64,000 nucleotides of DNA, from contig BCLD01000010.1 of assembly GCA_001600875.1 (NCBI GenBank), forward strand, positions 748,349 through 812,348, read 5' to 3'. The notes beneath the pieces are model-generated. The model saw only the letters and a list, made by a program, of their open reading frames with translations, was not told the DNA's origin and did no database searches. Shown in pieces: positions 1 through 64,000 of this stretch. The stretch's first letter is position 1. Each line of letters starts with the position of its first letter. A program made the translations under genes and the position numbers. This DNA is from Solicoccozyma terricola. Its lineage: Eukaryota > Basidiomycota > Tremellomycetes > Filobasidiales > Piskurozymaceae.

Positions 1-2007
1 AGCTGATGGAGCAAAGCGTCAACAAACAGCTCTCTAAACGGCAGGGTTGCAGGTTCACCCACCCCCAGTACTCCTTGATATGCTTGATAGCAAGGTCCTT
101 AAGGCCTGCAATGATGAGGGCCTCACAAAGCTGTCGGTAGCTCCATTTGTTAGCTGCGACCGTGATACAGACTTTCTCTCTCACTCACATAGTGATGCAA
201 GTACGGAGTCATCCCCTTGACCGAGCTTGGAGTCTCGTACGCCAATCGCATCGCCTTGGCAGCTTGCTCCTCATTCTCCGGAATGCCTGCTATAACTGCC
301 CACGAAGCTGCCGCCCAGCTCAACTGTCGTTCTGGTCCGCTGACGAAGGCTCCCAGCTCAGCGTCGTAGTAGTGCTTCTTGTACGCGAGTGTAAGCCTGT
401 CAATGACGGTGGCGATGTCGATTGCTTCGGAATTTGGGGATATGCGCATCGGTGCTACGGAGATCTTGAGGAGACTTGCGAGCTCGACAATAGCCTTGAG
501 ACAGTAGATCATGATAGCCAACTCGGAGCTTTCCTTATGAAGAGTGGGTTCCCCTGTGTTCCTCACAGATATCAGTCCGGTGACTCACGTGTAATGTCGC
601 CTCTACAATACCCAAGACTCACAATCGATGAAATGCCAGCCCTCTCCACCACCAGACGACGATACCTCAGGGACAAGATATTGTAGATCGGGTCCAAGGT
701 TCCCGAAGAACAAGCCGAATTGCTTGAACGCCACTTCGAAGAGATCATGGCCACATTCCAGGTCACCAGTTGCCTTGACGTAATCTAGAAGGGTGACGGA
801 AAAGAGCATGGCGTAATCGACTAAAGGGCCTTCGTCAGGAACTTTCTCCGGGTGATGCGAGCGTCAGAAAATTGCTCACCAATCGAGTTGCCGCCGAAAT
901 GAGGTGTAGGCTTCTCATACACACAAGCAGCTAGTAGGCCATTGTCATTGAAGGGCATACCCGCGAACAGGTAGAGACATCGTTTGGCGAGATCGTAGTC
1001 CTTGAAAGTGGCATATGAACACAGAGCTTGTAGGCGCAAGTCTCCGATCCTGGATATAGCACGTTGTGCAATAATGTCAGCGGGTAACTTGGTGATACAT
1101 GGACTTGATTGAACGTACCACAATCGCATATCCCTCCGTGGCCCATCCTCGTACACGGTCTGCATGCAATTTCTCAACGTCCTCAACGAGACCTCGTCGA
1201 TCTTCCTAAACAGCCGCTTGTCACCGTCGGAGACAACAGATGACAGATTCGCAAATGACAGAGTAGGAGGATCATTCGACGGCGCTGAAGTAACGGCGTG
1301 TGCAATTGGATTTCGGATGCGGATACCAAAGCGGAGGGAGGTGCTGATAGCTTCGATTTTGACGTATCGAAACGCATGCCGACGAGGCATGTAAATGTGG
1401 TCAGGAAGGCAATCCACGCTGTGGGATGGGGCGGAGGGATTAGCATAATCTACGAAACAAGATCCAAGGGCAACCCACTTGATGATCTCGTCGGGAAGCC
1501 AGCTTGCACTAATCCACGCTCTGCAGGAAGGTCTACATCAGATGAAAGCTCTCGGTTATAATTGTCGGATACGAAATACAAACTTGTAATCGTCGAAGCT
1601 TTCCGCAATATCGTTCAGCACCTCCCCGTAGACAATCTTGACTCGTGCAGGAGCATCCGGAGGCTCGACCCCGGTCTGCACACCTTCGATATCGAATTCG
1701 AAGAACCCAGCTCGATGACCACCTGTTCAGTGCGTGAACGCTTCAGCAAAACCCCATCCGCACGAAGCCACCGGTGCCGTTTGGCCAGCTCACCAAAATC
1801 AAATATCACACTGTCGCCTTTGTGCAGGACTCTATCCTCTCCATTGCTATCTAGAGGTTGTGCGCTCCATCCCATCAGCGCCTTCTCATCTTTCACCACC
1901 TGAATGGCCCGCAGAGGCTTCGAGGAAGTTCGGGTGAGCTCTGGTTTCAAGGACTCTGCGATCTGGAGGAAACGCTCGTTGTGTGGACCGGGGATGGATG
2001 GGCTCAT
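1..2007 (-). CDS. alpha-L-rhamnosidase-like glycoside hydrolase (GH78 type), 3' end outside window
   Basis: Multi-exon minus-strand gene starting at the ATG at 2005-2007 and leaving the window at base 1. The N-terminal exon contains GDSVIFDFGE. Later exons give APARVKIVYGEVLNDIAE, then SWLPDEIIK spliced to VDCLPDHIYMPRRHAFRYVK across an intron ending CCCACAG, then EVSLRTLRNCMQTVYEDGPR, and RLW spliced to IGDLRLQALCSYATFKDYDL (intron about 1052-1120). These blocks match the fungal, bacterial-type GH78 family, which removes terminal alpha-L-rhamnose from glycans; EDGPRRDMRLW/IGD lies in the (alpha/alpha)6-barrel catalytic region. The segment near 1-146 continues as WSYRQLCEALIIAGLKDLA and KEYWG. 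No secretion signal is evident at the chosen start, so the protein may act inside the cell. Exon order is clear but not every junction was settled. Another GH family with the same fold is the main alternative. Confidence 0.72.
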
Positions 2008-3914
2008 TGTTGCGGGTTAAAGTGGAATGGTCCTGCGATGACTGGTGATTGAAGGGGACTCTTTAAGGGACTCTACGTCCATCCTCTTGCCATGACTGAA
2101 CAACTATTATTACCGTCCAGAGATGTAGATCGGGTCAACAACAGACCGGTGCGCGGAGAAATGCGTTTTGTGGCCATTGCAGTCGCTTCGATAATTACGC
2201 CGCGATGTCTCAGAAGGTCGAAGAGGACTCGAGTCGCCCCTGCCGGTAGGTGATGGCTGTGATACTAGGGAAGTGGGAACCCTGCGAAGTAACGACCCGA
2301 CTGGCTCGCAATGACTATGGGCCGACATAACGTGACAAGCACTCTCCAGGTAGATATATGCTTTCTGGAGCACCAGAGGCTACATGACTCTAGGGGGCCA
2401 CAGTCACAGCGGTCACATATAAGGGCTCCGTGATAGCGAGTCCCGCCGGGGGGGGGGGGGGCTCTGCAGTCAGATCATCCACTAGTCCGCATCACCCACT
2501 GGACCCCCGATATGACCTCCAAATACAAAGCGCAACAACAAGTCGTCCCGATGACATCGTTTGACAAAAGGCGACATGAAAGGACACTAACGACGGATGG
2601 CTTGCGGATGGAGCCAAATAGACCTTGGTTGAGGGCAAGAGTGAATGGAAGGTCCTGACGGACAATCCGCGGGCGCTTCTGGGTGATTCTCGCAGGTCAG
2701 TCCACCGCTATTATCGTCGGGATCGAGTTCTCGTCAGTTCCACAGACGATTCCAAACATGGACGTCAGCTCATACCAACTGCTTCGGATGAGTCTTGCGA
2801 GAAAGTTACTCGGTATTCCTGCTTTGAATATAGTGTTTAGAATTTCCGAAGATGCGTTTCGCACATATTGTTTGCTGGCAAACACTCTTCCTTGTCATGT
2901 GAATCTTGACATGACAATCTCCTGGCGTCCCTGCCACAGAATCCCACACTCTCATCTTTCCCGCCTACCTCCAACGGGCCCTCCCTATTCGCAACCTTCC
3001 GAATCATTGGCCAGTCCACCGGAGGATGAATATCTGATAGGTTTGGACCAAAAATATGGTTCTGGAATATCATCTTGTGGACCTTACATCGGTGTCATGT
3101 CAGAAGTCATCGCCAAGGACTAGCAGATGAAGTTGGGTTCAAATGTCGTCCTTGTATCCGCTACGGCAGGTATGCATTCTTAAGGGGTGTATATTGGGGA
3201 ATGGCTCTTGACCGACCATTGGTCACACGTTCACGGCAGTTCTCCTACCTCGAATGCGTCGGAGGAGTAAATCTTCCTCGGACTTTTTCTGCGCCGTCTT
3301 CCCTCCCAGTCCTATCGGCCAGAATCTCAATACTCTCGTTGAGCCCACGCTCACCTACCTCTTCACTCTTGCCCGTCAAAAAAATCCCCTCATCTCCAGT
3401 GTCATCACGACTGTCGTGGATGTCTAGGATGACTGCGTGCACGCTGCGAGAGCCTGAATCGGCAGGAAACATATGTCTACTATGATCGAGACATTTCCGA
3501 TCTTCGCAGCGGCTATCGCCCTCATTGGTGTGATCACGAAAAGAAGTTTACAAATACAACTATGCAGCCGGAGTCTGCCGCGTGTTCTTCGTCTCCCTCG
3601 TCGCATTGGCATCGACGATGGTGACCAGGTATCGCAGGGTGGGGCATACACCGGGGAGTCCGCTTCTGCGAGACTTGGGGTCCAAGACTACAACCTTTGG
3701 GCACGATGGATGACGCTCTGATTGGGCTGATTATGACGACTTGCTATGATAATGCTGAGAGATTCGATGAGATAGATGGAGATCGATGTACAGCTGCTTG
3801 CCACCGATGTTTGAGCGGGGAAAGTAGCCCGTCACTCGCATGTTCAGAGCATGTTCAGCTTCGACATTCAGGTCTTTGCTCGGACAGCAGACAGCAGCTC
3901 ACTCCAAAGTCATC
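2008..3914. other. unresolved spacer, possible short multi-exon gene on +
   Basis: The first part is the upstream region of the rhamnosidase-like gene and includes a G homopolymer around 2448-2461. From about 2530 to 3780 several plus-strand open stretches could be joined by GT-AG introns. One is an ATG at 2532 leading to a basic segment. Another is a start at 3127 (MKLGSNVVLVSATA) spliced to a hydrophobic stretch containing SPIGQNLNTLVEPTLTYLF. A third hydrophobic block (AAGVCRVFFVSLVALAS) lies near 3560-3610. The hydrophobic blocks suggest a membrane protein, but I could not make one continuous model or recognise a family. It may be a real gene, a decayed gene or chance. Confidence 0.25.
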
Positions 3915-7205
<3,291 letters not shown>

Positions 7206-7885
7206 AAGGTGGTGGAGAGAGGGCAGGGAGAGGGACGTGCACGGGCACGGGGGACGGGGGGGATGTTGTATATTCGTCATAAGCCTATATCCGGACGAAG
7301 CTTATCTACCCTGTCCCCGGTTTCAGCCTCTCCCCATGGAAGCTTATCTACCCCCGTTCCCCCTCCTCTCTCCCCGCACGCCCCTCCCCTCCTCCCCCCC
7401 CCCTCTCGCCCCGCGTCCCGGAACAATAGAAAGTGGAGGTGGTGGATGTTCAGGCACTCTCTTTGTCCTATTGTTCTTTGTTCGGATGGTGGTTATTGTT
7501 CTCTCTCCAGCATACACCACCATGCAACCCCCAGCCCACACCAGCAACGACAGACCACCCGATGGCGAGCAGGACGGCTCGGTCGGCTGGACTGGAGAGC
7601 AACGACACGACGGAAGGATCTCGCTGTCAGTCAAACCAATCATCACGACGAAACAGCCCAACGTTTTGCTCCATATACCACAGATAAACCCCGTCTATAC
7701 CTCCAAGCACACGGTGTGTTGTGGGTATTGGATACCTCAGTGAATCCATCTTCAATAACTCACTTCGTTTCGTGTTGTGCGTTCAACGGCGAACGAATAC
7801 CTTTCCCCCCATTCCACACTCCCATTCCATTCCATTCCGTTCCGGATTTGAATCAACAAAGGAAACCAGTTCAACAGCGATATAA
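7206..7885. other. intergenic region between DHX35-like and CCCH genes
   Basis: GC- and CT-rich spacer. It holds purine-rich G/A runs near 7210-7260, a C/T-rich block near 7360-7420 and an ATTCC run near 7815-7845. Open frames here are low complexity and overlap each other in several phases, so none is called a gene. It should contain the DHX35 terminator and the promoter of the downstream zinc-finger gene. TATAA occurs immediately before that gene's ATG, which is too close to be a working TATA box. Confidence 0.6.
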
Positions 7886-10800
7886 ATGACTCTTCCAGAT
7901 GACGATGGTGTTGGAGGCGTTGATCTGAATGTCGAATCTTCACAAGAGCGTGAGACCGCGACAGGGACCGGGACAGGGACAACGGGTGAGCCTTTCCTTT
8001 CATTCTGATGCACTCGTCAATGGAGGTTCGGGTTTAGTATGAGATAAGGCGGAAAGGTTGCTCATTTTACCTCCACATATATACTATAGCAGATGGAACG
8101 GGATTAGTAGATTTAGGTGAGGGTTGTTAGCTGTAACATCACACTAATTTCAAAGATAATGACAGTCATACGGACGTTTATTGACGATATTTACTTCTTC
8201 CCCCTCTCTACACCTTCATCAGATGAACACAAACCCATCCATCAATCCATGTCTGCTGATAGAGCGACGTTTTCTATCCCTGAATTACTCAATTTGAGTC
8301 CTGGATTAACTGATAGGAGGAAATCGAACAATTCGAATAGTAAAGTCACGGGATTGAAAGGTTTACATGATCTACCACCACGAAATACCTCATTAGTTCA
8401 TCGGAGAACAACAAGTTTAGAAGGTCAATTGATAAACTTGACGATTAGGAAATCATCTTTTCCAATTGATTCAATATCAAATTTGAAAAATCGACCTTTC
8501 TCATCATCTGGTAGAGCTTCGTCAATTGCTCAAACTAGAGGAATCACAATAGCTGCTGTTAGATCTTCTTCGTCTTCAGTTGGGAATACTAGTCCGGGTG
8601 TTTATTCTGGTGGTGGTGGTGGTGGTGGGGGTTCTGGCTCCCTTTCACCAGTGACGAGGAAGAGTTCGATTGGGAGGATGGGGGAATTGATTAGTCCTGG
8701 ACCGATGAGTGCGAGTAGTTTTAGATCGATGGCGGAGGAAATAAAGGGGGTGCCGAGAACAGACAGTGAGTGGATTTCATTGGCTTTCTCTTCAGTCAAA
8801 GAAGAACCGGGTTTTTATTCATCATTTCTTTCTCACTCACAACGTGCGCCATTTCGTTGTCTCTCTCTCTCTCTCGCTCTCTCTCTCTCTCCTTTTTTTT
8901 TTTCTCCCCGACCTCTTTTTTCAAAACAGTCATTCTTTGTAAATTCTATCACGTAGAAGGTCTCACTTGTACCGCTCGACCTTGTCGTTTCGTACATGAA
9001 CTCCCACCCCTCTCTTCACCCACAACCAACAAATTTCGTACCGCTTCAATTTCAACAAGTGATCCTCGTGATAGCGTACAATCGGAACCTACTATCAACG
9101 AAGTTGAAGGCGAGGAGGGTATGGAAGATTTGGTAGAGGTTTATCCTATGAGTGGAGGAGGTACAGGTCCGAAGGGTCGTCTTAGTATGGCTAAATATAG
9201 GAGTAAGTTTCCCGCGGGGGGGGGGGGGGGGGCAACATCTGCTGTGTATCGACGTCCGTTCTGACGAAAGGCGCTCGTTGCGATGAGTAGCCGTTCCTTG
9301 TAAAGACTTTGCTATTGGGACTTGTCTCTACGGAAAATACTGTTCATTCCTGCAGTGAGTCAGAGAGAGTGGATAGCCAAGGTCGATTACTTGATGTCTG
9401 ATCGATCTCCGCCCCGACTCTTGAGCAATTAGTGAAATTCCCGATGAGCAGGTGAATGGCAATGATGAAGATGACGAGAAGACACATATCGGGTCAACGG
9501 ACGATAAGAACGTCGAGAGCTTGAATGATCAACCTATCGACAACGACATTCCGGCAGTCCTCGTTGGCTCGACGACAGACAGAACTCCGTCTGCAGCCTC
9601 AGCTGCACCATCCGCTAGAAGATTCATTCCCACAAAGTTCACAAAGGCAGCTATCACCGTTTCAGAGTACCGGTGGACCAAGAACGAAGGTCTTCATCCG
9701 AACCTTCCATCGTCGGCGACAACCGAGAACTTTAAACGTTTGCCGGAAGTGATAGATTGGACCGCGGAACTGAGTCCTAGGACTGTTGTCACTCCCGCAC
9801 AATGGGCATCAGCGCCTCCTCAGTCAGTTTGGATCAGAGGACCGCCGAGTTCTCTCCAATCGAGACGCACAGTTGTCGATGAGAAAATCGATGGGGATAA
9901 CGGACCGACTCCTATTCTACCAATCACCGCATATACTTTCGATACGACGTCTACTCCAGTAACGCCTCAGGATACGGTTACCATTCAATTCGAGCACGGC
10001 CACCCTGTGTATGGCGCTTTCCCTGCCATTTCAATGGGTGGATCGTCATATCGGCCACACGTAACAAACCACGCCGATGAACTCGCTCCCGATTCATTGC
10101 CCCAGTCTGTTATCCCACAGCAGCGACTTTGTGGGGAACAATCGTATGAGGTGAATCCGAATGACACTCCTGTCGCTCCATGGAATGACAAGCTGGAATC
10201 AATGTGGCAAATGGGTTACACTCTCGGATGGAATAGCTTTGCGGATGCGCAATCGTACGAGGCCCAAGCTCAAGCTCGGGCAGATAATGAAGTTGCAGCA
10301 GCGAGACGGGAGGGTATGCTGCAACTTGGGATATCACAACTTTCCGTGGCTGCTGCTCAGGAGGCAAGATTTACTCATGGTCTTATGAATAGACATCCCG
10401 CTAGGAAGCAGATGAATTACAAGAGTGGGTGGTGCGAGTTTGCCAAAACCATTGATATCGGAGGAGCTTAATAGACTACCGATTCATAGCACGGCTATGC
10501 CAATTTTATGTTGAAGGAACTTGTCCGCACGGCGACAACTGCACGTAGTAAGTCCCACTCGCCCACCTACCTTCCTCTCGCTGATTCACATACTAATCCA
10601 CTTATTGTGTCGAGCAGTAAACACGGAAGTGTACCTAAGAGTCCTCGCACTTTAGCTTGGGCAATGCGTGGGACTCGCAGCACGGACAAACACCTGTATA
10701 AAAGTGAGCCTGCTCCCTTGCTTGCTTTTGCCTTTCTTTCGGGGTATCCGTATGCTGATCCTGGTGTTGGAAAACTTCACAGCTGTACCGTGCAAGTATT

Positions 10801-11676
10801 TCAACTCCCTCGTTGGATGCGAAAACGGAGACGAGTGTCCGTTTATACATGAGTTGGTTGTTCCCAATGGTATACCAATGATTTTAAAGCCTAGGCCGTG
10901 GCGAAGTGAGTGGTGGCTGATACGGCGGGTTTTGCCCCTCCTGATTCTTTCCTGCTTCTTGAAGTGTGAACTAATCCGCTCATTTGCCTTGTTCTCTTCA
11001 TTCACAGCCAAGCCTTGTAGAGTGAGTACCTGTGGAATCAGTCGACGTATGGAGTGGTCCCCTGAATATATATATCATTACTTTACTAGCACTATCAACG
11101 AGGAACCTGCTTTGCCGGAGAGAACTGCGCGTTTGCACATGTTTTCATCGGGACCGGTAACGAGAACATATCCAACAGAGTTGAAACGGAGACGAAACCT
11201 GCACCTGCACCTGCACGACCTGAACGTTTTGTCAGAGGTGCTGTCCCTGCGCGGGGCAAAGAACATGGTAAAGATCCCAAGACGGTGCCGTGCCGGTGGT
11301 ATCAAAGCGAGCAGGGCTGTCGGTATGGTGGCGTATGTCAGTTCCTCCATGATGTGGTTGAGAGCTCGACGACGGAGGGGAAGGAGGTTGACAGACGAGA
11401 TAGTGCGATGGATGATGATGATGATATTGAGGTGGTTCAGGGAGATGTTGATGTCGTGAGTTGTTGTGTTGTTCTGCTCTTGCGTTCTAGGAGCTGATCC
11501 GTGGTCAACGACAGGTGCTTTTGCGAGCGTTGACTGAGTGTTCTCCGTCGATCGGTCCAAGCTCCAAGGACGGTGAAGAAAGGTCGCCGCCGTCGTCTTC
11601 GTCTTCGTCACCGTCTCCGTGTGTGTCGTGTGCTGAAGATACTGTTCCCCCACCCTACGACCGTGCAACCATGTAG
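7886..11676 (+). CDS. multi-CCCH zinc-finger protein (six fingers)
   Basis: Starts at ATG 7886 (MTLPDDDGVGGVDLNVESS), with many introns, ending at TAG 11674-11676. The N-terminal half is Ser/Thr-rich with a Gly8 run near 8610-8635. Six C-x7-9-C-x4-5-C-x3-H fingers can be assembled: 8938-8997; 9299-9433, whose final His codon is split by an intron; 10498-10624, split; 10791-10850; 11016-11140, split; and 11291-11350. Between fingers 2 and 3 lies a disordered region of about 330 residues including an Ala/Gln/Arg-rich helix near 10260-10340. CCCH fingers usually bind single-stranded, often AU-rich, RNA, so a role in mRNA processing or stability is likely but inferred. No RING (makorin) or RRM (U2AF1) domain was seen, and the spacing does not fit Nab2. 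The specific ortholog is not recognised. Confidence 0.85.
9217..9231. repeat. poly-G tract at an exon/intron edge of the CCCH gene
   Basis: An uninterrupted G run follows GTAAGTTTCCCGC inside the intron after the exon encoding RLSMAKYR. It is one of several long G/C homopolymers found in introns of this window. Confidence 0.8.
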
Positions 11677-11689
11677 AGCGAGGTAGGTA

Positions 11690-11748
11690 TATTCCATATT
11701 CCATATTCCATATTCCATATTCCATATTCCATATCCCATTTTCCATAT
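11690..11748. repeat. ATTCCAT heptanucleotide tandem repeat
   Basis: About seven copies of a 7 nt unit (TATTCCA) between the CCCH gene stop at 11676 and the next start at 11902. It forms no supported coding sequence. It lies in the presumed 3' UTR or promoter spacer. Confidence 0.85.
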
Positions 11749-11901
11749 TTCTTGTCAAGCAAGCATGTCCCTCCCGCGTTCCTGCTTTTTCTTGTTTTCG
11801 ATTCAGAATTTACTGTTATCATTCCATTTCATCCACAGCACTTCGTTGTGACATCGACATCGACATCGACATCCCCCGCCCCCGTCCCCCAGTCTACGGC
11901 C

Positions 11902-13726
11902 ATGCCTGAGATCTCGGATACCACTCCCTTCCGGCTTGCTGAAAAGTACTACAAATCCCGTCAACCCCCTCTGTCGGACAGGACCAAGGTCGCTTCAGAC
12001 GCTACCACCACCCAACACCGTCGTAGACGAGTTCGTGCTGCAAGGCTGCTACAGGAGACGAAACCGTGTTTAGCTGGTCGAGGGGTGTTGAATGTGTCTC
12101 CGCAACCGGATGATGAGATCGTTGCTGCTGGGTGGGACGTTGATGAGGATGGACTTGGTGGACGACAAGTCAAGAGAATCATGTTGAAAGGGTTGGATAA
12201 GGATAGGGATGACGAGAACGAGAACGAGACGGCACAGGAAGGTTTTGTGCTGGCAGACGGTGAGCATATGTCGTTTCGTTTTCGTTGTGGGATATGTCTG
12301 GTCACTGACATACATCAACGACAATCCAGGAATCATCCTCCTTCCATCTTATCTCTCCTCCTCGTCCCAACTACACCTCTTACAGCTTACCCTGTCAGAA
12401 TACACACTACCACCAAACCCACTCTCATTAACCACACACTATGTCCTCCCATCTCTTTCCTCTGAATCCTTCTTCGACTTGTACGCAGGAGAATCAGAGA
12501 CGCTGATACCTAGCGTCGCCGAGATATTAGCGCAGTCTTCCAACGTCGAGGCTCCTCTTAGCTCGATATATCGGCAAAATCAGCGGGATCAGCAGGATCA
12601 GCAAGATCAGATCCAATCTTCAACATCAACTCCAACTCCAATCCCAACTCCAACGACCCTCTCCCGCTCAAGCTCTTGGAAAAACGACAAGCCATCACCT
12701 AATCTATGCGGAAAGACCGCCAGTGTATTGATGAAAGAGCTAAGGTGGTGTAATCTTGGACATGTATACAACGTACGTTCCCCCCATTCGATTGAAAAAA
12801 AAAACGAAACAGTCTCCCCTACTGAAGTCTTTTTCAAGGCGGTTCCCTTGAAAACAGTGGACGAATAAAGCATATGATTTTTCTCATAATTCATCGATCA
12901 AGTTCCCGGATGGTTTAGCTAGGATTTGTAGAGATGTTGTTAGGAGGATACCATGGGAGGACGTGTTTGATGGTGATGATGGGACTGATACCGATCAGGT
13001 GGATTGGACGAGGTGGGATGATGATTATAGTGAGTTTGCTTTCGCCCTTCGTTTTTTTTTTTTTTGGCAATTATGATATACTGAAGCTGACGGAGAACTT
13101 GTTCCCGGAATAGCGCCAGATACAGGTTGAGTTGGACCTGCTGTTTTGTCCTACGAACAACATGTGTTGATACCCAGTCGTTTTTTTTTGGGGGGGGGGG
13201 GGGGGTTTGCTGACGGAGAACTTGTTCCCGGAATAGCGCCAGATACAGGTTGAGTTGGACCTGCTGTTTTGTCCTACGAACAACATGTGTTGATACCCAG
13301 TCGTTTTTTTTTGGGGGGGGGGGGGGGGTTTCAGGTATCGTTAATTATTACCAACTCAAGGACACATTGATGGGACATGTTGATCGTGCAGAGTGAGTTG
13401 ATTCCATGCCCCAATGTTCAACGTCGCCATTTCCCCGGATGGCTGATCTCCAAAGATTCAAAACACACAGAGTTGATCCTTATAGACCTCTCATCTCTCT
13501 CTCGTACGTGAATTCCACCCCCCGTCCCTTCCCCCGAAGCATCAAATGCGAAAGAAAAACTTTCTAATCTGGTCGACTTGAAATTTTAACAACGAATAGT
13601 CTCGGACACGCCTCGATCTTCCTCCTAGGTTCGACGACCCGTGATACCGAGCCTATCCCTGTGATCCTTCGAAGTGGTGATGTCTTGGTGATGAGTGGGA
13701 AAGGAAGGCGGTTTTATCATGGTGAG

Positions 13727-13761
<35 letters not shown>

Positions 13762-13792
13762 GGGGGGGGGGGGGGGGGGGGGGGGGCGGGGG

Positions 13793-13831
<39 letters not shown>

Positions 13832-14155
13832 CTTTCTGTTTATGTGCGGGAGATAGGTGTACCGAGGATCATGGAAGGAACGTTACCTAGGCATTTCCAA
13901 CCATCTCAGGAGGATGATTATACGATGACTGCTTGTAAGAGGTTTATATCCACTGCGAGGTGAGTGAGAACTTGGGGGGTGGGGTGGGGGGGTGGTTTCG
14001 TTTGTTCGTTGAAACGAAACGAAAACGAAAACGAAAACAATTTTTGATTCTCATTCGTTTTGTTCGTTATAACTTGTGACAACAGGATAAACGTCAATGC
14101 TCGTCAAGTATTCCCCTCCTCCTCCCCTCCCCCCCGGAACCTCCCTCTAACATAA
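11902..14155 (+). CDS. ALKBH1: ALKBH1-like Fe(II)/2-oxoglutarate dioxygenase
   Basis: Starts at ATG 11902 (MPEISDTTPFRLAEKYYKSR) and ends at TAA 14153-14155. The AlkB core is assembled over several introns: LRWCNLGHVYN spliced to a WTNKAYDFSH exon, FPDGLARICRDVV, GIVNYYQLKDTLMGHVDRAE, PYRPLISLSLGHASIFLLG and VILRSGDVLVMSGKGRRFYH. The iron ligands are H13376 and D13382 (HVD) and the His codon at 13718-13720. The 2-oxoglutarate-binding arginines are in the RINVNARQV segment. The FLLGSTTRD...GDVLVMSG arrangement fits the ALKBH1 branch, which demethylates tRNA and DNA bases. Two introns are exceptional: one carries a 123 bp tandem duplication and the next-but-one a G tract of about 100 nt placed between the iron ligand exon and GVPRI. 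Substrate is not deducible from sequence alone. Confidence 0.9.
13086..13331. repeat. 123 bp tandem duplication inside an ALKBH1-like intron
   Basis: Two head-to-tail copies, 13086-13208 and 13209-about 13331, each starting GCTGACGGAGAACTTG and ending in a T8-9/G15-17 run. They look nearly identical over their whole length. They lie in the intron that starts GTGAGT near 13031 and ends TTTCAG before GIVNYY. The near identity suggests a recent duplication, or an assembly artefact at the G runs. Confidence 0.9.
13729..13830 (+). repeat. about 100 nt G tract in an ALKBH1-like intron
   Basis: A G homopolymer broken only by an A near 13761 and two Cs near 13787 and 13793. It begins right after the donor GTGAGTT and the intron closes at GGAGATAG, just before the codons for VPRI. 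On the sense strand it could form G-quadruplexes in the pre-mRNA. Confidence 0.9.
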
Positions 14156-14182
14156 TCTAACAAAAAAACACGATTCCACCCT

Positions 14183-15669
14183 CTAAACCCCCTTCAATCC
14201 TCTCTCATCCCAACACCCCAAATGAAATCCAATCCACTTCCCACCACCACCACCACCACCACCACCACCAATCACCAAACCATCCTGCAACCGATCATTC
14301 GAATTCGAGTTGGGGTTGGGGTTGGGGTTGGGGTTGGGTAAGATTGGGTCAGGGAGAAAGGCACGACCAACAGGGATGATACCGTTTTTTAAAAGATGAT
14401 CACAGAAATAACATGGGAGGTCTTTGAGTGTTAGATAAGCTGGTAATCGATCCTGTGNGGGGGNGGGGGGGGGGGGAGCGTCGNGTAGCAAGAGTATATA
14501 TTCAGTCCTTTCGTTTCGTTTCGATCCGGGGTTTGTGAGGGGTTTCAAAAACATACAATCAATTCGGAAATAGATAATTGTAATCCAGTTAAATGGATTG
14601 ATAATTCTGTTAATGCTTTAAAACCTGATACAGAATGTTTTGAGATCTATTCCTCGAAAAAAACGTGTACGGCGGGGTGGGGATGGGGTGGGGGTGGGAT
14701 TCGAGTTAGAATGATGGCCGGTGCGATGCGATACGATGTGGTACGGTGTGGTACGGTTGGTAGTTGTAATCACTCACTTGTTCAGAACGAGCTACCATGT
14801 TGATTCTGTATATAACCACTTTTGATGACGACGACGACGACGACGACCCCACCCCCACCCCCACCTCCGCCTCCCCCACCCGACTCTTCCATTGTCTAGG
14901 TCCAAAATAAACAATCCCATGAGCTATATCCCCAAGAACAACAATCAAACTACCCCCTCCTCCTATTAATAAACCCCCATCATCTCCATCATCTCCATCA
15001 TCATCATCTCGATTTTCTTGAATTCCTCCCGATATTTCAATGTTGATTGATTTTGATGGTATTTCATTCGAGTTAATTCCATCAATCACATCTTTTAATT
15101 CCTTTCTTGATTTGATATCAACAATTTTTGAAGGAGGAACGAGTAATGGTTGTTGTTGTTGTTGTTGAGTTTTCCCATCTATAGGTGGTATAGGTGGTAT
15201 TGGTATCGATTCATTCCCAGTGGACGCATCGGGAACAGGTTGAGGACGAGGACGGGCACGGATACGTGGTCGTTTTGAAGGTAAGACTGTGGGTATAGGT
15301 GGGAAGTATGATCGTGTCGAGTTGGGAGTAGGAGGAGGGACTGGGAATACGTCTGTGTGGGGGGTGGGGGTGGGGGGGGGGGAAGGGGGGTTCCGTCAGA
15401 ACATGTAACCGACACCCTCCCTCACACACACACATCGTACCATCACCTGCATTTACTATTGCATTTTTAATCTGTTGCAATGACCTCGCTGCCATCTGTG
15501 CTTTACCCACCACATCCTCTGTGTCTTCTGCCGGGCGTGTGAGGAGATCGGGTAGATGTGGGAGACGGGGTAGGGAATGGAGGATGTGTGTGTATACTGT
15601 GGGAAGGTGTGGGTGTTGTGGATCTGTGTGTGGGTGTGGGATGGTTGTGTGTGTGGTGGTGTTGGACAT
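14183..15669 (-). CDS. MED27: Mediator complex subunit 27-like (MED27)
   Basis: Minus-strand gene starting at ATG 15667-15669 (MSNTTTHTTIPHPHTD). The N-terminal exon has a helix, GKAQMAARSLQQIKNAIVNA. An intron rich in C and CA follows, then a basic/proline segment (PSKRPRIRARPRPQP) and a Gln6 run. The core then reads SLIVVLGDIAHGIVYFGPRQ, VVIYRINMVARSEQ spliced to ISKHSVSGFKALTELS, and LSISELI spliced to DRLPAYLTLKDLPCYFCDHL. It ends KWIGFHLGCWDERGLKGV. A C-terminal PC..C pair followed by an FH..C motif fits the MED27 C-terminal domain, part of the Mediator tail that links activators to RNA polymerase II. Low-complexity insertions are unusual: PNPNPNPNSNSN encoded by TTGGGG-type repeats, a Gly10 run, and Asp/Ser runs. 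Unread bases (N) near 14458-14484 fall in an intron. Family assignment is by pattern and could be wrong. Confidence 0.55.
14310..14340 (+). repeat. TTGGGG hexanucleotide repeat within MED27-like coding sequence
   Basis: Five consecutive GTTGGG/GGTTGG units on the plus strand, read on the minus strand as alternating Pro-Asn codons. They resemble a telomere-type repeat but sit inside an open exon. They probably reflect microsatellite expansion. Confidence 0.8.
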
Positions 15670-15883
15670 GACCCTGTGCTCTGAATGGATGGTATATGGG
15701 TGATGGGAGGAGGGGATGTGTGTGTGCTCCCCCCCCCGTTTCCCAATTTAAAACACGGAATTCCCGTTTCCCCAGAGGAGGGGAGGGGAGGGACAGTGAC
15801 GACGAGGACGAGGAGGGGGGGGGATAGACAGCATAGACAGCATAGACCACACACTCACACTCACACTCACACTCCCACTCGAC

Positions 15884-17634
15884 ATGGTAGCCACGTCTCT
15901 ACGCACACTCGTTCGCTGGTCGACGGCGACGAAGCGAGGTGAGGAAGGAGGAAGGATCGGGAGGGAATGCAAAGGTTGGGAGGAGGGAGGGAGGTGACTG
16001 ATGATCCTATTCCCCCCCCCCCCCCCCCCAGTTCGTATGACCACCCCCACCAACACCCCCAGATACGCATCAACTTTATTCCGAATGCCAGCAATGTCAC
16101 CAACAATGACAGAAGGTGGAATAGCAGCTTGGAAATTAAAACAAGGAGAATCATTTCAAGCAGGTGATGTTTTATTGGAAATTGAAACGGATAAAGCAAC
16201 GATAGATGTTGAAGCTCAAGATGATGGGATTGTTGGGAGGATTTTGGTAAGTGTGTGGGGGTGGATGTGGGTGTGGGTGTGGTGGATTTGGGATTGGGGG
16301 ATGGGGATGGGAATGATAGGGAGGGTGAACGATCGATGATTAACGAACAACGTCTAATGATCACCTCCCTCTCTCCCACTCCCACTCCCAACCCCCCCAA
16401 CCCCCCCACCCCCACAGGCCCAAGACGGAGCTTCAAAAATCCCAGTCGGTCAAATCATCGCAATCTTAGCTGAAGAAGGAGACGACATTTCAAAAATATC
16501 AATCCCAACTTCCCTAGCTCCTGAAGATACCACGTCCGCGTCGTCCGCGTCGTCGTCGTCGTCGTCTACAGGTGAAGAAACAGCGTCACCGTCGGAGATC
16601 AAACAAGTCGATTTGAAAAGTGGTTTACAACCGGTTGATGGTGGGAGTGGGAGTGGGAGTGGGAGTGGGAATGGGAGTGGGAGTGAGAATCGTGGACATG
16701 AGGTTAAACTTTCAGATGGGAAGGGAATGTTCCCTAGTGTTATGAGACTGTGAGTTGGTCAGTCTTTCGATCGGGGGGTTTAATCCCATCCATCCCCTGT
16801 CCCTCGGGGGGTCCGCTGCTTTCCAAGATGTGAAGAGGAATATCGGTTGCTGATGGGATGACATTTCGTTTCGTTTCGGGACCAACAACCACAGTCTCAT
16901 CGAATCAAACCTATCTCAATCCCAAATCGATAAAATTAAAGCCTCAGGTCGTCATGGAATGTTAACAAAGGGTGATGTTTTATTCGCTTTGGGTAAAATT
17001 CAAGATGCAAGAGGATCAGCGATAAAGTTGAAAGATACAAAGTATGGTGTTGATGGTGCAAAGTCGATTGAGGTGAGCCGGCGGGGGGTTGGAATCGTTG
17101 CTTTTTTTTTTTTTTTCCTTCCTCGGCGCTGGTCTCGAAAAAGGTTGCTGAAAATTCCATCTTCTCGGGCGACGATTTCCATCTTTTTCAGTCAACATCA
17201 ACAACTCCACAACCTGCATCTAAAGCACCGGAATTGATCCTCGATGGACCTGCTTTCAGACGATTGATATTGGGTGGATTGGAAAAGGCGACAAAACAAG
17301 TGCAGTCTTTATCTAGTGGTACGCGAGAAGTTTCTCCCCCCCCCCCCCCTCCTCCTCCCGTTTGCGTGGTCAATCGCCCAACTGACGACTGATTCGAACG
17401 GCGCGCGCGTTTTTGTTTCGGGACATTTCCCCGGGTCATTCAGCTACCAACGCCCCAATCTCAGCAACAACTCCTATTTCATTCTCACAAAACGACTTTG
17501 ACGACGTTCTTTCTCCATACGCTTCACTGTTCGAGAAAGAAAGAAAATGGGAGATTGTGTTGCCAACTGTGGAAATGTTGCACAAGGAAAAGAACAAGCA
17601 GGTCAAGAAGGATGAATGGGACGGCTTGTTCTAA
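15884..17634 (+). CDS. PDX1: pyruvate dehydrogenase complex protein X (E3-binding protein)
   Basis: Starts at ATG 15884 with a mitochondrial presequence ([18 protein letters not shown]) and ends at TAA 17632-17634. A lipoyl domain follows: [20 protein letters not shown] then [16 protein letters not shown], with the predicted lipoylated Lys at 16193-16195. A Ser/Gly-rich linker contains a GSGSGSG run (16640-16684). Next is a peripheral subunit-binding domain (PSVMRL spliced to [20 protein letters not shown], then [15 protein letters not shown]). The C-terminal part is short, and there is no chloramphenicol-acetyltransferase-like catalytic domain. That separates PDX1 from the E2 enzyme. Its family role is to tether dihydrolipoamide dehydrogenase (E3) to the E2 core in the matrix. 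Two introns carry C homopolymers (16013-16030 and 17337-17350). The promoter is shared with the divergent MED27-like gene, whose start is 215 bp away. Confidence 0.92.
16013..16030. repeat. poly-C tract at a PDX1 3' splice site
   Basis: A run of C ends in CCAG immediately before the exon starting TTCGTATGACC. It makes up the polypyrimidine part of the acceptor of the first PDX1 intron. Confidence 0.8.
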
Positions 17635-17754
17635 GGTTTTTTTTTTTAACGAGGTCAACCCATTTGTACGACCCGAGGCTTTTGATTCGCGGGGTGAATG
17701 TTACGCATAGAGATACAAACGTCGTCGTTTTGAATAAAGAGTAGGCGAGATGAT

Positions 17755-19640
17755 TTACAAACGCCGTCGTGGGGCAACCTCCTTCATCAATTTCTCCCTT
17801 ACTCGTGTCATCTCACGTAAATCCTCACGATCCACACCGGTCCTCGCACCGCTCGGCAAAGACACCAACCTTCCAATCAACTCCACAACATCATGTCGCA
17901 GCTTGTTCTCCCAGAATATGTCGTCGTCGCTCTTCTCAGTTTGACCAGAGGTAGCATCTTGATACGCCTTCCAGGCCTTTCGCATCGATGATATCCTACC
18001 AGAGTTGATCGAAGTTCGCACCAACATGCCCAACACTTGAGCAGACGGTCGAAGACCTCGTTTCTCAGCAGCCGCGATCACCTCCTCTGCTGCATCAGCA
18101 TCACCCCTTCCAACAACCCCACGGAGGACCTGGACATAGCTCTCCAAAGTCCATCGCTTATCAGCGGCAAGCACCTCGAGACACCGCTTAATATCACCCT
18201 CGACAGCAAACGCAGAGAGGATAGCATTCAACGCTTCGATTCGAAGTGTGGATGCCAGTTCCTTGTTTTCCAGAATTTGCTCCGCGATATGAGCCGCAAC
18301 ATTGGATCTACCAGCCGCCAAGCAGAGTTTCAATCCCGTTTCCGCGGCTCGTTCGTCCAGCTTGAGTGTGGGAAGATCACGTACGCCGGTGAGTGATGAT
18401 TGTCCCGGTAACGAAAGTCCATAGAGAGAACGAAGTAGATCGATGCCTTTCTGTTGTATCGCCTTGTCACCTAGTATAAAACATCGCATAGCAGCTATTG
18501 CAACTGCCGAGTCAATCTGGTCCTTGTCCTCCCTGATCATCCGATCCCAAATCATCCCTGCTTCGGCGCCCGCCGTTTCTCTATCGCCCAATAACCCGCC
18601 AAACATGACAGAATACGTCCAGGCATCCGGTTTGACTCCATTACCCATAATCTCGAAAACCCTCTTCATCTCCTCGACCTTGCCGAAATGTGCAAGACAG
18701 GAAAGATACGCGTTCGTGATCGATGGGTTGGCCGTCTGGGTCTCCGAGGGGTGGTTGGCACCGGTCACTTGCTCGACGCCATCTTCGGAACCGGAAAGAG
18801 TTGATAGATAACGTTGAGATTGATCGAACAAGATGGTAGCACGTCCCACCGTACGTTCACTCGTCTCGCGGGATCGAGAATAATGGGAAAGCATGATGGT
18901 GTATGTCCGGGAGGAAGGGGTAATGCCGGTTTTCTTCATCTGTCAAGGTTTCGAAGCAAGGGAACAGGGTCAGCTTTCCCAACGCTCCTTTTTCTCCACC
19001 CATTTCCCCCGCCCGCCCGCACACGCACATCGTTGTAAGTCTTCCACATCCTCGCGTACATCCTCCCTTTCCCATACGCCTGGAGAAGCAAGTTCCAAGC
19101 GACGACGTTGACACTCGACTTTGGCGCACTTTTGATCACGCTCTCTGCCGCCTCAATGTCCACCGCCGAGAGATTAGGCCGAGATAGATATTTCTTCAGC
19201 TTTGTGGCGGTCAGGTAAGGATCAGAGCCAGCAGTGAATGGAGGTTGGGTCGGCTTGACAAGAGGAGGATCGACGGTTGCGGTTCGTCCGTCTGAAGATT
19301 TGATCCATGATTGACGTGGTCCTCGTGCCGGCCGATTCGAGAAGTTGGTAGAAGGGGTGGATGGTCGCCACGGCTGCTTGGGCTGCACGACGGTCCGCTG
19401 AGACTGATTGCTCCTCCTTTGTACATCTCTGCCATCGCTACGATTATCGGTCCTGGCAAACGACCTAGATTGCAATGCAGACGACGGCAACCCTGCATGG
19501 AAAGACCTCGTCCTGCATCTGCTAAATCGAAGCCAGCTTGCGTGATGCGATTGCGGCAAGACCGGTCGGAGCTGACATGATGTATGTCTGCCTGGGAAGG
19601 TCCCCAGCCATCCTACTACCCTTCTTGACGTCGACTCCAT
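17755..19640 (-). CDS. mitochondrial pentatricopeptide-repeat-like protein
   Basis: Minus-strand gene from ATG 19638-19640 to TAA 17755-17757, with one clear intron: TYND spliced to MKKTGITPSSRTYTIML (about 18930-19035). The first residues (MESTSRRVVGWLGTFPGR) and the following Arg/Ser-rich, acid-poor 100 residues look like a mitochondrial presequence. The body consists of helical-hairpin repeats of PPR type, for example NVVAWNLLLQAYGKGRMYAR, SRTYTIMLSHYSRSRE, NAYLSCLAHFGKVEEMKRVF followed by KPDAWTYSVM, and TLESYVQVLRGVVGRGDADA. PPR proteins bind organellar RNA in maturation, stability or translation; the target is unknown here. An alternative upstream start in the same frame would lie in a microsatellite-rich leader and is less likely. 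The ortholog is not recognised. Confidence 0.8.
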
Positions 19641-19719
19641 GGATGATGATGTTGCTGACCTTGGACGATGGATGTTGCATGAAATCACAGTCAGTTCCAA
19701 AAAAATATTCCTGGACCAC

Positions 19720-19752
19720 GTGGCGGTGGCGGTGGCGGTGGCGGTGGCGAAT
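19720..19752. repeat. GGTGGC hexanucleotide repeat
   Basis: About five GGTGGC units upstream of the PPR-like gene start at 19640, presumably in its promoter or 5' UTR. They overlap no supported coding sequence. Confidence 0.75.
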
Positions 19753-19904
19753 AATTTTTCAATTTCATCGACATATATGATGGATGGTATGGTTATGGTA
19801 AGGTATGGTATACCCTCGGTAAAGGGTAAGGCAAAGGGGTTACAGCTCCAGATTCGCCAACGCGGGAACCCCGGTTCATACACTCCGATGCTCCCACCCA
19901 CTGT

Positions 19905-22900
19905 CTATAACGCCGCCTGTCCTGCAGTCTCCAATGGAAGACCAAGAGCGAGAAGACCCGCAGCCAAGAATATTCCAGCGCTAGTCAGAGCAATTGCCAA
20001 AAGCCGTCAACGGAGAACGTCCCTTTCACACGGAACAACGTTCACTTACGAGACATAGACAGGGGCAAAGACAGTGCTAGATCCGTACAGCTTGATGATT
20101 GGTGAGATCATTCCAAACTGTGACAAGGTGTTGTTTCTCTCAGTTGAGCACCGCCTTGAAAGTAGCGACGATCTATAGAACGTACCAGTCGGTTTGCTGC
20201 AGAGCACAAAGCGTCTCCAGTTCCTCTGTCCGCGCTTGAGAACACCTCAGGAGTATCTGAATGAGGCGGGGAGTTTTAGTGTCGCTGCACAAACCTAACC
20301 CAACCCAACTGCCAGCAACGCGGCTCACATCCATCTGAGGGTGTTTTCGCGACGAGTCAGCGACTTGGTATACGCGACAAGACTCGAGTTCACTCACACA
20401 ACACGGCGTACATCGCATTTTGCTATAGGATGCGGTGACCAAGTTAGGCTATGCACCACACGTGAGCAGTGAACAATACCCACAACAAAGGCTACCAAGC
20501 AATTCCACACAAGAATGGTGTTGCTAACAGTTGAAAGTCTTAGCAGCGTACACAGATGCTCAGTGCTTTCGTGTACTCTTCTCACTTGGTTTTAGCGGTC
20601 GTGAAAGCAAATAAAAAGACGGACGTAGTAATGGTGAAGAGAGCTTGGATCAGGACAGACACGAAGCCGTCAGCAAAAAGTATGCAATACCCACCGCAGC
20701 TTACTCACCCAGAGCTCCTCTTCGGCCAGAGATGAAACCCCACTTGCCAGCAACTCGCCATTCAATCAAAATGGCACCAAGAATAGAGCCGGGAACACCA
20801 CAAGCTGGAGAAATGGCAGGGATCAGGAATAGTCTCTGGCTTTTTGCCCAAGAAGACCGAACTCACCGGCTTGGATTGCGCTGGAAAATTGAGTAGAGAC
20901 ATTGGATCAGGTCCTCGAGTAAGTATAAAGAAACCCCGATTCTGAAATGTTCCAACCATGAAACCCACTAGTCGCTATAAGCCGTATCAATCGACTGACC
21001 ACCGATCTATGAGACGAATGTGTCAATGATCGAGCTTCAGCTGATAAAGGCGAGAGAGAGGGAAAACTTACGCCAGAGGTTAACTGGGTCAAGAGCAAAG
21101 GCAAGAACGCGTTGTAGAGTGGGTAGGCAAGTCCGATGAGAGCCCACAGCTGGATCCCGCGAGTACTATCAGTCAAGGTTGCGATTCCAAGCAAGCTCAA
21201 ATAAACTATTCTCACAGTGATGATGATTGAAGTGTTGATAGCCATTCGGCTGCCAATAAACAATGCCTTGATATGGCTGAAATCGACATCGGCAAAGCTC
21301 CGTCTCATGGCATCGCGGAAGGTTACAGTAGCTGATTGCTTGGGGTCGACATCCAGAGCGAGACAAGCATCACGAAGCATTTCAACGGTAAGGAAACATT
21401 CGGTCTTGTTGCGCTGGGCGACCTTTTGGAGAACGGCGATCGCTTCCTCATCTCGGCCTGCGTACGGTCGGATATGTTAGCGAGCGAGGAAAGGGAGAGA
21501 TCACCGGAAATTGACCAACCCTGTGAAACGAGCCATTTCTGCGGGGAAAGATGTATAAGGCGAAGGACAACATTGCAAGAAAACGACGGGCTGGCACTCA
21601 CAGGAGATTCGGTCAGAGGGAATACGACTAATCGAATAGCACAGCACAAAAGGGTCACTCCTCCCATTGTAAACATGGAGTACCTGATAACCGTCGACTT
21701 TGTTCAGTGTTGGCTCGATGGCAGGCACAGGAAAAAGGATCTTTGTTTTCACCTCCAGCCCCAGTTCTCGCCGAGAGTGCCGGGCGCGCAGTATGCGTTA
21801 CCAGTGATAGGATCGACGACGGCTATAAGAATGGGCATAGTCAAACTCTACTCAGAGCGAAATCTTCTTCCTTTGAGCACTTACTAGGACACGAGTAATA
21901 CTTGACGAATGGCCACACGATTAGACTACCGAGGACTTGTCTGTACCCAAGGTCGGGAATACCATGTGTCAGTGCCGGAACAAGAGCAGCGCGATAGTAG
22001 GATGACAGGACGCACCCGAAACTCCAGAATGCGGAGAGGAGGGTAAGCTGTTGAGAAGAACTTTCAGTACGGCACTGGGTCAGTAAGTTGGTTTATAAAT
22101 CAGATCTCACCAGCCACTGTCAAAGGTCGATATCAATACAAGGTCTTCAGGGGAGGGTAACAAATGCTCACCTGCCTGTTTCTTGGCATAAACTCAATGA
22201 AGAGGGCTCCATCCACCGGCACTGGGTGATGATACATTATCAGGTTCAGCTCATGGCGATGCCTAACTTGCGCTGTCACAAGCTACACTTACAATTCCCA
22301 CCGACAGCGAACCCAAGCAAAGCGATGACTGCACACCACGCATTGAAGCTCTGAACGCCACCTGCGGCGACACCAAGAGCACCCGATAACAATAGAGTTA
22401 GATTCCATGAGAATTTTCTGCCAAGGATGTCCGCTGAGATGCCCCAGAAGAGAGCTCCGCAGAAGAGTCCGACGTAGAGGTAGAGAGTGGAGAGAGCGAC
22501 GTCTGTGAGGATAGCGAATGGGTGGATGAGCATGACAACCATGAGTTTCGGACTCGGGAGATGACTTACGGTTGATTTGGAATTCAGCTATGCATCAGAG
22601 CAACAAATGAGTCTTCGTCTCGTTGCCTTCCTTGGCAATGCCATTCTGCCAGGACGCTCACATTGAACAGAAGCCAAAACCAAAGCGACACCCTGGAGGT
22701 AAAGATTGTCTACTGCCCAGCTGTGAGAATCCGCTATGGTATCGTCAGTAAAAGGTGCTCGGACGGACTATGACTGCAAACGGAACACTGACCCCATTCC
22801 GGAGACCCAGAACAGACCCCATTCTAAGGGAGAACCCGACGCGCAAAGATCAGCTGGAGTTCTCCATCGGGTTGGCACCAACAGTAGACTCACGGAATCT

Positions 22901-23062
22901 ACCCATGCCCATGCGTGCAATCTCCTTGTTGATGACACCCACCTTGATCAAGAAGGCACCATCGACTCCCAGGCCAATTGTGTTGTTGAGACCATGGCTG
23001 TCGAGTGAATCAGTACGATTGTCGTCTTCCAGGCTCAGCTCCTTCTTCTCGTTGTCTCGCAT
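19905..23062 (-). CDS. MFS transporter, sugar-porter/SV2-like type
   Basis: Minus-strand gene from ATG 23060-23062 (MRDNEKKELSLEDDNRTDSL) to TAG 19905-19907 (end GLPLETAGQAAL), split into many short exons. Recognisable pieces in order: GKLIARMG-like segment VINKEIARMGMGRF, AVDNLYLQGVALVLASVQ, LSTLYLYVGLFCGALFWGIS with the loop ADILGRKFSWNLTLLLSGAL (the MFS G-x3-D-x2-G-R-K/R motif), FGCVLSSYYRAALVPALTHG, MFTMGGVTLLCCAIRLVVFP followed by LTESP (the sugar-porter PESP-like turn), a cytoplasmic loop, QLWALIGLAYPLYNAFLPLL, a GVPGSILGAILIEWR-type segment near 20760-20800, and a final membrane helix. It should be an integral plasma- or organelle-membrane permease. Substrate cannot be deduced. Codons and splice sites look normal. 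Confidence 0.8.
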
Positions 23063-23448
23063 TGTGCAAGGCTGTGGCAGTGTGATGTTGGAAGTGTGGA
23101 TGACAAGGTCGACCGACCAAGAGCACCTTCCTCACACCTTGCTCCATCTTTTGCCGGGCTGCAGGACTTTTTGACAGGGTTTGGTGCTTTTCGCATTGAA
23201 TCGGGGCCCATCCCCCTAATTGTAAACATGACGCACGTTCCATGACGGCCGCAACAGACGAAAGCCGGTCTATGGGCGGAACCCCCCCCCCCCCTGTTCA
23301 ACCGAGCAGGGGAGGGGCCACAGACAGCGGGACCGTCTGGTCAATTGAAGCATCAATCGAAGGGATCAAACAAAGCTGGTCGACCACTTGACCACCCCGC
23401 ATCCATAACAGTTGGATTCCCAGCCCCCTGCACAGGACCAGGGCAAGC
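23063..23448. other. spacer between MFS gene and secreted-paralog 1 module
   Basis: Divergent intergenic DNA. It contains a poly-C run at about 23283-23295. From about 23240 it shows patchy similarity to the upstream region of paralog 2, for example GGTCTATGGGCGGA against GGTCTATGAGCGGA near 31300. No coding sequence was seen. Confidence 0.5.
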
Positions 23449-23590
23449 TGAAACGGAGCAGGATTGATCATGTTAGACCAAGAGGACCATGAAAGGATAC
23501 TGCAAGTGTGAGCTCCTATGGAGCCTATCCTTCACACAGGTTGTTAAATGTTCAAGCCCCTAGGCTTCCCTTGAGATATGTGTTTTAAGG
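23449..23590 (+). promoter_or_regulatory. conserved upstream module of secreted paralog 1
   Basis: Aligns by eye with the upstream regions of the other three family members. Shared blocks are CTGAAACGGAGCAGG, TTGATCATG, AAAGGATACTGCAAGTGTGA and GTTCAAGCCCCT, in the same order and with similar spacing. Such retention in non-coding DNA suggests either recent duplication or conserved regulation. Confidence 0.6.
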
Positions 23591-23650
23591 ATGACACCCT
23601 TTCAAAGGATTGATTGCTCACAACCCATAGCACCTGTCTGACTATATGTC

Positions 23651-23657
23651 TATATAA
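23651..23657 (+). promoter_or_regulatory. TATA box of secreted paralog 1
   Basis: TATATAAGAAGCAGCTA lies about 200 bp before the ATG. The same element with GCAGCTA downstream occurs before the other three family members, supporting it as the core promoter. Confidence 0.6.
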
Positions 23658-23729
23658 GAAGCAGCTAACTCTCCCATCCAAGCTAGTATATCATCAGTAC
23701 AAAGCATCTTACACACAAAGAGGCTTCAA

Positions 23730-23856
23730 GTACTCTCTCAGGTCCAAGTACTCTCAGCTCTAAGTGCTCTCAGCTCTAAGTACTCTCAGCTCCAAGGAAG
23801 TACTCTCAGCTTCAAGTCCACTCAGCTCCATACACTCCCAGCTCCAAATACTTTCA
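23730..23856 (+). repeat. CTCTCAGCTC-type minisatellite in 5' leader of paralog 1
   Basis: Seven to eight imperfect copies of a unit of about 17 nt (AAGTACTCTCAGCTC and variants) between the TATA box and the ATG. The other family members have only one AATACTCTCAAC immediately before their ATG, so this leader has expanded in paralog 1. Confidence 0.8.
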
Positions 23857-23858
23857 AC

Positions 23859-24833
23859 ATGCTTGCCTTAACCATTTGCATGGTTGTCTTCTGTGGGATT
23901 GAGTTGGGTAGGTATTTTTTTTTCCTTCCTGCCATTCTTGAGAACTAAACATTGCTATCACCAGTTTCTGGTACTGCTGTCTTGCGTGCACGCTCACCTG
24001 ACATCCCCAATTTCCAAGCCAAGTGGGAAGAATCCCTTCATATGTGCAAGGATAACCCAGGCATGCTGAGTAAAAGCCTCAAGGTTGACTTGGCAGATCT
24101 TGAATACAAACACTTGAACGTGGACGAATTTTCCCAGTTTGACACGGTTGCAGCACAAGCTGTGGTTGCTGTGACACGGATCACCAACTTGCCGGTCTAC
24201 TATGCATTTGGGAAAGGGAATGCTGGCACAACCTGTGACAATATGGTTGAATTGTTGTTTCCAGCACTGTCTGAAAAGGTGTCTGTGGATAACCTGAATG
24301 GAAACATTCTCCGCGGAAATCTTACAGGGACAGCTCAATGGCCAGCATACATCATTGGGGGACTTGGTCAATGGGTTGAAACTTCTACTGAATTGAATGA
24401 AACAATGAAATCATTGAACATTACCATAGCTCAATCAAGATATGGGGGTGAAAAAGTTGCGTGGAAGAAATTTCTTAGTCCTCAATATGGGGCGAGCATT
24501 GCTAGTACTGCTATCCATGTCCTCACTGGTCAGGCTGCACACTTTGCATATGATCGGGAAGCAATGAAAACTGTCTTGGCCAAGACAGGAATCATACCAA
24601 TCATAGCAGTCTTCAAAGAGGATTCACCTTATTATGGAAAGTCGTGGTCACTTCCTCTTGCATTAATTTCCGGGCCCGAGGCAGAAACATACAACCTGAC
24701 CTCTCCGCTCCGGTGGCCTCAGAGCTCTATGATTGTCCATATTAGTGCCATTTTTGAGCAATGTTTTGCCCTTGTATCCTTGGACCCAAAGCTTGGAGCA
24801 AGTTGGCAGGATCTGACCCTACCACCAACCTAG
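23859..24833 (+). CDS. secreted protein of an unrecognised family, paralog 1
   Basis: Two exons. Exon 1 (23859-23907) encodes a hydrophobic signal peptide, MLALTICMVVFCGIELG. The intron (GTAGG...CCAG, 23908-23964) ends at exon 2 (23965-24833), with TAG at 24831-24833. The mature protein is about 290 residues. Family landmarks are DIPNFQAKWEESLHMC, AVVAVTRITNLPVYYAFGKG followed by NAGTTCDNMVELLFP, AQWPAYIIGGLGQW, AIHVLTGQAAHFAYD followed by REAMKTVLAKTGIIPIIAVF, and CFALVSLDPKLGASWQDL. Three cysteines are at positions shared with the paralogs. Several N-x-S/T sequons are present, but the NGS/T in the AFGNGS motif of the others is lost here (GKGNAG). No known domain is recognised. An extracellular or cell-wall role is inferred only from the signal peptide. 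Confidence 0.8.
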
Positions 24834-25687
24834 GATACAAGATTTATCCTGCATGTCCAGGTGGTTAAAGTGGATGATGGGAATTGCACAGAAAGGAAGT
24901 CGGTAGTAGTGTTGTGATGTAGGTTCAGATGAGAACTCCTATTTCCTTAGCCACTATGACAGAAGATGATGATGATGGATTTGCAGTAGATGGGCTTGAG
25001 TTCCAATGTTTTCCCTAGTCAACACTGACAACTGGGGAAGCCTGGACCCTACTTCTGTTTTGGTGGTTAGGCTGGCTAACAGCGATGACATCACTACACG
25101 CTGTGAGAGCCAGTGTTTTGCAAGTTGCTCTCTGTCTTGCATCTGAATTCAACAAAAATAATTCAGTTTCGACTCCAGCCAAATTAGTGATTGAGAGAAT
25201 CTTGCCAGGCATTCCAATATCCGGATGCTGTATAATCATGTATCGTCAGTCATACTCAGTATACAACTCACCTTTGCAGATGTGTTGATAATCGGGAGAA
25301 GCCCATTCTGCTTGGAAGTTGCCGTGGTGAAATGGAAATTGTCACCGGCAGAAAACCATCGGTGGTATGGGCATGCCAGACGTTCCCCTTGATGCTCGAT
25401 CGTGTATATCGCTTGAAAAGCTCCCCCCGGTGTATTTTCCGAACACGGGATGCGATCAGGAATGTAATTTTCTCGAAATAGTCGTTAAGGTACTGGATTA
25501 GCATCCAGGTGACCATGACCGCGTCCAGTGCCTGGGGCGTAGGGCCTGGTCAGGTGGGATGTAATGGTTATGCCAAAGGTTGTATCCGTTGGATTCCCAA
25601 GCGTGGATATATGGACCGCCGGAGAAGTCCTACCTGTCCTCCTTTCATAGAATACCCCAAGAGCAAAGAACTCAATCGGGGTCCAAC
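24834..25687. other. 3' flank of paralog 1 and spacer
   Basis: From 24834 to about 25100 the DNA resembles the 3' flanks of the other family members. GTGGTTAAAGTGGATGATGG (24862 on) matches a relic at 60348, and ACTGACAACTGG (25025) matches 60518. The remainder up to the ABM-like gene start shows short overlapping open frames only and no gene I can support. Confidence 0.55.
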
Positions 25688-26283
25688 ATGTCTTCCAACC
25701 TCGAAATAGTCATTATTCACCTCCCCGACAACGCTGGAAACATTGAAACGACTTCTACATTCCTCGATGGCATGCAGTATGTCAAGTCCCAAGAGGGTTG
25801 CAGGAGCGTCCGATCGGGTCGTGCATTGAGCGACCCGAAAGTGTCCATCTGGTTCTTTGGTGAGAGACAGCACTTTGAAATCATCCGTGTTGCCCCAACC
25901 CTGGCTCACACCACAACTGTCTTTGCACGATAGAGTGGGTTACAATCGATGCTTATCGCGAATGGCAGAAGCAGCCTCACTACAAGGAATTCCGAGAATT
26001 CTGGTTCTCTTTCGCTAAAAGTCCTGAGGCGGGAATACCACCTCTTGAGATCCGACATATGACCATTCCCACTGCAGAATTGCAGGAGATTGTAGCTAGC
26101 AAGGCCGTAGAGATCGTCATGGGTGGGAACGGCAATAAAGGGAAATTCAACACCACGGTGATAGAAGGGTTCGAAGAAGGTCAGTCGATAGGCCTCACTG
26201 GGCTGAACGATGACAGTGAGGGTACAGATAGAGTGAGCGAGGGTGACGAAACGGTCTACAAGGTCAAGCTCAGTTCGTTTTGA
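25688..26283 (+). CDS. small ABM-like (dimeric alpha/beta barrel) protein
   Basis: Starts at ATG 25688 (MSSNLEIVIIHLPDNAGNIE). One intron follows WFF (GTGAGAG...CGATAG, about 25860-25933), and exon 2 continues EWVTIDAYREWQKQPHYKEF to TGA 26281-26283. The pattern of a strand, a helix (TSTFLDGMQYVKSQEGCRSV), strands with a Trp (PKVSIWFFEW) and a helix with a HYKEF end resembles the antibiotic-biosynthesis-monooxygenase/Dabb fold common in fungi. That fold is used by small oxygenases and stress proteins. About 170 residues in total, with a less typical acidic C-terminal segment (NDDSEGTDRVSEGDETV). Catalytic function is not deducible, and assignment rests on fold pattern only. Confidence 0.6.
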
Positions 26284-27746
26284 GACCGGGGGCGGGGCTG
26301 GGGGTATCTGTGGTGGTGGGTGGTCTGTGGTGGGTCGTTTGTTTGTTTGTGTGTTGTGATTTGTAGAATATGTGTACTTGGTCTGCCTGCGTACAACACA
26401 TCCTTCCAACGACTAGCTTCGTACACCGAGAAATGTCGACAAGATGCTACGGAGGATGACATCGATATCCTTGGTGCTATCACGTCCTTCATCGATTCCC
26501 AGATGACACCTATGGAGCCTCTTGCTGTTTATGTATCTGCTAGTTGGGGGATTGCTGCATGCTCTTGGTGACATCCTCGGCCATGAGAACCTATTCTCTC
26601 ACTCCAGACGTTGTCCAAAACCTCGTAATTGAACGCTGTTTCATCTTTTCGTCATGGAAGCACAACGTAGAAACAACACCTGGAAGTCAACAACGACGAG
26701 ACGATCAATCCTTTTCTCATCATTGAACACGTTGTAGCCCATGACGGCGACGAGGATAAAGGAATGGAGTCACTGGTTCTTCGTCGACTCTGATGATCAT
26801 CTACACATACCCATACCCCACCATTACCGCATTCTCGACACTCACTGACTTCATGACGAGCACCCTGATCAGCCCAGACGGCAAATGGACCGTGTCGTTT
26901 CGAGATCCCTTCAACCTCCAGCCCTTTCCACTCGAGGACGTTGTGAACGACATTATCAGCACAGCCACGATAGTTCGGAAAGGTGGCAGCGTGGGTAGCT
27001 CACGACCAGGGTGTCTTCAAATGCTACCACCACCCGAGCTCATGTTTCACTCACTTTAACAGAGGTTTCAGATTTACTTTGAACACAGAAAGGACGAGGA
27101 CCAGGAAGTCAACGACGAGGAGGGAACGATGGTCAGATGTTGGACTGATACGTCGTACGAGGGTACATGGGCGATCAGAAATAGGTGTGATTTTAAAGGA
27201 CGTTTCCCTAGCTACCAGCAAGGTGTACCCGAGTATGGACCATTGTCCAAACAATTTCCGGAACACGTTGTGAGTGAGACCTGACTCATATCGCAACCAA
27301 AGTGTCGACGAGGAACATATACCCAAACTGAAAATGCCAACACTTGCGACCTACTCACAGGCTACAGTTGGCCAGGAGAAATTCATCGAGATTGTGTTTG
27401 CGTCTGCTTCCTTCAAGTGTAAAGGCTTCATGCAAGATATCAATGGCTACGACGTTTGGCCAGAAGATATCGACGGATTTCATAGTTTTGCGAAGAAAAG
27501 GCTCTACATGTACGTCTCGAGAAGAAACACCCCAATCCGCACTGGTATTTCATACTAACTGCGACTGAAGGAAATCGCAGAGAGGGAGGCAAGAAGAGTG
27601 TGGACGTTCAGTCTTCTCAGCTAGATGCCGTCACTGCCAACACCGACGCAACGTGGAAGATTCATATCCGCTATCGACCTTGTCCAAACGACGATCAGGT
27701 TGATGAGAAACCTAAGGAGCAAGGTAATGGTTCTAACGGCGAATAG
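26284..27746 (+). other. unresolved multi-exon coding region, plus strand
   Basis: Several plus-strand segments have protein-like composition but I could not join them into one model. They include TSFQRLASYTEKCRQDATED (near 26400-26460), NDETINPFLIIEHVVAHDGD (26690-26750), SPDGKWTVSFRDPFNLQPFP (near 26870-26935), RFQIYFEHRKDEDQEVNDEE with EGTWAIRNRCDFKGRFPSYQ (27065-27220), QATVGQEKFIEIVFASASFK with GYDVWPEDIDGFHSFAKKR (27360-27500), and a last exon ending ATWKIHIRYRPCPNDDQ with TAG at 27744-27746. GT-AG pairs exist between some of them. No family is recognised. Some joins meet stop codons in every phase tried, so decay or two adjacent genes are possible. Confidence 0.4.
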
Positions 27747-27808
27747 TGGAGCGCTCGCACTCGCACCAAGCTGACGTTGATCCCTCCTGTACGCTAGAAC
27801 CTATCGAC

Positions 27809-28272
27809 ATGTCGTCGTCTGAATTGGAACACGACTCTTTCGCTCAGACGGAGTTTGACGAGCTTGAATGTCCTGAGGACGTCGAAGATCCTCCATTCGA
27901 GAGAGGACAAGCGCGGACTGGATCCCCAGAAGTGGTCGTCTCTCCTCCGTCCATGTCACTGACTGCTATCGTGGAGAGCGCCGAATGGGCGCCGTTGATA
28001 CCGATCTTACCGATTATCGAACCCGAGAGTTCAGAACCCTCGATCGCGGTCTCCTCGATTTCACCAATGTCTCCCATGGAGAGCGGCGGTGCGTTACAGC
28101 ATACCCCCAACGAGATATCATCTCCTCCACCCGAGCAGACAGTGAGTGCAGTTCTCTAACGTTCAGGGTCGTCGCGACTGAACGAAGATTTTCCCATATG
28201 CTATAATAGGTCACGTTTGATACAAACTGGGCCAACAACTTCAAGATAAGAGATTGGGCGGACGGGTTGTAA
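27809..28272 (+). CDS. hypothetical acidic Pro/Ser-rich protein
   Basis: ATG 27809 (MSSSELEHDSFAQTEFDELE) opens an acidic, Ser/Pro/Ile-rich exon. It splices at GTGAGTGC (near 28141) to an exon after CTATAATAG. That exon encodes VTFDTNWANNFKIRDWADGL and ends at TAA 28270-28272, about 130 residues. It is not recognised. It could instead be a 3' exon of the unresolved upstream region, because only 62 bp separate them. It converges with DPH1, whose stop is 160 bp downstream. Confidence 0.4.
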
Positions 28273-28431
28273 AGTTACGTTTGCTGTTTTCCGCGGTCGT
28301 CATTAGAAGGCTCCGGTGGTGACATGGGCCGAACGTTTTTGGTTGATAGAGTGTACGTCCGAGTTGGCGAGATTTAATTAATGAGAATACCATCAGTCGT
28401 CGGCACATGACATTGGGCGGGTCGTGGTACA

Positions 28432-30752
28432 TCAAGTTGTTGCTCGGATCGGCCGTAATGGTCGCTTACCCATACCGTGCCGCGGAGTCCAAGGGCCGAG
28501 GGAATCATCCTATGAGATAGACGCAGATCAACAACCAGAAGCTGTTACTTGGTTCCGTGGATTCAAAACTCACGCTGTAAAAGTCCATCGGATACGACTC
28601 GAGCGACTCGTCATCTCCATTCTCCAACCCTTTCCAACCTTTCGCTCTACCAACAGCGACACTCGCTTCGTATGGACTGAGCAGCGGTCGAGAGAATGCG
28701 TATCCCCAATCGATACTGAGACGGGGACATGAAGTTTGAACGAAAGTTGAGAGTTGGGAGGTTGGAAGGAGATCGAGCTTTTGTGGAGAGAGTTCGGAGA
28801 GTAACAGGAGGAATGGAGGGTGTGGAGAACGAGGTAGAGATTGTTTGATGGTCTGAAGAGAGGGGGACGTTATATCTCAAGCCTAGCACAAAAACGGGAA
28901 GGTCGTCGAATGCTTACATTCATCACACTCAAACTACCCTGCCTCCCTAGAGTCCCCAAGACAACCGCCCACCCTCCAGCACCTTCATTACCATCCAAAT
29001 CCTCCTCCGACCCCTTCTCTCCTGACTGCTTTGATCGCTTCGATTGGTTCTCAGAAGTCAAACTGCCTCGAGCTTTCATCACGCTTTCCCCTCTCAGCTT
29101 TCTCATCTCATTATGATCATATCCTTCTCTCGTGAACTTCTTATCATACGGATCGTATCTGAATGCAGGGACCGTAGGATTCGCTATCATGATCGATTCC
29201 AAATGGAATCTTCCATCTCCAATGTAACTATAACCCCGGTGAGACTCGGAATCAGCGAATGTCGTTCCCAGAGCTCGGGATCCTTTCGCCAAGGGGATGG
29301 ATACCACTCACATCAAAGCATCAACGTTGTCATCTAATTTCGGTGCAGTACATCCCAACACCTCACCTGGAGACAACGGTTTTACTTGAGGCACGACCAC
29401 GTCATATTTCCCTCTCCACAACCCGATTTCCTCGGCGCGCGCACGGAGAATCGTGGATTGAGTTCGAAGTTCGGGTTTGATAGTGGTGAGAGCGGTAGAA
29501 TCAGACGAGTGTGGAGGAGGGTCGGAGTTGGAGATGGGTGGAAGTGATTCGGATAAAGCGTCTCGAAGATCTTGTACTGCTGAGATGAATTGAATGGTAG
29601 AAACGAGTGCTAATCTGGTCGGTGTATCTTCCTTGACTACCTCCTTCTTTTCGTTGGGTATTGGAGGTTCTTCTTCTATTCCGATTTGTAGCGTCGCACC
29701 GATACCTTTCCCGACGACTTTGTTGTCCTTTTCAGAAAGAATTGTACGATGGAATGATGTTTTGGATGATGGGAAATTCCGTCGGATTGAAAGTGATAGA
29801 TGAAGTGGATCGATTGTGATTTCAACAAAGATGTATAGAGTTCGGAGTGTTGTTTGAGATACGGGTACTGATGGAGTTGAAAAAAGAGGTGCCATTAAGC
29901 ATCCCGACAGACAGAGACGGGTGTGTTTCCCAAAAGACCGAGTGAGCCTTTTCTTTTCTTCACTCACTTAAACAACTATGCCCATAATGAACAATCATCT
30001 CAGCACCCATACTCTTCGCTGTATAATCATCAATACAACACGCTCCATATGTAACATCAGCCAGTAAAAGCGGTTGCACATTAGCGAATGATTCGAGAAT
30101 ATCTGCTATTATCGGGCCATATATCAAGAGACCTTCTGGGAGTTGAAGAGCGACGGTTTGGATTCGGTATTGGAGGAGTTGGTGGATTGTTTTATGGATC
30201 TCGAATGAGTAGTTTGAGGGTAATGCTGGGTGGGTGGGTGGGATGGGTGGAGAGAGATTTGATTAACAAGATGTTTTCAAATGATCGTTGATTCGTTATC
30301 CACGCTGGAGAGCAACATTACGACCCCGAAGCCTACCGCAACCTTCCCAAACCTCCTCACATCCTCTTATCCTCCGTCGTACCAGGTGTAAAACGGCTAG
30401 TTGGTTGCTCGCCGTGCTCGCAAACGGTATATTGCTCTTCGCGAAAGAGATGAATGCTCACTACGTTCGCAAGACAATACATACTCTTCGCTCCGCGAAG
30501 AAATAAATGCTCGTCCACACCCGCCCACTCACCCTTAATCGCCTCATTCAACTCCACATTCCCCAATATCTCATCCGGAATAGCATTTGATACCCCTCCC
30601 GTCCTTTTCCCCGTTCCTCCTCCTCCTCCTCCTCTCACCGGACGAGTGGATGAACCGACGAAACGACGTCGTGGTTTAGGACCGATAGATGGAGTCGATG
30701 TAGACGGTGTTGGATCGATGGTAGGCGGTGCATCAGGGATGCAGGATGTCAT
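28432..30752 (-). CDS. DPH1: diphthamide biosynthesis protein 1
   Basis: Minus-strand gene from ATG 30750-30752 ([17 protein letters not shown]) to TGA 28432-28434 (end [10 protein letters not shown]), with several introns. Diagnostic segments: [36 protein letters not shown] with VHYGHSCL (first cluster cysteine region), [10 protein letters not shown] (second), [20 protein letters not shown] followed by [29 protein letters not shown], a [14 protein letters not shown] segment near 28650 (third cysteine), and YPMDFYS spliced to [14 protein letters not shown]. With DPH2 it forms the radical-SAM 4Fe-4S enzyme that adds a 3-amino-3-carboxypropyl group to a histidine of eEF2 in the cytoplasm, the first step of diphthamide synthesis. 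A Ser/Pro/Glu insertion near 29450-29750 and an N-terminal Gly-rich stretch lengthen it relative to human DPH1. The family match is strong. Confidence 0.93.
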
Positions 30753-31489
30753 GGTGAAGGATGTGTCGGTGCTGGATGGGACGGGGGTGTGGTGGTAGAT
30801 GGTATACGAATGGTTGAACATGGCTGAACAGGCCGACTTTTGATTCGAATGGTTCACAACTTTCACGTGTCGGGGGGGGGGAGGGGCGGGGGNGGGTTAC
30901 ATCTATATACAACTGCCAACTCAGTGCCACTTTGAGAGCGGAACCTTGGGTCGTAATGGTAAAAGTCCGGTTAATGAATGTTCACTTTGCAGCTACATTC
31001 CTTACAAATTGAACCACAAATTTCATCAGATAGACATCACTTCATAGTAGGAGGGGTCTGTGAAACGTTTGGATGTGGATTATGAAGCTGGATATGGTGA
31101 ATAGAAACTCAATCCAAGAGTTGATGTGCATTTGATTAGCCTAACATCTCCTAGGAGATAATCCCCCCTGTGAGATTTCTCCAGGGTGGCAAAAAGCTCC
31201 ACAAGGAGATTTACTTTTTTCTCCCGAGGAAAAAAAAAACAAGGTACTTGAATGAAACCCCTCACAATGCCACAACAATTGCCACAGATACACGCAGGTC
31301 TATGAGCGGATGGAGCTCCCTGCTCAATTAAGAAGATCGCCTGCATAACACAACACACAGAGGACTCCTCCCATGCTGGTCATTGTGGTCAAATGTTGAC
31401 ATCTATTTAAAGACATATTGACCACATACCTGTATGGTAATCATGGGACTCAAAGGATGGATTTCCCAGCCCTTCCATTGACCAGAGTA
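30753..31489. other. spacer between DPH1 and the paralog 2 upstream module
   Basis: DPH1 promoter side, including a G-rich run with one unread base at 30870-30897. From about 31240 to 31489 it shows patchy resemblance to the region upstream of paralog 1 (23230-23450). No gene is supported; the longest minus-strand open stretch here is not conserved in sense. Confidence 0.5.
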
Positions 31490-31628
31490 AGCCGAAACTG
31501 AGTAGGGCCAATCATGTGAAATTGGAAAATCAAATGAATGGATACTGCCAGTGGCAGCCCCTGTGTGGCCTCCTTGTTATGCAGCATTGTGTATCGTTCA
31601 AGCCTCTAACTCCCACAGGACAAGGGTT
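31490..31628 (+). promoter_or_regulatory. conserved upstream module of secreted paralog 2, cut off by the retrotransposon
   Basis: Carries the family's upstream blocks: CCGAAACTGAGTAGGGC, CAATCATGTGAAATTGG, GGATACTGCCAGTG (31540) and GTTCAAGCCTCT. It ends at the target-site duplication at 31629. The matching core promoter and gene resume at 37004 on the far side of the element, so this module has been moved 5.4 kb from its gene. Confidence 0.65.
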
Positions 31629-31633
31629 CCAAG
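31629..31633. repeat. 5 bp target-site duplication (left)
   Basis: CCAAG directly precedes TGTTACG of the left LTR and is repeated as CCAAG at 36999-37003 after the right LTR. Five-base duplications are usual for Ty3/gypsy integrases. Confidence 0.9.
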
Positions 31634-32140
31634 TGTTACGACCGGACCTTGACGGAGGAGTGCCGAGGTACGGGTGTGCAAGCACACAGGAAGCGGTCGA
31701 GAGGAATTGCGGAATGGATGACGAGGGGGCCTAGTCCGGTTGCCAACTTCGCAGAGTTGCAGCAAGGAATCACTTGACCAAGGTGAAGGACCAGGTGGAT
31801 AAGAGCTCAGTGAAAGCTGAGCTTGATTGACTAGTAACGTATGATATCTTTTGGTGAAGAGAAAAGGAAAAGTACAATGAGGCAAAGTAGTTTCTTCTGC
31901 TTTATATATGTATTCTGGGAAGGGTGTTGAGTCATAGATGTTGTGCGGGTTGTTCGGGTGTTGAGTCATAGAAGTTGTGCGAGGTGGTCGGTGTTGTCGG
32001 TGTGATCGGTGTGGTCGGTGTTGTCGGTGTTGTCGGTGTGATCGGTGTTGTCGGTGTGTTCGGTGTGATCGGGTGTTGAGTCATAGAAGTTGTTTTATTG
32101 ATAGCCTATGTTGCGGTACTGCATTGGCAGGATCGTAACA
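31634..32140 (-). repeat. left LTR (3' LTR of the element)
   Basis: 507 bp, TGTTACGACCGGACC to GGCAGGATCGTAACA. It contains an inverted repeat AGCTCAG/CTGAGCT near 31806-31825 and a GTGTTGTCG-type minisatellite at about 31985-32072. The pol stop codon lies 45 nt inside it. Confidence 0.95.
31985..32072. repeat. TCGGTGTTG minisatellite in the left LTR
   Basis: About nine copies of a 9-10 nt unit alternating TCGGTGTTG, TCGGTGTGA and TCGGTGTGG. The same array is present in the right LTR at 36843-36930. Confidence 0.85.
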
Positions 32141-35100
32141 GCACCCCCTCCATTAAGCAGTGAAGTCCCTTGAACTGCACTTGTTGTTGTCCGAGTCTTA
32201 GGGTAGTAACCCTGCTTGAACTTAGTCGCCATCATGCGGAGGTTCTTGCTTTGGGGGGTGGGGGGTGGGGGGGGTCGATGTTGCGCTTTCGGCTGATGTT
32301 GCTCCACCGTGCCGATGTTGCAGTGCAGGCCCATGGTCCTATGGGGAGGGGGGCCGATGCTGCTCTGCCGGCCGATGTTGCCCTGCATGCCGATGGTGCC
32401 GTACAGAAGAGCGATGGTGCTGTACCCGCTTGCTTCTGAAATCGTTGCAGGTTGAAGTGTAAAATTTGAGCGTGGGTTGTATCCTTTGTTGGCAAAGAAT
32501 GGTGACAGTCCAGTAGTGGCATGTGGTGCATTGTTGTATGCAAATTCAGCGGTAGGTAGTTTGGTAGCCCAATCGTCTTGATTGTAGGTACCATAGATGT
32601 GGAGGTACTGCTCCAGTGTTTGGTTTGTCCTCTCCGTTTGTCCATCCGTTTCTGGGTGGTAAGCGGTACTGAAGTCCATCTTGATGTCTAGAAGTCCTGC
32701 TAGAGACCGCCAGAAACGTGAAGTGAATTCAGAGCCTCTATCACAAACAATGCTTTCCGGTATTCCATGCCGGGAAAATATGTGAGTGGCGAAGAGTTGT
32801 GCCAGTCCTTCTGCCGTAACCGATGTATAGGTTGGGATAAATACCGCCATCTTTGTGAGCCTGTCAACGATGACAAGTATCGCATCATAGCCATTCGATG
32901 GGGGTAGTTGTTCAATAAAGTCCATTGAGATTGCCGACCATGGGAATGGTGGCACCGGAAGTGACTTGAGCCCTCCATAAGGTTTGTGATGGCGTGCCTT
33001 TGCACGTGAACAGGGTTGACAGGAGTCCACATAATGGTGGATGAAAGTCTTCATGGATGGCCATGCAAAGGAGCGTTGAACGAGTTGTATTGTTTTGCGG
33101 CGTCCGGGGTGGCCAGCTCTTGGAGAGTCGTGGAAGTCTTGGAGGATTTGGAGTCGGAGGTCCCTTGCATCTGGGACAAATATGCGGCTTTTGTAATATA
33201 GAAGTCCGTTCTCCTTGATGTGGTATTGAGGGTGTTGTTGAATCGTTTCAATGATGTGTTGTGTTGCTTGATCCTCCGTAACGGCAGTTTTGATCAGGTC
33301 AAGTAACTGTGACCTTGCTTCCGAGAGACCCATCCTGATGAATTGTCCATCCTTGATCAGTTGATGAAGGTTGTGAGGATTATTTTCTGCCGTTAAGCTA
33401 GAGCCTTTCTCAACCGGACAGACATCTGGCCTTCGGGTGAGAGCATCTGGTTTAGTTCCCTGGGTGCCGGGACGATACTTGATAACAAAGTTGAAGTCGG
33501 CCAAGAACTCAGACCAGCGAGCTTGCCTGCGGTTGAGTTGCTTGGTGGTTGTAAAGAATTCCAGACTCCGGTGGTCTGTGAGTATTTCGATGGTGTGTTG
33601 GGCACCCTCCAAATAGTGGCGCCATTCCTTGAAACATGAGATGATAGCAAGCATCTCTTTGTCGTGGATCTCATAGTTAAGCTCTGCTGGTACCATTTTG
33701 CGGGAGAAGAATGCAATGGGGTGGATGTCCGTTGAGTGTTGTTGAGAAAGAATGCCTGCAACAGCAAAGTCGGATGCATCCGTCTCCAGAATGAGAGGCT
33801 TGGTAGGATCGAAGTGATAGAGTAGTCCATCGGACAGGAATGCTTGCTTGAGGTCTTGGAATGACTTTTCTTCCTTGTCCTTCCAATCGAAGATAAGTCC
33901 TTTCCGTGTCAATTGTGTAAGAGGATGAGCGATGCTTGAATAATTCCTGATGAACCGTCTGTAGAAATTCGCAAAGCCTAGGAAGGCTCGGACATCGTGA
34001 AGAGTCTTGGGTGTGGGCCAGTTGAGTACCGTTTCAACCTTGGCCTTGTCCATCTTGATACCATCCGGAGCCACAACAAAACCCAAGAATTCCACCTCTG
34101 TGGTATGGAACTCGCACTTCTCTGCCTTGGCATACAGGCCTGCCTCATGCAAGCGTTGTAATACCTTTGCGACATGTGACTTGTGTTCTTCCAGCGAGTT
34201 GGAATAGATGAGGATGTCGTCCAGATAGCAGATGACAAACTTGTCCACCATATCCGTGAAATGGTGGTTCATGAGGTGTTGAAAGGTTGCCGGTGCATTG
34301 GTTAGGCCAAAAGGCATCACGAGGTACTCAAAGAGCCCATACCGTGTCCTGAAGGCTGTCTTCCATTCTTCACCCTTAGCAATCCTGAGGAGATTGTATG
34401 CTCCACGGAGATCAATCTTGGTGTAATACTTTGCCTGATGCAGTCTGTCCAGTAGTTCTGCAATCAGTGGAAGCGGATACCGATTCTTGATTGTGATCTT
34501 GTTGAGACCCCGGTAATCCACGCAAAGTCTGAGGCTTCCATCCTTCTTTTTGACAAAGAGGATTGGTGCAGCCGCTGGCGACTCTGAAGGCCGGATGAAG
34601 CCCTTCTTTAGGTTCTCTTCCAGATAGTCCTTGAGTGCTTTGAGTTCTGTTTCTGATAGCGAGTAGATTGGGCCAAAGGGAGGTTTCTTTCCTTCCTCGA
34701 TGGGAATAGTGTGATCAAAGGGGCGGTGCGGAGGAAGTGTATCCGCCCGTTCTTTGCTGAATACGTCCAGATATGTGTGATAGTCTGTAGGGACCATATC
34801 ACAATCATCCCTAGGACCAGATTGGCTGTCTTGCATAGCATTTGTTGCTACCAAGGGAGATATGTTGCCGTGAGAACCCTGCACTGCCTCCGTTGCAGCC
34901 AGGTGGAAGCCAGGAGAGGCCAGAGATAAGGTATCAGTCCCAGATGAAGCGGTGACTGTACCGGTGGTCCAATTGATTATGGGGTTATTTTGCTGTAACC
35001 ATGGATAGCCGAGAATGATTGGGTGTGATCCCAATCTTGTGACTTGGAAGATGATATCCTCCTGATTGAATCCCTCAACCTGTGTCTTCATCTGGGTTTC

Positions 35101-35387
35101 ACGAGTGATGTCCCCTCCACGTGAGAGGCTTCCATCCACTAGAGTGAGATGTTCAGGTATGACTTTGGGTTGAGTGGGTATGCCATTGATCTTGATAAAA
35201 GTCCTGTCGATAAAGTTTCCTGATGCACCACTATCCACAAGTGCAGGCATGCTCTTGAGCCCTGGGAGATTGATGTTGACTATTATACTCCTTACTTGTG
35301 GTGGTGTTGCTGCGTTTCCAATAGCCCCAGCATTCTGGCAGCTCAGCGCTGGGTGTTGTGTAACATGCTGAGTGCCTAGCCTTTTCC
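32095..35387 (-). CDS. pol: retrotransposon Pol polyprotein (protease, RT, RNase H, integrase)
   Basis: Open frame of more than 1,050 residues, entered from gag by a probable -1 frameshift at 35382-35388; the first in-frame ATG is at 35250. The protease has PALVDSGASGNFID. Reverse transcriptase has SLRLCVDYRGLNKITIKNRY and the YLDD catalytic box (VICYLDDILIYSN). RNase H has LILETDASDFAVAGILSQ. Integrase has the HHCC zinc finger (HDSPRAGHPGRR to DSCQPCSRAK) and the DDE core (MDFIEQLP, VCDRGSEFTSRFW, AYHPETDGQTERTNQ). After NFTLQPATIS the usual integrase C-terminal domain is not recognisable. It is replaced by a Gly/Ile/Gln/His-rich low-complexity stretch with GTIGMQGNIGRQSSIG, and no chromodomain is seen. 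The frame runs into the LTR. The core is undamaged to my reading. Confidence 0.92.
32141..32151 (-). promoter_or_regulatory. polypurine tract for plus-strand DNA priming
   Basis: On the minus strand GGAGGGGGTGC directly abuts the LTR start TGTTACG, as expected for the PPT of an LTR element. Confidence 0.7.
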
Positions 35388-36400
35388 CGCTTCCTTTGAT
35401 TCCATAGGTTTGAAGTTGGGCGTCCTTGGATTAGGGTTGGCATGAGAAAAAGGGCATTTGGCAATGGTGTGATCTGCAGATCCACAGTAGAGACATAATT
35501 TGTTATCCCTTCTGCGTGTATATTCTTCCTTGGTGAGTTTCCCAGCCGGTGTGACTGGAAGGTTGGGACTAGTCTTGTTGTTGGTGACAGGTGGTCTTGT
35601 TGTTCCATTGGTGTTCCTATTGTAGGAATTGTTCCTTGGAGTGAAGTCACGATGATGAATAGGACTGTAGGTTCCTGGTGTGAACCTTTGATGAGTGTTG
35701 ATGTCGCCACCTTTTTCAAGGTTGCGTTCATAGACCCTTGTGTCGATTCTGACAGCCTGTTCCATGAGATCATGTAAATTTTCTGCTTTTTCTTGCCTGG
35801 CTAATTCATCTTTGATGACATCCTTGAGGCCACGATAGAATTGAGCCATTTTAGCCTTGTCATTCCATCCCACAAGGACTGCATAGCGTTGAAAATCGGC
35901 CAAGTAGGTGGTTGCAGATCCTTTTTGTTTGAGTGAGTAAAGGTTCCTTTCTGCGGTTCCTTCCTCATCCGGATCTCCAAAGAGTTCCTTGAGCTTTGTG
36001 CAGAAAAGCTCAAAGTCATTGATGATTGGGTCCTCTGGAGTCTTGCCTACGTAAGGTTGGAACCAAAGAAGTGCTGTTCCATGGAGGAAAGATCCCACCT
36101 AGAGAACCTTAGTCTTTTCTGTAGGGTAACGGGATGGTTGTAGTCCAATAACCATCTTGACTTGTGTAAGAAAGGGAGTAAGTCCTTAGAGCCAGAGAAA
36201 AAATCTGGGCTCGCAACTTTAGGTTCGGCTGTCCTTTCTTTTGTGATGACAGTTGAGGGTTGAGGCGAGACCCTTGATTGGTCGGTAACCTCTGCGAGTG
36301 TTGCCCTCATTTGCGCATTTTCTTCCATCAGTGCAGCAATGCTTCTTTCAAGGCTTACGAGCCGACTGTTTTGGGTTGGAGCTGCAGGTGTAGCAGACAT
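35376..36400 (-). pseudogene. gag: retrotransposon Gag, broken by a frameshift and a stop
   Basis: Starts at ATG 36398-36400 (MSATPAAPTQNSRLVSLERS), with a coiled-coil-like N-terminus and the start of the retrotransposon gag domain (KVASPDFFSGSKDL). The gag homology then moves to another frame near 36165-36185, and a TAG interrupts that frame at 36099-36101. After it, the domain continues with GSFLHGTALLWFQPYVGKTP, LADFQRYAVLVGWNDKAKMA and a zinc knuckle CLYCGSADHTIAKC (C-x2-C-x4-H-x4-C), ending at TAG 35376-35378. Gag normally forms the virus-like particle, so this copy would need Gag from a relative to mobilise. Sequencing error at the frameshift cannot be excluded. Confidence 0.8.
35382..35388 (-). 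promoter_or_regulatory. probable -1 ribosomal frameshift site between gag and pol
   Basis: Minus-strand heptamer GGGAAAA, in the gag frame G GGA AAA, two codons before the gag stop (GGC TAG). pol is open in the -1 frame through this point. It matches the X XXY YYZ slippery pattern. Confidence 0.6.
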
Positions 36401-36463
36401 GGTGATGTTGGTGTAAATAACTGGGTGATGACTTGAGTAGTGATGTGGTTGATAGTTGATCCA

Positions 36464-36482
36464 ATCCGCAAACTTGGACCAA
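36464..36482 (-). other. possible primer-binding site
   Basis: About 10 nt past the inner end of the 5' LTR the minus strand reads TGGTCCAAGTTTGCGG. TGG is the usual start of a tRNA-complementary PBS, but the distance from the LTR is larger than normal. Self-priming, as in Tf1-like elements, is the alternative. Confidence 0.25.
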
Positions 36483-36491
36483 AAGATATAC

Positions 36492-36998
36492 TGTTACGAC
36501 CAGACCTTGACGGAGGAGTGCCGAGGTACGGGTGTGCAAGCACACAGGAAGCGGTCGAGAGGAATTGCGGAATGGATGACGAGGGGGCCTAGTCCGGTTG
36601 CCAACTTCGCAGAGTTGCAGCAAGGAATCACTTGACCAAGGTGAAGGACNAGGTGNATNNGAGCTCAGTGAANGCTGAGCTTGATTGNCTAGTAACNTAT
36701 GATATCTTTTGGTGAAGAGAAAAGGAAAAGTACAATGAGGCAAAGTAGTTTCTTCTGCTTTATATATGTATTCTGGGAAGGGTGTTGAGTCATAGATGTT
36801 GTGCGGGTTGTTCGGGTGTTGAGTCATAGAAGTTGTGCGAGGTGGTCGGTGTTGTCGGTGTGATCGGTGTGGTCGGTGTTGTCGGTGTTGTCGGTGTGAT
36901 CGGTGTTGTCGGTGTGTTCGGTGTGATCGGGTGTTGAGTCATAGAAGTTGTTTTATTGATAGCCTATGTTGCGGTACTGCATTGGCAGGATCGTAACA
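36492..36998 (-). repeat. right LTR (5' LTR of the element)
   Basis: 507 bp copy of the left LTR with A instead of G at its eleventh base. It has unread bases between 36650 and 36712 that cluster on the AGCTCAG/CTGAGCT hairpin region. Confidence 0.95.
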
Positions 36999-37003
36999 CC
37001 AAG
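36999..37003. repeat. 5 bp target-site duplication (right)
   Basis: CCAAG, identical to 31629-31633. It is followed by GGAGCC...TTTCAAAGGAATG, which resumes the family upstream sequence. Confidence 0.9.
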
Positions 37004-37063
37004 GGAGCCTGTATTTCAAAGGAATGAAATGTTGGAGACCATAACATCGGCCAAAGTCTGGTG

Positions 37064-37070
37064 TATATAA
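37064..37070 (+). promoter_or_regulatory. TATA box of secreted paralog 2
   Basis: TATATAAGAAAGCAGCTA about 85 bp before the ATG. The retrotransposon ends only about 60 bp upstream of it. Confidence 0.6.
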
Positions 37071-37150
37071 GAAAGCAGCTATTTCTCACATTCAACCAGT
37101 ACACTGTCAATAGAATCATCTCACAAACAATCAGGTCAAATACTCTCAAC

Positions 37151-38166
37151 ATGCTTGCCTCAATCATTTGCATGATTGCCATCTGTGGCATTGACTTTGG
37201 TAAGGTAGTGATACTTTCTCTACACCAGTCTTGAGAACTAACCATTAATATTTGATAGCTTCTGCTACTGCTACTCTCCATAGATCCTCACCTGACATCT
37301 CTCAATTGCAAGCCAACTGGAAGTCCACCCTTTTCAAGTGTGATGAACTGCAGCGACAGAAACGTGGAAATATAACACAGATGCGTTCTCCAGCATATTG
37401 GGTTTCATGGGCGGAAATTAACTTTAACTATGAAAACGTGGCAGATTTGGAAGTAGTTGTGGCTCAAGCTATGATTGCAGTGACATCCACCAACAATCAA
37501 CCAGTTTCCTATGCTTTTGGAAATGGCTCAGCTGGAACAACCTGTGATGAGATGGTCGAACTCTCATTTCCCACACAACTGCCTGAAAATGTGGCTCCAA
37601 GTACGCCTGTGTACAAGAAATACACCAAACATCTCGTTGACAACCTCCTTGGGACCTACGTAAATAGGATATACGAATGGCCTGCATATGCCCTCCTGGG
37701 AGTTAAATATCTGGCTGACAATTCTCCTGAATTGAACGAAACAAAGGCCCTTTTTAATATAATCGAGCGCCCACAAGTCAGCAACACCGGGGCCGAGTAT
37801 TATGGCAGCATGGCTAAGACTGCCATGCATATCCTCACTGGCAGTAAGGCCCAATTTGCACTCAATCAGACTGACATGCAAGATGTCTTGGACCAAACAG
37901 GAAACATACCAATCTTGGCCATATTGAAGGGACCCATTTGGGACTACTCCCACAATTGGAAAGGGAACTCCCTTGCAATAGTTGACCGTGAACTAGTCAA
38001 CAATGACATTGAACAAACAAGATATTATGTTGTTGATTTCAATCATTCTCCTCTTCAGAAGTATGATTTGGCCAATATTAGCACCATTGTCAAGGAATGT
38101 TGGGGACTGGTATCCTTGGACCCAAACCTTGGAACAAGCTGGCAGAACTTTGCCATTCCATCCTAG
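37151..38166 (+). CDS. secreted protein of an unrecognised family, paralog 2
   Basis: Exon 1 (37151-37199) encodes the signal peptide MLASIICMIAICGIDF. The intron is 37200-37258 (GTAAGG...GATAG). Exon 2 (37259-38166) ends in TAG at 38164-38166. Landmarks: DISQLQANWKSTLFKC, VVVAQAMIAVTSTNNQPVSY followed by AFGNGSAGTTCDEMVELSFP, EWPAYALLGVKYLAD, MHILTGSKAQFALNQTDMQD followed by VLDQTGNIPILAIL, and CWGLVSLDPNLGTSWQNFAI. The conserved AFGNGS carries an N-glycosylation sequon. It keeps all three cysteines of the family and is the fullest intact copy here. The gene body is intact but its upstream module lies beyond the retrotransposon, so expression may be altered. Function unknown. Confidence 0.82.
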
Positions 38167-39107
38167 GGGACAAGAGTTACCCTGCACTTGCAGCTGGTTG
38201 AAGAGGATGATGACAATGGGACAGGAAGGAAGGAAGTAGAAGTGTTGACGCTCAGAGGATCAGATTTAATGACTATTCTTTTAGGTAGTGTAACAGAAGA
38301 TATTAATGAGGATAGTAGTTGTACATTTGTTGTATATGTATGTAAGGATGGTTTCCAGTCATCCCACAGGCCTCTTCCTTGTCAGGTGCCGGTCCTTCAA
38401 TGTATCAAATCGGCACAAAAAAAAGACGACAGATAATGGGCATCGCAATCTGTAACGACCTAACAACAATCGTCACACCCAAGGCTAGACTCGTCACTTG
38501 ACTCTCTATTCGATATCAATCGACTAAATCCTAAGTCCAGTTGAGAGTGGGCAAGCTCGATCGAGGTCGACAGACATGAGGACCAGAGGGACGCCATGGA
38601 TATTGTGTGAGTCCATTTATTCATGGTAGAGGATTGTTGCGTCATAGCTAGTATGGTGTAGGTTCTTTGTCATTTGTGTGCAATGTAACCTTTGCTACAG
38701 ATCATGGACAAGGGGGATGGGTCCTCATTCAAGTCAGGGAGTGGCGATGATAAGCGGCAAAGGGAAAAAGAATGGTGTCGCTTCCTATATGGTGTTCTAG
38801 AGTAGTGGTGATAGGAGGTCGTGTTTGTATCAATGGAATTCCCATAGCAAGGTACATGTGACTATGACCCTGTGTGTCTTGTCCAAACCTTGTGTGTTGC
38901 ACCATGAATGTGTGTCATGGTGATGCAGGTGAAGAGGGTCCCTGCCGGCTGGAAATATCGAACAAATCCGCGGATGACTAATAATAATTAATTCCGAGTA
39001 GAAAGTCAACAAACCATTCCCTGACCCAACTCCATTCCAACCCCCCCGTACCAAATAAAAGGCAACACAACGCAACCCACACATCCCTGAGGCAACGTCC
39101 CTCGACC
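38167..39107. other. 3' flank of paralog 2 and promoter of the GCNA-like gene
   Basis: 38167-38400 matches the 3' flanks of paralogs 3 and 4: CAGCTGGTTGAAGAGGATGA, GATAGTAGTTGTACATTTGT and CAGTCATCCCACAGGCCTC. From 38400 to 39107 nothing recognisable was found; CCAAATAAAAGG near 39050 may be a TATA-like element for the downstream gene. Confidence 0.55.
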
Positions 39108-42100
39108 ATGCCGGATTCCATCATCCCGGCATCACCATCGGAACGGGACGAGTTCAGTTTCGATTGCATGTCCGACGCTGTGGTGGAGGAGATGCGAGAT
39201 ATGGGGATATCAGATGTACCCGTACTCGATGAACACGGTGATGGGAGTGGTAGCTCGACTGTTCGGGATGAACTTAGAGTCGAGCGCAGAAGAAAGAGGA
39301 TCATATCCCGGGAAGTGGGATCTTCAGATGATGGTTTGATTATCGTATGTGATAGCAACCAAACCTAGCCTTTTGATCAGCCGTTGTCACTAATTTCACA
39401 ATCCCTCGCTGAACCATCCATTCTTCGTCCTTCGTTTCCTCATTCAATTCGATCAGAAATCAAATAACCCAATAACACCATCTACACACCAACGTAAACT
39501 TCGAGATCGACCACAATACCCAACCTCTCCGTACGTGTATGAAATATCACCAACTCCCTCTCCTACTCCCTCTCCCACTCCCTCTTCACCACATCAAAGT
39601 GCACATCGTCGTGTAAAGGAACGAACACCATCGAAACGATACGTAGTAGACGTATGCATTCCATCCCCAGTTCATCACCACAACCATCATCGCTCATCCC
39701 CATCTCTTCCTCTTCAATCACATCTCTCGTCCTCAAACATCATGATCAACTCCACCAACCAATCAACCTCCACACCAACATATTATACAACACCGAAACG
39801 AACAATAAAGAAACTTGTTGTGGATTTGGAGAATTCAAAGAATGAGAATGAAGATCCATTTTTCAATCCTGCTGTTTATCCAATATTACGAAGAAAGAGC
39901 TTGGGAGGTGGGGGTGGGGAGTTGGGAAATAGACCTGCGCAATCTGTTAGCGGTGATGGCGATGGGAAGAAGGAGAAGAAGAAAGAGGATGAAGAAGATG
40001 GAAATGGGTGGAGGGGAGAGAGGAGGTCTTCAATGTTACCACCAGGTCAGTTCCGTTCCGTCTCCCTCTCTTCGTCCCCTCTCTCAGACCTACGTTGAGA
40101 ATTCCATCAATTCCCCGTTATCAAAGCTGATGCAAAGTCGGGGGTATTCCACCATTACCACTCAAATTTTCCTTTTAGCACCTTTAATCGACTTGACTAC
40201 ATTACCACAAACTCCTCGAAGCAAAAGGAGGATACCGAAATTGAAGATTACACCGTTGCCGATGTATAACCCGATTGATGAACGTGATGAAGTGGAGGAT
40301 TACATGTCGTTGGATGTGGTGAAGGTAGTGGTGAAGGAGGATGGAAGAAGTACGAGTATGGTGGGGATGCAGGTTGGGCAAGTGGAAATTACAACAGATT
40401 TAGACTATGGAATCAGGGATGGGATGCTAGATGATTCTCTCGTGGACGAGATACAGCCCATCGAAGAGCGCGAGGAGCACGAGGATGAGGGCCAAGGAGA
40501 TGCTGACGAGGAACACTATGGAACTTTGGCGATTGGCTTCGACTTCAAAGGAAACGGGAGGGATAACGCGAAAACAAAGGATCAGCGGTTTGACGTACTT
40601 GTCATATCGGATTCGGAATCAAGCTTCAAAGATAACCCGATTGAAAAGAAGGAGTATACCTTTGTTGCTCCGGTGAAAGGTGCGCCGAGAAGGGTGAAGA
40701 AACGAGTCGTGTATTCTTCCGATGAGGAGGAGGGGGAACCTCTGCGACCCTCCCCTTCCTCTTCCGGAAACGAACGATGTCAACATCAACAAAAGCCTAC
40801 GAATCAACATCGGGATGTTATCTCGATTTCAAGTTCATCAGAACCTGAATCATCGCCTCCTCTGAGACAAACAGGTAAACCCAAACGCCGGATCATCTCT
40901 CAATTCGTCGTCACGGAAGCCGGCGCTCATTCCGGATCTGATGACGACGAAGACGATTCAGATTCACCTGGATCTTTGCGGGATTTTATCGTCGATGATG
41001 ATGAAGATGTTGAGTATGATACAGAAGGTGGAGTAGACGAAAAGGAAGGTGGAGAAGATTCAGATTGCGTTCTAAAGTATTCACCGCCGAGGAAGTTGGT
41101 GAAGAGGGATAGAGTCAGGGACATCAATCAGAATATCATCGATTTGGTGATCAGCTCGGACGATGAACCTGCATCAAAGAAGGACGATCGACCATTTTCA
41201 ACTCGAAAAGTATTACCTACAGCACCGGCACCAACTCCAGCAAAATCAAGTCGTGGTCAGAAGAAGGAATGGCTCGCCGAGAGAGTCCGACTGGTTGATG
41301 ATCTGATGGAAGAGTTGGATGAGACAGTGTTTGATGGGCAGTTGGTGAAAAAACATGCGGTCAAGGCGGAATGGAGTGACAGGTTGTTGACCACTGCTGG
41401 GAGAGCGCATTTGAAAAAGTGACTGATACGACACTGGAAATCGATGCAAGCACGTTTGACTGACCTCACCTCACCTCACTAACAAGGAGCCGACAAGAGA
41501 ATGGCGAAGTCGCCAACAACATCTTCATTGAGCTTAGCACAAAGGTGTTGGACGAGCGCAGTGAGCCACACACACCCGTCGGTACACTTCCCGTAAAAGC
41601 TGACGTGCTGTTATCTTCAATAGGCAAGGTCCTCAATACTGTTGCGCACGAGCTTTGTCACGGTGAGTTTGGAACTGCCGGCTAAGCCGTCCATTGCTCA
41701 TAGTTCTTCCTTAGTCGCAACGTGGATCCTGTCGAACGAGATGAAGAACCCTCATGGAAAGATATTTAAGAGCTGGTGCATAATGTGTCATTTTCAATTC
41801 CATAGGTATTGTTGCTGATTGGTATCTAAAACAGGGCTAGTAAGATCATGCGAGTGCGGCGTGATATCAAGATCACAGTGAGTTGAGATAGTAACACTAC
41901 TCCCCGTCGTCCTGTCGCTGACGCAATCGTTGCAAGACCAAACATTCCTACGTGATTGCCCACAAGGTACGCATGACGGCATCAATTCGGGATGGCTTCA
42001 GCTGACCTCACGTTGCGCACAGTACGAATGGAAGTGTTCAAACACATCCTGCGGACAGATGTGAGTGCATGATTGGTCTTGGAAGACGCGGCGTGTCTGA

Positions 42101-42540
42101 CCGGGTCGGATTTTACCACAGCTACGGCCGTCATTCCAAGTGTGGGCATTGCGCGCTCGTGGAAGGAGGTGATTCGCAGGCATAACTGAACATTGCGTTC
42201 TCCACAGCTATCGACGTGGAAAAAGTTGCATGTGGTCACTGCAAATCCAAGCTGGACCCGCAGTTTGGACGCCCCAGTGGCTTCAAGACATCAGCATTCC
42301 AATGTAAGCCCGACATACTTCCGTATAATATCCCATGCTCACTTCCTCACATCCTCAGCCTTTCAGAAGCAGAACATGAAGCTGGCAAAGGTCGCACTGC
42401 CGACTGGCTCCACCCTAGGCGATATTATGCGAGCATTGAGCGAACGATGGAAGGCTAGTGGACCCGATGTAGATCAAGTTGAGCATGAGGAGTACTGGCG
42501 CGAGATGGCGATATCAAGGCTCGGCTTATTGAGTATTTGA
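39108..42540 (+). CDS. GCNA: GCNA-like SprT-family metalloprotease
   Basis: Starts at ATG 39108 (MPDSIIPASPSERDEFSFDC) and ends at TGA 42538-42540 (ISRLGLLSI). A long acidic, disordered N-terminal half of several hundred residues is followed by a SprT-like domain: WLAERVRLVDDLMEELDETV, VANNIFIELSTKVLDER, and the zinc site VAHELCH (His codons 41647-41649 and 41659-41661) with a third ligand in KNPHGKIFKSW. A zinc-ribbon segment with CSNTSCG and CGHCKSKL follows, then a C-terminal FQKQNMKLAKVALPTGSTLG HMG-like helix bundle. Five hydrophobic-acidic SUMO-interaction-like motifs lie in the disordered part. GCNA-type enzymes clear DNA-protein crosslinks, often SUMO-marked, in chromatin. The acidic tail plus SprT plus HMG-like end fits GCNA better than SPRTN or WSS1. 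Confidence 0.85.
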
Positions 42541-42805
42541 ACGTAGCGCCCGGTCCGGGTCCAACGTAGATGTATCAGTTGTATATTTTATATGGGTCAA
42601 GGGCGGTTACGATGTCGTAGGATGAATTGCGAATGAAGCAAGTGTCATAAAGCGTCGCCGGCCTGCTGTTGCAATTTTGGCTACAAATGTGTTGAAGCCG
42701 GTCTATAGAAATCAAGAATCGTCTACAAGTTCGTACACGTCGTCCTCTCAAACCCATCCTCATCTCATGACGCTTCGTCGGGCCTCGCTTGACGAGTGAA
42801 CAGGT

Positions 42806-45800
42806 CTACGTACAGTTCGCAGATGTTAGTGGTGTGCCTGCCATAAATTCCCCCAACACTTACCCATCATTTCATGTAGGTTCAATGTCGACTTCACCTT
42901 TTGACCGGCCAAGATTGCAGCGGCAAGGTCCCGTTTGGTCTCTTGCATCTGTTTCCATGAAAATGAGGGATATAAATCAGCCCTTGACGTATATGCCGAT
43001 ATCCGAAGTGGGTCCAGGTCACTTGCCGTCAAGATTCGACCTTCGACAGTCTCAGCGACGGTCAACTTGAATATATTAACGTCCCGGCGTTGGCCGAGTC
43101 GATGAGCACGATCAAACGCCTGTAGGAAGGAAGGTAAGTAGGGTCGCGGCAGAAATTTGATGAATCATAGCCGAAAACTTGCCTGTTCTTCGATACTGGA
43201 AGGATGGGTGTCAGCAGAAGTCACGACGATGATGCATGAACTGTACTCACGCAGGATTCCTTTGATTAAGCAGAACCCGAGATGAAACGCGTGAGACCAG
43301 ATCCCCACAACGTCAAAATATCCTTGATACTCACCACCACAGATCCATCAAAATAACGTTATTGCAACACACCAAGTTTAGACCGGTAGATCCACATTTG
43401 ATCGAGATGAGGATGACCTTGATCGACTGGTCCGTCTTGATGGCTTCCAACGCCGCGTCACGCTTCTTCTTGTTCATCTGTCCTGTGTCTGAAGGTATCG
43501 ACATTACAACCAATACTTTGGAATAAACACACGGACCGTCGACTCACAACTGACAAAGCGAATTCCCGCCTCTCGAAGGAATCCCTCCAGAATTCCCATG
43601 TATGAAGTGAACTATGAAGCACCCAATGTGTGAGGCACAGTTAAACGATCGACAATGTGCTAAACTCTCACCTGAGAAAAGATGATCGTCTTCTCTTGAT
43701 TCCCTGATCTCATTTCAATATCCTTCAGCAGCTTCAGCATCATTCGGATCTTCGTGGAGCTGGGCGGAAGACCATTCCTTTCGACAGACAGAGCGCGAGC
43801 CTTGCGAGCTAACGGAGCGCAATCGTCGCAGGTCTCGGCGTTGGCGTCGCTGAGTCTACCAGGCCTTCTTCGTCAGCTAGTGGGCCCGCATAATCTGATA
43901 TACAAACTCACTCGACGCGGCATACTTCGCATTTCTTGCCATCTGTCATGGCCACCTTCAAACCTCCTAACTGGTCGGCCAGATCGTCCTCAACAGCCTC
44001 TTCACGAGTCGCAGGTTCCGGATTGATAGCGTCACCATCTCTGTCCAAGGCTTTCTCGATGAGAGATGGATGGCAGCACACTAATCGATCATGGATCTAA
44101 GCCGTGGGGTTCCAACGCAGAACGGTGACAGAATGTCCGCTCACCTTGACGCAGACGGAGAAGCAGCTCCATCGCCTGCATGTAGACGCTTTTGCCTTGA
44201 CTAATTTTGAGATACTGCGATACAAAAAAAAAACAATCAGATCAGCAATTGTTCTAGTGCAAATCATATACCCTTTGTCGTTTATACCTTGTTGAATGTC
44301 ATTTCGATCCTCTTTTCCACAGCATCGTAAAATGCGCGCTCGTCTGCGTCGAATTCACAAGATATCACCTCGACAGTCCTCTTGGGCAGAATGAGGATGG
44401 GTTTCCCATCTTGTGACCGCGGATGTGATATCAGGACATTTTCTGCTCTCATCCAGAGCTGGTATCACTCACCGACCATCATATCCTTTGTTCTTCTGAG
44501 CATGATAGCTTTCAGAATGGCCTGGTATTTGCTAATTGATCAGTTGGGATGTCCGCTTAATTGAGTGATAGGTTGCACTGACATGTAACTTCTTCATTGC
44601 AAACTTGGTTTGACCAGCTTTGACCGGTTTGACAATTTGCGCATTGAAGTGAGACCAATCGTCGAGAGGCTTGGCTCGAAGAAATTGGAACAGAGAAAAG
44701 AGGTCCTCGACGCTATTCTGTTGATCGATTTAGTCTGTATCAGCAATGTGAATGCTTTTTTCTTTTTGACAAGCCGCGAATTAGCTGCTTACCTGGATAG
44801 GTGTTCTATCAAACAATTGAGTGAGATCAGCAACAAAGTTCCCCATTCAACTGAGAAAAAGAAAGGGGTATCTCGCAATACTCACCCCGTCAGACACCAT
44901 CTATACTTCGATCGCAAGGCAACCGCTGCGATAGTAGTCTTAGTGTTGCGGTTCTTGATCTGCTGGGCTTCGTCTTTGAAAGCAGATGTCAGTGACGAAA
45001 CACCTGTTAAATCCGCGTGATCACTAACCGATGACGACTCTCAGCCATTTCAGACCATAAAGACTACACATCTTATCATCGTTCCCTTTTTTCCTGTTCT
45101 TAGCAACACTCTTGCCAAAGCGTTCGCCGGATGAATCTTCTGAATCCGAATCAAGGCCAAGTTTATCGGCAGCTTTGGAGCCCTGAATATCCAAGTAAGC
45201 TTTGTGCTCGGATTGCAGAGTCCCAAGCGTGGTGATCTGCGATATTTGATCAGTGTGAATACAGCAGAGACGACAAGCATCTCAAAGACTTACGACAACG
45301 TCGTATTTTTCCAGTGCCTTGGAAGCTGGTTTTCGAGGGATCGATCAGCAACTGTGCCAGACGAGGTCTTCTTGAGATATGCAGACAAAAATCGGTAAAC
45401 TCACATTTTGCCCTCGACGGTCCGTGATGGACAATCACCTTCAATAATCCCGGCTTCGTCTTTGTGATGATTTCCTTTTCCCACTGGCTTAATAAAGAGC
45501 TATGACAAGGCCGCTCGGGTCAACTCTTGATCATGGTAGGTACGATATGTCCGACCTACACTTGAGCGACAATCCTATCAAACATCGTCAAACCTTAGCA
45601 TGATTCCGCAGGATGGTGAATCACGTCCACTCACAGAGTACCCGCATGACCAGCTTTCTTCTCCGCAGCCGTAGGTCTACCATCTACTATTCTCGTCAAC
45701 ATCTGTACTGTTTTACCGAGCCCCATGTCCTATAATGCACCCCGCAGCCGAGCGTGAACCATCAGCGTCTTCGCTGTTTTCTACGACCCAAACTATTCCT

Positions 45801-47069
45801 TCGGCCAAGGGAGACCCAAGCAAAGGAGGGTCAGGTCACAACTCACGTCAGCTAGAATCCCACCATTCTTCCTTCCTGCCTCCCTGCCCTTCATCCACTG
45901 AGTTCCCCTAACTTGATGGGGCATCAATCGGATCCCCGTTGCGAATCCCTCCACTTCATCATCTCCTTCTTTTACATCATCATTTTCTCCATCTCCGATC
46001 GCTCCAGAGAGAAGTTCCATCATATCTTTGTTCGCTTCGGTAGCTGAGAGTCGTTGATTATCTTCCGCTGTGAACTTGATGGCATTCAAAGCCTCTGCAA
46101 AGTTTTCACCTTCATCTACGCCAGTCGTCGATAAAGGAACTGGAAGGAGTCCAGTCGCCAAAGTCGAAGGTAATATCCGAGGTTGTATCGGACGACCTAG
46201 AGAATCGTAAACAGGTCTGGCAATCACAACTCCATGTGGTCGAATCCCAGATGTGAACGCACCACCACCACCACTACCACCAGGACGGGCGGGAGATCCG
46301 AATCCACCACTTCTACCTGGTCGAATATATTGAGAAAAATCGCCTTCACCCATCACCTTTTGGGTCGCTGTGCCACCTAGAGCGATTAAGCCGTCTCGTT
46401 GCAATTGTTGTCGGTTGTCGTGTTGTGGTCTATTTTGGAGCGGACGTTGGTTGGTATGCTGAGCTTGCGGTTGTAAAGGAGGGACTACTCGTTGTTGTAC
46501 TGCCGACGTAGAGTTGGAGGCAGTAGTAGAATTAGAGGGGGGAGCCCGAGCCAACGGACGAGGTTGAGTTGTTGTTGGTTGTTTAAAGAATTCAAAGTCG
46601 GCAGTTGATAGAGAAGATATCGACCCTGTAGAAGGAGCAGGAGAAGGTCTATTGTTGAGTGCGGTCGGTTGGAGAGGTCGAGGTTGTCTGCGTGATGTTA
46701 AGTCCGTTGTTAGGACGATGGTAGGTAGGTTTGGGACTGGGTTAGGAAGCGTGGCTACGAACTTGGGATACATTGAAGATACAACCGGTCTAGATGGGGG
46801 TGGTTGCGAGGCTAATACCTCTACCGGGTCGTCATCACTGGACTTGGCGTCATCACTCTCGTCTACGTTGATGACAGGCCCCCGGGGCTCCCGTGATACA
46901 TTTCGGGTGGTTGTTGGGTTGTTCAAAGGGGCTGAGGAGGGTTTGGGAGGCTGGTAGGCAGTCGAGACAGCTGCCATTTCCTGGAGACTATGAAAACCAG
47001 TCAACCAGGACGAAATCAGAGCTGTTTGAGGGAAAGCAGAGAGGTCCGGACTTACAGAGCTTCCATCAT
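42806..47069 (-). CDS. ULS1: SNF2-family DNA translocase, ULS1/RAD5-like
   Basis: Minus-strand gene, preferred start at ATG 47067-47069 (short first exon MMEAL, intron GTAAGT...CATAG, then LQEMAAVSTAYQPPKPSS). ATG 46977 is an alternative. The stop is probably TAG 42806-42808. The N-terminal 370 residues are Pro/Gln/Ser-rich with a SUMO-interaction-like PVINVDESDD. The ATPase has GIRLMPHQVRGTQWMKGREA, a GGILAD/DMGLGKT Walker A split by an intron, DEAQQIKN (motif II), WCLTGTPIQN (III), TIIFSQFTSYMGILE, STGLNLVCCNNVILMDLWWN (V) and DRAHRLGQ (VI). Between the lobes, where ULS1 and RAD5 have a RING, there is only CEVC-x11-CDDC split by an intron. ULS1 is a SUMO-targeted translocase that removes proteins from DNA. 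RAD16 or RAD5 are the alternatives. Confidence 0.85.
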
Positions 47070-47289
47070 GGCGACGACAAGTTGCTTCCAGCTGGACTTC
47101 CAACTGATTCGATCCGAGCAGACAACGCAGCTCGAGAGAAGGGGAGATATCAGAGGGTTGCGCGGGCAAGAAGAGGAGGATATGGATGGCTGGATGGTGA
47201 GTGAGTGCTCGCTCGATGTTGATTGTTGTTGCTCCTATGGTTGGGTTGTTTACATCGTCGGCCGCGCACAATGACGTGTCCACGGACAA

Positions 47290-47419
47290 ACTGCAGCAGC
47301 AGCAAGAGGAGGCCTGTGGGATGACTGGTTTCATTCCCTACAGGCATATACAACAAATGTACAACTACTATCCTCATCAGCGTCTTCTGTTACAGGAGCT
47401 AAGAGACAGATCTTGTCTC
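47290..47419 (-). repeat. conserved 3' flank of secreted paralog 3
   Basis: On the minus strand it reads GATAGTAGTTGTACATTTGT, TGTATATGCCTGTAGGG and CAGTCATCCCACAGGCCTCC, matching 38310-38400 (paralog 2) and 58741-58800 (paralog 4). It abuts the ULS1-like gene's 5' side. Confidence 0.65.
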
Positions 47420-48386
47420 CTAGGTTGGCATGGCGAAATTTTTCCAAGTTGCTGCATCCTTAGGGTCCAAAGATACAAGTGCCCAAGATCTTCCCATGAT
47501 CGTGCCACAAGGGTGTTGTTCAGGAGGATTTGAGTCTGTATTAAGACAATTATAAGTGGTTGCTTCAGGGCCCTCTGTAAAGTTCATAGAGAGCACTATT
47601 CTTGAATCCAAGTATGTTGCAAGTCCCAGTTCGTCTTCAGAGTTAACGAATGCTATGATTGGTATGGTTCCTACATGGTCCAAGATATCTTTCATGTCTG
47701 ACTCATTAGAGGTTAACCGAGCCTCTCTTCCAGTGAGGAAATGGATCGCAGCAACAGCAGTCTCAGTGAGAATCGCCAGAGCAGCTCTATCTGGTGAATC
47801 CCGAATTTGGTTGCGTTTAGCAGCAGGTTGATCCCAATTGAAGAAACCTGCCATGATGTAAGCAGGCCAACTGACCTCTGTATTGAGCATGGCGGCAATA
47901 GCTTTGAGCTTTGGGTCTGTCTTGGTGACAGACGAATGAGCCTGGAGTGGCTTAGGAAATGACAATTCAACAATGTCATCACAAGTTGTTCCAGCTGTGC
48001 CATTTCCAAAAGCATAGGAGATTGGCAAGGGAGTGATGGAGGTCACAGCAATTATAGCATTCCCAACAGTTCGGATAAGGGACCGATTTAATCCAGTTAA
48101 ATCCTTATCAGGACCTGAAATGGAATTGTAGTTATTAAAGCTAAAATCCGCCGAGCCCACCCAAAACTCTTTACCACGCATGGGTGGTCCTTGGCAATTC
48201 GCAAGGGTGGTTTCCCAGTTGGCTTGGAGCTGGGTGATGTCAGGTAAGATAAGAGAGCTAACTAAACCAGCAGATTGTGTATATTGATGGTCAGTTCTGA
48301 AGAAGCACAGACATAAATCATCACTACCTACTGGTGGCAGCCGCACAGGCGCTGGGCAACCAGCTGCAAACGTCAAAATGAACCAT
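47420..48386 (-). CDS. secreted-family paralog 3, signal exon altered
   Basis: Exon 2, read on the minus strand down to TAG 47420-47422, is intact: LPDITQLQANWETTLANC, GPPMRGKEFWVGSADFSFNN, IAVTSITPLPISYAFGNGTA followed by GTTCDDIVELSFP, VSWPAYIMAGFFNWDQ, IHFLTGREARLTSNESDMKD followed by ILDHVGTIPIIAFV, and WALVSLDPKDAATWKNFAMP. The family's third conserved cysteine (ECW/QCF) is replaced by RSW, with a nearby HPCGT. The ATG at 48384-48386 sits in the conserved position after ACTCTCAAC. The first exon, however, reads MVHFDVCSWLPSACAAAT instead of the usual hydrophobic signal peptide. A phase-compatible splice (A/GTAGGT to GGTTTAG/TT) exists. Secretion is therefore uncertain. Confidence 0.65.
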
Positions 48387-48479
48387 GTTGAGAGTATTTG
48401 ACCTGATTGTTTGTGAGATGATTATTGTTTGTGAGATGATTTCTATTGAAAGTGTACTGGTTTGATGAGGGAAGTAGCT

Positions 48480-48490
48480 GCTTCTTATAT
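48480..48490 (-). promoter_or_regulatory. TATA box of secreted paralog 3
   Basis: Minus strand GGATATAAGAAGCAGCTA, about 95 bp before the ATG, equivalent to the element in the other copies. Confidence 0.55.
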
Positions 48491-48539
48491 CCACTGGAAA
48501 CACCCTGGTGCTATGTCTGCAAAAAGTCATTCCTTTGAA

Positions 48540-48720
48540 AGCCAGGGTCCCTGAACACCCCTGTCCAAGGAGATACCAGGGGTTTGAATAATCAACAATA
48601 CTATGTAGAAACTATGTAACAAGGAGGCTGGAAAGGGGCTCACACTCGTAGTATCCTTTCATTGCCATCCCAATTTCACGTGATCAGCCCTGTTGAGTTT
48701 CAGCCACCCTCAATCATGTG
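48540..48720 (-). promoter_or_regulatory. conserved upstream module of secreted paralog 3
   Basis: Read on the minus strand, the family blocks occur in the usual order: GGCTGAAACTCAACAGGGCT, GATCACGTGAAATTGGGA, AATGAAAGGATACTACGAGT, GCCTCCTTGTTACATAG, TTCAAACCCCTGG, TTTCAAAGGAATGACTTTTT. The first block continues with further similarity to paralog 4 out to about 48745. Confidence 0.65.
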
Positions 48721-48745
48721 TAAACCCGAGAAGTCTGTGCTTTGA

Positions 48746-49079
48746 ATAATTCCCGTGACACCCTTATTTGCCATGACCCTATGAACACTTGTTATCAGAG
48801 CCAATCCCTGACCCAAGTGACAAATCTGATCCTAGGTATTGTCAAAGGACCATTGTCAACCTTCAACCATATGCTATAATATGACCGACATAGGGGCATG
48901 CTGTGATCCTTGCTTGTTGAGGTGTGTATGTCATTGCATTTGTTGACTTGATCACGTGATCGCTGCCACGCGACGCCCATAGACACCTCGGTAAGTCCAG
49001 CTGGTCGACAACTAGCTTGATCTCGTTCATCGCATCCTCTCATCATCCTGCTGCCTCACCAGCGTCCACACACCGCAGC
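48746..49079. other. spacer upstream of the IML1-like gene
   Basis: Contains the palindrome-like GATCACGTGATCG near 48950-48962, which includes a CACGTG E-box. Otherwise no feature was seen. It serves as promoter for the divergent IML1-like gene. Confidence 0.4.
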
Positions 49080-52000
49080 ATGTCGGCTCCCCACCATCGT
49101 CCGGCGCGGGGTCGTCTTCGCTCTGGAACAACGTCCGCTATCCATTCATCGTCGACGTCGCCGGCGTCCACCGTACACGCACTAGCACCAGCTGTTCCTC
49201 CGTCGACTTCACCTACGTACACACACAACCTAGCCATGTCTCCCTCGAAAAGATTTCCCCGTGGCGAGGGTGAAGATTCAAGAGGTCCAAGTGGTCATTC
49301 CAGAACAGTATCTTCCACTGGAATGCTCGAATCCACTTCTCCATCTAAAGCCAAGAACCCTCTTCCACAAAGCCTACAATCATCTCCACTCTCAGTTAGA
49401 AGAGGTAATAAATCGATCAACATCACACCTTCTTCTACCATCCCCTCTGGACCCGGCGCTGGGTCTTTGACAGATCCTCCAGCTACAAAACCTAGATTTG
49501 CAGGTCAACAATTCCAATCGTTTACTCCATCTCGAGCTTCATCTTCCAACTCCACCGTTCTACCCAATACTACCACCACCGACACATCACCTGATTCATC
49601 ACGCCTCACTCTAAATATACATATGACATCGGCATTCGATGGATCTCAAGTTGTAATGGATAGAAAGAAACTATCATGGGCGAAAGTGGGAGATATCGTA
49701 CAGGTTAGGCCAGAGGAGGATGATGGAACGACAGGAAGAAGGGAAGGTGAAGATGAGGATAGGAGTAAGGCCAAGAAGCGGAAGAGGAAGGGGAATTACT
49801 TGTTTAAAATCGAGGAAAATGATGAGGGTGCATTGAAGAGGTTGAACACCTGGGTAAGTCATGTTTCGTGACGATTGTCGAAACCTGCAATGCGATGGTG
49901 CAGAGTCGAGCTGTGCTAGCAGGAAAACTGACAGCAACGATTTCGGGAAAATAGTCTGGACTCTCCGTCATCGAAAGTGTAGCTCAGGTGTTCGGGTTCA
50001 GCAATCGTTTGAACATCGAAGTCAGCAAGGTATGTCCTATAACCCTGATCAAAAAATATCCTACGTTTTCCCCTCTTTCTAAATTTCGATGTATACAATC
50101 AATGTTCTTCCAGGTACAACCAGCCACTGTCGAAGCCGACTTTGTAGAACTTTACTTCACCGGCCAATACCTCGGTCGAGCTGATATGTGGAGACTCGGC
50201 ATGTTCTTGGAAGGGAAATGCGTCCATGTCAGGGAGAAAATCGAGTTCTCGGCCGGCATGGTCAGGGCAGAGGTCAAGGCTGTTTATATCGAAGGCAAGC
50301 AGGTGAGTTTCCCTCAGGTTTGTTTTGCGACATTTCGGAGAGGAATCTGATGTGGTGCTTGTGGAACTCTCGGGGTCTCATCTGCTCAAGGTTATGTCCG
50401 CGCTCATCACAGCACGGACCAAGACGATCTTCAGAAGCAAATCAGCACAGAGTTTCATCTTCCTCCAGCTGTGTAGAGAGATGTATGAATTCGATGAGGA
50501 TGGAGAACGGTATTACGAAAAGGCGCTGTATGGTAAGTTATGGACGAAAGTTGCATTTGCCTTGACCGTGGAAATACATCAATTCAAAACAACCAATTGC
50601 AGGTTTCCTACCTGAATTATTCACCAGATGGAAGAACACCCAAGCGAATCACGTCGTGACTTTTATTCTATTCGCTCGGGTCTACTACGCCCCAGAAGAC
50701 GTTGAACACCTTCAGCATCTCGGTACCACAGGCACAGACGCACTACGTTACGACGAACATCTAGGACATTTCAAAGACTTTTACAAGATTATCGTTGACG
50801 CAGAGCTCAGAGCAGAATGGCATTCTTTATTGCCTACGTTGAAAAGGGAGGTTATAGAGACTCATTCGCATATCCTGTTGAATCACCATCTCGAAGAGGA
50901 TGAGAGCAAGGAAGCTAAGATCATCGGGAGGTTGAGCTTTGTGAGTTGAGTTACAAGACTTTGGAGTTGGATGCGACGCTTAATTTTGTATCATCCGTAG
51001 GCCCACGAGGGCAACATCCTGGAAAGTCTCAACATCGTCCTGAATCCTTTCGATGAGAGCTACATTGATCGTGACCTATCGCGCACCGGACTGTCTATGG
51101 TCATGGTCACACCCGGCTCTGGTCACTTCACCGTCAACAAGCATCTGCTCCGACTCACCACCGAGCGTATTCTGGAGCACGGCATATGCCTCGACCTCAT
51201 CAACTTGACGCAGATACCGCTGCATAGCGTACCGGTATTCAGCTTTCATTCGACAACTCCGATTGTCAAACCAGAGGACGCGAGGGGAAAGCAAAACGTT
51301 AACGGTGCCGATCCGTTGTATTACGACGATGCACAATCCACGAGAGATCAGCAGGAGAAAATTTATCACTGTGCGTTCTCGCCGAAGCTGACGACTGTCT
51401 TAGTTCTAGTCAGCTGATATCATCTTCTCCAGCCCTCGCCTTCTGGGTATACTGCTCTTTCTACTCGAAGAGCCATGACAAGCCGTTCCGTCAAGACCGT
51501 TTCATACCCCGATGCAAGATGTACGAAGTCCAGATGTTGGGAATGCTCGATCACGACCTGACGGAAGTCAGCATACCAATCCTTGACGTTAGTGCGAAGC
51601 TTGCCATCGAGGGTCAGGGGATGTCATCTCCGACAGAAGACACCGCGGAATCAAGACACGCTGCGATGCTGGCTTACGATGCAGGTATATTTGGGGGATC
51701 CAAGGGCAACGGAAGGGCTGGACTGTCTGGTCTTTCGCCTCGCGGGTCTCAGCTCAGCTTAAAAGCTGGAAGCGGTACCCAGCTCTACTCCACTAGCTAT
51801 CAGTCAAATCGACTTACTACATTCCGTGAGGGATCAGATCAGGAATCTAGACCGTCAAGTTATCGCGAGCAGAGTGTCTTGGGAGCGACAATCAAGAACG
51901 AGAGTCGTCGAACTAGCAACACAAGTGCACTTCTCGGTGATGACACGTCGACACCGACAGCGCGCTTGTCCCCCAAGCCTTCTACCGCAGGCGTCACGCC

Positions 52001-54979
52001 CGTGAAGGCAAGGTCGCCAATCGAACCAAACATGCTCAACAAAGATCCGGCGACCCCTCACTCCCTCGCGAAGAAGGAGAGCAAAACGTCGATCTCATCG
52101 AAAGCCTCGGCACCCCGCAGCTGGTTTTTACGGTTCACCACTCGTGCTGCTCCCAGTCAACCAACCGCTGCCGTAGAATCAGTTGAGCGGCAAGCGGTGT
52201 CCAACCACAATTCACCAGCGGCGTTGGCGACCCAAACAGCTCGCTCAAGTCACACTGGATCACCCGTATCTATCGCCGTCCGCGCATCGCCAGCCCCTCC
52301 ACCGACCGTCATGCTGCCATCGCCGGCGCCAGAGCCGACCTTGACGCCGTCGCGTCAGGTAGACCTCTCCGTTGCACAACCCATCGCAATCACTCTCCGT
52401 GGCCGGTCTGTGGAACCTCCCCGCCGCCGTCGTCGAGTCGATACAACCGACGACGCCTCCCGCACGGTGACAATCCAGCAACGACGCCAATCCACAGAGG
52501 GTCATGGATCTCTTCCCCATATTTCCTCTGGGTCTTGGCGAGCTCAAATAGCGGGACCGCCAGCGCGCACTGAGGCTTTTGAACTTAATCCATGTCGGCC
52601 ATTCACACCGAAGGTAGACCGAACTGGACAGTCTCGCAACTGGAAACATGGGATTCCCAAGCAAACATACCAACACGAAGTTAAATGGGACAGCATGTGC
52701 GCACCTGCTTGTCTTCCATTGAGCAACGATTACTTGCCCTCCGAGTGGCAGTTATCAACGCAATATGAATTGTCTACACACGAGGTGGATGTGGACGTAT
52801 CGTTTTTGCTTCGGCCGGGCCTGATCCAGGATCTTCCGCTGGCTGTCATGAGGGAGCTTGCCTCACAAAGATTGTCTCGTACGTCCTCTATGGTGGTAGG
52901 AGATGCCAGTGTTGAACTGACGGATGTCTGTCTTGCAGAAAATTTCCAATTTATCACTTTGCCGCCATTTCGGTCCGCCGCTGCCTCCCAGTCGCATTTT
53001 CCCTCCTTACACACTGAATGGCGGCGTATGCATCTCCGCCAAGGTGGACCATCAGATATTTTCAAGGAGAACGGCAGCCCGCTCTACCTGTCTACCCACA
53101 ATTACGTCCACGTATTGACGCCGATGCAGCTATCCAACACAATCGGTGTAGAATGCTTCACCCGCAAAATAAACTATAAGACGGATGAGGTCAATTACGA
53201 CTGCCTGATCTGGCCGAGGCAGAGACAGGGGTATCACCATGCTCAAGCCACTTTCCGCTTCCCTGTGAGTCCCACTGTCAACCCTCCTATCTTTCACATG
53301 AACTCATCTTAGTAATCGGCAAGCAGGACCTGGCAAATCGGAAAGCATTCAGCTACCTCGATCGCCTCATCACCGGCAAGGTCGATTCTTTCACCGATGA
53401 CCTCCGATACTGGCGGACTCGCTTCATCCTCATTCCCTCTGACAAGGAAACACCGCAGATGACCGGTCCAAAGGGAGAACCTCTTAAGGCCGACGAGATA
53501 CACATCCTCGGCGCGACCAAGGTGCTGGAGATCATTGCTAAACAGCGGTGGAAGAACCCTAACACGGATCAGCAATTGCCCCCTCCGAAACTTCTTCCCA
53601 CATGGCTTGACCCATCCGCCTGCATCCTCGACGAGAGTCTGATGGCTCAACTTGAACAGGTGCACAGTCGACCAATTGTCGAAACATCATTAGCTCACGC
53701 TCGCGTCTCTGATGCCACTTTGGCCAAGCTGGCGGAGATGATGCGTGATCCCAAGACCGGTCTCCGTATTGGTGATCTATGGTGGCAACGCATGCAGTAT
53801 CCGGACTCCTTCACGGGTGAGGCATTCGTTGATTGGCTGCAACGTACGTTTGAGGACCTGCCGAACCGGGAGGCCGCTCTCGAATTTGGTACGAAAGTGC
53901 AGGAGCGGGGACTCATAGAACATTGCGTCGGCAACCACGGATTTCTAGACGGTCACTATTTCTATCGTATTCGGGAAGAGTTTGGAACCGGGCCGCGATC
54001 CAAGGGAGCTCAACGCTGGTTTCCTAAAGGATTTCTTCGAGATTCCACCGTTCCCAAGGACCCGCAACCCGGTAACGTGGCCACTAGCTACCGAACTTCG
54101 ACTGTGAACCCCTTCGGCCTGACTCCTCCGTCCGAACATACCATGGGTGGACGCGGACAACGCAAACGCAAGATCGTGATGAGTCAGACCATGATTATTG
54201 ACCTGGATGTGCGGAATCGGAAGAGCGACCGTGCGGAAGGCGCGATTCTGCATTCTGATATCATTCACAACCCCGCCAACGGATTTCACTTTGAACTCAA
54301 CTGGCTGGGTGTCTCTGTGGGACTATTGGACGAAACTCGTCAGCGGTGGGGTCGCGAAGCAGACAAGTACGGCTTGCGATTAGTGGAAGCGTCTGTTGAG
54401 CAGATCAAGGATATTGGCCGCAAGTACGCGTATCGATCGTGCTATCCAATCAAATTGGTGCTTCCACCACCGGCCATTGCGGATTTGGACTTGCGACTAC
54501 CCGAGGCTATCCGGACGGCGTACTACTTTGAATATGCGATTCTCACTCGAAAATTCGGCTTTGTCCTTGATGTTGAAGCCAATACGCGATACCCAGATGA
54601 CGTGACTGTTGAGTACTCCTATCGCAAGGCTGTCTTTGACCACTCTCAATTCGTCCACAAGACGGGCTTGGCTCTCGTACAGTGCCTTGGTGGCACCGAC
54701 GGTTTCTTGTGGTCACATAATCGGCTGTTCATCTCGGCGCAGAGCCGCTCATCGAACCAAAACACCGCCAGCGAATCATACTTGGTCGCGCATGACCGCG
54801 CCGAGAAGATATGCAATGAGCTCCAAGCATTCTGCAGTGATCCTCAAGCGCTGGCTGAATTCTACGACAGTGTCATTCCGCCTATGCCTGTTGAGCTGGT
54901 CAGTGAGACGGAATCAACAGAGGAGGAACAACCAACGACAGAACTGGACGAGACGAATGTGGAACATGCGATGGAGTAG
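49080..54979 (+). CDS. IML1: IML1/DEPDC5, GATOR1 (SEACIT) subunit
   Basis: Starts at ATG 49080 ([20 protein letters not shown]) and ends at TAG 54977-54979, at least ten exons, well over 1,500 residues. After a Ser/Thr-rich N-terminus comes the IML1 N-terminal region ([59 protein letters not shown]). Next is the SABA-type region ([35 protein letters not shown]) and a long disordered stretch (51650-52560). Then follow [24 protein letters not shown] sequence and a DEP domain, [20 protein letters not shown] through [18 protein letters not shown] to GHYFYRI (53760-53970). The C-terminal domain has [17 protein letters not shown]. In the GATOR1/SEACIT complex this protein supports GTPase activation toward Gtr1/RagA at the vacuole, restraining TORC1 when amino acids are low. 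Its 3' end converges with the eIF4E2-like gene only 30 bp away. Confidence 0.93.
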
Positions 54980-55009
54980 CGTTGTATACATTCATGATAT
55001 GGATGATCC

Positions 55010-56212
55010 TCACATGCGCCTTCTCTCCGGTGCTCCTCGACCATTCACATGTCTCCCATGCCCTCGTTCTCGCTCATGTTCCTGTGCCTCTGCGTTGTTT
55101 GAATGATGATATCCATGTCCGTTTGCTGGCGCCGTCGCCGTGGTCTTTTGAGATGCTCCTTCCAATAGCGATTTGTTTGATTTGTAGTCCACTACCGTAC
55201 CAGATGGTAGACCGAGAATGGCAAAGAGCTTGTCCCTATGACCAAAAGATTATGATCAGCCACCGCTTCACAAGGATGCGCCCGCCCCGGCCCGCGTTGG
55301 TATGGTACTCACTTCACCGTCGTCACATTATCTCCCTCTCTATCCGACCACACGCTCAATATGTCCTCCTGACTCCTCGAGCTGAGAACCATACCAACAA
55401 TCCCATCCTCCTCTTCGAACTGATCGCCGATAAGTGCAAGGACCGCGTCTTCCCAAAGGCTAGTAGTCGGGGGGAAAAAGGTCGACATCAGCGTTCCCTG
55501 TCGTGTCTTGAGTTGCATAACACCCCTTTTTGGCCTCACCGATCAGCTACTCCTTTACGTAAACGGAGAACCCACTTTCCGCCATTCGGCAGTTCTTCCC
55601 AGACCGGTCTTCTTATCAGAGATGCAAAGAGCTAAGTAAGGGGTTTGTATTTGTTAAAGTGATCAGTCCGGGGTGTAAGACTCGCAAATAGGTGTCAGGA
55701 AAACTTACAAGGAGATCGGTGACAGGTGGTAGAGCAGATGGGGAAGCGAGATGCGCGTAGATTGGCCAAAATGATTCGGTCTATAAAAATTTGAATGTAA
55801 AAAGGCAAAGTCAGTACGATGTACCACCTCTGGGAGGAAAGGTGACAATCATTCACCGATCCAAATGAAGCTACTCGTTTGATTTCTTTTTCGTACTCTA
55901 TGACTTTGGAGCCGGGTGGTCGATGAACAAAGTAAACGGTCCAGCTACCATGAGATGTTTAAAAATCAGCAAAACTGTTCCCTCCTCTCCTCTCAAGAAT
56001 CGACCAACTCACTCTCTTTTCAGTGGATGAGTCGTAGGCGTCCCACTCCTCACTCCCACACGATCACCTGTTTTCTGCATTTTCAATTTATCTCCTACAC
56101 CCCCACCTGATGACGGGATAGACCAAGGGGAACGAGTGGTGGTGAGTGCTGGAGAAGTCACTGCTGGTCTTTGAGTGCCGCGGTATGATGGTGGTCGGAT
56201 GGTGCTAGACAT
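55010..56212 (-). CDS. EIF4E2: eIF4E2 (4EHP)-type cap-binding protein
   Basis: Minus-strand gene from ATG 56210-56212 (MSSTIRPPSYRGTQRPAVTS) to TGA 55010-55012 (PERRRM), with about five introns. The eIF4E fold is clear: WTVYFVHRPPG, VIEYEKEIKRVASFGS spliced to TESFWPIYAHLASPSALPPV, RRPVWEELPNGGKWVLRLRK, LWEDAVLALIGDQFEEEDGI, VGMVLSSRSQEDILSVWSDR and DKLFAILGLPSGTVVDYKSN. The first cap-stacking position of eIF4E (a Trp in SKTW) is Tyr here (IEYEKEI), as in 4EHP, while the second Trp (PVWEE) is kept. 4EHP proteins bind capped mRNA but repress translation because they do not assemble eIF4F. The C-terminus is a His/Arg/Gly/Glu-rich tail of about 45 residues. An in-frame upstream ATG at 56257 exists but is less likely. 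Confidence 0.88.
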
Positions 56213-57030
56213 TGTGATTGGTGTGAGGTAAGGAATGGAGGTTGATGGAGAGATCAAAAAGGTAGATGTCGGGATATTCGGCGATGATTGTTGAATGCGT
56301 TGCGATAGGTTAAGGTCAAGTTCCAGTTGTGTGAGCAGGCGAGGGCAGTTTGATTATTCGAACCGAGCGTTGGAAAGCCGGAAGTTGTGAGTTTTGATAT
56401 ATATACCCCCTGGTTGATATTTCCTAGCTAGAATTGATATTGTTCGCGTGATCGATTCTCAGCCGTTTGTTGGGGCAGGAGGGTGCTTTTGACGGTGCGA
56501 TGTGATGGTAAAAGGTACTGAGTCGGGTTTCCTGTGTGTTCTGATGAGGGGATGGTGTTGATTCGACGGGTGTACGATGTGATATGGTGGATATCGCTGA
56601 ACAAGAGGATGTTCAACCCGACTTCTTTCCCAAAAGTTGAGTCACGTGCACGGACAGGTTCGGTGGCGAATAATTCCCTCCCCGGCCCTGAAACATCCTC
56701 CTATTCGATATCGATATCACTGATGCATCGCCCGGTAGGAATCCTGGTGCACAGCGTAAGAGCCCCTTCATTATTGAGAAAGACAGAAAGGAGAGAGCAT
56801 CGTGAGGTGAGACCTTGGAGCAGAAAACCTGACTCGCCGTCGCATATTTGCAAAGAGCTACGCGGCAACCAGAGTCCTCAGTCGCGACCCCCTTCGATGA
56901 AAGGAATGACTTGCTGATACCATTTTTGGATTCAAATTATGGGTTTGAGAGGTGATTCGAAAGGGAGAAAGCACCCCTCGCACCATTTCCCTTCCTATCA
57001 ACGCAATCCCCATCCATAAACTCTAAATCA
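56213..57030. other. divergent intergenic region
   Basis: Spacer between the eIF4E2-like gene and the next plus-strand gene. It contains GATATATATACCCC at 56394-56407, a possible TATA element for the minus-strand gene. No credible coding sequence was found. Confidence 0.5.
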
Positions 57031-57965
57031 CCGCCTCCCATCCCACCCTCTCGCTGCAAAATACCCTCATCAACAATGCCAAATCGTCATCCGCCTTCGA
57101 GAATCGAATCGAGCGAGAAAGAGTACAATTTGACAGGGCGCTGGAATGTTTGGACTTTGGTGAGCGATGCGGTAAGCGCCGCAAGTGTGGGAAACGAATC
57201 ACTGTCAATCGAGGTAACTACCTGGTCATAAATCCATACTCCCAGATCCAAACACTCAACTTTATATTACATCTTGATCTACAGAAGGGAATGGGAGCAC
57301 TGCAGTCCTGGTCCAACTGTTGAATCCAGACGATAAAGCCCTTTTCTTCAGCAAGCCACATGAGGTCGCTTCCAGGGTAACATTTCCTTGTGGGAAAGTT
57401 TCGATGGCTGATGGTGAAACTTGATGCCAACGACAGATCTTCACGCTCCCCGGACGTAATTTCGAGGCAATGTTCAAGCTCTGGAAAGAGTGGATGGATG
57501 CTATTGGGAACACAGAGGGAAACAGTCCCCTCCAGTGAGTATGAAACATGTTTTACCAATAAGCACCTCCTTGAAATCCCCTACTGGTCTTCACAGCAAG
57601 ATGAAACAAGAGCATGAGCATATGCAAGCCGAAATGGTGTCGGACACAGAGTTGGAGGTCTGGGCGGCTGTCGCGATGGGAAGGGGAGACGAAGCGAACT
57701 TGCCCGCATATTCGACCACTTCGTCGAATTCATCTCCGCGCAGCATCGAGGACGGATCTGACAATAACGATGATGGCACCGCATTTTGGGAGAAGTTGAT
57801 TAAGGCTTCCAATGCCGTCGACAGTGGCTTAACGGTTGAGGTGCCGTCTGTCCCGTCTGTGCATTCAACAGTGGATGACACCGGAAAGGTGAGTCTAATC
57901 AGTGAAGTCAAACCTACTATGTGCTCTGATGATAGTTTTGGGAAAACACCCCCAAAAGAGTATGA
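57031..57965 (+). CDS. unrecognised multi-exon protein
   Basis: Open exon from about 57031 (no certain start; the frame opens after TAA at 57024-57026) encoding NTLINNAKSSSAFENRIERE, RVQFDRALECLDFGERCGKR and KCGKRITVNR. Introns follow near 57214-57284 and 57379-57436. Middle exons give EGNGSTAVLVQLLNPDDKAL, FFSKPHEVASR and IFTLPGRNFEAMFKLWKEWM. The last large exon has HEHMQAEMVSDTELEVWAAV and an acidic Ser-rich tail. A final GT-AG intron (57892-57937) leads to FWENTPKRV with a stop at 57963-57965. Reading through that intron would instead stop at 57976-57978. About 250 residues. The four closely spaced cysteines/basic residues (ERCGKRRKCGKR) could bind metal or nucleic acid. No family is recognised and the true start may lie in an upstream exon. 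Confidence 0.45.
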
Positions 57966-57978
57966 AACTGGTAAATAG

Positions 57979-58740
57979 TTGCTATGGAAGTATGACATTC
58001 CGAAGCCGAAGTCTAGGCAGCAGATTCGGATAGGAGGGAAGGAAGAAGTGGCGACAACAAGGCGTGAATGGAGCAGTACATTCAATACAATGTACCATAC
58101 ATCATGCTATCTCTGTTCAGCTGCTTTGTACCAAAACAAATTGATTGAGCGATTTCACTTCTCTAGATGGCGGTCCCTTGCCATTGCAGTCTTCATGCGT
58201 GTGGTGTAAGGATACCGCCTTACCGAACTCGAAGACCGTTCTCAAACCCAAACGTTTGTACCCGAACTCAGACGTTTCCTTGGATCGTTTGACATAGCTA
58301 ATGACATTTGGCTAATGTAGCTGTGTCGAGTGATTTGAGATCGAAATTGTCACTGTTGACGGTGGAGAAGTAAGAAACAGTGGCAACCAATTTGTTATCC
58401 TGTTTGCCACAAGTCCAGAACAGGTATAAGCAGACCAAGATCACTGTTGTAGACAACCCTCTTGTACTTGTCAGGTGCATGTTCGGTCTTCGTAAGACAT
58501 AGCGGCTTCCGGACTACTCGTTTTACAAGATAGGACTGAAAGGCTTAATCCGAAGAGGACTGCTATGACTATATTCGGGAACTCATGCAAGTTAATTTCA
58601 GATCTATCTTCTCACTCACTACGTAACATGATGTGATCGGATGAGCTAAGGTAGTATGATGTGGTTAGGTAGCGACCCTAAGTCGATATACGATTAGTCG
58701 AGATGCGAGTGGCAAATGTAGTGTCATGGAATGCTATGCA
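57979..58740. other. spacer downstream of the unrecognised gene
   Basis: AT-richer intergenic DNA with short overlapping open frames only. CAAACGTTTGTACCCGAACT near 58250 includes a small inverted repeat. Nothing else was seen. Confidence 0.4.
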
Positions 58741-59012
58741 TTGCAGCAGGAAGGGGTCTGTGAGATGACTGGTATTTTGCCCTACATGCATAATCCACGA
58801 ATGTATTCCTTTTTTTTTTTTTTTTTTTTCAAATACACTTCAGCTCATCAGCTAAGAGAATGGCCATCATATCTGAGCCGATGAGCTGAACCACTACTCC
58901 CTTCCTTCCTATCCCTTTATCATAATCCTCTTCAACCGCCTGCAAGTACAGGACAGACCTTGTCACCTTCCATGACATGGTGATATCCTGCCAAGTTACA
59001 AGTTACTGGAGC
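58741..59012 (-). repeat. conserved 3' flank of secreted paralog 4
   Basis: Minus strand: TACTTGCAGGCGGTTGAAGA, GGATAGGAAGGAAGGGAGTA, ATGTAGGGCAAAATACCAGT and CATCTCACAGACCCCTTCCT, matching the 3' flanks of paralogs 2 and 3. It carries an A tract of 22 nt (T run at 58810-58831 on the plus strand) and an inverted repeat TTCAGCTCATC/GATGAGCTGAA at about 58850-58892 that could form a hairpin in the 3' UTR. Confidence 0.65.
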
Positions 59013-59991
59013 CTATGGGTCCAAGGATGGCATTGGGATATCCTGCCAAGTCGCTCCAAGTGTGGTGTTCAAGGATACAAGTACTAAACATTTCTCAAAA
59101 ATGGCGTCAATGTCACCAAAAGTGTATGTTTCAGGGGGATGAGAGGAGCCATTGACAAAGGTGTATATTTCTTTTTCTGATGCATTGTTTTTGGAAAACA
59201 CCGGGACTGTAGTGTATATATCATTGTCTTTGAATGAACATCCTGGCCCGATTTCCTTTGGGACCTGCCTGAGAAATGCCATAATTGGTATGGTCCCTGC
59301 TTGGTCCAAGACAGCTTTCATCTCTGTTTGGTTATATGCAAACTGAGGTGGTCTCCCAGTGAGGACATGCATGGCAGCACTAGGGTGGGCGATATCCCAT
59401 ACCCAGTCTTTATGGTCTTCAAATTCCCGCTTTGCCAACAATACCTTGTGTGTTTCATGCTGAATCTCGTAATATGATGGATCCCGTCGAATTACATCGA
59501 TGATGTATGTAGGCCACTTGAATGGCCCTTCCAGTTTCTCTCTGAGATCAGAGACCCACCCCTCGGACGCAGTCCCCTTTGCAGACAGTGGTGCAGGTTA
59601 TGAAATATTAACATTTGATTCACAGGTGGTGCCAGTGGAGCCATTTCCAAAAGCGTAGGAGACTGGCTTTGGGCTGATTAATGTCACAGCAATGACATCT
59701 AGAGCCCTCTGCACGTAATTTTGGAGGGGTGAATTGTTGTAGTCAAAGTTAACATCCTTCCAGTCAACCCAGAACTCTTTACCACGCATGGGTGGTCCTG
59801 AGCACTTTGCAAGAGTGGTTTCCCAGTTGGCTTGGAGCTTGGTGATGTCAGGTAAGCGTGGAAGAGAATTACCTACACCAGCAGCTGTTGTATTTTGATG
59901 GTCAGTCCTGAAGAAGGATAGACAGAAATCATCAGTGCCTACCTAATTCAATCCCACAGATGGCAATCATGCAAAAGATTGAAACAAGCAT
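59013..59991 (-). pseudogene. secreted-family paralog 4, single nonsense codon
   Basis: Exon 1 starts at ATG 59989-59991 and encodes a good signal peptide (MLVSIFCMIAICGIEL). The intron GTAGGC...CAACAG ends at exon 2, first base 59884. Exon 2 has LPDITKLQANWETTLAKC, GPPMRGKEFWVDWKDVNFDY, VIAVTLISPKPVSYAFGNGS and GTTCESNVNIS. It then meets TAA at 59598-59600, where the other copies have the Phe codon of ELSFP. Beyond it the same frame stays open to TAG 59013-59015: PFKWPTYIIDVIRRD, SAAMHVLTGRPPQFAYNQTE, MKAVLDQAGTIPIMAFL and CLVLVSLNTTLGATWQDIPM. No frameshift was seen, so inactivation is recent, or the stop is read through, or it is a sequencing error. Confidence 0.75.
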
Positions 59992-60068
59992 GTTGAGAGT
60001 ATTTGACCTGATTGTTTGTGAGATGATTTGTATTGACTGTGTACTGCTTTGATCAGGGAAATAGCTGC

Positions 60069-60340
60069 ATCTTATGTCCACCAAAGTCAAGCTGTTGTTG
60101 TGACCTGCAAAAAGTCATTCCTTTGAAACAAAAAGAAAAGGGGCCCTTAATACCCATGTCCAGGGAGGTATCAGGGGCTTGAACAATCACTAAACCTATG
60201 TAACAAGGAGGCTGTAAAGGGGCTCACACTGGCAGTATCCTTTCATTGACTGCCCAATTCAACATGATCAGCCCTGCTGAGTTTCAGGCACCCTGAATCA
60301 TGTGGTAAACCTGTGAAATCTGTGGTTTGAATTGGATCCC
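60069..60340 (-). promoter_or_regulatory. core promoter and conserved upstream module of paralog 4
   Basis: Minus strand: GTGCCTGAAACTCAGCAGGG, CTGATCATGTTGAATTGGG, AATGAAAGGATACTGCCAGT, GCCTCCTTGTTACATAGG, GTTCAAGCCCCTGATACCTC, TTTCAAAGGAATGACTTTTT. The TATA element is degraded to GACATAAGATGCAGCTA (60068-60084). The upstream module is as complete as in paralog 3. Confidence 0.65.
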
Positions 60341-60344
60341 ATGA

Positions 60345-60575
60345 CTACAGGTGGTGAAAGTGGATAGATGGGAATTGGACCAGAAGGAAAATGAGCAGTA
60401 ATGGTGAGGCTGAAACCTACTCGGATGAGACTTGTGTTTGTTTAGCCTGTGTAAAATGAGATGGATGAGGACACGGTGGTAGATGGGCCTAATTTACAAA
60501 GATTTCAGTGCTCAAGACTGACAACTGGCAAGTTAAGAAAGTAGTCTTGTTCTGATAGCTAGCTAACAGTGTAAT
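60345..60575 (+). repeat. orphan 3'-flank relic of a fifth family member
   Basis: Plus-strand similarity to the 3' flank of paralog 1 (24858-25090): AGGTGGTGAAAGTGGAT, ATGGGAATTG, CGGATGAGACT, GTAGATGGGC, ACTGACAACTGG and GCTAGCTAACAGTGT, in the same order. No family coding sequence accompanies it. It begins where the upstream region of paralog 4 stops, giving a head-to-tail junction. Confidence 0.6.
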
Positions 60576-61438
60576 CAATATTATGACCATTACATGGATA
60601 TCGGCTTGTTTCCGCTCCTTCACGCTTCTGAGGACCACTTGGAGCCTGTTTGATGGGAATTCCTCTGATACGGGTATGATCGGCTATTGCTACACCTGTA
60701 GGAAGTCAAGTCATACAGGAAGCATGAATGGATTTTTCCTTCCTTTTGAGCCATAACAAAAAAACATGAAAACATGACTTGAGCACCCATGCCGTTCAAA
60801 TGGGACTGGGCCATCACTCGTCTGTAGCTGTGGCAGCATTCAAGGGCGTGGATGACCTCTGGAATCCAATACCTTCCCCCCCCCCCCCCCCCCCCCCCCC
60901 GCATTCGCCCCCCGCGTCGCCGAATTGTAAACAAACCGTCGGATGTACCTTTTTCGCAACCAAGCACGTCCACGTCCCCGTCTCCTCGTTCCCATCTCCC
61001 ATCCTGTCTCACAGAATGGCGTGTGCGAGGCTTCGTCCTGTTGTACTTGGATCGTATGCTGCATGCTCCAGAGCCCTGGGGGGAGGGGGAGGAGGGGAGC
61101 AGGGGGCCACTTACCCCCCACCTTACTCACCTCTTTCCCCGGGCAGGTGGGGTCGCAAAGCCTGGGCATGAGGTCAGTTGGGGGATTAGGCGAGGGCCAG
61201 CTTGGTGATGCCGAGCGCATCGAGGGGTAAGGGATGGGTGTACCCTGGGATTGCAGTTGGATGTCAATTAACCGAGTGGAGAATGAGAGAAGACCCGTCT
61301 GCAGTCTGCTCTTCAGTCTTCATCACACATAACATCCATCTTCAAACTAGCAAGACAGCTATTCAAGAAGATACTATCAAACACACACACGCAAACATCG
61401 AGATCTCTCTCTCTGTTCCTCTCCTATCTATTCCAACA
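60576..61438. other. spacer with long poly-C tract
   Basis: Contains a C run of about 27 nt at 60874-60900 and several G/C-rich blocks. Open frames on both strands here depend on homopolymer (Pro/Gly) codons and overlap one another, so none is called. CAATTAACCGAG to the ATG at 61439 is CT/CA-rich leader for the next gene. Confidence 0.5.
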
Positions 61439-64000
61439 ATGTTGATAGACTACATCATCGCTACTTTTTTCTTCGCGCTCGTTGCTTTCTACGAGCGTGG
61501 TATGTTCAAACACACCTTGAAGGGATTGATGAACCCCACTCTTGATTCAAGTCGCTCTGTCGATGGATCAATGTATCTGGTTCATGAGACCGAGGGGTTC
61601 GATCTCGATATGGGGAACCCTGGAGGGTGGATGAGTAAGGGTTGGGAATATGGATCACCTCCGATGGATTGGATGAATACATGTGGGATTTTCCCTGATA
61701 TGTGTTCGATTCAAGAAAGGCTTTACGATGGTAGTCTGTGGAGTAAAGAGGGAATTGAGATTTGGGAATCGGAGTTGGAGAAGGTTATGAGGGAATATCA
61801 AATGGAGAAGGAGAGGAAGGAAGGTGGGTTTTCAACAAGATGTTGTTGTTTTGAAATAGGATCAGGCTGATGGATGTTGTTCACTGTCCTGTCTCGAATT
61901 CACAGCGTTGATTCGAGAAATCGATCAGACGATTCAATACTTGTTCCTCCCAGACTCCCAGATCGGATACTCCCTCGTTGACAAGTACGATAGTATTCAA
62001 ATATCTGATCGACTCATGCAAGATCTCTCCAAGGATGATATGATGGATCTCCAGACATTGTTGAAGATGAATCATCGACATTCCTCAATTGACCAATTGA
62101 CAAACAAGTTGAACAAGTTGATTGGTATCAAGGCAAAGTATGACGCAGACTTGCAATTGAAGAGGGATACGACGAACTCAAAAAAACGAAGGGACAGAGG
62201 TAGTTGAAGAAGAGGGATGGTTTGATCAAACAACCGCTTTTACAACCTGGACTACTAGTTCGAGCGCTGCGGTTCCAACGGTGACGGTCACTTCAGTCTC
62301 GTACATGACGACGATCACCTGTCCGTCTGCGGGGACTCCATCGACTGCGCCGAGTAGAAGCGGGAAGACTATCGAACATGACGATGGTCCTACGGTGTCC
62401 TTTGGATACCCTGTGAGTGAAGATCTATCCCATCTGCCGGAGACAACAGTTGACAACAACACGAGGCTGATCGACCGCGAATCGTTTCTTCTGCTCATTG
62501 TAGACCGACAAGAATATCATCAGCTTGGGATTCGGCTTGGTGGTTCTCTACGTCATCATCAATGTGATACTCGGTACTTGGCGGTTCAGTCTCTGGTTGC
62601 ACGGCAAGTTGCAAAGAACGGCGGTGAGCGAGGTGGCAGCGGAAGACCTATCGGTGTCGTTCAAACGTTCGACTTCGAGACACGAAGATGGTCCGGACGA
62701 CGACTCGTTGGAATCGCAACCCATCATACTCGGTCCTATTATCTCCACACCCGACCTCCTCGATTTCCTTCCCACTTCATCGACCGCGATTGAGGACACC
62801 GAGCTCATCAAGCCGTCGTCCACCAACACCACCAACACCAACACCACCGTCGCTTCTCTCGATTCTTCGTTGAATAAACCCGCCGAGACACTCGATAATG
62901 ATAGTATCTTAAACAGGTGTCAAGGTACGTTTGTCGTACATTCCTACGTTCGCGCAGAATCTCAACGTCTTCCTTCGGATATTGGTCTAGATTCAGCTAC
63001 CCCATCTGTCACCCGGAACGTCACTCAGAAAGGGGTCCAAAACGATATCGTCATATCCTCTCCCTTCATCTCCACTCCGCTCCTCCAACGTCCTACCCTC
63101 GACTCTCCGTATATCCACAACGCCCCGATTATTCCCTCTCAGAACGCGGTTGGGACTACCGTCCCTTCCAACGTCGTTACCGGCTTCTGGTCTACCATTC
63201 GAAACCCTTTCCTTTCGTCTCCAAAGTCAACGTCTACCACCACTCAAAATGTCGCTCCAACTACATCTCGATCTCAGCAAGAGCAAGAACACGTCGAATT
63301 CTTGAACAAGACTGTATCCAATCTCCAAACCCAAGTCCAATATCTTCGTCAGACGCGAGAACTTCATTTGAAATGTGGTCCGATTAAGAAGGAATTGGAA
63401 CGAGAAGTTATCAAATTGGAGAAATACGCTTCTAGAGTTGATAGGATATTGGAAATTGGGAGTAAAGAGCATGTGGGTTGTGATGATGCGAAGAGGGAAT
63501 TGATTGAGAAGAAAATCGAGTTGGAGAATATGGCAGTTGTTTTGGAGAAGAAGAGTAGGGATTTGATACTGGCGGAACAAGAATTAAAGGAGAAGATGGA
63601 ATATATCAACAATACGATCGAAAAAGAAACCACTTCGTCAGCCAAATTAATCCAAGATGAGAAAATCAACGCGAGGTTATTGAACCTAGAGCGAGAAAGA
63701 TTAGACTACGCTACTCAAATCAATCAACTTGGAGAACTAGGTTACCCGATTCGCCCAATATCCACTTTCATCAAACATGTCAAAGAGCTTCAACTCACAG
63801 TCAGAGAAGGACGTGTCTATGAACGAAACGAGAAGGAATTGAACGAACTTCGCACGTTCAGTCGGTCTCATACTAGATGCGAAGATGTTCAAAACGAGTT
63901 GAATGATCTTCGAACTGTCATGAAGAGTCATGCACGGTGCGAAGATGTCCAAAACGAGTTGAATAATCTTCGAACTGTCATGAAGAGTCATGCACGGTGC
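61439..64000 (+). CDS. membrane-anchored coiled-coil protein, 3' end outside window
   Basis: Starts at ATG 61439 with a hydrophobic segment (MLIDYIIATFFFALVAFYER), a signal peptide or anchor. Exons join ERKE to ALIREIDQTIQYLFLPDSQI (intron about 61824-61904), then NKLNKLI to VVEEEGWFDQTTAFTTWTTS (intron GTATCAAG...GGGACAG, about 62128-62190). SFGYP joins TDKNIISLGFGLVVLYVIIN, which starts a second, clear transmembrane helix (to LGTWRFSLW, near 62515-62600). After a Ser/Thr/Pro-rich linker, a long coiled coil begins near 63290 (EQEHVEFLNKTVSNLQTQVQ, KKELEREVIKLEKYASRVDR). It ends in 20-residue repeats HARCEDVQNELNNLRTVMKS at the window edge. It looks like a membrane-tethered scaffold or tether. 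Not recognised. Confidence 0.65.
63852..64000 (+). repeat. 60 nt coding tandem repeat (20-residue coiled-coil unit)
   Basis: At least two full units plus a partial one (CATGCACGGTGCGAAGATGT...), with few differences between units. Each keeps RCEDVQNELN-D/N-LRTVMKS in frame. It continues past the right edge. Confidence 0.85.

Follow-up and report, generated by a model that had tools for sequence, protein, structure and literature searches.

A locally dispersed family of probably secreted fungal proteins with a predicted calpain-like fold and a common promoter motif

What kind of protein is encoded by four similar genes scattered over a 64-kb stretch of fungal DNA (hereafter the window, C10:748349-812348)? 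A sequence-only reading had located these genes and described their products as proteins of about 300 residues that share a series of blocks in the same order. Alignments of the copies confirmed this order of blocks over the full length, and c1 to c4 were found to be homologous two-exon genes at the positions and on the strands reported (Table 1), which establishes the family and its location. BLASTP among the intact copies c1, c2, c3, and c5 gave E values of 2e-35 or better at 32-38% pairwise identity (36-40% over aligned exon-2 columns), and the two pieces of c4, taken separately, matched each other copy at E 2e-16 or better. The expected length held for c1, c2, and c3, whereas c4 carries in exon 2 an in-frame TAA, unreported earlier (59600-59598, codon 112 of 307), and is therefore broken as read. 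Likewise, the count of four members in 36 kb was correct for the window but left out a fifth copy, c5, lying beyond it, the protein of which overruns the normal end by some 35 residues. Searches of the whole genome, once with c2 and once with c5, returned the same five loci, which lie at 727.7-808.2 kb of contig C10; as these searches scored the best candidates only, distant members may lie elsewhere.

Table 1. Members of the family and other features of the window
Feature	Position	Strand	Details
c1	23859-24833	+	Exon 1 23859-23907, intron 23908-23964, exon 2 23965-24833; 305 aa, intact
c2	37151-38166	+	Exon 1 37151-37199, intron 37200-37258, exon 2 37259-38166; 318 aa, intact
c3	47420-48386	-	Intact exon 2 48261-47420 (with the chosen splice pair); divergent exon 1; 298 residues spliced
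c4	59013-59991	-	Exon 1 59991-59943, intron 59942-59885, exon 2 59884-59013
c5 (L004)	G000:C10:727688-728647	-	337 residues; beyond the window
c1 promoter pair	23600-23659	+	TTTCAAAGGATT box and ATAAGA
c2 promoter pair	37014-37072	+	Box and ATAAGA
c3 promoter pair	48483-48540	-	Box and second motif
c4 promoter pair	60070-60128	-	Second motif CATAAGA
c1 leader repeat	23735-23856	+	16-base tandem unit, about 7 copies
c2 distal upstream flank	31491-31627	+	76% to c4 upstream 60152-60285; 76% to c3 upstream 48617-48704
Gypsy (Ty3) LTR retrotransposon	31634-36998	-	507-base LTRs; 5-base target duplication CCAAG (31629-31633, 36999-37003)
DHX35-like helicase	5410-6120		Exon
Tandem repeat	13086-13331		123-base unit, two exact adjacent copies
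IML1/DEPDC5 homologue	51519-54979		DEP and DEPDC5_CTD domains in 53459-54976
Direct repeat at window edge	63833-64000		60-base offset, 82% identical

The single intron, earlier placed just after a signal peptide, was indeed found directly behind the N-terminal stretch. With the best-fitting splice pair, c1, c2, c4, and c5 have a 49-nt exon 1 (phase 1) and an intron of 57-59 nt, and the N-terminus of these four copies is hydrophobic. It is weaker in c3, however, the exon 1 of which aligns poorly with those of the other copies and cannot be clearly recognised as a signal peptide; its 55-nt exon 1 and 70-nt intron represent one among several possible splice pairs. Judged from these N-termini, the family proteins are probably secreted via a signal from the separate first exon.

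A profile built on four copies picked out 3 proteins from 5,817 candidates; extended by these, it picked out 6 from 3,040, with a weakest E of 8e-50. None of these relatives carries an informative name. P0001 (94% identical over 261 columns) and P0002 (85%) resemble c2, and the reading frames of both reach the normal end. For P0071, the identity to c1 is 88% across 163 columns, a figure that takes in its odd tail; by eye this tail resembles another frame of c1, giving the protein a frame-shifted look, and a sequencing error is possible. P0003, P0069, and P0070 share 49-53% identity with c1. P0001 and P0071 each have a longest contig of 20,193 bases and the same source label, and so probably lie on one contig, which would belong to a close relative with c1 and c2 near each other. 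In a tree of 9 proteins, with P0071 and c4 left out, c2 grouped with P0001 and P0002, and c1 with P0003, P0069, and P0070, while the placement of c3 and c5 was not firm. In a coverage control, an exon of the window's IML1/DEPDC5 gene returned 65 proteins, two of them named from basidiomycetes (Dentipellis and Astraeus), indicating that the protein database covers fungi at least in part. This exon, which is conserved, and the DHX35-like exon of the window fit a fungal source, probably a basidiomycete. Searches of bacterial and archaeal genomes and of viral contigs gave 83 and 85 pattern matches, respectively, and no confirmed relative. As far as searched, the family is restricted to one fungal lineage.

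Upstream of all five copies occurs a common motif, TTTCAAAGGAWT followed by ATAARA, the whole pair spanning 58-60 bases; in addition, ATAAGAAGCAGCTA, within 2 mismatches, is common to three window copies. A scan of the 23.9-Mb genome for the pair, at a gap of 30-55 bases, gave 5 occurrences, one at each copy, and a reversed control gave 0. Because the pattern was derived from the copies themselves, their five matches follow by construction, and the informative result is that no others occur. Restricted to the window, a search for the 14-base box that allowed up to one mismatch gave 4 occurrences versus 0.17 expected. Since this private promoter layout is common to every copy, the copies are probably expressed together.

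The upstream region of c2 is interrupted by a retrotransposon, which ends 152 bases before the c2 start and lies between the distal conserved flank of c2 and the gene's box and start. Between its LTRs lie gag, RT, RNase H, and integrase domains, identifying it as a member of Gypsy (Ty3), and a protease domain 2 bits below the cut-off. The LTRs, the ends of which were read by eye, are nearly identical, differing by one substitution where both have called bases, with 7 positions N; the insertion is recent. An LTR query matched at least 67 pieces in the genome, the element's own two LTRs counted, and an LTR remnant of the same gypsy family lies 3′ of c5 (L004 999-1137). The window contains 11 uncalled bases (14458-14484, 30893, and 36650-36697), 7 of which fall in the right LTR.

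Four members in so short a stretch had been taken to suggest active expansion. Exon-2 comparisons of intact pairs (Nei-Gojobori, own script) gave a dS of 0.94-1.3 and a dN of 0.53-0.62, indicating old, loosely constrained paralogs; the expansion is thus old, and the idea of an active one was not borne out. Decay of a family with little present function would agree with the stop in c4, the want of a recognisable signal exon in c3, the residues by which c5 runs past the normal end, the frame-shifted look of the c1 relative P0071, and the retroelement end close to c2. We consider this unlikely, however, as c1 and c2 are intact, the c2 relatives P0001 and P0002 keep frames to the normal end, pN/pS was below 1 in 13 of 14 comparisons, and the promoter pair stands at all five copies, even at c4.

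Identity per aligned site among c2, c3, and c4 was 79-84% in the 140-base upstream flanks, 67-84% in the introns, and 58-62% in exon 2, against 40-46% in shuffled controls. Counting gaps as differences narrowed the contrast (upstream 60-79%, introns 56-70%, and exon 2 51-53%), and in comparisons with c1 and c5 the excess of the flank over exon 2 was smaller or absent. Either faster coding change or conversion of the 5′ ends would explain the pattern of c2, c3, and c4. The lower conservation of their exon 2, together with probable secretion, few relatives, and a cluster of divergent paralogs, fits the earlier suggestion of host-interaction effectors or surface proteins that diversify under selection; whole-gene pN/pS, however, was not above 1, conversion would leave the same flank pattern, and with c1 and c5 the excess shrinks or disappears. 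We regard this suggestion as possible but doubtful, and the likelihood given to it overlaps with that of the binding scaffold proposed below, since both can hold together.

The claim that the proteins contain no known domain stood as far as sequence is concerned. Among the members scanned, Pfam gave chance-level matches only (best LigXa_C, E 0.081; the scan reports few matches above E 0.1, most being dropped), as did NCBIfam (best E 0.22), and Peptidase_C2 of Pfam produced no row at E up to 10. Structure models of the exon-2 proteins of c1 and c2, however, pointed to a calpain-like fold. In the two realigned Foldseek lists, calpains hold the first 17 and the first 19 ranks, with a few calpain chains also lower, and most rows shown are papain-like peptidases. 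The structural comparison that had been proposed thus yielded a candidate fold, but at an E of 6e-3 at best and at TM-scores by query length of 0.41-0.48 for ranks 1-6. Confidence in the c2 model is low, and a plain Foldseek search with it gave no clear match; a viral structure library gave no match at E 0.001 or below, its rank 4 being an annotated calpain of Aureococcus anophagefferens virus (E 0.08). On these models, the mature part of about 280 residues is predicted to fold like the calpain protease core. That the assignment is wrong, and that a shallow-alignment model of an orphan alpha/beta secreted protein merely resembles the papain/calpain arrangement, seems to us rather improbable, because the models of two members that are 40% identical agree with each other and calpains and papain-like peptidases fill the lists as described.

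Sequence comparison gave the predicted calpain-like fold no corresponding signal. All five hhalign runs against 3 or 4 calpains returned a probability of 0.3% or below, and profile-versus-shuffle tests against 3-4 calpains were null over the whole length; of six hand-chosen blocks, five were null and the Cys-helix block gave p 0.003, uncorrected. By-eye matches to calpain blocks (WPAY helix, LTG turn, and FP end of the hairpin) were dropped as evidence, because these tests did not support calpain homology. A PDB sequence search with the family profile gave no match at first and later two chance rows, with no calpain among the rows. No calpain gene was found in the fungus's own genome by a Pfam-family search, which detected 0 of 14 controls and hence is uninformative; querying the same genome with human calpain-2 returned a single weak match that contains stops (E 0.065), and querying it with a calpain from a Cedecea plasmid returned nothing. 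Calpain relatives for a broader profile numbered 0 in the genome, viral, and phage collections and 1 in plasmids, with 1 more partial.

By the order of elements, not by residue superposition, c1 helix 57-70 (QFDTVAAQAVVAVT) corresponds to the calpain helix that starts with the catalytic Cys. Region 50-70 (c1 numbering) is free of Cys in all 9 sequences examined, which also have no conserved His column; in strand region 222-240, the expected His site, His occurs somewhere in 4 of the 9, and only c2 and its 94%-identical relative P0001 have it in the same column. The calpain-type Cys-His-Asn triad is predicted to be absent, and hence no calpain-type catalysis is predicted. The polar, aromatic, or Cys columns in which at least 8 of the 9 agree are Asp44, Thr70, Tyr79, Thr88, Thr89, Cys90, Trp125, Thr187, Glu238, Tyr242, 258 (Asn), Ser260, Ser271, Trp280, and Gln281. 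An active hydrolase with a non-standard site could in principle draw on Cys90 of GTTC (8 of 9) or on an invariant Ser or Thr (Thr88, Thr89, and Ser271 in 9 of 9). We consider this very unlikely, since the His column is not conserved, the only conserved acids are Asp44 and Glu238, each kept in 8 of 9 and replaced once by the other acid (Glu and Asp, respectively), and Cys27, Cys90, and a Cys near 266 could form disulfides instead, the last one missing at that place in c3 and c5. With the triad absent, binding rather than cutting is the most likely function.

The family differs from the calpain protease core (MEROPS C2, Pfam PF00648) in the missing triad and in the lack of detectable sequence similarity; it is also single-domain and probably secreted, whereas chicken calpain is described in PMC4631099 as a multidomain enzyme that binds calcium. 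The same paper names non-peptidase calpain homologues (calpamodulin, androglobin, C. elegans clp-3, and Drosophila calpain C), which have a calpain domain with its active-site residues lost and a presumed protein-binding role. These are calpains by sequence, whereas the present family is recognisable by predicted fold only and has a hydrophobic first exon. Export of a calpain alone is not new, because calpains outside the cell exist, namely bacterial homologues with signal peptides (PMC4631099) and Schistosoma tegumental calpains, described as proteases (PMC5635006). Those are recognisable calpains, whereas here both sequence likeness and triad are gone. The AVR proteins of powdery mildew are reported as sequence-divergent secreted effectors on an RNase-like fold (PMC7857584). 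What they have in common with this family is the idea only, secreted and sequence-divergent proteins on one enzyme-like fold; the folds differ, and an effector role of the present family would be putative. In general, such AVR proteins are not known to be catalytic.

The explanation that we favour, with a little better than an even chance for the whole, is that of a small, old, locally dispersed paralog family, confined within the searches made to one fungal lineage. An N-terminal signal from the separate first exon would export its proteins, and the mature part, with a calpain-core fold but without the calpain-type triad, would serve as an extracellular scaffold that binds rather than cuts, its loops varying between copies; one private promoter layout on all copies would bring about joint expression. 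The earlier interpretation as a whole was thus partly supported. We propose tentatively, and with less than an even chance, that in one fungal lineage a calpain fold was exported from the cell, lost its triad, and became a private extracellular family of binding proteins, the copies of which are co-regulated and diversify. In the portions of the open-licence literature available, no calpain-fold scaffold was found for secreted fungal families. Sequence relatives are lacking for many secreted fungal families, and one fold, once found, can explain several orphan families. If the present reading is true, a secreted, triad-less calpain-like scaffold would add a fold to those known for such families, and the family profile would help in the search for hidden relatives. 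Furthermore, the promoter pair, found in the genome scan only before these five genes, allows a direct test of co-regulation.
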